IMG/VR virus record: IMGVR_UViG_3300037508_000609
Location: 1 to 33,038 of that record
From: a virus
Direction: 5' to 3' (one strand)
Length of the DNA: 33,038 nucleotides
This document shows positions 1-33,038 of this stretch, in pieces; position 1 is the first letter of the stretch; each line of letters starts with the position of its first letter. The notes under the pieces were generated by a model. The model did no database searches and was not told where the DNA came from. It saw only the letters and a list, made by a program, of their open reading frames with translations. A program made the translations under genes and the position numbers.

Positions 1-424
1 CCCGATAGATTGTAATGGGCAAAATCTGCTGAAAATATGGCGCACCTAACCACAAATTTGACCATTTTGCACCCGTTACAAAGCGGTGTGAACCGACAAT
101 CTGCTGTTCAGCGGCTACCGCAGTACCGTTTATGCCACCAACGGTGAGAGGATTGTACACATAGAAGTCACCAGCGGTGGTAGAAGCATGGCAAACGTAC
201 ACAATTTGGCCGTATTTGTAGACAACGCAGTAATCTTCGAACTTATTTGTCAGCTTATCATCCGTGCGAAGCCATACAATACCGTGATATTGCGGTAGCC
301 ATTTGCGTTTTTTCAGCTCATTGGCTATGTAGTTGGCCAGTGCTTCGGTGGATTTCGGGCCGATAACGCCATCAGGTTTCAGGTTTGCCCCATTTTTATT
401 CAGTAGTTCTTGCAGTGCTTTCAT
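1..424 (-). CDS. Endolysin, L,D-transpeptidase-like (partial, 3' end missing)
   Basis: This is the first 141 codons of a lysis enzyme whose complete allele is at 31432-32061. It contains the N-terminal peptidoglycan-binding repeat and the start of the catalytic domain. The window edge cuts it before the His and Cys expected in the active site. Its ATG at 424 overlaps the stop of the upstream spanin-like gene as ATGA. The truncation is an end-of-contig effect, not a broken gene. Confidence 0.85.
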   Translation of the reverse strand, partial: MKALQELLNKNGANLKPDGVIGPKSTEALANYIANELKKRKWLPQYHGIVWLRTDDKLTNKFEDYCVVYKYGQIVYVCHASTTAGDFYVYNPLTVGGINGTAVAAEQQIVGSHRFVTGAKWSNLWLGAPYFQQILPITIYR

Positions 425-927
425 TTGGCTATGAATAATAATGATGATAATATTGCGATATTTCGCCACGCATTTCGTTTCCTACGCATTTTATTGTTAT
501 CTGTGGCACATTGTACCAACTGCTTATTTTGAGTGGATGTAATGTCCTCTAAATGCGTTATCGCACTATCTTGTAATTTAATCACCTGCTCTTGGCTGTA
601 AATTACCACGCTATCATCGGATATAATCTCCCAGCAAAATTGATTTTCGTCAATCAGGGCGGCAAGTTTAACCGTGTCTTTTTGAAGCTGGGTAATGGTC
701 AGCGTATCGTGGACATATTTTGTCCTAATTTCACGGATGCGTTTTACCTTTTCAGGTCGGTTAACTAACAGCAAAGCATACTCATTTTTGATGCTGTCAA
801 TTTCGGCTTTCAGTGAGTCAATCAGTCCTGTGTCTGCCTGTGGTTTTTGTTGTGTCGGGCAATGCCCAAAGACAAGCACAATGCCAAGTACACCACAAAG
901 CACAAAAAGCCAATCACTTCGTTTCAT
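421..927 (-). CDS. Spanin-like lysis accessory membrane protein
   Basis: About 168 residues with a hydrophobic N-terminal segment (WLFVLCGVLGIVLVFGHC), a long charged helical middle with coiled-coil character (residues ~35-145), and a second short hydrophobic stretch at the very C-terminus (IAILSSLLFIA). It lies between holin-like genes and the endolysin gene and overlaps both, which is the usual place of an Rz-type spanin. The Cys after FGH is not a good lipobox because His is at -1. I chose ATG 927; an in-frame TTG at 936 would add three residues. The role is inferred from topology and position. A diverged allele lies at 32058-32564. Confidence 0.6.
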   Translation of the reverse strand: MKRSDWLFVLCGVLGIVLVFGHCPTQQKPQADTGLIDSLKAEIDSIKNEYALLLVNRPEKVKRIREIRTKYVHDTLTITQLQKDTVKLAALIDENQFCWEIISDDSVVIYSQEQVIKLQDSAITHLEDITSTQNKQLVQCATDNNKMRRKRNAWRNIAILSSLLFIAK

Positions 928-1192
928 CCTCCGCAAAGAAATTGGTCACGAATTTACCTACTGCACCGCACACACCTGAAATCAGCATCAACTTGGGATG
1001 GTCAAGGTTTAACCCGGCAACGAACAAAGATGCAGCGGCAATGCTGTCACCCAAAACCCTGAAACGCTTGGGAGTGGGTTGGAAATAGTTTTTGAGTTTC
1101 ATCTTCCTTGTCCTCGGTATGGTTTTGCGGACTTGTGTTTGTTCGCTGACTTCGTTTGTCTGCCCAGTTTCCGTTTGCTTTTCGGTTGCCAT
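914..1192 (-). CDS. Small membrane protein, possible holin or lysis regulator
   Basis: 92 residues. The first ~30 are polar (Thr, Gln, Glu). Residues ~45-85 hold two short hydrophobic stretches (SIAAASLFVAGL and LMLISGVCGAVGKFV). It begins 12 bases after the 52-aa membrane gene and overlaps the spanin-like gene by 14 bases, so it belongs to the lysis cassette. An AGGAG lies 8 bases before the ATG, one of the few Shine-Dalgarno-like sites here. I do not recognise a named family. Holin, antiholin or tail-anchored protein are all possible. Confidence 0.6.
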   Translation of the reverse strand: MATEKQTETGQTNEVSEQTQVRKTIPRTRKMKLKNYFQPTPKRFRVLGDSIAAASLFVAGLNLDHPKLMLISGVCGAVGKFVTNFFAEDETK

Positions 1193-1204
1193 TTTACTAT
1201 CTCC

Positions 1205-1363
1205 TTACTTTTTGCCATATTTAAAGAACTTGTAAATGCCTATGCATGATAAAACAAGGGCAGCGGTGAAAGATAGGAATTGAATAATCGGAAGCAACTT
1301 TGCAGCAGCCCCGGCTAACCATAACAGCCAACTACCTACGATGGTTTCAGTTTCGTGCTTCAT
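1205..1363 (-). CDS. 52-aa membrane protein, holin candidate
   Basis: The reading begins MKHETETIVGSWLLWLAGAA and ends FFKYGKK. There is a short polar N-terminus, two adjacent hydrophobic segments (residues ~9-22 and ~24-46) and a basic C-terminal tail, the build of a small class II holin. Its ATG overlaps the TGA of the 83-aa gene as TGATG, and it precedes the other lysis genes. The second allele at 32842-33000 keeps the same frame and length, which supports coding. Holin function is inferred from size, topology and position. Confidence 0.7.
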   Translation of the reverse strand: MKHETETIVGSWLLWLAGAAAKLLPIIQFLSFTAALVLSCIGIYKFFKYGKK

Positions 1364-1614
1364 CAGGGAAAGGGCGGTGCAGGTTTAGGAACGTATGGAA
1401 TAAGGGGCAAATTCTGCACCCACATAAAATCAGGGTTAACGCACTGACTGATTTCTTCAACGGAGATTACCCACCTATCGTCATTGTCTTGAATGGGGTT
1501 GAAGTAGCTGTCATCCATGTACCATTGGCCAATGAGCAAATCTTTGTCAGTTTCAGTCAACAGCCCTACATATTGGCTGTAATTTTCGGGTGCTATTTCG
1601 GATAGTTTATACAT
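1363..1614 (-). CDS. Hypothetical 83-aa protein between tail fibre and lysis genes
   Basis: A small acidic, aromatic-rich protein (GQWYMDDSYFNPIQDNDDRW) ending in a proline-rich tail (PYVPKPAPPFP). No signal peptide or membrane segment is visible. It overlaps the receptor-binding protein gene by 8 bases and the holin-like gene by one base, so it is translated from the same late message. Possible roles are a tail-fibre chaperone or small tail protein. The sequence itself gives no function. Confidence 0.7.
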   Translation of the reverse strand: MYKLSEIAPENYSQYVGLLTETDKDLLIGQWYMDDSYFNPIQDNDDRWVISVEEISQCVNPDFMWVQNLPLIPYVPKPAPPFP

Positions 1615-2407
1615 TGCGAGAAAGGGTTGTTTGGTATGCTTGAACTGCGGTGTAAAAATTAGCGGCTTCGGTGTCGGTTAGGCCGTCACCGATGGATGCA
1701 AAGGCACATTGTAAACTAGAATATTGCTGTTTTGATGTATTATTTAGATTTGCCGCAGCTATATATACAGGAACAATTGGTCTATTTGTAGAAACTATGG
1801 TGCTGGTAACTATTATTATTCCATTTCTTATTTGTTTAGTTTCTAAGGAATTTTCTCTTTTAATTAAATGATGACCAAAATAATTTACAGGAGCATAATT
1901 TCCTTCAAGCGTTGAATTTAATGAAGAAAATGATAATCCTTGACCAAAATAATGACGTCTAACATTGGGGCTTAAACTATCATAAGAACCCATCATGCAT
2001 CTTGTTTGAGTATTATTCGTTCTTGAATAATAACTTAAATGCGCTGAATTTAATTGACCAGAAGTTGAAGGGTTGTAATAAGTTTCTGCATAAGCATTTG
2101 TACCATTTGGCAAAGCACCATTTGAACTATGTGTCCATCCACCGCTAAACACCAACCTAAATGCAGCATCCAAATCACGAGGGTCTTTCAAGTTCCATTT
2201 GTGAGTTGTAGCAGTTCCACCAACAAAAGGATATATGGCTTTCATCTTTGTCCAAATGCCATAATTTTTCAAGTCCAGTACCAATGTATTAATGGCCGAC
2301 TGCTGTGTTACATCAGTTATTGCAGCAGCATCAATAAACGCTTGTGCATCCGCATCATTAGATGGGCCGCCACCTGCTACAAATGACCGAACTCCTATCC
2401 TTATCAT
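1607..2407 (-). CDS. Tail / receptor-binding protein with variable centre
   Basis: 266 residues. The N-terminal third (residues ~20-100: AFIDAA, INTLVLDLKNYGIWTKM, YPFVGGTATTHKWNLKDP) matches my memory of a module repeated in tail and receptor-binding proteins of Bacteroidota phages. The rest is rich in Ser, Thr, Asn and Tyr, as in a beta-structured adhesin. DNA for residues ~95-240 is visibly more AT-rich than its neighbours, which suggests an exchangeable host-range segment. It is the last structural gene before lysis and starts with an ATGA overlap. The receptor-binding role is inference. Confidence 0.65.
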   Translation of the reverse strand: MIRIGVRSFVAGGGPSNDADAQAFIDAAAITDVTQQSAINTLVLDLKNYGIWTKMKAIYPFVGGTATTHKWNLKDPRDLDAAFRLVFSGGWTHSSNGALPNGTNAYAETYYNPSTSGQLNSAHLSYYSRTNNTQTRCMMGSYDSLSPNVRRHYFGQGLSFSSLNSTLEGNYAPVNYFGHHLIKRENSLETKQIRNGIIIVTSTIVSTNRPIVPVYIAAANLNNTSKQQYSSLQCAFASIGDGLTDTEAANFYTAVQAYQTTLSRNV

Positions 2408-2673
2408 ACGTTGTACGCTACGATGCTACCGCTTGTCAGGGTTATGCTGCTGAAATAGTCACCATCGGGCAACGAAATGAACGTGCCTTGTTTCAGGGTA
2501 ACTCCTGTAAGCCCAATGGATGTCATTACACTTGCACCATTTCTGTCAAGTGCAGCGGAAACAACTGCATCTGCATTAACGACAAAGCCCTGAAAAAGGC
2601 CTGTATTTGCACTTGTGTTGCTGATAACTTTGCAGCCAGTCATGCCAGCCATGAATTGTGTTGAAGTACTCAT
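2404..2673 (-). CDS. Small structural protein (89 aa)
   Basis: 89 residues rich in Gly, Ser, Thr and Val (MSTSTQFMAGMTGCKVISNT at the start, SITLTSGSIVAYNV at the end). The composition is that of a small beta-sheet virion protein. It sits directly upstream of the receptor-binding gene and overlaps it by 4 bases. A tail-tip or fibre-adaptor role would fit the position, but I recognise no named family. Confidence 0.65.
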   Translation of the reverse strand: MSTSTQFMAGMTGCKVISNTSANTGLFQGFVVNADAVVSAALDRNGASVMTSIGLTGVTLKQGTFISLPDGDYFSSITLTSGSIVAYNV

Positions 2674-2674
2674 T

Positions 2675-3139
2675 TTATTCTATTGTTGGGAATGTTAAAT
2701 TGTTATTTGGTGTGTCGCAGTAATCTCTCAAATTTGGACAATGATATTCGATAACGGCTGCAACTCCGCTAACGATGTCCGTTTGTGCGTCATAAAATGG
2801 TGTAATGCTGTCGTTGATTACCCATGTTCCTGCGATGTTGTTTCGGTACACATAGCGCAGCATTGAGTAAATGTCCAACATCACCGTGTGCATGTCTGAA
2901 ATCCTTTCTACCGCATCGGTAAAATCTTCACGATGTCTGTCAGCAATGGCAACCGCAAAGCGATAAATCACCTTGTCAACGGTCACCTGACTGCCATCAG
3001 GAAAAATCCGCATTAACGGATAAAGCTGCTCACCGCTTGTATTGATGTTTGGCTCAATATTTACGATGGTTGCCTTTATCTGCTTGTGGTTGTTTCCCGC
3101 AGTTTCGAGTGCTTCCAGTAGTTGGTTGATTGTTACCAT
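2675..3139 (-). CDS. Putative neck / tail-completion protein
   Basis: 154 residues with an alpha/beta pattern: an N-terminal helix (TINQLLEALETAGNNHKQI), strands with YPLMRIFPDG, then a helix (DFTDAVERISDMHTVMLDIYSMLRYVYR). The size, the position after the connector gene and this layout resemble tail-terminator or head-tail completion proteins. The identity is inferred from genomic order (portal, connector, this gene), not from a diagnostic motif. Confidence 0.55.
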   Translation of the reverse strand: MVTINQLLEALETAGNNHKQIKATIVNIEPNINTSGEQLYPLMRIFPDGSQVTVDKVIYRFAVAIADRHREDFTDAVERISDMHTVMLDIYSMLRYVYRNNIAGTWVINDSITPFYDAQTDIVSGVAAVIEYHCPNLRDYCDTPNNNLTFPTIE

Positions 3140-3184
3140 TGAGATAGAGTTTCAGTTTGTTTTCGTTTTTCTGTCTTACTTTAT

Positions 3185-3736
3185 TCATGAGAAAAATCCA
3201 CGCAGGAATTTGTAATCATCATCTTCACCCAAGTAAAACCCACCAAATAAGTATTGGTTCTGTGGATTGATCACGTCAAGTCCACTCGCAGGGTTTTGAT
3301 ATTCGGGGAAAAGTGTATCATTTTCGGCAAGATACAAACGCAATCTTTCTGCGTAGTATTCGGCCTTGTTTTGGTAACGCTGCTCAATCATGCGAAGCTG
3401 GTCAACATCCACCGCATTTGCGTTTTCTGCTCCACGACTTGCCGCTGACTTATTCATCATTTTATAGGTCAATGGCAGCATTGAGTCCAAAATCACGTAA
3501 TGATACAGGCAAGGTGCAACGTATTTATTGACCAATGTCAGGTAATTACCACCAAGCCCAGCCCCGTTGATGTCATCACAAATCTTGTCATACAAGGTGC
3601 TGCCCAAAATATCACGGATATATACATCCTGTGCTGTGCGCATGGCAGTTTGAAGCAACTTGCTATCAACGTTTTCGTCAATAGGGGTGTTCTTCTTTAC
3701 ATCCTGCTCACTTACGAAATATGCGAAATTAGCCAT
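3185..3736 (-). CDS. Head-tail connector protein (DUF6712-like)
   Basis: 183 mostly helical residues with the signature AQDVYIRDILGSTLYDKI near residue 35 and a Tyr-rich helix NKAEYYAERLRLYL near 125. This pattern is typical of the adaptor (DUF6712-like) proteins that follow portal genes in Bacteroidota phages. Members form the ring below the portal that joins head and tail. It overlaps the portal gene by 8 bases. A Shine-Dalgarno-like AAGGAG lies upstream of the ATG. The family call is from memory. Confidence 0.7.
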   Translation of the reverse strand: MANFAYFVSEQDVKKNTPIDENVDSKLLQTAMRTAQDVYIRDILGSTLYDKICDDINGAGLGGNYLTLVNKYVAPCLYHYVILDSMLPLTYKMMNKSAASRGAENANAVDVDQLRMIEQRYQNKAEYYAERLRLYLAENDTLFPEYQNPASGLDVINPQNQYLFGGFYLGEDDDYKFLRGFFS

Positions 3737-5480
3737 TGTTTCTTCTCCTTACTATTCTTTGTTTCCATTCGTGTCTGCAATGCGGAATATGCAAAGGTGG
3801 TTCGCTTTCAGGCACGGTATACCACCCACCCCTGCGAAGCCATACGCTATAACCTAAAATTGCACTCATTTCCTCGATTTCCTGACGAGTGTAAAGTTTA
3901 CCCATGTCCACCATACGAAGGCAAAACTCACGACTTTTTCCACCGGGTTGCAAAGGCAACGCATCGGGGTCTAAATCGTACTTGTAACGCAGTTCAAGTT
4001 TGGGCAGTTCGGTGTCTGCAATCTCTCCCCGGCCAATGTCGGTAATTTTAATTGCGTTATTAGTCCAGTTAATCTTACCGCTGTCCTGCAAAGTTTTCAA
4101 AATCTTGATAACTTCTTCTTCGCCTATTTTTGTGGCGGTGGAAATGTCTTTCAGTGTGGCTTTTTCATCGGAATTTACCACAGCCAGTACCCTTTTTTCT
4201 TTGGTGGTAAGTTCAAAGGTCAGTTTCACTTCCTCAAATTCGCTTTCATCAGCCCCAAATTTGGCAAAAACTGACAAGTCATTATCCGACCATTTATGAA
4301 ATTCGCAAGTGTGACCGTCAAACTTCTGCGCCTGAATAGTTGTGTTTTGCAATCCGAGTGCTTCACGTGCTTCTTCACGGCTTACAATACCTGTTTGGTA
4401 CAAAGCAACGTAATCAACTCCGAGAAAATCGCTGTCTTTGGTGGTTAACTCGATGCCGGGATAAACGCTTTCAAGTGTATGTTGTAGGCAAGTGTCAACT
4501 TTTACTTGACGCTTGTTAACGTATGACTTATGGAACAACTCATACGCTTCAATCATTTCATTACGCTGACCAAGTGCGCCCTCAGTTGCGTAGCCGAGCA
4601 GAATTTTCGGGAAGTTGTGGCCGATGAATATTTCATCCTGCACCGTTTCGTTAAGTTGCAGGAATTGTTTGTCCATGTCGGAAGGTTGCAAATGCGAAAT
4701 CACCGCAGACTTTTCGTTCATCTCATTGAACTGAATAAGCACACCACCTGCATTATCCGTGCCTGTGGTTTTCTGCTTGAACTTCCTCTCAAAGTTAAAG
4801 GCAATCTCCTCTGTCGGCTGTCCTTTGAACAACTGAACCAGCGTTCCGTTGGCAAACCCGTTGCGGATGTTGTTATTGTGGAAGTTGGCTATCTCAACAT
4901 CAATTTCAATATACTGCAAACAATGCTGATATGGGGGCAACGGATAAACACCCAACGAAGGTGCATATTCTCGGAAGTAGTACAACTGCACTTCCATTGG
5001 CTGCGCCTTGTTTGGATTGAACGGAGCATAGTGCTTCATATCCTCATGCTTCGCCTTTTTCCAATCCTCTGCATACATATAGATTTCGTGGTCAAGTGTA
5101 CGCACATTGCTGAAATCTACGTGGTAAAGTGCAGAAATCTGCCCTACTTTGTTGTAGTGTACCTCATAAGCAAACCCGTTGAACAATTCATAATCGAGAG
5201 CTAACTTATTTTTGAACTCCTGAATGCCCTCATAAGGGTTCACGTAATCAATTACCTTAACTGCGCTGGCGTTGCCATCCACAAGTGTTTCTTCACCTGC
5301 CACAAAACGGGCTTTTTGCCTTACAATAGCCCCATGTTTTGGGCTTCTGTTGTAAAATTCAAGTAACGTATCGGGAAAATCGTTCTTTTCCCCATAGGTC
5401 ACGATGCCTTTATTCTTGTTTTCCTTGAATTTAGGCAACTTTGACTCCGTGAAATTTATGCGTAATAGGTCAAAACTCAT
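3729..5480 (-). CDS. Portal protein with fused winged-helix and Cys/His C-terminal regions
   Basis: 583 residues. Residues ~1-400 read as a portal: RQKARFVAG near 54, LALDYELFNGFAYEV near 92, IGHNFPKILLGYATEGALGQ near 293, then a long helix. Portals form the dodecameric DNA channel at one capsid vertex. Residues ~425-490 look like a winged helix (KRVLAVVNSDEKATLKDIST). The last ~90 residues (SREFCLRMVDMGKLYTRQEI, YSVWLRRGGW, IPHCRHEWKQRIVRRR) resemble the C-terminal tail of MuF-type minor head proteins. No separate MuF gene exists here, so the portal may have absorbed that module. Confidence 0.85.
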   Translation of the reverse strand: MSFDLLRINFTESKLPKFKENKNKGIVTYGEKNDFPDTLLEFYNRSPKHGAIVRQKARFVAGEETLVDGNASAVKVIDYVNPYEGIQEFKNKLALDYELFNGFAYEVHYNKVGQISALYHVDFSNVRTLDHEIYMYAEDWKKAKHEDMKHYAPFNPNKAQPMEVQLYYFREYAPSLGVYPLPPYQHCLQYIEIDVEIANFHNNNIRNGFANGTLVQLFKGQPTEEIAFNFERKFKQKTTGTDNAGGVLIQFNEMNEKSAVISHLQPSDMDKQFLQLNETVQDEIFIGHNFPKILLGYATEGALGQRNEMIEAYELFHKSYVNKRQVKVDTCLQHTLESVYPGIELTTKDSDFLGVDYVALYQTGIVSREEAREALGLQNTTIQAQKFDGHTCEFHKWSDNDLSVFAKFGADESEFEEVKLTFELTTKEKRVLAVVNSDEKATLKDISTATKIGEEEVIKILKTLQDSGKINWTNNAIKITDIGRGEIADTELPKLELRYKYDLDPDALPLQPGGKSREFCLRMVDMGKLYTRQEIEEMSAILGYSVWLRRGGWYTVPESEPPLHIPHCRHEWKQRIVRRRNNG

Positions 5481-5854
5481 CCGATGTGGTGTTGTTTAAT
5501 GGTGGTGTTTACTTCGTGGTCGTTAAATGCGGTATGCGATGCGGTAACATAGGCCAATCCCCGGTCAATTTCCTGTGATGCAAGTAATGGGTTTGTATTG
5601 GTGGGGGAAGTTTGTGCGTATAAAGCCCAATAATGTGTACCTACGGCCAATGTTTTTGCGGTGCTGCTGCCCTCTACAAATGAAAATAACTGGTATCTGT
5701 TGGGTGCTGTGCTGGTATCGGTTACAATAAATGCCTTTTGTTCCTGCGACATTTCACTTTCAAAAACAAGCAGATAGTACACGGGTGAAACCGTTACTTT
5801 TTCCCTGCCAGTGATTATCAGTTCAGGTGTGCCGCCCTTTGTAATGTAAAGCAT
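5477..5854 (-). CDS. Small virion-associated protein (125 aa)
   Basis: 125 residues with predominantly beta pattern and many Thr and Ser (YYLLVFESEMSQEQKAFIVT; THYWALYAQTSPTNTNPLL). It begins MLYITKGGTPELIITGREKV. It sits between the capsid genes and the portal gene and overlaps the portal start by 4 bases. Decoration, head-fibre or neck roles are all possible. Its ATG follows a member of the shared pre-start element, and a terminator lies just upstream, so it probably begins a separately controlled segment. Confidence 0.65.
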   Translation of the reverse strand: MLYITKGGTPELIITGREKVTVSPVYYLLVFESEMSQEQKAFIVTDTSTAPNRYQLFSFVEGSSTAKTLAVGTHYWALYAQTSPTNTNPLLASQEIDRGLAYVTASHTAFNDHEVNTTIKQHHIG

Positions 5855-5872
5855 CCTACCTATATAAGTAGG
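5855..5872 (-). promoter_or_regulatory. Shared pre-start element, copy a
   Basis: Read on the minus strand, CCTACTTATATAGGTAGG ends directly at the ATG of the 125-aa gene. CCTAC and GTAGG can pair into a small hairpin. The same kind of element precedes five other genes (8054-8070, 9090-9104, 15127-15143, 15740-15754, 30083-30099). A terminator lies 17 bases upstream. It may be a promoter of an early leaderless transcript type or a translational control site. Confidence 0.65.
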
Positions 5873-5888
5873 TCGGTTTCATGTTAAA

Positions 5889-5913
5889 CAAAAAAGGCCG
5901 CCAAATGGCGACC
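5889..5913 (-). terminator. Rho-independent terminator after the capsid gene pair
   Basis: On the minus strand GGTCGCC-ATTT-GGCGGCC forms a 7-bp stem with one G-U pair, followed by six T. It lies just after the stop of the 170-aa structural gene. It would set high capsid expression apart from the portal segment downstream. Confidence 0.85.
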
Positions 5914-5941
5914 CTTTCTGCATGAAAACACTATGAAAAAA

Positions 5942-6454
5942 TCAAAGACCCAGCGAAGTTACAACAGCGGCCTGAACTTTCAAAGGTAAATCGGTTTCTT
6001 TGTGGAGAAAATTTAATACATGACCTTTGAAGTCACCGAACGCTTGTCCGAAGTTGGTTTCACTCTGCTGCAACTGAACACCATAGTCAGCACCCAGCAG
6101 CCAGTAGTCACCACTTGCATCAAGGGCAATGGCCAACATTCTGTTTTGCGCTAACAATTTAATTTCGTTGCGCTGTGCGGTAGTAACTTTGTGCAGACGA
6201 GCTACCAAGTCAGCTTCGTAAAACACAGTTCCGTTTTCAGTAGAAGGAATTGTGCGCCAAGTCATGGAGCCAGTTTCCTTTTCCAATTCATATTTGAAGT
6301 AGCTTTTGCCACCACTCAAAGTGTGGGCAGAAACTTCGCCTGATGATTTGGTTAATGTAGATTTAGCATCGAACTCAACGAGCCAAATATTTTTGATACC
6401 TGCGGCTGCGGTTTTGCAGTCCAAGGTGAATCCGGTGGTTAATACACAAGGCAT
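5942..6454 (-). CDS. Abundant structural protein next to capsid (tail-tube or decoration type)
   Basis: 170 residues beginning MPCVLTTGFTLDCKTAAAG and continuing with IKNIWLVEF, SYFKYELEKETGSMTWRTIP, ENGTVFYEADLVARLHKVTTA, MLAIALDASGDYWLLGADYG. I remember this pattern from a widespread family of structural proteins in Bacteroidota phages, encoded beside the major capsid. Whether it is the tail tube, a head decoration or a fibre base cannot be settled by reading. It lies between two strong hairpins, which fits separate high expression. Confidence 0.65.
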   Translation of the reverse strand: MPCVLTTGFTLDCKTAAAGIKNIWLVEFDAKSTLTKSSGEVSAHTLSGGKSYFKYELEKETGSMTWRTIPSTENGTVFYEADLVARLHKVTTAQRNEIKLLAQNRMLAIALDASGDYWLLGADYGVQLQQSETNFGQAFGDFKGHVLNFLHKETDLPLKVQAAVVTSLGL

Positions 6455-6473
6455 ATCTTTTTTTTAAATTAAA

Positions 6474-6500
6474 GGGGGGTAGGGTTTTTCCCCACCCCCC
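6474..6500 (-). terminator. GC-rich hairpin between capsid and next gene
   Basis: On the minus strand GGGGGGTGGGG and CCCTACCCCCC pair over 11 bp with one G-U wobble around an AAAAA loop. A loose T-rich run (TTTAATTT) follows before the next start codon. It could be a leaky terminator or an mRNA-stabilising hairpin that raises the capsid transcript relative to downstream genes. Confidence 0.6.
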
Positions 6501-6529
6501 GGGTTAAACTTTTCTATTCGTTTAAATGA

Positions 6530-7477
6530 TTAGAGTGAGAAATACACCACTTGTTCTGGGTATGCCACCTGCACCCCATATTTGAAAGCAGCGTGGAATT
6601 GTATGCGTCTTTCAAATGGGTTGAAAATGAAGGAGTATTCTTCTTCTTCGTTCATCATGTCAGTACCCAAGAAGAAGTTAGACCACAGACCAGCAACAAT
6701 TTTGTTGGTGCCGTTCATACCGTTCAAGCCATAAATCTTGATGCCGGTGATAGGGTCAACGATTTCCATTGCAGAAATTTCATTTGCAGGGTAGTGGAAC
6801 AGATTAGAAGTTACCAACCACTGACGATACAGACGGAACGTATCAGTTCCCATACAAATCATCAGGTCTGATTTGTCCAACAAAGCAGCAGGGATAACGC
6901 TGTAAATAGTACCGAGGATGTCATCGATGTTAGAAGCAGTGATAGAAGCGTAAGCGTTAGCCACGTTACCTTTGATAGGGTCACCTGCACCACCGAAACC
7001 GAGGTCTCCGAGGATAGTCAGGAAGCCATCCCAAAAGCCGTTATTTCCAACACCACCTGTGGTATCACCCTGCCAAATAGCAGTTTCGATAGCTTCGGCA
7101 ATGTCAGCAGCTTTTTCAGCTCCGATTTGGTCGGTGAATACACCCATGTCAATAGCTTCACCAGCGGCAAGAGCTTTCTGTGTGTATTTGGTTTCAAGGT
7201 CTTTGGGGCAAAGAGTTTCCTGAACCTTAACTTTTCCAACGGTCAAAGTGCGCTTGGACAGGGTAGTGTTACCGCTTGTCTGATAAGAGCAGCTGTCAGA
7301 TTGGAAGTAAACGTCTGAATACAGCAAAGGCAGTATTTCAGCAGATTTGATACCGGGGAGAACCTGTCCAGCACCCTGCAAAAGGTTTGCAGTTTTGGCG
7401 GTGAACATCGCTTTGGTCAGAAGGTTTAAGCTCTCTTCTTTGGTGTAATTGGTGAGACCTGTTACGTCAAATGCCAT
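6530..7477 (-). CDS. Major capsid protein
   Basis: 315 residues. The layout fits an HK97-fold capsid protein of Bacteroidota phages: an N-terminal helix, repeated beta segments (SKRTLTVGKVKVQETLCPKDLE), a helix with FTDQIGAEKAADIAEAIETAIWQGD, a domain with LMICMGTDTFRLYRQWLV, and a C-terminal strand set with FNPFERRIQFHAAFKYGVQVAYPEQVVYF. It follows protease and scaffold-like genes and is flanked downstream by a strong hairpin. Together with the 6454-5942 gene it should be the most abundant virion component. The fold call is from memory. Confidence 0.85.
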   Translation of the reverse strand: MAFDVTGLTNYTKEESLNLLTKAMFTAKTANLLQGAGQVLPGIKSAEILPLLYSDVYFQSDSCSYQTSGNTTLSKRTLTVGKVKVQETLCPKDLETKYTQKALAAGEAIDMGVFTDQIGAEKAADIAEAIETAIWQGDTTGGVGNNGFWDGFLTILGDLGFGGAGDPIKGNVANAYASITASNIDDILGTIYSVIPAALLDKSDLMICMGTDTFRLYRQWLVTSNLFHYPANEISAMEIVDPITGIKIYGLNGMNGTNKIVAGLWSNFFLGTDMMNEEEEYSFIFNPFERRIQFHAAFKYGVQVAYPEQVVYFSL

Positions 7478-7486
7478 GATTTTATT

Positions 7487-8053
7487 TTATTTTTTGATTG
7501 ATTTGATTGCGGAAACAAAGCCAAAGAAATTTTCCTCTTTTTCGGGTTTAACTGAACCGAATGGCTTTTTGGTCGGCTCAGGGGTGGTGGCTGCAAACTT
7601 TTCAAACACGCTGAAAGTTTCTTCAACTTTGCCAAGAATGTTTACAAGTGCAGTTTCAAGGGTAGCGATTTTCGCTGCCAGTTCTTCGTTAGCGGCACGG
7701 AGTGCGTCAAACTGCTCCAATGATGCAAACTGATTTTCAACCTCAACTTCTGCAACTTCGGCAGGTTCTTTGGTTTCAATCATTTCAACCACACCATCTT
7801 TGGTAGTTACCAAAAGACCAGTGGTTGTTTCATGCACTCCATCGGGAGCAGGAACGATGCCCTCTTCGCCTTTAACATTCAGGAGCATTCCGGCTGCAAG
7901 TTCCTCACCTTCAAAAACCACGATAGTTCCGTCAACCAAAGTCAACTCACCAAACGCAGCAGGCACAGGTTCTTCGCTGAAACGCTGCTTTACCTCTGCC
8001 ATGAATGCGGCAAGAGATAACTTCATTTCGGCTAATTCTGATTTAAATTCCAT
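7487..8053 (-). CDS. Scaffold-like protein upstream of the capsid gene
   Basis: 188 residues using ATG 8053, which directly follows a copy of the shared pre-start element; an upstream in-frame start at 8089 is less likely. The protein is very acidic and has a coiled-coil stretch (SLEQFDALRAANEELAAKIATLETALVNILGKVEETF, residues ~119-155), a Pro/Lys linker and a basic C-terminus (FVSAIKSIKK). Charge, helix content and position between protease and capsid fit a head scaffolding protein cleaved during maturation. The role is inferred from context. Confidence 0.65.
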   Translation of the reverse strand: MEFKSELAEMKLSLAAFMAEVKQRFSEEPVPAAFGELTLVDGTIVVFEGEELAAGMLLNVKGEEGIVPAPDGVHETTTGLLVTTKDGVVEMIETKEPAEVAEVEVENQFASLEQFDALRAANEELAAKIATLETALVNILGKVEETFSVFEKFAATTPEPTKKPFGSVKPEKEENFFGFVSAIKSIKK

Positions 8054-8070
8054 ATATCTTAAAAGGTAGT
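8054..8070 (-). promoter_or_regulatory. Shared pre-start element, copy e
   Basis: On the minus strand ACTACCTTTTAAGATAT runs directly into ATG 8053 of the scaffold-like gene. It is the most diverged of the six copies. It decides the start: the longer frame would place the element inside coding sequence. Confidence 0.55.
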
Positions 8071-8081
8071 TATGTTTTGCC

Positions 8082-9089
8082 CTATGCAAAATTTTTCAGC
8101 ATGGCGGTAATTTCACGCATCATTTCCAGCACTTCGTCCTGTTCTTCCATGTCAAACAAGCCCTCAACTGAAAATCCTTTCCATTCGCCATCCTTAACTT
8201 TTGCCCATATTTCCTCATTGTCTATTAAATAGGTCAGAAACCAGCTGCCATCTTTTGCATCTTCGTACCCGGTAGGTGGCATCACACCACGTTTGCGGTC
8301 AATGAAGTAGGACTCAATCATGTGAACACCCTCTTTCACAGGGTTGGCATGGTCGGTATTGACTGCTTTATAGGCATCGTTACGCACAAATTTCTTTGCT
8401 ATCTTCCAAATTGTGTCGGCATCGAATGTAACGTAGTACTCACCCCTGATGTCATCGTAGCGGTAAATCGGTAAATCGGCCAACATTGCCGGGCCTGTCA
8501 CAATCCGCTTTTCTTCGGACTGCACAGAGTATGCCTGTCTCATATCAATCTGCTGCAATTTACGACTTGCCCACTCGATGCCCTCATCACCACCCCAAGC
8601 CAACCACATCAGGCGGCCACATCCGTCACCTAATTCCTTGTCGCTGTTCTGCCTGTGCCTTTCAAACCCTGCCATTCGTGCAATCGTGTCACGGGTAATG
8701 GCTTCACCATTTGCCAACTGATTAGCCCTGATTTTACCCACCGCTGTTCCGCAGTCTCCCCATCCGTTTTCTTCTGCCCAACGGAGTGCAACCTTTGCAT
8801 TTTCTTTGGCGGCTTCGGGGTAGTCATCATAGCTTTCAAATTTCTGTCTGCTTTCCCATTTGCTGTAACACACGGCAGCGGCTTGTTCCTGTTCCATGCC
8901 TTCGCCAATCATTACCGGAATGCAACGGCTGATAAATTCATCTTCGGTTTCGTTTGCTGTCGGATCAACGAATTGGTCTTTGAACAGCATGAAGTCTTTT
9001 TGTATGGCTGGGCGGTCAACGAGAGAAACAAAGTCCACCCCTGTTTCATCGTCATCATTGACCACAATTTTGTACACTGGTAATTCCAT
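8082..9089 (-). CDS. XkdF-like prohead serine protease with an inserted domain
   Basis: 335 residues from ATG 9089; a start at 9116 would overlap the tape measure gene and swallow a shared pre-start element. The N-terminus (VDFVSLVDRPAIQKDFMLF) and the C-terminal half (VTGPAMLADLPIYR near 197, NTDHANP with His247, GFSVEGLFD with Ser307) match the XkdF protease pattern with its His and Ser. Residues ~86-180 (PEAAKENAKVALRWAEENGW; CGRLMWLAWGGDEGIEWA) form a separate helical Cys-containing insert that I also associate with XkdF-type and portal proteins. It would cleave scaffold and capsid during head maturation. Confidence 0.8.
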   Translation of the reverse strand: MELPVYKIVVNDDDETGVDFVSLVDRPAIQKDFMLFKDQFVDPTANETEDEFISRCIPVMIGEGMEQEQAAAVCYSKWESRQKFESYDDYPEAAKENAKVALRWAEENGWGDCGTAVGKIRANQLANGEAITRDTIARMAGFERHRQNSDKELGDGCGRLMWLAWGGDEGIEWASRKLQQIDMRQAYSVQSEEKRIVTGPAMLADLPIYRYDDIRGEYYVTFDADTIWKIAKKFVRNDAYKAVNTDHANPVKEGVHMIESYFIDRKRGVMPPTGYEDAKDGSWFLTYLIDNEEIWAKVKDGEWKGFSVEGLFDMEEQDEVLEMMREITAMLKNFA

Positions 9090-9104
9090 AATTATAAAAG
9101 TAGG
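9090..9104 (-). promoter_or_regulatory. Shared pre-start element, copy c
   Basis: On the minus strand CCTACTTTTATAATT is followed directly by ATG 9089 of the protease gene. It begins one base after the TAA stop of the tape measure gene, so the whole spacer between the two genes is this element. Confidence 0.65.
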
Positions 9105-9105
9105 T

Positions 9106-11145
9106 TTAAACGACACTTGTATTTCTTAACCTGCGAACACGGGTCTGCGTTTTGGTGATGTCGCCTTCAAGAACGTACACTCTGCCCATGCCACCGAATT
9201 GCGCTTCTTCTGGTAAAGCACCGCCTGTGAGTGGTGTCATTGCACCGGGGCTTTGTGCTGGTGTTCCAGTTCCACCACCCCCACCACCTACATCTTTTGA
9301 CTCAAATTTTGTTTGCTCAATTTTGCGAACTCTTGCCACACCTGATGCTATTGCAAGGGCAGCAGCAACAGCAGCACGAACAGGAGCATCGGGTGTCGTT
9401 ATAGCCATTTGTGATGCGTATGCCGATTGTGCAGCTTGTATAGTCTCAACAATCGCTTGTGCTATTGATGCTTTTTTCTTAATCTCAAATGCCTTGCGTT
9501 GCTGTTCTTCCGACTTTCCTGCAAAGGCATCAGCAAGTTCAGCAATAGCACCAAATCCACCAGCAGTCAACGCATACATTTGCGCTTCTGCATCCTTTTT
9601 ATCTTGAATTTCTTTTAAGCGTATCTCTTCTTTTTTCTTTGCTGCTTCCTCTTCAAGCTTTACTTCCTCTTCGACTTTCTTTTTATAATCTTCAATATCT
9701 TGGAATGCACGTTCAATTCGTACTTCACGAGCATTTCTTTCAAAAGTTGCTTTTCTTTCTTCGCTTTCTTTTGTGCTTTTTTCAGCAAGTTTAAAACTCT
9801 CGGATAAAATAGAATTTCTTAATTTAAGTTGTGCTTTTAGTTTTTCTGCTTTTGTTGGCTCTTGTGCTTTATTTAGTTCTTTCTGCGCTTTTGTTTGTTT
9901 TTCAAGAGTTGATTTTACTTCCTCGGCAGTTGCGATAGATTGGCCGTGAAGAACAAGTTGTTTATTTCTTTCGTTGTTGTAAACTTTTGTGGAGTCATTA
10001 ACATCTTTTTGTGCTTCTTTTAGATTTGCAAAACCACGTTTTGCCAATTCTTGTGCGCCATTATTTATGCCTGTCAATGCACCAACAGCCCCAGCGTAAA
10101 ACTTATCCCATGAAGAAGTTTGCTCATCAAGGTCACCCGTTTGTAATTCCAATAAACGCTTGGTTTTTTCCTGCAATATTTGGGATGCTGCTTCTGTCCT
10201 TGCACGTTGAGCAATCAACAATATCTGTTTTTGTGTGCGGATGTTCAACTGCTCCAATGAATTTGCGTTTGCAATGTTTACATCATCGGTTGCAATACCT
10301 GCTTCTTTCAGTTTGTCAAGCGCACCTTTTCTTTCTGTTTCACTCTTTTTGGTGTCCTGTACAATTTTATTGTAATACTGCAAATCAGCTGCCTGTTGCC
10401 TTGTCAATCCCTCGGCAACTTTCATGGCAGCATTCATCTTGTCCATCTCGGATTTAGCCAATCCAAGTGCAACCGTAATGTCATCCCAGTAAGCCGCAAC
10501 CGTACCAAGTGCTGCCAATAACAACCCAAGCCCGGTAGCCATGAAAACTTTTGATGCGGTGGTCATTCCTTTGAACGCTTCGATGCCACGCAATCCAAGT
10601 GACTTTAATTGTTTACCAGCTTCACCCAATCCTTCCAATCCCTGTGCGAGTGCCATTGCACCCTGAACTTTTAACAGGGCCTTTTGCACATCTTCGCTTT
10701 CAGCACCAAACAAGGCCATTGCACCCTGTGCCGCCTGTATTCCATTTGCGATACCTTTTGCAACCGTATTTATTCGGTTGAACTTGTCGGGATTTAATGC
10801 CTGAACCTTCTGCTGAAAGTCCTCCATCTGGTCTTTAAGGTCAGCAACCCTTGCCGCTGCTGCTGTTGCTTCGGGTGAAAATTCACCAAACTGCTGCGCT
10901 AACCTTACCGCTTCCTGAGTAGCTTCCCTGATTTGGGTTTTTATAGATTTGAAGCTGTCAAGCCCTTGCGCTAATTTGCTAACCTTTTCGGCTGCTGCCT
11001 GTGCTTCCTTGCTGCTCTCACCAAATTCTTTCGCAATCTTTTTGGCTTCGGCTTCGGCCGCCTTGATTTCTTCTTTTAACTTTTTAACCTGTTCCGCACC
11101 GCTTACCGATGCGTTAAGTTTTATTCCAACTATTGTTTCTGCCAT
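9106..11145 (-). CDS. Tape measure protein
   Basis: 679 residues, mostly helical. Residues ~18-118 are coiled coil rich in Lys, Glu, Ala and Gln. A membrane-type segment lies at ~199-219 (VFMATGLGLLLAALGTVAAYW). More coiled coil covers ~390-520 (KEEIRLKEIQDKKDAEAQ), followed by Ala-rich hydrophobic helices, then a Gly-rich stretch (VGGGGGGTGTP) and a beta-type C-terminus. This is the standard build of a tape measure protein, which sets tail length and helps DNA entry. At ~0.15 nm per residue the tail would be about 100 nm, fitting a siphovirus. It is the largest coiled-coil gene and lies amid tail genes. Confidence 0.8.
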   Translation of the reverse strand: MAETIVGIKLNASVSGAEQVKKLKEEIKAAEAEAKKIAKEFGESSKEAQAAAEKVSKLAQGLDSFKSIKTQIREATQEAVRLAQQFGEFSPEATAAAARVADLKDQMEDFQQKVQALNPDKFNRINTVAKGIANGIQAAQGAMALFGAESEDVQKALLKVQGAMALAQGLEGLGEAGKQLKSLGLRGIEAFKGMTTASKVFMATGLGLLLAALGTVAAYWDDITVALGLAKSEMDKMNAAMKVAEGLTRQQAADLQYYNKIVQDTKKSETERKGALDKLKEAGIATDDVNIANANSLEQLNIRTQKQILLIAQRARTEAASQILQEKTKRLLELQTGDLDEQTSSWDKFYAGAVGALTGINNGAQELAKRGFANLKEAQKDVNDSTKVYNNERNKQLVLHGQSIATAEEVKSTLEKQTKAQKELNKAQEPTKAEKLKAQLKLRNSILSESFKLAEKSTKESEERKATFERNAREVRIERAFQDIEDYKKKVEEEVKLEEEAAKKKEEIRLKEIQDKKDAEAQMYALTAGGFGAIAELADAFAGKSEEQQRKAFEIKKKASIAQAIVETIQAAQSAYASQMAITTPDAPVRAAVAAALAIASGVARVRKIEQTKFESKDVGGGGGGTGTPAQSPGAMTPLTGGALPEEAQFGGMGRVYVLEGDITKTQTRVRRLRNTSVV

Positions 11146-11146
11146 T

Positions 11147-13933
11147 TTATTTGTTTGTTAATGCGTACCACCGTGTTCCGTTGCATACTAAATATGCTGT
11201 TCCCCATTGATTGTTGATGTTGTAATGGTCACTTCCATCTATGTATTCACCGCTTTGTGCCTCTATGCGTAAAGTCCCACCCGAATTTGCTTTGACTATC
11301 CAAAACGCTTTGGATGTTGATGTGCCAACCGGAGGCAATGTAATGGTGTGATTTCCCCCTGCTGAAAAGATAATGATGTCCTTGTCCATTTCAGCAGTAT
11401 AGTTTGCTGTCGGAAATACAAATCGGTTTGTTCCAAAACTGTTAGGTTGTATTAACTGCCCTTGCATCCACACTTCGTTGCATCCTGCGTAACCTGATGG
11501 TGGTGCTTGTCCAATTACAATGCTATCATCGCAAATGAAAGTCACTCCGCTGGTTGCAAAGGCAGCGTTTCTATTTCCAAAGTTTGAAAGGATATTCCCT
11601 ACCATTATGCCATCACCGGCATCGTTATATTGACCTATATTGAAGCCACGCTGACTTATTACTTTATTCGTTGTCTTGCCACCTTCGGGGTCTTTTTCAT
11701 CTTTTATATTGTCATTGCCTTGGCTTCCACCACCGCCCACGCTTCCTGTCGTTGCCGTGAATGTCGGCCCTGCTTTAAGGAACAAAAACTCACAGATATT
11801 AACCGATGGGTTAATCGGGTCATAATCCTCTATCTTATTCAACCGGAAGTAATTGCCATCGAAAAAGTAAAGATCACGGAATGACAGCTTTTCCATGTCG
11901 GCCGGGGTAAGATAAAAATGGCCTCTTACTATCTTGCTGTCCTTGTCTATAATTTCAGACATATACTTTGACCAGTAAGCATTGAACAAATTATTGTTGG
12001 TCATTTCTGTGCCTGCTGGAATACCTATAAATCTCGGCATCCCATAGTTAATATCCGATGTAGGTGTTTTTGGATTGTCCAAATGCCCTGTGTATGGATA
12101 TTTTGTTTTGTTGGTAGATGTACCACCAAGCACTCTTACTTTGCCATTATAAACTAAATAAGGATTGCAAGACAACGCAGCATATTGCAATATCCTGATT
12201 TTACCAGTGTTGAAATTTAGGTTGTCGCCATTGTCAATATAGGTTAGTGTTTTGTCATCCTTTGGAAATGAGTTTAAAATAGAAGCACCAAATCCTGTTT
12301 CAATTTTCTTTTCATCTTTGACAAAATCATTTTCAATAAATATCTGTCTGTCACCGTATATTCGATTGTAATCGGATTTATATTCTTTGTTGCCTTCATC
12401 ATCACCCTCTTGATGGGTGAAGATATATTTACCTGCTTCAAGTTCACCCATTGGAATGATGTCAAGTGGCTGTGACAAATCCCTTTTCTTTGTCCAATCT
12501 CTTACCGTGTTGATGTAAAATTCCTCACGTGGCAGAATTAAAAGCTCGTTTGTCATTTCAGTTGGTTCAACATATAAATTGAACATCCTGAAAATCCACC
12601 TTAAAAATTCCGCTTGTTTTGTTTCCTCATTGAAAAATCCAATAAAATCTATTGTATTGTTATATCCCGGTGCATCAACAATTTGATTGTAAAATTTAGT
12701 ACCAGAATTTTGAATAAAAGAATTTAATGTGATGTCTGTTCTAGCCGCAATCAACTGACCATTTATTTGAATGTTGTCAAGTAAAATAGACACCACATCA
12801 CCCTGATTTAATGCCAAACTTTCACCCACTAAAATTGTTTCATCAAATGTGATTATTTTTGTTTCAGGGGTTGTGGTGTGTGTAACAATTTGAAGCTGCC
12901 CATTTCTTACTGCCGCCCTGATGCCGTTGACATATATAGAATAAATGCAACTGAAACGCTGTTGAATATTTTGGGTTACAACAGAATTAAAAGTTACATT
13001 TAATGTGGATTTATTGTAAATAAACAAGTCATACTGCCCTGTCTTGCCAACCGTGAACTCACTGGTTGTCGTATTGAATTGGTTTGAAGGGTCAGTTATC
13101 TCCGTTTGAAATGTAATCTTTTGCGGAATGGTTATGGTTTGCCCTGATGATTTTTGAACAAGGAATTGTCGTGATTGTATTTCGGCTTCGGGCAATACCG
13201 GGAATTGAGTAGGGCAAGGCACTACCAATCTTTTGAACTGCGCTGTGTTGAAAAACGAACCGCTTGTATATGTGTACCCAGCACCACTGAAAATCTTGTC
13301 TACAATGTTTTTGGCATATAGACACACACTCATGTCATCTGTTTGGAATGTGCTATAATCAGGGTATCTGCCATTGTCTAACCAAGTGTACACATAGCCC
13401 TCACCAATAGGTGCGCCACCGCTAAAATTCACATAGCCGCTGCTGTTTTTGATTATCGAAGTGTCCCACGAATTGAAAATGTTGGTGTCACTCATGATGT
13501 GATTGTACTCCGTAAAACTCAAATCACTCAATTTGCTGTCCGCAATCTTGGCGGTAAGGTCAGCCAATTGCCCGTGCATGGAGCATTCATACTCAATTTG
13601 GTTCAGGTCGTTAACCTTAATCGACAACAAACGGATAAAACCTTCTATCTGTGTTACCTCATCCACCGTCAGCAGCGCATCGGCTTTCAGGTTAGGATTG
13701 AAATCAGGGCTGAAATTAGTGGATGTCGTGTTACGGATGGACAGGTTCAAATCAAACAAGTGCGTGAACAGCTTGTTGTTGGTCTTTGTACCCGGTAACG
13801 TGAATGTCTTTGTCCAGTCCGATGACCTGCTTTCAGGTTCACGGATGTCGGCAATGGACTTATTTATCTGTATTCCAAAATCGGTAGGCAGGTCTACGCT
13901 GTACCCACCGCATACTAATCTTACGTTGTTCAT
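11147..13933 (-). CDS. Large tail-tip / baseplate protein
   Basis: 928 residues, mostly beta. It begins MNNVRLVCGGYSVDLPTDFG with IADIREPESRSSDWTKTFTLPGTKTNN (residues ~29-55), a start I remember from large tail proteins of Bacteroidota phages. Residues ~430-470 (GFFNEETKQAEFLRWIFRMFNLYVEP) suggest a hub-like helix bundle. A Gly/Ser linker (GSVGGGGSQGND, ~727) separates a C-terminal beta domain with IIIFSAGGNHTITLPP, resembling a fibre domain. It sits between the 398-aa tail protein and the tape measure gene. It probably forms the tail tip that contacts the host. The function is inferred from order and size. Confidence 0.7.
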   Translation of the reverse strand: MNNVRLVCGGYSVDLPTDFGIQINKSIADIREPESRSSDWTKTFTLPGTKTNNKLFTHLFDLNLSIRNTTSTNFSPDFNPNLKADALLTVDEVTQIEGFIRLLSIKVNDLNQIEYECSMHGQLADLTAKIADSKLSDLSFTEYNHIMSDTNIFNSWDTSIIKNSSGYVNFSGGAPIGEGYVYTWLDNGRYPDYSTFQTDDMSVCLYAKNIVDKIFSGAGYTYTSGSFFNTAQFKRLVVPCPTQFPVLPEAEIQSRQFLVQKSSGQTITIPQKITFQTEITDPSNQFNTTTSEFTVGKTGQYDLFIYNKSTLNVTFNSVVTQNIQQRFSCIYSIYVNGIRAAVRNGQLQIVTHTTTPETKIITFDETILVGESLALNQGDVVSILLDNIQINGQLIAARTDITLNSFIQNSGTKFYNQIVDAPGYNNTIDFIGFFNEETKQAEFLRWIFRMFNLYVEPTEMTNELLILPREEFYINTVRDWTKKRDLSQPLDIIPMGELEAGKYIFTHQEGDDEGNKEYKSDYNRIYGDRQIFIENDFVKDEKKIETGFGASILNSFPKDDKTLTYIDNGDNLNFNTGKIRILQYAALSCNPYLVYNGKVRVLGGTSTNKTKYPYTGHLDNPKTPTSDINYGMPRFIGIPAGTEMTNNNLFNAYWSKYMSEIIDKDSKIVRGHFYLTPADMEKLSFRDLYFFDGNYFRLNKIEDYDPINPSVNICEFLFLKAGPTFTATTGSVGGGGSQGNDNIKDEKDPEGGKTTNKVISQRGFNIGQYNDAGDGIMVGNILSNFGNRNAAFATSGVTFICDDSIVIGQAPPSGYAGCNEVWMQGQLIQPNSFGTNRFVFPTANYTAEMDKDIIIFSAGGNHTITLPPVGTSTSKAFWIVKANSGGTLRIEAQSGEYIDGSDHYNINNQWGTAYLVCNGTRWYALTNK

Positions 13934-15126
13934 GCGTTTTGCAACCTTTCAGGTTCTGTATATTCAACTGTGATTTGCAGGTTGTTCGGGCCATCAATGT
14001 AATCAAACACCTCATAATTGGTGTCTGTGATATTGACCGGGATGTCACCCAAGAAAACCACAGGTGAAGCAATCAAATCTTGCAGCCATTCAAACTCAAC
14101 TTCATTCAGCCAGTTTGTGTTCAGGACAACTTGCTTTGTCTTTTCGGTAGCATACGAAGTCATCCCATGCTTTGTTTTGTCATACGCAAATGTGTTGCCT
14201 GTCAGCGTGTAGTTATTGCGTTTGAACTGCTTTCTGCTAACGCTGTATTTGTCACGTGATGCCATGCTGCAACGCACACTTTCAAAGCCACCCAACGGGT
14301 TCAGGAAGTAAAGATATTGCGGCACATATTTGCTGCATTCTTCCACCACATCAAAGCGGTACACTTCGCTGAAATTGCCACCAATGGTCTGGGTGAACTG
14401 AATGGTGTAATATGCCGTGCCAACAGGCACAACGCTTCCGGGTGTTCCCGATGTCAACTCCCCTGCTGTCAGTGCGTTTAACTGAACCACACCTGCACCA
14501 AATCTAACCATGAATTGTGATGTGTCTGCTGTACTTGGAGTCCAAGGCAGTTTCAAATAACTTGTGGCAATGGCTGAACCTGCGGCATTGTATGCTATGA
14601 CCTTAGGTTCGATGTTAAAACCGAGCAGCAAAAAATATAGGTAGTCGTACTGCTCACGGGTCACAATTCTTGGCCGCACACGTGTGAGAAATTTGGCTGA
14701 ATTAGGTGTTACATTTATCTTGTAAGTGTCGGGTGTTTCGCTGCCGTACAGATTAAACAGGCCATTCCATACATATTTACCCGTGTCGGATGTCAGGTTC
14801 AGGTATTCAGTGCCGCCATATTCCTCACCAAATTCAACTGAATATGCAAGGTAGCTGTTATTGCACTTGCTGATTGCAGTCAGGCCCAGCGTGAAATCGT
14901 ATGTAACATAGTTTTGCAGGATGCGGCTGATGTTGAACACACCCTTGTCGGTAGTGCCGTGAAATATCGGGGCTTTCAGTTTGGCTATCGTAGTGCCTGA
15001 TGCGTTTTTGATTACCGCAATAAACTTGAAATTTGCCTGTGCGTAGTTGGTCGAAGTGACCACGTATGAAACATCCGAATAAACCGGGGCGACATCATTC
15101 GGCTCGGTATTGATTGTAATTGCCAT
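13930..15126 (-). CDS. Tail protein, distal-tail type
   Basis: 398 residues, beta-rich. The start (MAITINTEPNDVAPVYSDVS) and NYAQANFKFIAVIKNASGTT fit a structural protein with an Ig-like or jelly-roll N-terminal domain. The middle has YLYFLNPLGGFESVRCSM and the end has FEWLQDLIASPVVFLG, which resembles distal tail proteins of Bacteroidota phages. It overlaps the 928-aa tail gene by 4 bases. A copy of the shared pre-start element sits directly before its ATG. Confidence 0.65.
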   Translation of the reverse strand: MAITINTEPNDVAPVYSDVSYVVTSTNYAQANFKFIAVIKNASGTTIAKLKAPIFHGTTDKGVFNISRILQNYVTYDFTLGLTAISKCNNSYLAYSVEFGEEYGGTEYLNLTSDTGKYVWNGLFNLYGSETPDTYKINVTPNSAKFLTRVRPRIVTREQYDYLYFLLLGFNIEPKVIAYNAAGSAIATSYLKLPWTPSTADTSQFMVRFGAGVVQLNALTAGELTSGTPGSVVPVGTAYYTIQFTQTIGGNFSEVYRFDVVEECSKYVPQYLYFLNPLGGFESVRCSMASRDKYSVSRKQFKRNNYTLTGNTFAYDKTKHGMTSYATEKTKQVVLNTNWLNEVEFEWLQDLIASPVVFLGDIPVNITDTNYEVFDYIDGPNNLQITVEYTEPERLQNA

Positions 15127-15143
15127 CTACCTAAAAAAGTAGG
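15127..15143 (-). promoter_or_regulatory. Shared pre-start element, copy b
   Basis: On the minus strand CCTACTTTTTTAGGTAG runs into ATG 15126. CCTAC and GTAG can form a hairpin. A second partial copy of the right half (ATAGGTAGG) lies just upstream at 15150-15158, so the region has nested inverted repeats of the same unit. Confidence 0.65.
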
Positions 15144-15154
15144 TTTGCTCCTAC

Positions 15155-15739
15155 CTATGTAGTGGCAATCTCACTTGTAACGTATGCGGTGATGGGTTTA
15201 CCCAAGGCATCTCCCAAGTGCTGTGCGATTGCATCTATATTGGCAGGGGTCAGCACATCGCCTATAAAATTACCGCCTTTGTAACCAAACCTCTTTATCG
15301 TTCCTTTGGATGCTATTTTACGGGCAATGGCAATGGCCATAGATTTACGGGCTTCTAAAACTGATTGTGTGCTTTGCTCTTTTGATTTACGGACAGGAAT
15401 ACCCTTTGCACTTATCCATTCCTCAATAGATGCAATCGGTGGTCTTTTGCCTTTGCGCCTACCTTGGTCAGCCCACAAATAGTAATTTGCCATTTCGATT
15501 GGCACGGTCACTCCGTTGGCATTTTCCTGAAAGTCACCGATGTTGACACTTGACCGCAGGTTTTTGGTAGCGACCAATTTCTTTTCTGTAATGTCTTGCC
15601 GCAACGCATCCACCAATCTTTGAGCCACACCTAAAACAAGGTCAGCAAGTAATGAATTAGGCATGGGGCTGTCAGGTATTCCGAACTTATCCAGCAATCC
15701 TTTGTTGATTGCATCCAGTTGCGCTTTGGTAATGTTCAC
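15155..15739 (-). CDS. HK97 gp10-like neck / tail-completion protein
   Basis: 194 residues. The centre holds SSVNIGDFQENANGVTVPIEMANYYLWADQGRRKGKRPP (residues ~65-102), the mark of HK97 gp10-like proteins: a strand pair followed by a Tyr, Trp and Gly motif and basic residues. The rest is amphipathic helix (SMAIAIARKIASKGTIKRFG). Such proteins join the head to the tail or cap the tail tube. The start codon is GTG at 15739, directly after a shared pre-start element. Confidence 0.7.
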   Translation of the reverse strand: MNITKAQLDAINKGLLDKFGIPDSPMPNSLLADLVLGVAQRLVDALRQDITEKKLVATKNLRSSVNIGDFQENANGVTVPIEMANYYLWADQGRRKGKRPPIASIEEWISAKGIPVRKSKEQSTQSVLEARKSMAIAIARKIASKGTIKRFGYKGGNFIGDVLTPANIDAIAQHLGDALGKPITAYVTSEIATT

Positions 15740-15754
15740 ACTTATAAAAGTAGA
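15740..15754 (-). promoter_or_regulatory. Shared pre-start element, copy d
   Basis: On the minus strand TCTACTTTTATAAGT leads directly into GTG 15739 and differs from copy c at two positions. It follows at once on a terminator hairpin (15757-15776), so the downstream gene must either restart transcription here or depend on readthrough. Confidence 0.65.
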
Positions 15755-15756
15755 AA

Positions 15757-15776
15757 CCCCGACACAATGGCCGGGG
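15757..15776 (-). terminator. Terminator of the 15.8-kb small RNA
   Basis: On the minus strand CCCCG-N10-CGGGG forms a 5-bp GC stem, extended by A-T pairs after a bulged G, and is followed by TTTCTACTTTT. The T-run is interrupted, so strength is uncertain. Confidence 0.6.
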
Positions 15777-15864
15777 CTTCATCCGTAGGGGGTTCGAACT
15801 CCTATCCTCACCAATGGTGAGATGTTACCCTTTGCCGCTATTCATTCACGGTTACACCAACGGT
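15757..15864 (-). ncRNA. Small tRNA-like RNA with own promoter and terminator
   Basis: About 108 nt are predicted between a promoter (15869-15899) and a terminator. The RNA has a T-arm-like hairpin, AGGAG-TTCGAAC-CCCCT with one mismatch (15787-15803), and a strong hairpin CTCACC-ATT-GGTGAG (15807-15821) in the place of an anticodon arm. A possible acceptor stem pairs TAACCGT with ACGGATG imperfectly. The D region is too long and position 33 is not U in the best tRNA fold, so a working tRNA is unlikely. It lies between the chaperone and gp10-like genes. It could be a decayed tRNA or a regulatory RNA. Confidence 0.45.
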
Positions 15865-15868
15865 ATTT

Positions 15869-15899
15869 CAAACTTACAACATTTCCTGCATCAATGCAA
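15869..15899 (-). promoter_or_regulatory. Bacteroidota-type promoter for the 15.8-kb RNA
   Basis: On the minus strand TTG (15899-15897), 20 bases, then TAAGTTTG (15876-15869). This matches the TTG-N19/20-TAnnTTTG consensus of the Bacteroidota primary sigma factor. The start would lie near 15864, before the tRNA-like region. It overlaps the end of the chaperone frame. Confidence 0.65.
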
Positions 15900-16673
15900 T
15901 CTTGTAAACGGTGCTATCTTTGGCAGACTTTGCCGACTGCGCTGCTGTGTTCAGCCGTTCAGTCCTTGCCCTGTCCTTTTCTGTTTGGAAACTGACCGCA
16001 TTGAGAAACTCAACAAGTGGCATGTTCAAAAAGAAATCCCACTTGGTGCGGTCACCCCCTGCAATGTTGTCCACCATTTTCAGCCAACTGATGGCCGGGC
16101 GGTCTTTTCTTCGGCTATCTTCTTCAACTTCTCCACTTCCTGCTCTAAAAATACTTGGGTAGCTTCGAGTAATTCCGGCAAGCATAGAGAAAAAAAAAGC
16201 GTGTAGGCGTATGCAAACGATATCGGCATCTTCTCCCTGAACTGGGTAGCAATCTTTTCAAAGTCATCTGTCTTGACTTCCTTGCGCTTTGGTGGGAATA
16301 TCCGGTAAGGAACGCACAGGGCTGCCATAATCATGTGAAGGTTCTGCACCCATTTGTCCTTTTCAGCAAACAAGTCCTGCACCATGATAAACTGGTGGGC
16401 TTGTAAGTGATGCTGATTGGCTGCGAATTTATACAGCGTGTTGCCGATACGGAAGCTACCCACGTTTTTTGCGGTGGGTAATTCTGCCATGAATGCAGGT
16501 TTACTCAATGCGGCTGTGATGTCCACAATGCGCATCTCCTCAATTATGTCCAGTTTTTTTCCTGATAAAATGGACAATGTTTTGAGCTGATTGTCAAAGC
16601 TCGGCTCGGTCAATAGCTGCAATTCCTGAAACTGCGCTATGCTTATTTCATTCCAATTCTTTGGTAATTTCAT
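15874..16673 (-). CDS. Tail assembly chaperone, -1 frameshift product (gpGT-like)
   Basis: A -1 shift on the T9 run at 16190-16198 joins the first 161 codons of the 16673-16080 gene to 105 codons of the overlapping frame ending at 15874, giving about 266 residues. The added part includes SWLKMVDNIAGGDRTKWDFF and PLVEFLNAVSFQTEKDR, which resembles the T domain of tail chaperones that recruits the tape measure. The direction, the overlapping layout and the open second frame through the slip site all agree with a lambda G/GT arrangement. The second frame could also start alone at ATG 16077. In this genome the pair lies away from the tape measure gene, which is unusual. Confidence 0.7.
16080..16673 (-). 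CDS. Tail assembly chaperone (gpG-like)
   Basis: 197 residues from ATG 16673; a GTG at 16691 would add six. It begins MKLPKNWNEISIAQFQELQL, has LSILSGKKLDIIEEMRIVDI near 32-51, YKFAANQHHLQAHQFIMVQD near 78-97 and a helical end (EVEKLKKIAEEKTARPSVG). This is the pattern of the zero-frame tail chaperone in Bacteroidota phages, which coats the tape measure during tail assembly. It follows terL and precedes other tail genes. The run of nine T in codons 159-162 is the slip site for the longer product. Confidence 0.7.
   Translation of the reverse strand: MKLPKNWNEISIAQFQELQLLTEPSFDNQLKTLSILSGKKLDIIEEMRIVDITAALSKPAFMAELPTAKNVGSFRIGNTLYKFAANQHHLQAHQFIMVQDLFAEKDKWVQNLHMIMAALCVPYRIFPPKRKEVKTDDFEKIATQFREKMPISFAYAYTLFFSLCLPELLEATQVFLEQEVEKLKKIAEEKTARPSVG
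16190..16198 (-). other. Slippery run for -1 ribosomal frameshift
   Basis: On the minus strand the zero-frame codons are CTT TTT TTT TCT, so the heptamer T TTT TTT fits X XXY YYZ. The -1 frame is open across the run and for 105 codons beyond. CTCTA just downstream can pair with TAGAG at 16143-16147, with GCTT/AAGC inside, a possible stimulating stem. Confidence 0.65.
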
Positions 16674-16746
16674 TTTACTATTTTGTACCACAAATGTATG
16701 GCTGTTGTTTTGATTATTTCGTATATGGCTATGGTAAAGAGTATTT

Positions 16747-17934
16747 TCATATTATGACAAACACCCCTTTCTTATTCTTTTGGCTGCAATACCGGGCAAG
16801 TGCCAACGCACAAACAGCGTCATCGTGCAACCCTGATGGTGCAGAATAACGCAACCCGGTTGCCGTGTGTTCAAATTCAAAGTTACGCATCTCGTCTGCG
16901 ATTATTCCTTCGGGAAACTTAATCAGTCCAGCATGGACATCGGCTGTCAACTGCTCCATCATTTGCTGCTTTGATACCGATGTGAACTTCACCCCAACGG
17001 AACGTGGACAATGCCGTTGTATCTTTTCAACAATCGGGTCACCTACTCCCGTGCTATCGATTGCCGCAGGGGTCTGCCCTACTACACGAATGATGTGCTG
17101 TTCGGTCTGCGCCCAGTCCTTTTGAAAGCGGTCAAAATAGCAGACACGGTATTCAGCATCTAAACCAATTATGACCGTGTAGTCCGAATACTTTGCAAGG
17201 TCAATGCCGTACCACTCAACAGGTGCGGTGGAAATCGGGGCGATGCACTGCGAAATATAAGACAATCCAAACGGGTTGCTGCCATCTTCGGTTGGTTCGG
17301 CAAGGTATAACTCGCTGAATATGTGCTGCGGCAAGTCACGTTTGGCCTGTTCTACTTCCTCTAATTTAAGCACACCTGCATTGACTGCGTCATAAGCGGT
17401 TATTTTGAAAAAGCCGTAGTTCGGCTCACCCATCCTTGCCCGTTCACTCAACCTGTAACCCCAGTTCTTTTTGCCCTTTACGTTACCGATTAGCTTTGCC
17501 TTGCCCTCGGTTTTGGTCAGGGTAGAACGCAGGGCATACCACGCATCCTCTCTCGCCCGTGTGAACTCATCAAACACCGCAGCATAGACATCGTCACCAT
17601 AAAGGTTGTCGGGCTTGTCTGCTGATTTAAATTCAATTATCCCCCCGGTTGGAAGTGTCAATCGTAACTTGCTTTCATTGACCTTAAAAAAGTCACGCAC
17701 GGTCACTTGGTTACGCATCCGCCTGAATGCGATTTCCGCTTGTTGGTAAACGGGTGCAACCCACCAAACAGATTGATTTTCTTTTAGCTTCAATGCCTGT
17801 TCAAATAGCCAAATGATGTGACTTGCTGTCTTGCCTACTTTCGTGGCAGCAGCGGTAACGGTGTACCTATCTGGGCTGTCTAAAATCGCCCGTTGGTAAT
17901 CCGTTACGAATGGCCGGGTATAGCTAATGTGCAT
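16747..17934 (-). CDS. terL: Terminase large subunit
   Basis: 395 residues. The ATPase domain has Walker A AATKVGKT (29-36) and a Walker B region VYAAVFDEF (116-124). The nuclease domain has GIDLAKYSDYT (243-253), AIDSTGVGDP (291-300) and a late HDD (370-372), the three acidic clusters of the RNase H-like fold. It packages phage DNA into the prohead through the portal and cuts the concatemer. It overlaps the glycosyltransferase gene by 31 bases. Length is at the short end for TerL but all motifs are present. Confidence 0.92.
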   Translation of the reverse strand: MHISYTRPFVTDYQRAILDSPDRYTVTAAATKVGKTASHIIWLFEQALKLKENQSVWWVAPVYQQAEIAFRRMRNQVTVRDFFKVNESKLRLTLPTGGIIEFKSADKPDNLYGDDVYAAVFDEFTRAREDAWYALRSTLTKTEGKAKLIGNVKGKKNWGYRLSERARMGEPNYGFFKITAYDAVNAGVLKLEEVEQAKRDLPQHIFSELYLAEPTEDGSNPFGLSYISQCIAPISTAPVEWYGIDLAKYSDYTVIIGLDAEYRVCYFDRFQKDWAQTEQHIIRVVGQTPAAIDSTGVGDPIVEKIQRHCPRSVGVKFTSVSKQQMMEQLTADVHAGLIKFPEGIIADEMRNFEFEHTATGLRYSAPSGLHDDAVCALALARYCSQKNKKGVFVII

Positions 17935-18962
17935 TGATAAAATTCCAGTCTGTCTTTGTTTATGGCTTCAAGGTTGTGGTGTTCGTTGCAGTAGATTTTA
18001 TTGGCTTCACCCCTGATTTGGTTTGCAATCGGTTGGCTTTCCATTGCCTGTTTCATGGCTTTATACCATTCATCAGGTGTGTTCAAACAGAACTTCACCC
18101 CGGCATTATTAAGGTGTTGCAGGTATGGTTCAACTCCCGATGCAATCACTGGCAATCCATACGCAGCCGCTTCGATTATTTTCAGCTCACTCTTGCAGCT
18201 ATTCCACTCGTTCTGTTCCAATGGGGCTAACGCACAATCAAACAGGCGGTAGAAATTGCCGTATTCGTTTGGCTGCTGTGCATGGCTGACCAACACCTGT
18301 GGCCGCAGTACCGGATTGTTGCCGTTAAACTTATACAGGATGCTATCCCAGATATAATTGTTTGCCATCCACCCACACAAAACAAAGCGGACATTGTCAT
18401 GCTCATTGCAGATGCGTTCGATTGCTTCTGATAGTATCATGATGTCATTGCTGTGGGTAAGTCCACCCACCCAGCCAAAGGTGAAGTATTCCCGTTCCTG
18501 CGGTGTGGCTAACCATTGGTCGTCTGTAAGGTCAAGTGCATTCGGCAGAACCTGCACATTGCAGTTGTACTTCGCTATCTTTTGGGCAAGATAGTCTGTG
18601 GTCGTGGTCACACCATCGGCATACCGGATCCCGTCAATAATTTGCTGTTTCAGTTTATGCTCTCGGAAGTACTTATAGGTCGGGTGGTGTTTCGCCAATA
18701 CCCAATAGTCGTCAATGTCCACGATGTATTTGATATTGTTCTTTGCCAAATAGTGAAGTATCTCGTAGTGGTTCTCTCCCAGCCATCTGTTGAAGATGAC
18801 AAGGTCGTAGTTTGATAAATGTGGTATTCCATTGCGTTCAAAGTTTTGGCTTATGCTGACCGTGATGTCATCAGGGTAATCAATTTGCAATCGTTTCAGG
18901 GGTGTATACAGGCGGTGGTATTCAACTCCACCCATGCCTTCCCATAGGGCTAATACTTTCAT
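17904..18962 (-). CDS. Glycosyltransferase, GT-B fold (GT4-like)
   Basis: 352 residues. The N-terminal half has MKVLALWEGMGGVEYHRLY and DLVIFNRWLGENHYEIL; the C-terminal half has FGWVGGLTHSNDI (~162) and the donor-binding pattern SELKIIEAAAYGLPVIASGV (~262-281), typical of GT4-like enzymes that use nucleotide sugars. The target could be a virion protein, phage DNA or a host surface sugar. It lies between the two terminase genes, an odd place for a tailoring enzyme. The upstream 45-aa gene overlaps its ATG as ATGA, and a Shine-Dalgarno-like AAGGAG precedes it. Confidence 0.75.
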   Translation of the reverse strand: MKVLALWEGMGGVEYHRLYTPLKRLQIDYPDDITVSISQNFERNGIPHLSNYDLVIFNRWLGENHYEILHYLAKNNIKYIVDIDDYWVLAKHHPTYKYFREHKLKQQIIDGIRYADGVTTTTDYLAQKIAKYNCNVQVLPNALDLTDDQWLATPQEREYFTFGWVGGLTHSNDIMILSEAIERICNEHDNVRFVLCGWMANNYIWDSILYKFNGNNPVLRPQVLVSHAQQPNEYGNFYRLFDCALAPLEQNEWNSCKSELKIIEAAAYGLPVIASGVEPYLQHLNNAGVKFCLNTPDEWYKAMKQAMESQPIANQIRGEANKIYCNEHHNLEAINKDRLEFYQCTLAIPGHS

Positions 18963-19096
18963 TTCATCATCTCCTTTATTTCTGCAAATAGCCGCCTGAT
19001 TTCGGGTGACTTGATTTTTAGACAGGCAACCTGTAATTTTATTGTGCGCCTTTCTTTCGTGCGTTTCAGCCGTCTTCTTTGTGCTGTATATTTCAT
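18959..19096 (-). CDS. 45-aa highly basic protein
   Basis: Reads MKYTAQRRRLKRTKERRTIK, then a helical stretch PEIRRLFAEIKEMMK. About one third of residues are Arg or Lys, so nucleic-acid binding is possible. Its ATG overlaps the stop of the 63-aa gene as ATGA and its own stop overlaps the start of the glycosyltransferase gene as ATGA. This tight coupling on both sides is the main support for a real gene. Function is unknown. Confidence 0.7.
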   Translation of the reverse strand: MKYTAQRRRLKRTKERRTIKLQVACLKIKSPEIRRLFAEIKEMMK

Positions 19097-19284
19097 TCGT
19101 ATGTTTCTGTGAAGTATTCGTATGCGTTCAGGTCATCGTCAATCATGGTGGCGTTGACCGCATCTATAATCTGTTGCCGTTCCATTTCTTTGGCCTTGTT
19201 TATTACCGCAGTTGCCTGTTCAATAGATAAACTTTCTTTCAGGTTTTCAAGCAACCATTCAACTGCTGTCTGTTTATTGCCCAT
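19093..19284 (-). CDS. Small conserved phage protein with KQTAVEWL motif
   Basis: 63 residues: KQTAVEWLLENL near the start, then INKAKEMERQQIIDAVNATM and an acidic end. The same layout (KQTAVGWLVEQL, AKEMEKQQMIEFGYA) appears in the 90-aa gene at 29552-29824 on the other strand, so the two are distant paralogues. I recall such small helical proteins in many Bacteroidota phages without a known role. It overlaps the small terminase gene by 11 bases. Confidence 0.65.
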   Translation of the reverse strand: MGNKQTAVEWLLENLKESLSIEQATAVINKAKEMERQQIIDAVNATMIDDDLNAYEYFTETYE

Positions 19285-19633
19285 CCAGATTCAGTGTGAT
19301 TTTTATTTCGCCTGTGACCGTTTGATTTACATCGGCCGTTTCTTTTGGTTTGCCGTAAACACGGGATAGCAAAGTTTCAATCGAATACAAGCTGCCTTTC
19401 TCTAATGACTTCCGCATGGCATTGGCAATGGTCTTTTCTAACACCGTTGCCTTGGGGTTCTGCCATACCTCTTTGAGTTCATCCAAGTCCATTGACAACA
19501 TCGCCTGAATGGTGTCGTTTATTTCGGCAAGTTTGTAGCCCTGTTCTTTCAATAAACTGACGTACTTTTTGGGTCTGCCTTTTGGATTGCCGCTGACACC
19601 CTTTTCAAATTTTTTCAAATTTTGTTCGTTCAC
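19274..19633 (-). CDS. Terminase small subunit-like protein
   Basis: 119 residues with FEKGVSGNPKGRPKKYVSLL near the N-terminus; GNPKGRPK is the mark of a DUF5681-like family usually next to TerL and taken as a small terminase. The middle is helical (NATMRKS-type helices, IETLLSRVYGKPKETADV). It would recognise phage DNA and start packaging. The start is GTG at 19633. Three other genes lie between it and terL, which is more than usual. Confidence 0.7.
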   Translation of the reverse strand: MNEQNLKKFEKGVSGNPKGRPKKYVSLLKEQGYKLAEINDTIQAMLSMDLDELKEVWQNPKATVLEKTIANAMRKSLEKGSLYSIETLLSRVYGKPKETADVNQTVTGEIKITLNLDGQ

Positions 19634-19635
19634 TG

Positions 19636-19665
19636 TTGTTTCTTTGTTTTTTTTGATTATCTTTG
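19636..19665 (+). promoter_or_regulatory. Promoter of the tRNA-like gene
   Basis: TTG at 19636-19638, 19 bases, then TATCTTTG at 19658-19665, a full match to the Bacteroidota consensus. It points right, against the surrounding genes. The expected start (~19670) is six bases before the tRNA-like fold. Confidence 0.75.
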
Positions 19666-19675
19666 TCGCATATAA

Positions 19676-19746
19676 GCGGTGATAGTGTAATTGGTAACAC
19701 GCTAAACATCCAGTTTAGAATTGGAGTTCGAACCTACCTCACCGCT
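19676..19746 (+). tRNA. Degenerate tRNA-like RNA (closest to tRNA-Gly(UCC))
   Basis: The acceptor stem GCGGTGA/TCACCGC pairs perfectly, T8 and A9 are present, the D stem GTGT/ACAC encloses AATTGGTA, the anticodon stem CTAAA/TTTAG is perfect, and the T loop is TTCGAAC. Odd points: position 33 is A instead of U, the T stem has two mismatches, the variable loop is only three bases, and CCA is not encoded. The loop CATCCAG would give anticodon UCC. It has its own promoter and terminator and runs antisense to the last ~14 codons of the Mom-like gene. It may be a weak tRNA, a decoy or an antisense RNA. Confidence 0.55.
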
Positions 19747-20460
19747 CAAATTAGCCCTGCGTTCTTGCAGGGTTATTTTTTGCCCCTTATACATACCTGC
19801 TCCCATTTCATCTATTTTACTGAAAGGTAAAATAGGAACGGTTATTTTGCAGGTTTTATCAATTAGGTAAATGTATTTTAATTGTTTACCGAGTAATGGT
19901 TTACCTTTTAATACATCCACCATATATTTTTTAGCATTGCCATAACCACTTTCTAACATCTTTTTTCTTAATGCTCCGTGCTGTCCACCTTGTAATCCCA
20001 TTAAATGTAAAGTTTCTCCATTTGGAAGTTGATATATTTGTTTGCTTTCATTAATATTTGTTAAAACAAAACCACTTGCCCGGTATATTGTGCCATCACC
20101 ACATTGCGTTGCATCGGCAAAGCTGATAACCCATTTTATATGTGGAGCATTTTTTTTGATAAGCAATAAACAAATTTTAATAAACCTACTTTCAGTGTTT
20201 TTAGGTGTGCCGTCAATACACACCAAACGGTTTAATTCTAAAAAATCGTTCCATTTGGTATTTTCAACGATATGCAAATGTAGATATTTATTTATAGGTC
20301 TTCCCCATTGTGCAACACCTATCATTTTATTATCTAAAAAAGCACCAAAGCAAATTAAACCAGTTGCAGCAACCTTTCCGCTGTAATGGTGCTGCTTTAC
20401 AAATTCATTGGCAATCTTTGACGGGATAACCTTTACAATTATTTCTTTTGCTCTGCCCAT
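19702..20460 (-). CDS. Mom-like DNA modification protein (GNAT-type)
   Basis: 252 residues. The pattern ANEFVKQHHYSGK (~18-30), FGAFLDNKMIGVAQWGRP (~38-55), LELNRLVCIDGTPKNTESRF (~73-92), WVISFADATQCGDGTIYRASGF (~109-130) matches phage Mom and related acetyltransferase-fold proteins. Mom of phage Mu modifies adenines in phage DNA to block restriction. The gene is visibly richer in A and T than its neighbours, which hints at recent transfer. Its last ~27 codons overlap an antisense terminator and tRNA-like gene, so the C-terminus may be a late addition. It overlaps the ParB-like gene by 22 bases. Confidence 0.75.
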   Translation of the reverse strand: MGRAKEIIVKVIPSKIANEFVKQHHYSGKVAATGLICFGAFLDNKMIGVAQWGRPINKYLHLHIVENTKWNDFLELNRLVCIDGTPKNTESRFIKICLLLIKKNAPHIKWVISFADATQCGDGTIYRASGFVLTNINESKQIYQLPNGETLHLMGLQGGQHGALRKKMLESGYGNAKKYMVDVLKGKPLLGKQLKYIYLIDKTCKITVPILPFSKIDEMGAGMYKGQKITLQERRANLSGEVGSNSNSKLDV

Positions 20461-21041
20461 TGCATTATGATTAAATACAGCGCATTTCCGTTGCTGTTTT
20501 CGTTGCCAAAGGTTTCGGAGTATTTATACTCATTAGTCAACTTTATATCAGAAATGGCCATTTTTATCTGCTCCGCTTGTTCGTCTGCCAATGTGAATGT
20601 CATTTGCTGAAATGGTGCTTTATCCCCATCGGGCAAACTAAATTCAGTTCCTAACTCATCTGTATCAACTTTGAAACCGGGCAAGTCCAATCCCCACGCT
20701 TCTAACTGCTGTGCATCCCATTCGTTTGCAAGTGCATTCCAATCCCACTCACCGAAGCCCACATTGTCTTTAATCAGGAATTGCGCACGTTGTTCCTCTG
20801 TCCATTCGTCTGCGAGAATAATCGGTATCTCCTTTGCACCAATATCCGACAATGCTTTCAGTCGCATATTGCCACCCAGCACGATATAATGGTCACCCTC
20901 GGTATAGCAAACCAAGGGCCGCTTTTCCAGCATTTCAGGAAAGTCAATAATTGACTGCTTTAACTTTGCGAACTTTTCATCCCGAATGACACGGGGATTG
21001 TTCGGGTTTGGTCGAACCTGTGTTAATTTAACCCACTGCAT
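20439..21041 (-). CDS. ParB-like nuclease-domain protein
   Basis: 200 residues. The N-terminal half reads as a ParB/Sulfiredoxin-like domain: VKLTQVRPNPNNPRVIRDEK (~4-23), KLKQSIIDFPEM, GDHYIVLGGNMRLKALSDIG (~49-68), where GGNMR matches the GxxRR-type motif. Phage versions bind or nick DNA and often sit beside methyltransferase genes. Residues ~100-135 (WDWNALANEWDAQQLEAWGLD) are also common in this phage group. It overlaps the methyltransferase gene by 14 bases. The exact activity is unknown. Confidence 0.75.
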   Translation of the reverse strand: MQWVKLTQVRPNPNNPRVIRDEKFAKLKQSIIDFPEMLEKRPLVCYTEGDHYIVLGGNMRLKALSDIGAKEIPIILADEWTEEQRAQFLIKDNVGFGEWDWNALANEWDAQQLEAWGLDLPGFKVDTDELGTEFSLPDGDKAPFQQMTFTLADEQAEQIKMAISDIKLTNEYKYSETFGNENSNGNALYLIIMQWAEQKK

Positions 21042-21645
21042 ATATTCTTACGTTTCTGTTAATGTGATTGTCAGGTTTGAAACCAAACTGCGCCATCAAA
21101 TAGTCAAGCCCTGCATGGCTGAAAATTGTGCAATGCCCCACCTTTGGTTCAATGTATTCGTCATTTTCGGTAAGCCAATCTGCAAAGGAAGTTTCAATCA
21201 TAATCTTACTTCCGGGGTGGCAGAACTCTTTTATTTCGGCTAATTCTGCAAATGGTGCGGTCAGGTGTTCTATTACCTCGGTCAGCACAATGACATCATA
21301 GTCCTTTTTAAGGGACAAAACATTGGCATAATATCCGTTATAAGGGTCATAACCATCGCAGTCAATACCAGCATCCTGCATGAATGTAACCATCAAACCA
21401 GTGCCACACCCATAATCTAAAATGGTGGGGTTATCCTTGCCTGATATTTTGCGGATGCGGTCAAGCCGGGTTTGGTTTAACTCATCGGCATTGCGTTCAT
21501 ATTCTTTGCCACCGCCAACCATGCCTGATTGGTCTAACTTTTTGCAGAAGATATTAGCCAAGTCATCGGTGTAGTATTGCACCCCATCTTTGACAAATGC
21601 CTTTTTGGCTACCTTCCCGGTGATGGGTGATTTAGTTTTGCTCAT
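21028..21645 (-). CDS. SAM-dependent methyltransferase (class I)
   Basis: 205 residues with motif I TILDYGCGTGLM (~74-85), a post-I region DGYDPYNGYY (~97-106), and YDVIVLTEVIEHL (~115-127), as in Methyltransf_23-type enzymes that use S-adenosylmethionine. The target cannot be read from the sequence; this subfamily more often acts on small molecules or sugars than on DNA bases, and no DNA methylase motif (DPPY-like) is present. Its neighbours are a GT9-like glycosyltransferase and a ParB-like protein. Confidence 0.8.
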   Translation of the reverse strand: MSKTKSPITGKVAKKAFVKDGVQYYTDDLANIFCKKLDQSGMVGGGKEYERNADELNQTRLDRIRKISGKDNPTILDYGCGTGLMVTFMQDAGIDCDGYDPYNGYYANVLSLKKDYDVIVLTEVIEHLTAPFAELAEIKEFCHPGSKIMIETSFADWLTENDEYIEPKVGHCTIFSHAGLDYLMAQFGFKPDNHINRNVRIYAVG

Positions 21646-22393
21646 ATTTTGATTTCAATATTTGTGTCAGGTTCATAATTGTCCATGCACCAAACCCATT
21701 GTCACCCGTTGGGATTACGTTGTGGGCAGTCGGGCAAATTTCAACTACTCTCGGATGCTTCATTACTTCTGCTATGGCGTAGGCCATTGACTGGTTTCCG
21801 ACAAATAACTCACAGCCCTTGATGTAGCCGCACAACTCCGCAAAGTCTTTTACTTCGATGTGAGAAATGTCGGGCAGTTTGGCCGAAATGATGCGGTATT
21901 CATCGGGCAGTCCCACGAATTTTATTTTATCCTGATATCTCCGTAGGATGCTGTAATCAAAAGTCGGGTTGTGATAACGGGCTGTGCGGTTTAAAATGAT
22001 TTGGTGGTTGCCTATTGGCTCAACTGCAAAGCTAATCGGCTCGGCAAGATTGCAGGTCAGCTCTGGGTAGATATGAAAATACCACTGGGAGATATGCCCT
22101 GTGTAATTGTGAAACTTCCTGAATAGGTTAAAATTGTAGTCGCATTTTGCGGCTTCATCTGTGATTGTGCATTTGCCTATAAAGTCGGTAGACATCAAAA
22201 GCGGCACGAGCATCTGTGCCATCTTTAAATTCATCTGCACCTTGCCCATCGGGTGATTGAAATTGTATTGTGCAGGTACATCCACCTGTAAATATAAGTG
22301 AACCTTGCTATCGTGCAACCGGGATGCTGCTCTCATTGCTGGGAGTGCATAAATCAAATCCCCTGCATTGCCGCCATGAATTATACTAACCAT
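21632..22393 (-). CDS. GT9-like glycosyltransferase
   Basis: 253 residues. HGGNAGDLIYALPAMRAASRL (~6-26) matches the N-terminal signature of heptosyltransferase-type (GT9) enzymes. CELFVGNQSMAYAIAEVMKHPRVVEICP (~194-221) matches their C-terminal donor-site motif, although the usual Asp is replaced by Asn and Gln. It may add a sugar to a host surface polymer, a virion protein or DNA. It overlaps the methyltransferase gene by 14 bases, so both are likely co-translated. Confidence 0.7.
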   Translation of the reverse strand: MVSIIHGGNAGDLIYALPAMRAASRLHDSKVHLYLQVDVPAQYNFNHPMGKVQMNLKMAQMLVPLLMSTDFIGKCTITDEAAKCDYNFNLFRKFHNYTGHISQWYFHIYPELTCNLAEPISFAVEPIGNHQIILNRTARYHNPTFDYSILRRYQDKIKFVGLPDEYRIISAKLPDISHIEVKDFAELCGYIKGCELFVGNQSMAYAIAEVMKHPRVVEICPTAHNVIPTGDNGFGAWTIMNLTQILKSKYEQN

Positions 22394-22592
22394 TGAGTGC
22401 TTCCCTATATAGTTTTTTTAGTGCATCAAACATACAACTGCGACACGCTGGGAACGGTTGGCCGTACAACTGCCTGTGCACCTCATTTAATTTGGCATAA
22501 TACCCAGCTTCAAGTGAGTAGGTGCCGGTCTTGTTTATCCTCTCAATATGCGACTTCAAGTCAAGGCAAAGTGAACGTTGTTCAGGTGTCAT
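22386..22592 (-). CDS. Small Cys-pair protein (68 aa)
   Basis: 68 residues from ATG 22592: MTPEQRSLCLDLKSHIERIN, then GYYAKLNEVHRQLYGQPFPACRSCMFDALKKLY. The CRSC pair may bind a metal. ATG 22592 is chosen over TTG 22616 because it forms an ATGA overlap with the stop of the upstream 28-aa gene. Common in Bacteroidota phages as I recall, with no known function. Confidence 0.65.
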   Translation of the reverse strand: MTPEQRSLCLDLKSHIERINKTGTYSLEAGYYAKLNEVHRQLYGQPFPACRSCMFDALKKLYREALNG

Positions 22593-22675
22593 ATACGAGT
22601 CATTATAAAGTAACAAACACAGGGTAAAACAACCCCCATAGCGATGCCAGTCAATGTGATTTCAATTAGTGTCAT
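22589..22675 (-). CDS. 28-aa membrane peptide
   Basis: Reads MTLIEITLTGIAMGVVLPCV and ends CYFIMTRI, nearly all one membrane helix. Its ATG overlaps the TGA of the 84-aa membrane gene (ATGA), and its own TGA overlaps the next start (ATGA). Two coupled junctions in one 87-base frame make a chance frame unlikely. Function is unknown; it may work with the adjacent membrane protein. Confidence 0.65.
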   Translation of the reverse strand: MTLIEITLTGIAMGVVLPCVCYFIMTRI

Positions 22676-22926
22676 AGGTATCGGTCAATTAATGCTCCAA
22701 ATATAGCACATAATGCACCATAAATAACTCCGTATAATCCAAATTCAACGCTAAACCATACCAGCCCGGTCCACCATGATAGGCAGAAACCACATTCAAA
22801 TGGTTTTATTGTCTTGCGGTAACGGCTGTCCAAGGCATAGACAAATGAAATCATCGGGGGAAAGAAGTACCTGGAAAGCAGAACGCACAATGCGGCCACT
22901 CCCAAAATGTCAGTCATCGTATTCAT
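22672..22926 (-). CDS. Membrane protein with CxxC motif (DUF1360-like)
   Basis: 84 residues: a hydrophobic N-terminal helix (ILGVAALCVLLSRYFF), a basic loop (DSRYRKTIKPF), then ECGFCLSWWTG and a C-terminal hydrophobic stretch. The CGFC-x-SWWxG pattern resembles DUF1360-type membrane proteins found in phages and bacteria. It overlaps the sigma-like gene by 17 bases. A role in superinfection control or lysis timing is possible but unsupported. Confidence 0.65.
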   Translation of the reverse strand: MNTMTDILGVAALCVLLSRYFFPPMISFVYALDSRYRKTIKPFECGFCLSWWTGLVWFSVEFGLYGVIYGALCAIFGALIDRYL

Positions 22927-23506
22927 TATATTTTTCTTTGATTTGTGTTTTGATTGCGTTTATTATTTGGCTTATCTCTCGGTAGTTTATTTTGGTGTCA
23001 CGGGCAATCATTGCCATGCTCTGTTTGTCTTCCCACAACTGCCATAACTTTACCACATACCACTCACTCCGGTTGAAATGATTAGCCACCTCTTTGAAAT
23101 TGACAGACTCCACGGCTTCCTGTTTGCGCCTGATGTGTGTTTCGTCATAATCTTCCGCTTCCTCATCGTAATTTTCGGGCAGGGTTTCTGTGGTGCGCAG
23201 AAAATCCCGGTAAAACTTTGTGTAACGATTGCCGTTGACCGCATTGCATCCCACCCGGACAAGGTAGTACACCAGTCCATTACTTTGGTGAAGTGATATA
23301 AGGCGGTCGGCATCCATTTCACAGCAGATAAGTAGAAGGTGTTGTTGTAGGTCGGCAGCAACGTGAGACCCTATTTTGTTACAGAAGTCAGGCAGCCATT
23401 TGGAATTGGCAAGTTCAATCAGTATCTCTGTGCGCTTGTTCAAGTTTAAGTGCGTGAACTTTTTTGAGCCAATCTTTGAATGACTTGTTATCCCCATACC
23501 GGGCAT
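22910..23506 (-). CDS. Sigma-70-like transcription factor
   Basis: Up to 198 residues. The part after ~residue 22 matches the layout of small phage sigma-like factors: ILIELANSKWLPDFCNKIG and HVAADLQQHLLLICCEM (region 2-like), VYYLVRVGCNAVNGN, an acidic linker, and a helix-turn-helix (IARDTKINYREISQIINAIK, region 4-like). The ATG at 23506 overlaps the HNH gene by 92 bases; TTG at 23443 gives a better start because it removes residues that only reflect HNH coding. It probably redirects the host RNA polymerase to late phage promoters. Confidence 0.65.
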   Translation of the reverse strand: MPGMGITSHSKIGSKKFTHLNLNKRTEILIELANSKWLPDFCNKIGSHVAADLQQHLLLICCEMDADRLISLHQSNGLVYYLVRVGCNAVNGNRYTKFYRDFLRTTETLPENYDEEAEDYDETHIRRKQEAVESVNFKEVANHFNRSEWYVVKLWQLWEDKQSMAMIARDTKINYREISQIINAIKTQIKEKYNEYDD

Positions 23507-23684
23507 GGTCTTTCCTGCATAATGCCATCAGGTTTTCAATCACATCAGCGTGTTTGCTTCCACCCATCCCCCGGGCTTCGATATGGTGAATGTCCACAGC
23601 TTGTGCGCCACATACCTCGCATGGGATAAAATCACTTTTGTCATAGCCGAAATGGTCAAGGTATACCTTGGTATGCTTCTTCAC
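23415..23684 (-). CDS. HNH endonuclease
   Basis: 89 residues with CEVCG (22-26), DIHHIEARGMGG (31-42), NLMALCRKDHARYG (51-64): two zinc-binding Cys pairs and the HH...N...H active site of HNH nucleases. Phage HNH proteins of this size often assist terminase in DNA cutting. It is the first gene of the leftward block. The start is GTG at 23684, four bases after a TTTG that resembles a weak promoter -7 element (TAAACTTTG). Confidence 0.8.
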   Translation of the reverse strand: MKKHTKVYLDHFGYDKSDFIPCEVCGAQAVDIHHIEARGMGGSKHADVIENLMALCRKDHARYGDNKSFKDWLKKVHALKLEQAHRDTD

Positions 23685-23795
23685 GGCACAAAGTTTATTC
23701 GTAAAAGGTCGATATTTTTATATTGTGGATAACTTTTATAAAAATAATTTAACAAAAACTATTGCAAGTATAGAAAAGTATATTATATTTGCGGT
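23685..23795. promoter_or_regulatory. Divergent control region with DnaA box, candidate origin
   Basis: This gap separates the leftward and rightward gene blocks and is very AT-rich. A perfect DnaA box, TTATCCACA, lies on the minus strand at 23724-23732. A consensus rightward promoter ends at 23791. The phage encodes a DnaA domain IV protein (26614-27069) that could bind the box, so an origin or replication-linked switch is plausible. Confidence 0.55.
23762..23791 (+). promoter_or_regulatory. Early promoter P1, leaderless
   Basis: TTG at 23762-23764, 19 bases, TATATTTG at 23784-23791, then CGGT and the ATG at 23796. The expected transcription start coincides with the start codon, so the mRNA should lack a 5' leader. 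Confidence 0.75.
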
Positions 23796-24089
23796 ATGGA
23801 AACACAAAAATATATGACAAACGTAACTTTCAACCTAAACGATTTAGGTTCATCGGATTTCAGAAGTTGGATTTTAGTTCAACAATCGTATGCTAACAAT
23901 TGTTTGCATGAAGAAATTATGGAATGTGGTTTCAACACATGGTCAGGATATGTATACATTGCATTAGAAAATGGTATACAGATAGCATCTTGTTTTGGGC
24001 AAAGTGTTGATTATATCATTTCGGATTTTGAAACAGGTGAGGAACATTTTTTTTCTACTTATGAAGAAGCTCAAAATTATAATAAATAA
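23796..24089 (+). CDS. Early protein of unknown function (97 aa)
   Basis: First gene of the rightward block. 97 residues: METQKYMTNVTFNLNDLGSS, then helix and strand segments ending FFSTYEEAQNYNK. Acidic and aromatic-rich, with no membrane segment. AT-rich DNA and an A-rich start (ATGGAAACACAAA), shared with the 28032 gene, may help leaderless translation. Early position suggests a host-takeover or anti-defence role, but nothing in the sequence proves it. Confidence 0.65.
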   Translation: METQKYMTNVTFNLNDLGSSDFRSWILVQQSYANNCLHEEIMECGFNTWSGYVYIALENGIQIASCFGQSVDYIISDFETGEEHFFSTYEEAQNYNK

Positions 24090-24091
24090 TT

Positions 24092-24310
24092 ATGGAAAAC
24101 ACAAAAACACCTTTCGAGCTTGGTTATGAAGCCTGTCAGCAATTCAACTACTGGGGAACAAATGGAGAAAATCCTTTCAAACTCAACTCGGATGACTTTA
24201 AAGAATGGGAAAAGGGATGGTCATGGTACATCACCCAAACAATCGAATGGGAACGTGACGAACAAAGCGACATTGATTACCACGAAAATCAACAATATTG
24301 TAACGAATAA
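24092..24310 (+). CDS. Early acidic protein (72 aa)
   Basis: 72 residues, acidic and Trp/Tyr-rich: TPFELGYEACQQFNYWGTNG, FKEWEKGWSWYITQTIEWER. It starts two bases after the stop of the preceding gene, so it shares the P1 message. The layout suggests a small helical binding protein. I recognise no family. Confidence 0.6.
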   Translation: MENTKTPFELGYEACQQFNYWGTNGENPFKLNSDDFKEWEKGWSWYITQTIEWERDEQSDIDYHENQQYCNE

Positions 24311-24311
24311 T

Positions 24312-24342
24312 TTGGAAATCTAAAATCTTTGTTATATAATTG
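24312..24342 (+). promoter_or_regulatory. Promoter of the 24.4-kb structured RNA
   Basis: TTG at 24312-24314 (within TTTG), 20 bases, then TATAATTG at 24335-24342, one mismatch from TAnnTTTG. The start would lie near 24347, at the base of the first stem. Confidence 0.55.
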
Positions 24343-24346
24343 CATA

Positions 24347-24479
24347 TCGGAATAACAGGACTGAACCCCCTGCCGAGAAGATTGGACAAATGAAACGAAT
24401 ACAATTAACACCCACGCAAGTAGATAGTCGGTTAGTGTCCAGACCGGGTTCAACTATCGAAAGTGTGGGTGTTTTTTTT
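24347..24479 (+). ncRNA. Structured small RNA or leader ending in a terminator
   Basis: About 133 nt between a promoter and eight T. The 5' hairpin pairs TCGG/CCGA and CAGG/CCTG (24347-24376). The 3' element has an 11-bp closing stem, AACACCCACGC with GCGTGGGTGTT-type partner bases at 24463-24473 (one G-U), then GATAGT/ACTATC, then CGGTT/GACCG, stacked like a long jointed hairpin. The T-run (24472-24479) makes the whole 3' element a terminator just before ATG 24480. It may be a free sRNA or an attenuating leader of the replication genes. It matches no RNA family I can name. Confidence 0.55.
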
Positions 24480-24692
24480 ATGAACATTTACAAACCCACA
24501 CCACTACCAGTCGCATATTGTGACGAACAAATCGCAGAACTTGAACTGCGCAAAGAGTATGAAAATTATAGGCGAGAAAATCAGGTCATCACGTTATTAC
24601 AATGTGAGTACCTGTGGATGAAACTTGACCTGCAAATCATCTATTACAACCAATGCAAAAAATTAACCATGAAAGGAAAGCCAAATGAGTAA
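24480..24692 (+). CDS. Small helical protein before the replication initiator
   Basis: 70 residues from ATG 24480: MNIYKPTPLPVAYCDEQIAE, then a long Glu/Arg/Tyr helix. A start at 24390 would add 30 residues that lie wholly inside the structured RNA and terminator stem, so I reject it. It overlaps the initiator gene by 8 bases. A helper of the replication proteins is possible; no family is recognised. Confidence 0.6.
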   Translation: MNIYKPTPLPVAYCDEQIAELELRKEYENYRRENQVITLLQCEYLWMKLDLQIIYYNQCKKLTMKGKPNE

Positions 24693-25353
24693 CGGCTGGA
24701 TAAAAATACACAGGTGCATGATGGACAACCCATTGTACCATTCCGAACCATTTAACAGAACCCATGCTTGGATTGACCTTTTATTGTTAGCCAATAGCAA
24801 TGATAACTTTTTTTACAAGCGTGGCATCCGTGTCAATATTCAGCGTGGACAAATCGGCCACGATGCTGATACTTTGGCAAAAAGATGGAAGTGGTCAAGA
24901 GGTAAGGTGGAAAGATACTTGACTATGCTTGAAAGTGATGGCATGATAGTAAGGCAAAAAAGCAACGTAACTACCTTAATATCAATATGTAAGTACGATG
25001 ACTATCAGGCAAACGATAAAGCAAATAGTAAGGCAAATGATAAAGCAAACGGACATCAAACAGTAAAGCAAACGGACACTAACAAGAATGATAAGAATTA
25101 TAAGAATGAAAAGAATGTAGAGATATATAGGCAAATTCTTCATTTACAAATCACACGGGCAGAAGTTGACAAGCTAATTGCTGATGGCTATACCATTGAC
25201 CAAATTGATAACATTCTGGACAGGGCAGAAAACTGGAAAGGAATTGCAAACAAAAGGTCACTATACCTTACCGCAAAAAATTGGCTATCCTCTGACAGCA
25301 AAAAAACCACAGCAGAAATCTACCGAACACCAAAAGAAAACTTTTTAACATGA
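24685..25353 (+). CDS. Replication initiator-like protein with winged helix
   Basis: 222 residues. MSNGWIKIHRCMMDNPLYHS and RTHAWIDLLLLAN open the protein; residues ~52-100 (QIGHDADTLAKRWKWSRGKVERYLTMLESDG) form a winged helix as in phage O/DnaD-type initiators. Residues ~108-144 are low complexity (Lys, Asn, Asp, Ala), encoded by direct repeats that look like iterons. The C-terminal part (ITRAEVDKLIADGYTIDQID; LYLTAKNWL) may bind the helicase. As in lambda O, the origin may lie in this gene. Its stop overlaps the DnaB-like gene start as ATGA. Confidence 0.7.
   Translation: MSNGWIKIHRCMMDNPLYHSEPFNRTHAWIDLLLLANSNDNFFYKRGIRVNIQRGQIGHDADTLAKRWKWSRGKVERYLTMLESDGMIVRQKSNVTTLISICKYDDYQANDKANSKANDKANGHQTVKQTDTNKNDKNYKNEKNVEIYRQILHLQITRAEVDKLIADGYTIDQIDNILDRAENWKGIANKRSLYLTAKNWLSSDSKKTTAEIYRTPKENFLT
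25008..25078 (+). repeat. Iteron-like direct repeats inside the initiator gene
   Basis: Three near copies with a 23-24 base period share the core (G)ATAAAGCAAA. The 15-mer TAAAGCAAACGGACA occurs exactly at 25041-25055 and 25064-25078, and GGCAAAYGATAAAGCAAAYR at 25008 and 25032. An AAGAATR repeat tract and AT-rich DNA follow (25084-25130), as in a lambda-type origin. Confidence 0.6.
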
Positions 25354-26585
25354 TTGAGCAACAAATTCTCGGAACGTGGTTGCAAGGTAAGCAGCTGGAT
25401 TTAACCGCAACCGTACGCAGCGAATGGTTCACAGTGCCAAAATACCGCACTCTATGTTTGACCATTCAGGCAATGTACCTTAACAATGAGCATATTGACA
25501 ACGTGGCGGTGGTAATGAAGCACCGTGACATGGCAATGGACATCGCAGGGCTGAACAACTACTACACAGGGGAAAGCATTACCCGGCTTGTTTCAATGTT
25601 GCATCAGGAATACATCCGCAAAACCCTGACTATTGACTTGACAAAAATTGTCAATGACCTGACAAACGGAAGTGAAATAATGCAGTCCATGTCGGAAGTT
25701 CAAAAAACTATTGACGAATTGCAACTTAACGAAAGCGGACAAGCTGTTGACCTGATCACTTTACTCGGTGACCGCTTCGACAACTTGGAGAAACGAAGCA
25801 AGGCAGAAATCAAAACGATAGGACTACCAACCGGGTTTACAAAACTTGACAAGTACATCGGTGGTTTTGTTCCAGGTGAAAACGTGGTGGTTGCAGGTCG
25901 GCCCGGTATGGGTAAGACAGCATTCGCAGTCAGCATCGGGATTGCCCATGCAAAGCTGGGGGGCAGAGTGATAATGTTTAGTATGGAGATGAGCAAAGAA
26001 CAACTGGCAGACCGCATACTTTCCTCGCTTGGCCGGGTGGACAACCTGAAAGTCCGTAACGCTGATGTCAATGAATTTGAACTTGAAAATATCGCACGTG
26101 AATTACTGCTGATTGATTACAAATTTCAAATCGAAGACAGCACAATGCTGGACATTGCCCAAATAAAAACCCGAATTAAAACCATGAAAGTAAAACCCAC
26201 ACTGGTAATAATTGATTATATGCAGTTGGTCAAATCCACCGGGGGCAAAAATCGTGAGCAGGAAATTGCCAACATAAGTAGGCAATGCAAACTTATTGCC
26301 AAAGAATGCGGATGCACCGTGATGCCATTGTCACAACTTAACAGGGGAACAGAAGAAGGAAACAGCCGCCCAAAATTGGCAAACCTTCGGGAGTCCGGGT
26401 CGATAGAACAGGATGCAGACACGGTTTTATTCCCATACCGCCCTGATTATTATGAAGCCCAGAAGAATGGCGGCAACCCACCTGAACTTGAAGATGCTGA
26501 ACTGATAATCAGTAAGTGCCGGAACGGGATGACCGGAACGCTACAATGTAATTTTATGGGTAAAACGGTTGAATACATTTTTTAA
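25350..26585 (+). CDS. dnaB: Replicative DNA helicase, DnaB-like
   Basis: 411 residues. The N-terminal helical part (~1-130) is followed by a RecA-type core: LPTGFTKLDKYIGGFVPGE (~159-177), Walker A GRPGMGKT (183-190), FSMEMSKEQLADRIL (~210-224), Walker B IIDYMQL (287-293), PLSQLNRGTEE and RESGSIEQDADTVLF, then KCRNGMTGT near the end. These are all DnaB motifs including the arginine-finger region. It would unwind DNA at the fork after loading by the initiator. No DNA polymerase is encoded, so the host replisome is probably recruited. Confidence 0.9.
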   Translation: MIEQQILGTWLQGKQLDLTATVRSEWFTVPKYRTLCLTIQAMYLNNEHIDNVAVVMKHRDMAMDIAGLNNYYTGESITRLVSMLHQEYIRKTLTIDLTKIVNDLTNGSEIMQSMSEVQKTIDELQLNESGQAVDLITLLGDRFDNLEKRSKAEIKTIGLPTGFTKLDKYIGGFVPGENVVVAGRPGMGKTAFAVSIGIAHAKLGGRVIMFSMEMSKEQLADRILSSLGRVDNLKVRNADVNEFELENIARELLLIDYKFQIEDSTMLDIAQIKTRIKTMKVKPTLVIIDYMQLVKSTGGKNREQEIANISRQCKLIAKECGCTVMPLSQLNRGTEEGNSRPKLANLRESGSIEQDADTVLFPYRPDYYEAQKNGGNPPELEDAELIISKCRNGMTGTLQCNFMGKTVEYIF

Positions 26586-26609
26586 ATATAAATAATTAAA
26601 CTATATTTG
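26580..26609 (+). promoter_or_regulatory. Early promoter P2, leaderless
   Basis: TATATTTG at 26602-26609, then CACC and ATG 26614. At 19 bases upstream the -33 box reads TTT instead of TTG, so it is weaker than P1, P3 and P4. It overlaps the end of the helicase gene. Confidence 0.6.
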
Positions 26610-26613
26610 CACC

Positions 26614-27069
26614 ATGAGAATAAAAATCAAAGCACCACAGCGCAACAGCCGGACAACATTTCGCCAAAGTGAAATTGAACGGCTCAAAGAGGTCATCTAC
26701 CATCAGTCGATACGCATTCAGGAACTCGAAAGGATGCTCAAAGTTGACCAAATGGACAAGTCCGAACACTACATAAAGGCCGCACACCTTGCAATCAAAT
26801 CGGTTTTCGCTGAATACCAGCCCGAATTTATCACCATTGAAACCCGGAAGCGGGATATAGTGGAACTGCGGCAAATATTTCAATGGCTTTGCCGCAATAA
26901 GACCACACTTTCGTTGCAAAAAATCGGGCAATTATGCGGTGGCCGTGATCATTCCACGATAATAAATTCGTGCAGGGTGGTGGATAACCTGATGCTGTAC
27001 GATAAAAGGTTCGCCCGTAACCTTGAAACCGTGAAAAACAAGTTTGAAAACTTTGCAGAACAGATTTAA
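26614..27069 (+). CDS. Stand-alone DnaA domain IV (DNA-binding) protein
   Basis: 151 residues. Residues ~20-45 form a coiled helix. Residues ~53-150 match the C-terminal DNA-binding domain of DnaA: SLQKIGQLCGGRDHSTIINS (100-119) contains the DnaA signature GGRDHSTI that reads the DnaA box. The AAA+ ATPase domain is absent, so it cannot be an ordinary initiator; it may recruit or compete with host DnaA. The perfect DnaA box at 23724-23732 is a ready target. It has its own leaderless promoter. Confidence 0.85.
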   Translation: MRIKIKAPQRNSRTTFRQSEIERLKEVIYHQSIRIQELERMLKVDQMDKSEHYIKAAHLAIKSVFAEYQPEFITIETRKRDIVELRQIFQWLCRNKTTLSLQKIGQLCGGRDHSTIINSCRVVDNLMLYDKRFARNLETVKNKFENFAEQI

Positions 27070-27082
27070 TTTACTATATTTG
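27053..27082 (+). promoter_or_regulatory. Early promoter P3, leaderless
   Basis: TTG at 27053-27055 (in TTTG), 19 bases, TATATTTG at 27075-27082, then CACC and ATG 27087. A full consensus match, with the -33 box inside the end of the DnaA-like gene. Confidence 0.75.
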
Positions 27083-27086
27083 CACC

Positions 27087-27398
27087 ATGTTAATACTCGA
27101 TATATGCCTATCAGACCTCCCCAGCGAGGCAATCACTACCGCAAAGAACGGAAAGAAGTACATCAAACTCGTATGTGCTGAACGCAAAGCCGAAGGAAAG
27201 TTCGGAGAAACCCATTACATTGCCCTGTCGCAAACCAAAGAAGAACGGGAAGCCAAGAAACCTGCAACCTATGTTGGGGGTGCTAAAAATGTAAGTTACA
27301 AAAATGTAACACCCAGCAAAAGCGGTATTCCTGATGCAGCAAAAGAGGAGTATGCGAACTCAATGTACAACCAAAATAGCAACGATTTACCGTTCTAA
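27087..27398 (+). CDS. Single-stranded DNA-binding-like protein
   Basis: 103 residues. A short beta-type N-terminal part (LILDICLSDLPSEAITTAKN, KKYIKLVCAERK) suggests a trimmed OB fold, and the disordered C-terminal tail ends in NDLPF, like the SSB tip that binds replication partners. It sits between DnaA-like and recombination genes. SSB function is inferred from the tail and context; the core is shorter than bacterial SSB. Confidence 0.6.
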   Translation: MLILDICLSDLPSEAITTAKNGKKYIKLVCAERKAEGKFGETHYIALSQTKEEREAKKPATYVGGAKNVSYKNVTPSKSGIPDAAKEEYANSMYNQNSNDLPF

Positions 27399-27646
27399 TG
27401 CAAAACAAAATCATTGAAACCTGCGACCAAATCTGCTCAATGTTGCTGGAAAAAAATGCCAAGTATGGAAACTCCGCACTGGAACCGGTGCGGGTTTTCT
27501 CAAAGGCATCCACAACAGAGCAGTTGTTGGTTCGCATTGATGACAAGTTGAGCCGCATCAAAACAACCGGGATGGAAGCACCTGACGAGGACACACTCAA
27601 TGACCTTATCGGCTATCTAATTTTATTAAAAATCGCAACGAAATGA
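27398..27646 (+). CDS. DUF1599 / MazG-like small protein
   Basis: 82 residues: LLEKNAKYGNSALEPVRVFS (~17-36), TTEQLLVRIDDKLSRIKTTG (~39-58), DTLNDLIGYLILLKIAT (~65-81). This spacing of YGNSA, RIDDKLSRI and DLIGY is that of DUF1599-type proteins, related in layout to MazG-like nucleotide pyrophosphohydrolases. It may act on nucleotides in infected cells. Start overlaps the preceding stop as TAATG. The family call is from memory. Confidence 0.65.
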   Translation: MQNKIIETCDQICSMLLEKNAKYGNSALEPVRVFSKASTTEQLLVRIDDKLSRIKTTGMEAPDEDTLNDLIGYLILLKIATK

Positions 27647-27837
27647 CACACGAAGATAAACGCAAACACTTTATTGCACACGCACGTAAAGGGATGAAGA
27701 TGCAGGTGGTTGATGCTTGTAAAGGTGTGGCAAGTTATGCCACCGTGATAAAGGCCCTGAACAATCCAAGCAAGTATAAAAGCAAAAAGGAACAGCAGGT
27801 AATTGACACCGCATTTGATATTGTGAATGTCAACTGA
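27643..27837 (+). CDS. Small helix-turn-helix-like protein
   Basis: 64 residues: a basic start (THEDKRKHFIAHARKGMKMQ), then ACKGVASYATVIKALNNPSK that fits a helix-turn-helix, then a helix (EQQVIDTAFDIVNVN). Basic and small, so a phage DNA-binding regulator is likely. It overlaps both neighbours (ATGA at its start). Confidence 0.6.
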   Translation: MTHEDKRKHFIAHARKGMKMQVVDACKGVASYATVIKALNNPSKYKSKKEQQVIDTAFDIVNVN

Positions 27838-28009
27838 AACACGGGGATATAAAACGGTTGTGTATTGGAAAGACCAGATGATGTCTTTTGAGCCAGTGCC
27901 TGATGACGAACTTGAAAAAACCCTGAAAAAATATCGGAAGAAAGGATTTAATGCTGAACCGATTTCGGATGACCTGATAAAAAAAATTGCAGAAAGTTTG
28001 AAAATATAA
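27827..28009 (+). CDS. Hypothetical 60-aa protein
   Basis: 60 charged residues: TRGYKTVVYWKDQMMSFEPV, then helix DELEKTLKKYRKKGF and a C-terminal helix DLIKKIAESLKI. It overlaps the previous gene by 11 bases. The build suggests a small alpha/beta protein; no function is known. Confidence 0.55.
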   Translation: MSTETRGYKTVVYWKDQMMSFEPVPDDELEKTLKKYRKKGFNAEPISDDLIKKIAESLKI

Positions 28010-28027
28010 AAACTTATACTATATTTG
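27998..28027 (+). promoter_or_regulatory. Early promoter P4, leaderless
   Basis: TTG at 27998-28000 (in TTTG), 19 bases, TATATTTG at 28020-28027, then CATC and ATG 28032. A full consensus match with the same 4-base spacing to the ATG as P1-P3. Confidence 0.75.
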
Positions 28028-28031
28028 CATC

Positions 28032-28256
28032 ATGGAAACACAAATAAAAGTCACACACACCGGCAGCTATTCTGCCAAGTTCGAACACGATGATGTTATT
28101 TACCGCATTGACTGGGAAGATGACAGCGACACTGTTTATTTATTTCAGGAGTTCAGCCCGACAGCCGAAGGCCGCAAATGCGTGAGCATACCTGCTGAAA
28201 TTCTGCCAACCTTAATCAGGATTTTCGGCACAATTCAAACCGACAATTTAAAATAA
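28032..28256 (+). CDS. Hypothetical 74-aa protein
   Basis: 74 residues: METQIKVTHTGSYSAKFEHD, IYRIDWEDDSDTVYLFQEFS, then helix ILPTLIRIFGTIQTDN. A small beta-sheet protein is likely. It has its own leaderless promoter and the same A-rich start (ATGGAAACACAAA) as the first early gene. Unknown function. Confidence 0.6.
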   Translation: METQIKVTHTGSYSAKFEHDDVIYRIDWEDDSDTVYLFQEFSPTAEGRKCVSIPAEILPTLIRIFGTIQTDNLK

Positions 28257-28297
28257 CAAGGCAAAAACTAAACTAACACTTTAATATTCCAAGGACA

Positions 28298-28759
28298 ATG
28301 AATGAAACACTAACCGCACCTATTCAGCCAAACGAGATTGAATGGCGGGTGCAATCAGTCACCAGCACAGGCAAAATGATTGTCGTGCCTTACATCAACA
28401 ATCGCTGTGTAATGCAACGATTTGACGCTGCCTTCGGGCCGACAAATTGGACTTCCGAGTTCAGGGAAATAGGCAACGGATTTATTTGCCGCCTTACTGT
28501 GAACGTAGATGGTCAATTTGTCTACCGGGAAGATGGTGCATCCAAGACAAATATCGAACCTGAAAAGGGTGGTATCAGCGATGCAATGAAAAGGGCTGCG
28601 GTGCAGTTTGGTTTGGGCCGATGCCTGTACGATTACCCCAAGGTATTCATTGAATGCAACGACAAGTATATCCCTGACTGGGCGCAGGACAAATTAACCA
28701 AGCTGGTTGAGTGGGTAAATCTCGGTAACTTCAAAGAAGTAATAATTTTGAAGCCATGA
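28298..28759 (+). CDS. Rad52-like single-strand annealing protein
   Basis: 153 residues. EWRVQSVTSTGKMIVVPYIN (~15-34), CVMQRFDAAFGPTNWTSEFR (~38-57), FVYREDGASKTNIEPEKGGI (~74-93) and SDAMKRAAVQFGLGRCLYDY (~94-113) match the phage Rad52/Rad22 fold pattern. Such proteins anneal complementary single strands during recombination-driven replication. It stands beside the SSB-like gene. A 41-base gap before it shows no promoter match; an AAGGA lies upstream of the ATG. Confidence 0.85.
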   Translation: MNETLTAPIQPNEIEWRVQSVTSTGKMIVVPYINNRCVMQRFDAAFGPTNWTSEFREIGNGFICRLTVNVDGQFVYREDGASKTNIEPEKGGISDAMKRAAVQFGLGRCLYDYPKVFIECNDKYIPDWAQDKLTKLVEWVNLGNFKEVIILKP

Positions 28760-29160
28760 ACAATAAGTATAAACAAACTATTGACACATACACATCTTAC
28801 TTAAAAGATGTCTATAATGGTGCATTAAATGACAATGAATTGATTGCCAAATATGGTGTAGGTTCAAACATTAAACACGCTTTAATTATTTGTGGTTATT
28901 CTGACAAAAATGGGTTGTCAACTATGACAAAACCACCAACGGCAAAAGATGCTGAAATAGTTAGAAAAACAAGACATGATTACGACATAGGCAAATACAG
29001 CAAACGCAAATATGTTCGTAAAGCAGTACAACAAAGAACTGAACTTATTTTGCCTATTAAAAAAAGAGAGCCACGAAAAACAAGTAAGCTAATGCAACTT
29101 AAACCAACATCTACAAAAGAGATTTCAATTTTGTGGGGCGCAATAAAAATAACGCTATGA
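28756..29160 (+). CDS. Basic protein of unknown function (134 aa)
   Basis: 134 residues: KYKQTIDTYTSYLKDVYNGA at the start, a helix-turn-helix-like part (DNELIAKYGVGSNIKHALII), and a strongly basic C-terminal half (GKYSKRKYVRKAVQQR, KKREPRKTSKLMQ). DNA or RNA binding is probable. The gene is AT-rich compared with its neighbours, a sign of different origin. It is coupled by ATGA overlaps on both sides. Confidence 0.65.
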   Translation: MNNKYKQTIDTYTSYLKDVYNGALNDNELIAKYGVGSNIKHALIICGYSDKNGLSTMTKPPTAKDAEIVRKTRHDYDIGKYSKRKYVRKAVQQRTELILPIKKREPRKTSKLMQLKPTSTKEISILWGAIKITL

Positions 29161-29555
29161 CAGATGTAGTTAAATTGATGTTTGATGTTGAGGAAGGCAA
29201 CGCATCCGCTTTGGATGCGTTCTGCCACCTCACCCGGTTGGAAAAGCAAATCAAAGCCGCCAAAGAGCAGATACAATCCCAAGCCATAAACGAAGCACAG
29301 ATGTATGGCAAGACATTTCAGCACATGGGCTTTGAAATCCAATGCCGTTCTGGTGCAGGTCGGTGGAAGTTTGACCATTTGGATGAATGGGTTGTTGCAA
29401 AAAACCAACTTGCAACCGTTGAAGATATGGCAAAGTGGGCATATAAGTCGGAAGAAAAAGGAGTGATGCCCGTTACCGATGGCGGAGAGATTATTACGGC
29501 TGCTGTTTATGTGGCAGGAAGTGACACCATTGCATTGAAGGAGATTGACAAATGA
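29157..29555 (+). CDS. Hypothetical protein with coiled coil (132 aa)
   Basis: 132 residues from ATG 29157, which overlaps the preceding TGA as ATGA; a GTG at 29133 is possible but less likely. Residues ~15-50 form a helix (LDAFCHLTRLEKQIKAAKEQ), followed by FQHMGFEIQCRSGAGRWKFD and an acidic end. In similar phages such a protein sits with recombination or Gam-like nuclease inhibitors, but I cannot assign it. The next gene starts in its stop codon. Confidence 0.6.
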   Translation: MTDVVKLMFDVEEGNASALDAFCHLTRLEKQIKAAKEQIQSQAINEAQMYGKTFQHMGFEIQCRSGAGRWKFDHLDEWVVAKNQLATVEDMAKWAYKSEEKGVMPVTDGGEIITAAVYVAGSDTIALKEIDK

Positions 29556-29824
29556 AACAGACAGCAGTAGGGTGGTTGGTTGAGCAATTAAGACAATTTG
29601 CATTTGACACAAATCATCATCTTGGATTAGGTGATGTTCGTTTAACGCAAGGGCAGATAGACGAATTGGAAGAACAAGCAAAAGAAATGGAAAAGCAGCA
29701 AATGATTGAATTTGGATATGCTTGTGCGAACCAAATTGACATGAATGATAATGGAGAGTTACTAATGGTTAAATCACCAAAGGAGTTGTACAACGAAAAA
29801 TACGGAGGTAACAATGCTGAATAA
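29552..29824 (+). CDS. KQTAV-motif phage protein (paralogue of the 63-aa gene)
   Basis: 90 residues: KQTAVGWLVEQLRQFAFDTN, an extra loop (HHLGLGDVRLTQ), then EEQAKEMEKQQMIEFGYACA and an acidic tail. It shares the start and AKEMExQQxI motif with the 63-aa gene at 19093-19284. ATGA overlap with the previous gene. Function unknown. Confidence 0.65.
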   Translation: MKQTAVGWLVEQLRQFAFDTNHHLGLGDVRLTQGQIDELEEQAKEMEKQQMIEFGYACANQIDMNDNGELLMVKSPKELYNEKYGGNNAE

Positions 29825-29996
29825 ACGTGAAATACCCAAGTCAGTTGAACAATGGGAGCCACCATGCGAGGATGAAGCCACAGAAGCACATCCCTACGAT
29901 TACACCCAAATGCCTGACGACATCCCCAGCGTAGATGACTGGTTCAAAATCAGGGTGTGGCAGGATGAATTAAACGGCACAGCCCTGACAAATTAG
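29814..29996 (+). CDS. Small acidic protein (60 aa)
   Basis: 60 residues, acidic and rich in Pro and Trp: REIPKSVEQWEPPCEDEATE, DYTQMPDDIPSVDDWFKIRV. GGAGGTAACA just before the ATG is the best Shine-Dalgarno-like site on this strand. No membrane segment. Function unknown. Confidence 0.6.
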   Translation: MLNKREIPKSVEQWEPPCEDEATEAHPYDYTQMPDDIPSVDDWFKIRVWQDELNGTALTN

Positions 29997-30083
29997 ATGG
30001 TATTTGGTTTAATGTTGTATATTGCCCCTGCCTTGTTAGCATTCATCGACTTTTTGGTGGATGTTAGCAATCGCAGGGGCTAA
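29997..30083 (+). CDS. Possible 28-aa membrane peptide
   Basis: Starts at ATG 29997 directly after the TAG of the previous gene and reads MVFGLMLYIAPALLAFIDFL, then VDVSNRRG. One membrane helix with a basic end. Its stop abuts a shared pre-start element. The same DNA forms a hairpin (30024-30080), so the frame could be chance. Confidence 0.45.
   Translation: MVFGLMLYIAPALLAFIDFLVDVSNRRG
30024..30080 (+). terminator. Hairpin with internal direct repeat before the phosphoesterase gene
   Basis: GCCCCTGC (30024-30031) and GCAGGGGC (30073-30080) pair perfectly around a 41-base loop. The loop carries TGTTAGCAttC and TGTTAGCAatC as direct repeats (30034, 30062). TAACTACTTTTATAG follows, a weak T-tract that belongs to the shared pre-start element. 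It may stop or slow early transcription. Confidence 0.4.
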
Positions 30084-30099
30084 CTACTTTTATAGATAG
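30083..30099 (+). promoter_or_regulatory. Shared pre-start element, copy f (plus strand)
   Basis: ACTACTTTTATAGATAG lies directly before ATG 30100. It is the only copy on the plus strand, and like copies a and d it follows a hairpin. Its presence in the early block shows the element is not tied to one strand. Confidence 0.65.
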
Positions 30100-31107
30100 A
30101 TGACTAAAATTGAAATCGTCAAGAGCATAATGCAGCAGCACATGCTCGATGGGCAGCTAATGCTCCCAAAACAAACACTCGCCAAGTTAATATACGAACA
30201 AAACCCAGGGGTCTGGCCGAACGTGGATGCGGTACGAAAGCAAATAAGAGCAGCCACAGGTTCAATGGGTAGTAATTCATACGCAAAAAAACACAGCGAA
30301 AATATGCCCGGAAAATCTACCATCGAAGAAGGCCTGAAAAAGTTTGGTCTTTACACAAAGCTGCCAGTCCGCAAAGACGTTGTGCTGCCCCCCGGAAAGT
30401 ATCTTGTCATGTCCGACATTCACTTTCCGGAGCATGATCCACTTGCAATCCAAGCATCGTTGGAATACGGCAAAGAAAAAAGTATCACAGGCATTGTGCT
30501 GAACGGTGACATCATTGATATGTACATGGTGAGCAGATTTTTGCAGGAAACCAAACGACCAAGCATTCGTGAAGAGTTAATCATGACACGCAGTTTCTTC
30601 CAGTTGCTGCGTGAGGAGTTTCCAACCCTGCCCATTTGGTACAAGTTCGGAAACCACGAAGAACGTATGCGCCATTATTTGTTAAGCAATGCCCGTGCTA
30701 TTGAAGATTTGGATGGCATAACTTTGGAAGAACAACTGCACTTGAAAAAGTACGACATCAAAGTAGTGTTCAGGGAAAGAATAAAGGCCGGAAAACTTGA
30801 CATCCTGCACGGCCACGAATTTCAAAAGTCAATTATGGCTCCGGTTAACCCGGCAAGGGGTGCATTCATGAGGGCAAAATCTTCGCTGCTTATCGGACAT
30901 CACCACCAGACATCATCACACCACGAAAACAACCTGAAAGGCGATGAGATTGTTTGTTTCTCCACCGGGTGTCATTGCACACTTACACCCGAATACAACC
31001 CCTACGGCTACATCAAACAAAATCACGGGGGTGCTATCGTGACCGTGCTACCTAACCGAAACTTCCACGTAGAAAACTACCGCATAATTGAAGGGAGGGT
31101 TTACTGA
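30100..31107 (+). CDS. Calcineurin-like metallophosphoesterase
   Basis: 335 residues. An N-terminal helical part (~1-70, AKLIYEQNPGVWPNVDAVRK) may bind DNA. The catalytic domain has SDIHFPEHD (105-113), NGDIID (135-140), GNHEER (184-189), HGHE (237-240) and GHHH (266-269), the full set of metal ligands of calcineurin-like phosphoesterases. Substrate is unknown; phage members can act on nucleic acid or nucleotide phosphates, and the recombination neighbours suggest a DNA role (SbcD-like nuclease or phosphatase). A shared pre-start element precedes the ATG. Confidence 0.85.
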   Translation: MTKIEIVKSIMQQHMLDGQLMLPKQTLAKLIYEQNPGVWPNVDAVRKQIRAATGSMGSNSYAKKHSENMPGKSTIEEGLKKFGLYTKLPVRKDVVLPPGKYLVMSDIHFPEHDPLAIQASLEYGKEKSITGIVLNGDIIDMYMVSRFLQETKRPSIREELIMTRSFFQLLREEFPTLPIWYKFGNHEERMRHYLLSNARAIEDLDGITLEEQLHLKKYDIKVVFRERIKAGKLDILHGHEFQKSIMAPVNPARGAFMRAKSSLLIGHHHQTSSHHENNLKGDEIVCFSTGCHCTLTPEYNPYGYIKQNHGGAIVTVLPNRNFHVENYRIIEGRVY

Positions 31108-31370
31108 TGTTTCACACTCCTTTATGTTTGGAAGTAATTGCAGGGGATGAAATGGAAGATGCCCTGTATGAAATGGGCATTGCACCTTCGGAAGTTGATT
31201 TGTACCAAGAGCCGACATTCCCCGTATGTTTGTACAAAATTGATTGCATGATGCCTGACAACCGCAGCACACCAAAAAAGCCGCTGACCATTATTGTGTG
31301 CGGTGAGTTGACATATATTGTCAAGTTTTCAATAGAGCATTTGATCAACTTGGTGGATGTCCACCGATAG
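31107..31370 (+). CDS. Hypothetical early protein (87 aa)
   Basis: 87 residues, last gene of the rightward block, joined by a TGATG overlap. MFHTPLCLEVIAGDEMEDAL at the start, a Cys-containing middle (FPVCLYKIDCMMPD), then two strands (KPLTIIVCGELTYIVKF). A small alpha/beta protein of unknown role. Confidence 0.6.
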   Translation: MFHTPLCLEVIAGDEMEDALYEMGIAPSEVDLYQEPTFPVCLYKIDCMMPDNRSTPKKPLTIIVCGELTYIVKFSIEHLINLVDVHR

Positions 31371-31383
31371 TTTTTACGCAAAG

Positions 31384-31435
31384 CATTGAGTGATTTTGCT
31401 CAATGGAATAAGCAATTTTAGAAAATTTTGCTTAT
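31384..31435. terminator. Paired hairpins between convergent blocks
   Basis: CATTGAG/CTCAATG (31384-31405, 7 bp) is followed by ATAAGCAA/TTGCTTAT (31408-31435, 8 bp, extended by GG/CC with a bulge). They lie between the last rightward stop and the endolysin stop and can act in both directions. T-runs are short, so strength is uncertain. Confidence 0.6.
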
Positions 31436-32061
31436 CCGAATGTGCAAAATAGGGTAAAATCTATGGTTTGCCCAGCGTTAAATCGCTTTACAATCTCAAA
31501 CCAATGCTTATCAGGTACAACCTGACATCCTGCTGACCACTTATTTACCCAGTCACCAAGCCCGGCACGGTGAAAGTTGATGCCAAACAACCCGAACTGC
31601 GTGACTTTTTGGTCAAGTTGCCTGTCTTTTGTACCATCCCGGTAGATAGTAATGGGTAAAATCTGCTGAAAATAAGGCGCACCAAGCCACAAATTAGACC
31701 ATTTTGCACCCGTTACAAAGCGGTGTGAACCGACAATCTGCTGTTCAGCGGCTACCGCAGTACCGTTTATCCCACCAACGGTGAGGGGATTGTACACATA
31801 AAAGTCCCCTGCCGTGGTGGAAGCAGGGCAAACATAGACAATTTGGCCGTATTTGTAGACTACGCAGAAGTCATCGAAGCTATTTGTCAGCTTATCATCC
31901 GTGCGCAACCATACAATCCCGTGATATTGCGGTAGCCATTTGCGTTTTTTCAGCTCATTGGCAATGTAATTGGCGAGTGCTTCGGTAGTTTTCGGGCCGA
32001 TAACCCCATCCGCTTTCAGGTTTGCCCCGTTTTTGTTCAGTAGTTCTTGCAGTGCTTTCAT
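31432..32061 (-). CDS. Endolysin: peptidoglycan-binding domain plus L,D-transpeptidase-like domain
   Basis: 209 residues from ATG 32061, chosen because it overlaps the spanin-like stop as ATGA; the longer frame adds a hydrophobic stretch that is only the neighbour's DNA. Residues 3-38 (ALQELLNKNGANLKADGVIG) form a peptidoglycan-binding repeat. The C-terminal domain has INFHRAG (His164) and KWSAGCQVV (Ser176, Cys179), like the H...S-x-G-C site of YkuD-type L,D-transpeptidases. It would cut or remodel host peptidoglycan at lysis. The stop lies inside a convergent hairpin. The family call is from motif order only. Confidence 0.7.
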   Translation of the reverse strand: MKALQELLNKNGANLKADGVIGPKTTEALANYIANELKKRKWLPQYHGIVWLRTDDKLTNSFDDFCVVYKYGQIVYVCPASTTAGDFYVYNPLTVGGINGTAVAAEQQIVGSHRFVTGAKWSNLWLGAPYFQQILPITIYRDGTKDRQLDQKVTQFGLFGINFHRAGLGDWVNKWSAGCQVVPDKHWFEIVKRFNAGQTIDFTLFCTFG

Positions 32062-32564
32062 TTGGCTATGAATAATAATGATGATAAGATTGCGATATTT
32101 CGCCACGCATTTCTTTTCCTACGCATTTTATTGTTATCTGTGACACATTGTTCCAACTGCTTATTTTGAGTGGCTGTAATGGCTTCTAAATGCGTTATCG
32201 CACTATCCTGTAATTTTATTACTTGCTCTTGGCTGTAAATTACCACGCTGTCGTCACTGATAATCTCCCAACAAAGTTGATTTTCATCAATTAGGGCGGC
32301 AAGTTTAACTGTGTCTTTTTGCAGTTCGGTAATGGTCAGCGTATCGTGGACATATTTTGTCCTAATTTCACGGATGCGTTTTATCTTTTCAGGTCGGTTG
32401 ATCAACAGCGCAGCATACTCGTTTTTGATGCTGTCAATTTCGGCATTTAAACTATCTACCAGTCCTGTGTCTGCCTGTGGTTTTTGTTGTGTCGGGCAAT
32501 GCCCAAAGACAAGCACAATACCAAGTACACCACAAAGCACAAAAAGCCAATCACTTCGTTTCAT
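32058..32564 (-). CDS. Spanin-like lysis protein, second allele
   Basis: Same layout as 421-927: hydrophobic N-terminus, coiled-coil middle, hydrophobic C-terminus. Differences cluster in the middle (for example L-to-A and V-to-I near NRPEK, and D-to-A, S-to-A, V-to-E, A-to-V near TQNKQL), with both membrane ends unchanged. It overlaps the endolysin start by 4 bases. This is the copy next to the complete endolysin. Confidence 0.6.
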   Translation of the reverse strand: MKRSDWLFVLCGVLGIVLVFGHCPTQQKPQADTGLVDSLNAEIDSIKNEYAALLINRPEKIKRIREIRTKYVHDTLTITELQKDTVKLAALIDENQLCWEIISDDSVVIYSQEQVIKLQDSAITHLEAITATQNKQLEQCVTDNNKMRRKRNAWRNIAILSSLLFIAK

Positions 32565-32829
32565 CCTCCGCAAAGAAATTGGTCACGAACTTACCCACCG
32601 CACCGCACACACCTGAAATGAGCATCAACTTGGGATGGTCAAGGTTTAACCCGGCAACGAACAAAGATGCAGCCGCAATGCTGTCACCCAAAACCCTGAA
32701 ACGCTTTGGAGTTGGTTGGAAGTAGTTTTTTAATTTCATCTTCCTTGTCCTCGGTATGGTTTTGCTGACTTGTGTTTGTTCGCTGACTTCGTGTGTCTGC
32801 CCAGTTTCCGTTTGCTTTTCGGTTGCCAT
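32551..32829 (-). CDS. Small membrane lysis protein, second allele
   Basis: 92 residues, differing from the 914-1192 copy only in the polar N-terminus (N-to-H in TNEVSE, R-to-S in QVRKT). The hydrophobic C-terminal half is identical, which suggests that part carries the function. Confidence 0.6.
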   Translation of the reverse strand: MATEKQTETGQTHEVSEQTQVSKTIPRTRKMKLKNYFQPTPKRFRVLGDSIAAASLFVAGLNLDHPKLMLISGVCGAVGKFVTNFFAEDETK

Positions 32830-32841
32830 TTTACTATCTCC

Positions 32842-33000
32842 TTACTTTTTGCCATACTTGAAAAACTTATAGATGCCGATGCATGATAAAACAAGGGCAG
32901 CGGTGAAAGACAGGAATTGAATAATCGGAAGCAACTTTGCAGCAGCCCCGGCTAACCATAACAGCCAACTACCTACGATGGTTTCAGTTTCGTGCTTCAT
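32842..33000 (-). CDS. 52-aa holin candidate, second allele
   Basis: Same frame, start and stop as 1205-1363; the nucleotide changes I see near its 3' end (codons for Gly-Ile-Tyr-Lys-Phe-Phe-Lys-Tyr) are silent. Conserved protein with changed DNA is good evidence that this short frame is translated. Confidence 0.7.
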   Translation of the reverse strand: MKHETETIVGSWLLWLAGAAAKLLPIIQFLSFTAALVLSCIGIYKFFKYGKK

Positions 33001-33038
33001 CAGGGAAAGGGCGGTGCAGGTTTAGGAACGTATGGAAT
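33000..33038 (-). CDS. C-terminal end of the 83-aa protein (partial, second allele)
   Basis: Only the last 12 codons and stop are in the window. They match the end of the 1363-1614 gene, including the proline-rich tail. The gene is cut by the window edge. Confidence 0.7.
   Translation of the reverse strand: MPYVPKPAPPFP

Follow-up and report, generated by a model that had tools for sequence, protein, structure and literature searches.

Six copies of a short element abut start codons

The window analyzed here covers positions 1–33,038 of record IMGVR_UViG_3300037508_000609. A preliminary description of this DNA reported six copies of a short element directly 5′ of start codons, and all six were recovered, each ending at a start codon. 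Five copies are on the minus strand: copy a (5855–5872) abuts the start of gene 5477–5854, copy b (8054–8070) that of gene 7487–8053, which is in a scaffold-like position, copy c (9090–9104) that of the protease gene 8082–9089, copy d (15127–15143) that of gene 13930–15126, and copy e (15740–15754) that of gene 15155–15739, in the neck position. Copy f (30083–30099), on the plus strand, abuts the start of the phosphoesterase gene 30100–31107. Compared with CTACTTTTATAGNTAG, copy f is exact, copies a and d have one mismatch each, copy c has two, and copy e has three; copy b has more than three and was not recovered when the window was searched with CTACTTTTATAGNTAG, allowing up to three mismatches. 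This search gave six matches, two of which represent both strands of a near-palindrome at copy a, and none of 100 shuffles reached six (mean 0.60, largest 4). With a 12-column matrix built from relatives, the six copies rank at the top of the window, at 19.9 to 14.6 bits, the best noncopy site scoring 13.0 bits. The element is real, as reported.

The gene labels in the preliminary description hold for the protease (Peptidase_S78_2 match) and the phosphoesterase (phrog_221 match), whereas “neck,” “tail,” and “scaffold” are not backed by any named family. The capsid label did not stand, as the gene behind copy a encodes 125 aa and matches no family; the probable capsid gene (6530–7477), which matches phrog_11320 (function unknown), has no copy of the element. 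A tblastn search of 50,697 phage records gave no matches for the capsid candidate and, for the portal protein, four records, all from Nonlabens phages P12024L and P12024S (27% identity).

The element recurs at the same gene starts in related phages

A motif search in related phages, the check put forward with the original claim, showed enrichment before starts. Using CTACTTTTATAG with at most one mismatch, ten related phage records yielded 43 copies, 41 of which lie 0–8 nt 5′ of a frame (only frames of at least 60 codons were counted), as compared with two copies, neither before such a frame, for the reversed control of CTACTTTTATAG in the same ten records. In distant clades, the same gene starts carry different letters: GTACTATT stands before starts in 11 of 12 copies and GGTACATTT in all eight, and in groups 3 and 4, the element occupies the same sites in another spelling. 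The viral collection contains 46 stretches with the exact 18-base form; 42 match at least three window genes, two match two, and two match none. At the level of sequence comparison, the position of the element, its conservation, and the clade-specific letters at the same sites are established.

Some orthologous starts in distant prophage-like contigs are without the element, which was found at none of three site-d orthologues, and one such contig, G027, has no clear form of it. The group 2 gene at site f resembles the phosphoesterase weakly (30% over 60 aa, E 0.002). The Mucilaginibacter pedocola ATTTTTATAC sites in L280 were left out of the analysis; one of them precedes a start that we take to be that of a TerD-like gene, and this may be host DNA. 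Close relatives have long flanks in common at each site.

Box structure and spacing

To enter the comparison, a related site had to match the consensus in at least 8 of 12 letters, which retained 56 distinct sites and dropped seven of 63 (six at site e of group 2 and one at site b). The hexamer TAnnnT has TA in 55 of these sites and T at position 6 in 51 (it fails in five), and the end of this box lies 6–10 nt, mostly 7–10 nt, 5′ of the start codon. The arrangement that marks −10-type leaderless promoters, i.e., TAnnnT some 7–12 nt before the start at several genes, was thus found across this set. There is no clear −35 box, the upstream base counts over the six sites giving weak, site-dependent preferences.

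The statement that the element is unlike any standard signal of Bacteroidota has to be qualified. Its core, TAC-T-TTT, is nearly in register with TAHHTTTG, the host −7 box, but the near-invariant G at −5 of the host box is present in none of the 56 distinct sites, and all 56 have a C at the first free position (−10). The lack of this G rules out the exact host −7 box as the identity of the element.

Host-type −7 boxes are found elsewhere in the window, on the plus strand and each 4 nt 5′ of an ATG, at 23784–23791 (TATATTTG; ATG 23796), 26602–26609 (ATG 26614), 27075–27082 (ATG 27087), and 28020–28027 (ATG 28032). The distance from TAHHTTTG boxes to early starts peaks at 4–5 nt, and early genes of the same phages retain the exact host box. 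In F. johnsoniae, RNA begins 4–5 nt past the TAHHTTTG box (PMC6847099, in excerpt). Because the TATATTTG boxes of the early genes stand 4 nt from the ATG, the early and late gene sets both look leaderless.

Hairpins and displaced copies

Copies a, d, and f had been described as following terminator-like hairpins. This is correct for copy a, which is preceded by a minus-strand hairpin with a T-rich tail (5888–5921; −23 kcal/mol, z −5.6; absent from the sites listed by the scan described below). Copy f follows a very strong, long hairpin, but one without a T run (30024–30080, plus strand; −37.9 kcal/mol, z −9.4), and the hairpin at copy d overlaps the element. Another terminator-like hairpin with a T-rich tail precedes and touches copy e (15753–15780, minus strand; −19.3 kcal/mol, z −3.7). 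Scanning for terminator-like sites gave 26 in positions 1–20000, little above the shuffles (mean 21.4), and 21 in the remainder of the window, versus 13.1 in shuffles.

Hairpin arms had also been noted in two copies, and copies a and d can indeed pair CTAC with GTAG (−7.4 kcal/mol for copy a), but the GTAG right arm occurs in just nine of the 56 distinct related sites, a count that excludes site f of group 2, and at none of the sites b, c, and e in this set. The conserved complementary arms that would characterize a translational operator are therefore lacking, and a hairpin or RNA operator is ruled out as a general feature of the element.

At the neck-position gene in other relatives, the element can precede a tRNA-like RNA rather than a start codon, standing about 130 nt from the gene, and one distant relative has it at distances of 9, 17, and 35 nt from ATG codons. 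Sequence comparison shows the displacement of the element together with the noncoding RNA. Given these displaced copies, the element is more likely a mark of RNA starts than a ribosome-binding device. In the window, a tRNA-like stretch seen by eye (15781–15864, minus strand) lies between the upstream gene and copy e; ARAGORN called no tRNA in this stretch, and Rfam gave no match.

A candidate sigma factor

The minus strand encodes a 177-aa protein at 22910–23443, whose TTG start was assigned by alignment with relatives. Directly upstream, and overlapping it, is an HNH gene (23415–23684, minus strand; PF01844). The window protein has no sigma family match in Pfam (E 0.1), PHROGs (E 0.001), or NCBIfam (E 1). 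Its group 3 homologue matches the sigma70-ECF family TIGR02937 with E 5.1e-6 and 26.2 bits, below the curated cut-off of 42.9, and the phrog_1740 sigma factor was matched only weakly (best E 0.53 and 0.011). A sigma profile searched against PDB sequences returned nothing relevant. AlphaFold2 models (mean pLDDT 74.6 and 77.5) predict a sigma-like fold, and structure searches with these models put sigma chains at the top; the best scores, Z 8.0 and Foldseek E 0.12, are not significant alone, and Z values of 7–8 are within the range reached by unrelated helical models. Judged from these models and one weak family match, the protein is a candidate two-domain sigma2/sigma4-like sigma factor.

The sigma-like gene is present in 21 of 29 records, the other eight being G013, G017, five fragments of 5.4–10.5 kb, and one distant MAG. 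G013 and G017 were considered as counter-examples, having the element and no sigma gene, and were rejected because these records end at or beside the sigma gene. The contigs of group 4 are too short for the gene to be visible. Among 201 genomes of the family of M. pedocola, the sigma-like profile was found only in M. pedocola itself, and tblastn with the window protein and the M. pedocola homologue against the 50,697 phage records gave no matches. No exact host box precedes the HNH–sigma genes in the window, so that early expression of the sigma-like gene is something we infer.

Probable late promoters and alternative explanations

We consider it quite probable that the copies of the element are late promoters, probably read by the phage’s sigma-like protein, with RNA starting 0–4 nt before the start codon. 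Comparison among relatives lends good support to the earlier suggestion that the element may be a promoter at which a phage sigma-like factor starts leaderless mRNAs. The element would be a −10-type box composed of (C/G)TAC, a run rich in T, and a downstream part that is specific to the clade. Transcription beginning at this short distance from the start codon would yield leaderless or near-leaderless mRNAs, and the likely reader would be the phage-encoded protein 22910–23443. The early genes would be driven by the host primary sigma via the TATATTTG boxes, and both gene sets would then be expressed without 5′ leaders.

Alternatively, it could be the host primary sigma that reads the late promoters, recognizing a relaxed −7 box and possibly helped by an activator or co-activator from the phage. 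The core TACTTTTA corresponds to TAHHTTT followed by A, which comes close to the host box and to its register, and TACATTTA of group 4 is one letter off that box. We nevertheless regard this as unlikely: G is absent from, and the first-free-position C present in, every one of the 56 distinct sites, these phages retain the exact host box at their early genes, and the letters of the element vary with phage clade. The earlier alternative, in which translation is controlled by a protein or a hairpin at an RNA site on the start codon, fared poorly and is very improbable. It would account for the placement of copies at start codons, for the pairing possible in copies a and d, and for the GTAG also seen in group 2 copies at site f, but not for the scarcity of this arm (9/56, none at b, c, and e) or for elements before a tRNA-like RNA some 130 nt from the gene or 9–35 nt from an ATG.

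A still smaller chance is left for an RNA processing site that makes leaderless mRNAs out of longer transcripts. Read-through RNA could exist at copies c and d, which lie inside or just behind upstream genes, and a cut before a tRNA-like RNA would fit as well; however, copies a and e have terminator-like hairpins right beside them, and processing leaves the spacing between TAnnnT and the start unexplained. Chance, or mere common ancestry of the flanking DNA, deserves scarcely any weight. Although close relatives share long flanks, the element is common to six different sites in one genome, in excess of every shuffle, and the controls in relatives contradict such an origin. Chance itself was rejected on the window shuffles, the reversed control, the clade counts, and the matches in the viral collection.

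A broader reading, which we favor by little more than even chances, is that this Bacteroidota phage family has an almost wholly leaderless programme, in which the early genes use host-sigma boxes exactly 4 nt before the ATG, while the sigma factor and the late promoters have drifted together into clade dialects at the same gene starts. Since leaders exceed 10 nt in 87% of those predicted F. johnsoniae transcripts for which a promoter is probable (PMC6847099, in excerpt), phages in which several transcripts seem to begin right at the start codon would offer a test of leaderless translation in Bacteroidota. The bases that the sigma reads can be predicted from the clade-specific letters, making sigma–promoter co-evolution testable; if the reading is true, the dialects form a natural series for how sigma factors and promoters co-evolve.

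Relation to known systems

T4 gp55, with TATAAATA, and SPO1 gp28 are phage sigma factors that read phage late promoters. The present system resembles theirs in that the putative late genes have a short −10-type box and the phage encodes a small sigma-like protein; it differs in its consensus, its Bacteroidota-type host, and a box position that predicts leaderless mRNAs, and recognition is here only predicted. Full-text searches turned up no account of late promoters in Bacteroidota phages, which is weak evidence of absence.

The promoter of the Bacteroidota primary sigma consists of TTTG at −33 and TAHHTTTG at −7 (PMC6847099, in excerpt). The element shares with it TA and a run of T in nearly the same register, and the exact box occurs at the early genes of the window, but the element lacks the G at −5 and has a fixed C at −10. 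Excerpts of a survey of leaderless genes (PMC3160421) read TANNNT about 12 bp upstream of the start as their signal and describe Bacteroidetes signals as largely atypical. The element has TAnnnT at about that distance, but, unlike the signals in these excerpts, it has extra conserved, clade-specific letters and is here confined to phage genes. Phage AR9, as portrayed in excerpts of PMC5312081, likewise has separate early and late consensus boxes within one phage, but AR9 has its own RNA polymerases and 5′ leaders of 26–491 nt.

Conserved elements at six gene starts

All six copies of the short element that the preliminary description had placed directly 5' of start codons were found in the window. 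They lie on the minus strand at 5855–5872 (copy a), 8054–8070 (b, before a gene in a scaffold-like position), 9090–9104 (c, protease), 15127–15143 (d) and 15740–15754 (e, neck position), and on the plus strand at 30083–30099 (f, phosphoesterase). The same six are the top-scoring window sites with a matrix built from relatives, and the pattern originally described is more frequent in the window than in any of 100 shuffles. Relatives were fetched using three queries (the sigma-like protein, a 398-aa gene and the phosphoesterase), and two of the listings comprised at least 80 loci each. Among the matches listed, we distinguish the close relatives (group 1), a clade in which the sigma-like protein is 67–69% identical (group 2), records G011, G012, G023 and G024 with 35–37% identity (group 3), and the short contigs L138, L139, L141 and L146 (group 4).

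The motif search in related phages bore out the link to gene starts: in records G001–G010, CTACTTTTATAG (at most one mismatch) occurs 43 times. For 41 of these copies, a frame of 60 or more codons begins 0–8 nt downstream; another lies within the neck-position gene and the last precedes a tRNA-like RNA. The reversed pattern has two matches in these records, neither of them before a start. Across 18 records the counts are 63 versus 5; G011 and G012 contribute no copy of CTACTTTTATAG to this count, and both have the group 3 form. A search of the viral collection for the more specific CTACTTTTATAGNTAGATG (18 specified bases) gave 46 stretches, of which 42 match at least three window genes, two match two and two match none; in the last two, a 14-codon frame follows the element.

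Based on these sequence patterns, the elements are quite likely late promoters that leave practically no leader, and a sigma factor of the phage probably reads them. Phages have long been known to use their own sigma factors and late promoters; new here are the position at start codons, the early genes that also seem to be leaderless, and the clade-specific forms.

Spacing and start of the RNA

Anatomy was assessed on 56 distinct sites from groups 1 and 2, a set biased towards the consensus because inclusion entailed at least 8 of 12 matching letters (7 of 63 sites were dropped). In the hexamer TAnnnT, TA is kept in 55 sites, the C next to TA in all 56 and T at position 6 in 51; no site carries the G of TAHHTTTG, the host box (-7 box of the primary sigma factor of Bacteroidota). 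The distance from hexamer end to start codon is 7 nt in 25 sites, 8 nt in 12, 9 nt in 11, 10 nt in seven and 6 nt in one. Work on F. johnsoniae places the RNA start, in many cases, 4–5 nt beyond the 8-letter -7 box (PMC6847099). With the same geometry, leaders behind the element would be 0–4 nt long.

Alternatively, the element could be an RNA site at which a phage protein controls translation, and the preliminary description had noted possible hairpins over the start region. As a conserved feature this hairpin did not hold up, the GTAG right arm being present in just 9 of the 56 sites, although it is also found in group 2 copies of site f, which are not among the 56. The arrangement of site e differs among relatives. 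In group 1, G011, G012 and G023, a tRNA-like stretch is followed by the element at the start codon, whereas in group 2 and G024 the element comes before the tRNA-like RNA and the gene follows about 130 nt downstream. In seven distinct group 2 sequences of site e, either there is no start codon behind the element or a short frame of 10–26 codons begins there, whose position shifts among copies. This change in the order of parts, without a constant start codon behind the element, argues for an RNA start at the element. Hairpins lie just 5' of copies a (-23 kcal/mol, z -5.6, with a T tail), e (-19.3 kcal/mol, z -3.7) and f (-37.9 kcal/mol, z -9.4, without a T tail). In group 4, a GGGGGG-TTCG-CCCCCC hairpin and a T run precede the element, with folding at the level of shuffles (z -1.0 and -1.2).

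The early genes also appear to lack leaders, because in 12 related records TAHHTTTG peaks 4 nt (n = 55) and 5 nt (n = 20) before start codons, the highest count at any other distance up to 39 nt being 8. In the window, a match lies 4 nt before the genes at 23796, 26614, 27087 and 28032.

Clade-specific forms of the element

At the same gene starts, group 3 has the form GTACTATT, with 12 copies in four records; for 11 of them a start follows after 6–8 nt, and the remaining copy precedes a tRNA-like RNA. Four independent permutations of the octamer matched 11 times in all, once before a start. The exact octamer is not present at all group 3 sites, since site b deviates, as do a and d in G011. 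Group 4 has GGTACATTT, found eight times in four contigs and always 6 nt before GTG, with no matches for three controls in these contigs; the site e letters are identical in three of the four. In a distant contig of Mucilaginibacter pedocola TBZ30, CTTTTTATACTTAA lies 4 nt before two orthologue starts. G026, a Bacteroidetes MAG contig, has three copies of a longer form, at distances of 9, 17 and 35 nt from downstream ATG codons; two of these copies share a long flank and may reflect a recent duplication. No clear form was seen in G027, and the element is missing from the site d orthologues of the distant contigs. A fixed place combined with letters that change by phage clade would be the behavior expected of a promoter with its own sigma factor.

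The putative sigma factor

The protein encoded at 22910–23443 has two predicted helical parts connected by a low-confidence linker. The profile libraries searched gave it no family name; a group 3 homologue matches TIGR02937 (sigma70-ECF) nearly end to end (E 5.1e-6, under the curated cut-off). The best eight Foldseek rows for the model are chains of sigma factors or transcription initiation complexes, none significant alone (best E 0.12). Structural re-alignments returned sigma factors in many rows (best Z 8.0), along with some other helix-turn-helix proteins. The protein is likely a sigma factor, and we infer that it acts at the element sites. Its gene is present in 21 of 29 records; the other eight are G013, G017, five short fragments and one distant MAG. 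G013 and G017 carry the element, and their contigs are cut at or beside the gene.

Associated RNAs and genome layout

The tRNA-like RNA before the neck-position gene is 113–116 nt long in 14 distinct copies (L122:9271–9384, L124:9259–9372, L133:8139–8253 and L079:16301–16416, among others). It has acceptor-like ends and a T arm with compensatory changes, and lacks an ordinary anticodon arm; Rfam gave only tmRNA matches below threshold. A 6-nt palindrome flanked by CCAT and TAAC exists in six versions (TCCGGA, GCGCGC, GTCGAC, AGGCCT, AGCGCT and GTGCAC) and is possibly a dimerization site. A candidate small RNA (five distinct sequences) has the host-type box TATATTTG upstream, begins with AGTAAGGC and ends in a terminator-like hairpin directly ahead of a late element; it starts, on the plus strand, at L080:10145, L103:9146, L110:2077, L138:5576 and L146:2948. 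The L110 sequence had no Rfam matches up to E 0.5.

The window is a virus record of 33,038 bases. Its ends (1–1401 and 31638–33038) align at 93.2% identity, so the genome probably has a circular map of about 31.6 kb; the repeat suggests a circular or permuted genome with ends assembled from two variants. Several related contigs are 30–32 kb in size. The minus strand runs from HNH and sigma-like genes to the terminase and on to portal, protease and peptidoglycan-binding genes, and on the plus strand are a replication block (DnaB helicase, Rad52-like) and the phosphoesterase. The C-terminal residues 421–470 of the portal protein (3729–5480, minus strand) weakly resemble a TrmB winged helix (E 0.0072). 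A Flammeovirgaceae MAG includes a contig of 3,968 bases, L152 (DHLV01000215.1), that encodes an 89% identical terminase, which is a hint of the host group or else a binning error. A tRNA-Gly (tcc) gene at 19676–19747 lies on the plus strand, opposite to its neighbors, and is also found in L099 and L138.

Follow-up and report, generated by a model that had tools for sequence, protein, structure and literature searches.

A single conserved DnaA box as candidate operator and iteron-like repeats in a helicase-loader gene as candidate origin in a probable Bacteroidota phage

Described systems and the phage examined here

The plasmid origins R1 and pSC101 have one consensus DnaA box in AT-rich DNA, and these boxes serve the adjoining plasmid Rep origin. 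Several phages encode stand-alone DnaA domain IV proteins, for which we know of no tested function, and a search for literature directly on phage DnaA domain IV proteins found none. In lambdoid phages the iterons lie in the middle of O with A-rich DNA alongside (PMC7466680), and DnaA stimulates transcription from pR (PMC3985674, reference 18; PMC7466680).

The 33,038 bases considered here (all of IMG/VR record IMGVR_UViG_3300037508_000609; hereafter the window) resemble lambda in origin anatomy, though no sequence kinship of the loader to lambda O was found. As in lambda, the early promoter would transcribe the initiator and loader genes, and iteron-like repeats separate the two parts of the proposed initiator gene, next to A-rich DNA. 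Unlike lambda, the window has a DnaD-like loader with a phage-encoded DnaB-like helicase, a Bacteroidota-type promoter with one perfect DnaA box upstream, and a DnaA domain IV protein of its own (DnaA-IV), and its phage group exchanges several types of iteron and N-domain. Unlike R1 and pSC101, the window has no iterons beside its box.

The DnaA-IV gene (26614–27069, plus strand) encodes 151 amino acids that match PF08299 (Bac_DnaA_C) over residues 70–122 with 62.5 bits against a cut-off of 31.5. This was the sole family above its cut-off, and no AAA+ domain was found in the protein, so that the initial annotation was right to describe a domain IV gene with the GGRDHSTI motif and no ATPase domain. 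The profile of the DnaA-IV family matches the solved DnaA chains 8btg, 1j1v and 3pvp; a predicted structure was set aside (pLDDT 54). Like domain IV of E. coli (1j1v) and Bacillus (8btg) DnaA, the protein has the GGRDHST loop and equivalents of R399, R407 and Q408, and the base-reading residues R399, R407, Q408, D433 and H434 (E. coli numbering) are all kept in the window and its close relatives. Unlike those DnaA proteins it stands alone, with a helical N-terminus and without the AAA+ domain. In a second clade of relatives the recognition motif is GNRHHTT or GNRNYTT, with D433 replaced and, in L101, H434 replaced too.

Domain IV proteins lacking AAA+ are likewise found in the early block of Cellulophaga phages phi46:3 and phi19:3, Rhizobium phages RHph_TM3_3_3 and RHph_N28_2, and Microcystis phage Mae-JY35; in the two Rhizobium phages the stand-alone DnaA-like gene adjoins a DUF1376 gene. 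No TTATCCACA box was present in the stretches read of the named phages with similar stand-alone proteins, which means that the partnership with the box is not general, and a general association between DnaA-IV phages and TTATCCACA was rejected on this ground. Gut records labelled 'Bacteriophage sp.' with many boxes were excluded as probable bacterial dnaA regions.

The phage is probably a Bacteroidota phage. The promoter type and a 25 per cent portal match in Pedobacter, the only match in genome scans with the portal, point to a host in this phylum; genome scans with the DnaA-IV alignment gave no match. In Pedobacter sp. MR2016-24 (L256, L257 and L258) there are three DnaA-length frames with domain IV (497, 479 and 506 aa), each with TTATCCACA within about 1.5 kb. 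The ends of the window record (1–1401 and 31638–33038) are 93 per cent identical, with 97 differences, the last at position 1274. They therefore form an imperfect terminal repeat and not the exact overlap of an assembly, and may be variants from one population that were joined where a circular genome was cut open. A Mom-like DNA modification gene adjoins a ParB-like gene (19702–21041), and a predicted tRNA-Gly (tcc) on the plus strand (19676–19747), antisense to the edge of the Mom-like gene, may be spurious. The minus-strand block also contains a 32-nt tandem repeat in two copies (21287–21353). A search for RNA families in the record returned none.

The DnaA box, its spacer and the flanking promoters

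A perfect DnaA box (TTATCCACA) occupies 23724–23732 on the minus strand, inside a 112-bp spacer between a minus-strand block, the first gene of which encodes an HNH endonuclease (23415–23684, PF01844, starting at 23684), and the first early ATG on the plus strand at 23796. There is no second exact copy in the record. Its bare presence is not significant, because shuffled versions of the record hold 0.43 exact copies on average and at least one copy in 33 of 100 shuffles, and an argument from the count alone was rejected for that reason; it is the position and conservation of the box that carry significance. By nearest-neighbour energies, no 100-bp stretch of the record is less stable than 23690–23789 (18 per cent GC), which falls within the spacer. 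The initial annotation had placed the box in AT-rich DNA between opposed gene blocks, and this is confirmed. Of the features of an oriC-type origin, the spacer thus offers an AT-rich element that could unwind, and one exact box in 33 kb where a cluster of boxes would be expected. Cumulative GC skew has its minimum at the spacer, which was left unused as evidence of an origin since it is confounded by gene strand.

Scans of viral contigs turned up about 240 loci belonging to this phage group, many of them on shared contigs, and after removal of duplicates 51 distinct contigs contained the spacer. A search for the box in relatives, proposed with the initial annotation, bears out its conservation: the exact 9-mer is kept in the same spacer in 45 of these 51 contigs, which are related and not independent (44 unique spacers weigh as about 12), and one set of loci among them had been picked with a search pattern in which ATAACTT and the CAAAGTTT side were fixed and the GG of the box was free. 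Outside the spacer there is no other exact TTATCCACA in 550,569 bases of related contigs; given the kinship of these contigs, the figure does not establish that the sequence is avoided elsewhere. The 44 unique spacers align as three conserved islands with drifting sequence between them. The first is CAAAGTTT at 23689–23696 and the third is the early promoter with TATATTTG at 23784–23791. The second, at 23724–23735, includes the box and extends the 9-mer to 12 bp (AAGTTATCCACA on the minus strand, TGTGGATAACTT in the aligned spacers), so that the box first described is a perfect 9-mer within a longer conserved unit; within this island, conservation is lowest in the CC core (0.93 and 0.76). Taken together, the box is a conserved and presumably functional element.

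The genes around it are far from fixed. Relatives exchange the first early gene, extra minus-strand genes beside HNH, the loader and the helicase, and the helicase slot holds either a 411-aa DnaB-like protein or a 543-aa protein. The box, the early promoter and the DnaA-IV gene are retained while neighbouring genes swap, and DnaA-IV is present in all 25 contigs that extend 6.5 kb or more beyond the start of HNH. Among named phages, neither a megablast of the early region nor a protein search with one late-block gene found a match.

On the plus strand, ATTG followed by 19 bp and TATATTTG makes up a Bacteroidota-type promoter-like sequence (23762–23791), with the TTG of the −33 element at 23762–23764 and the −7 element at 23784–23791. 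In a flavobacterium the −7 box spans −12 to −5 (PMC9723704), and by this measure transcription is predicted to begin with the A of the first early ATG (23796), giving a leaderless message; in almost all relatives, as in the window, the ATG comes 5 nt past TTTG. On the other strand, a conserved TAAACTTTG (23689–23697) may be the mirror-image promoter of the HNH block. There AAACTTTG ends 5 nt ahead of the HNH start codon (GTG), a spacing suggestive of a second leaderless start, and the putative −7 element is one base longer than the consensus. Near-identical leaderless −7 promoter segments (ACTATATTTGCACCATG) also lie at 26600–26622 and 27073–27095, directly before the DnaA-IV and SSB-like genes.

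The centre of the box in the window is at −68 relative to the predicted early start. In every lineage measured this distance is −68/−67 or −57/−56 (after a shift of one to fit the −7 position of PMC9723704), a difference of one helical turn, as would be expected if a protein bound to the box touched RNA polymerase. The shorter distance is reached in two separate ways: L004 and L014 have lost 11 bp by deletion, and L100 and L119 are laid out differently, with a changed −33/−7 spacing. A box at a fixed and phased distance, as at DnaA-regulated promoters, is therefore found here, with the phasing drawn from few independent events.

Repeats and frozen codons in the loader gene

A second candidate for the start of replication lies 1.3 kb downstream, in the gene for a DnaD-like helicase loader and proposed initiator (24685–25353, plus strand; phrog_2514, E = 4.7e-29). 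Its PHROG matches are DnaD-like loaders, and a fold search yielded nothing beyond weak matches to winged-helix proteins, all with E above 0.001. The linker region of the gene contains three 22-nt iteron-like direct repeats (25010–25031, 25034–25055 and 25057–25078, plus strand; spacings 24 and 23), proposed here as the origin, and beside them a 9-nt tandem repeat in A-rich DNA (25084–25117, plus strand). The segment 25052–25151 has 28 per cent GC and is among the twelve least stable in the record, a rank that is not unique to it.

Relatives carry mosaic loaders (L008, L025, L014 and L044 among them) of at least five N-domain types, recombined at the linker, and the C-terminal halves swap independently with their joint in the same place. 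Each of the alternative N-domains of types B to D has its own repeat at the same position in the gene: CGAAACGCAGATGA three times at 22-bp spacing in type B, AACGACAAACAA five times in type C, and AAAAAGCAAAC three times, spaced 19 and 20 bp, in type D. Clear linker repeats are thus seen in four of five loader types, an arrangement of iterons inside the initiator gene like that of lambda. Most of the spacings are not multiples of three, and hence the repeats are not peptides repeated in one frame. With codon shuffles, the observed repeat score was reached in none of 300 for almost every sequence of types A–D (4 of 300 for one type C), and with synonymous shuffles the matches ranged from 0 to 13 of 300. 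The upper value belongs to the window, whose own iterons are weak by this measure. Control genes gave no repeat signal in the shuffle tests, and the type E loader gave no consistent one.

Synonymous positions in the linker are frozen as well. In diverged pairs of loaders, identical amino acids are written with the same codon in 91–100 per cent of cases in the linker and in about 60 per cent elsewhere in the gene (20/22 versus 66/109, 25/25 versus 80/126 and 22/24 versus 69/115 in three pairs; Fisher p = 0.004, 4e-5 and 0.002, combined 7e-8). The linker was delimited with the repeats already in view, and the top-scoring 20-codon windows of each gene still fall there. Even in the repeat-poor type E loader, the most frozen codons of two diverged pairs are in the linker, and neither the helicase nor the DnaA-IV genes have a comparable peak. 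It is therefore the other loader types and the freezing of codons, not the window's own repeats, that carry the case for iterons, and this case makes a replication start at about 25010–25117 more likely than one at the DnaA box.

Following the loader on the plus strand are a DnaB-like replicative helicase (25350–26585; PF03796, E = 6e-75), DnaA-IV, a probable SSB-like protein recognised by its acidic DLPF tail (27087–27398; it matched no family of known function), and a Rad52/Erf-like single-strand annealing protein (28298–28759; PF04098 and phrog_1097).

Readers of the box and competing explanations

On balance we lean slightly towards a reading in which the box is an operator for a protein of DnaA fold and not an origin, and replication starts inside the loader gene. 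The reader would bind at the one box, which has divergent and probably leaderless promoters on its two sides, and by activation or repression would set the output of the early promoter and perhaps of the divergent one too. The early promoter would then transcribe the loader, helicase, DnaA-IV, SSB-like and annealing genes, with a transcript that crosses the origin. The N-domain of the loader would bind the iterons in its own linker (25010–25078) and the C-domain would bring in the helicase, much as O and P do in lambda, and transcription through the loader gene may help to fire the origin as DnaA-stimulated pR does for lambda. The box, its conservation and helical spacing, the promoter-like sequence, the iterons with their frozen codons and the domain IV are seen in the DNA itself; that any protein binds or regulates here, whether it activates or represses, and where replication starts are inferred. 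In favour of the operator, a single site between divergent starts is kept with the promoter as a unit despite insertions of flanking genes; against it, no DNA in the record melts more easily than the spacer, as would be expected of an origin, and the spacer has the minimum of cumulative GC skew, though the latter is confounded by gene strand.

Which protein would read the box is a separate matter. In phages with the GGRDHST motif, 25 combinations of spacer and protein have the perfect box and 3 do not (TTATCAACA in L185, TTATAAACA in L187 and TTTTCAACA in L193), and in those with GNRHHTT it is perfect in 5 and not in 1. D433 contacts position 7 of the box (PMC8235120) and is replaced by histidine in the GNRHHTT clade, yet position 7 stays A. 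Co-variation of box and recognition helix, first hinted at by L100 and L101, was consequently rejected when more relatives were added, on small numbers and with the proviso that histidine may be tolerated. Since variants of the box do not track the recognition helix, host DnaA is a serious alternative reader. There is about an even chance that the reader is phage DnaA-IV, made early and acting in feedback or as an early/late switch, and a somewhat smaller one that it is host DnaA, by analogy with its stimulation of lambda pR; possibly the two compete for the box.

The initial annotation proposed that DnaA-IV captures the box to start replication, keeps host DnaA away or switches transcription between the blocks, and it stands in part. 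The switch is the best explanation of the sequence evidence, with the box at −68 or −57 from the early promoter and travelling with it, and keeping host DnaA away may be a role of the protein, whereas capture of the box for initiation is weakened by the loader-linker iterons with their frozen codons and by the want of co-variation with the helix. An origin at the box, at which DnaA-IV would bind, the AT-rich spacer melt and the loader bring in the phage helicase, is accordingly unlikely. Such an origin would agree with a conserved box in the least stable DNA, with the skew minimum, and with a DnaA-IV gene that adjoins the loader and helicase genes and is found in 25 of 25 long contigs; but there is one box only, DnaA-IV has no AAA+ domain with which to melt DNA, the loader gene holds a stronger candidate, the box does not co-vary with the recognition helix, and several phages with a canonical helix lack the box. 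It is a little less probable that host DnaA acts on the box as an accessory replication factor, as at the single-box plasmid origins, with the phage protein acting elsewhere. No iterons adjoin the box and it is held at a phased distance from a promoter, both of which argue against such a role, while the perfect universal consensus, the retention of the box in clade 2 although D433 of the phage protein is replaced, and a Bacteroidota genome with TTATCCACA near each DnaA-length gene speak for it.

Of similarly low probability is an action of DnaA-IV on the host, in which it would occupy chromosomal boxes and block initiation, the phage box being self-regulatory or minor. A motor-less domain IV with canonical reading residues could compete with DnaA, but this would by itself leave the strong conservation of the phage box unexplained, and the clade 2 proteins have altered reading residues. 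The poorest prospect is that the 12-bp island is the site of another phage regulator and its likeness to a DnaA box a coincidence. The lower conservation of the CC core than of the rest of the island, the conservation that runs past the 9-mer and the existence of the variants TTATCAACA and TTATAAACA would fit such a site; the exact consensus in 45 of 51 distinct contigs, at its sole place of occurrence, and a DnaA-IV gene that is always present where the contig is long enough do not.

Returning to the operator, a more specific and less probable proposal is that the motor-less domain IV is a dedicated early/late switch that acts at one box in competition with host DnaA, while an exchangeable cassette of iterons and binding domain in the loader gene, of at least four types, is the true origin. 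The stand-alone domain IV is here paired with a single, strongly conserved candidate site, which makes its role directly testable. The exchangeable iteron cassettes are at least as interesting as the box. To our knowledge few origins have been mapped in Bacteroidota phages, and the loader cassettes would give a ready-made series of origin and initiator specificities, exchanged among closely related phages, with which to study initiator–origin co-evolution and from which to predict origins in these phages.
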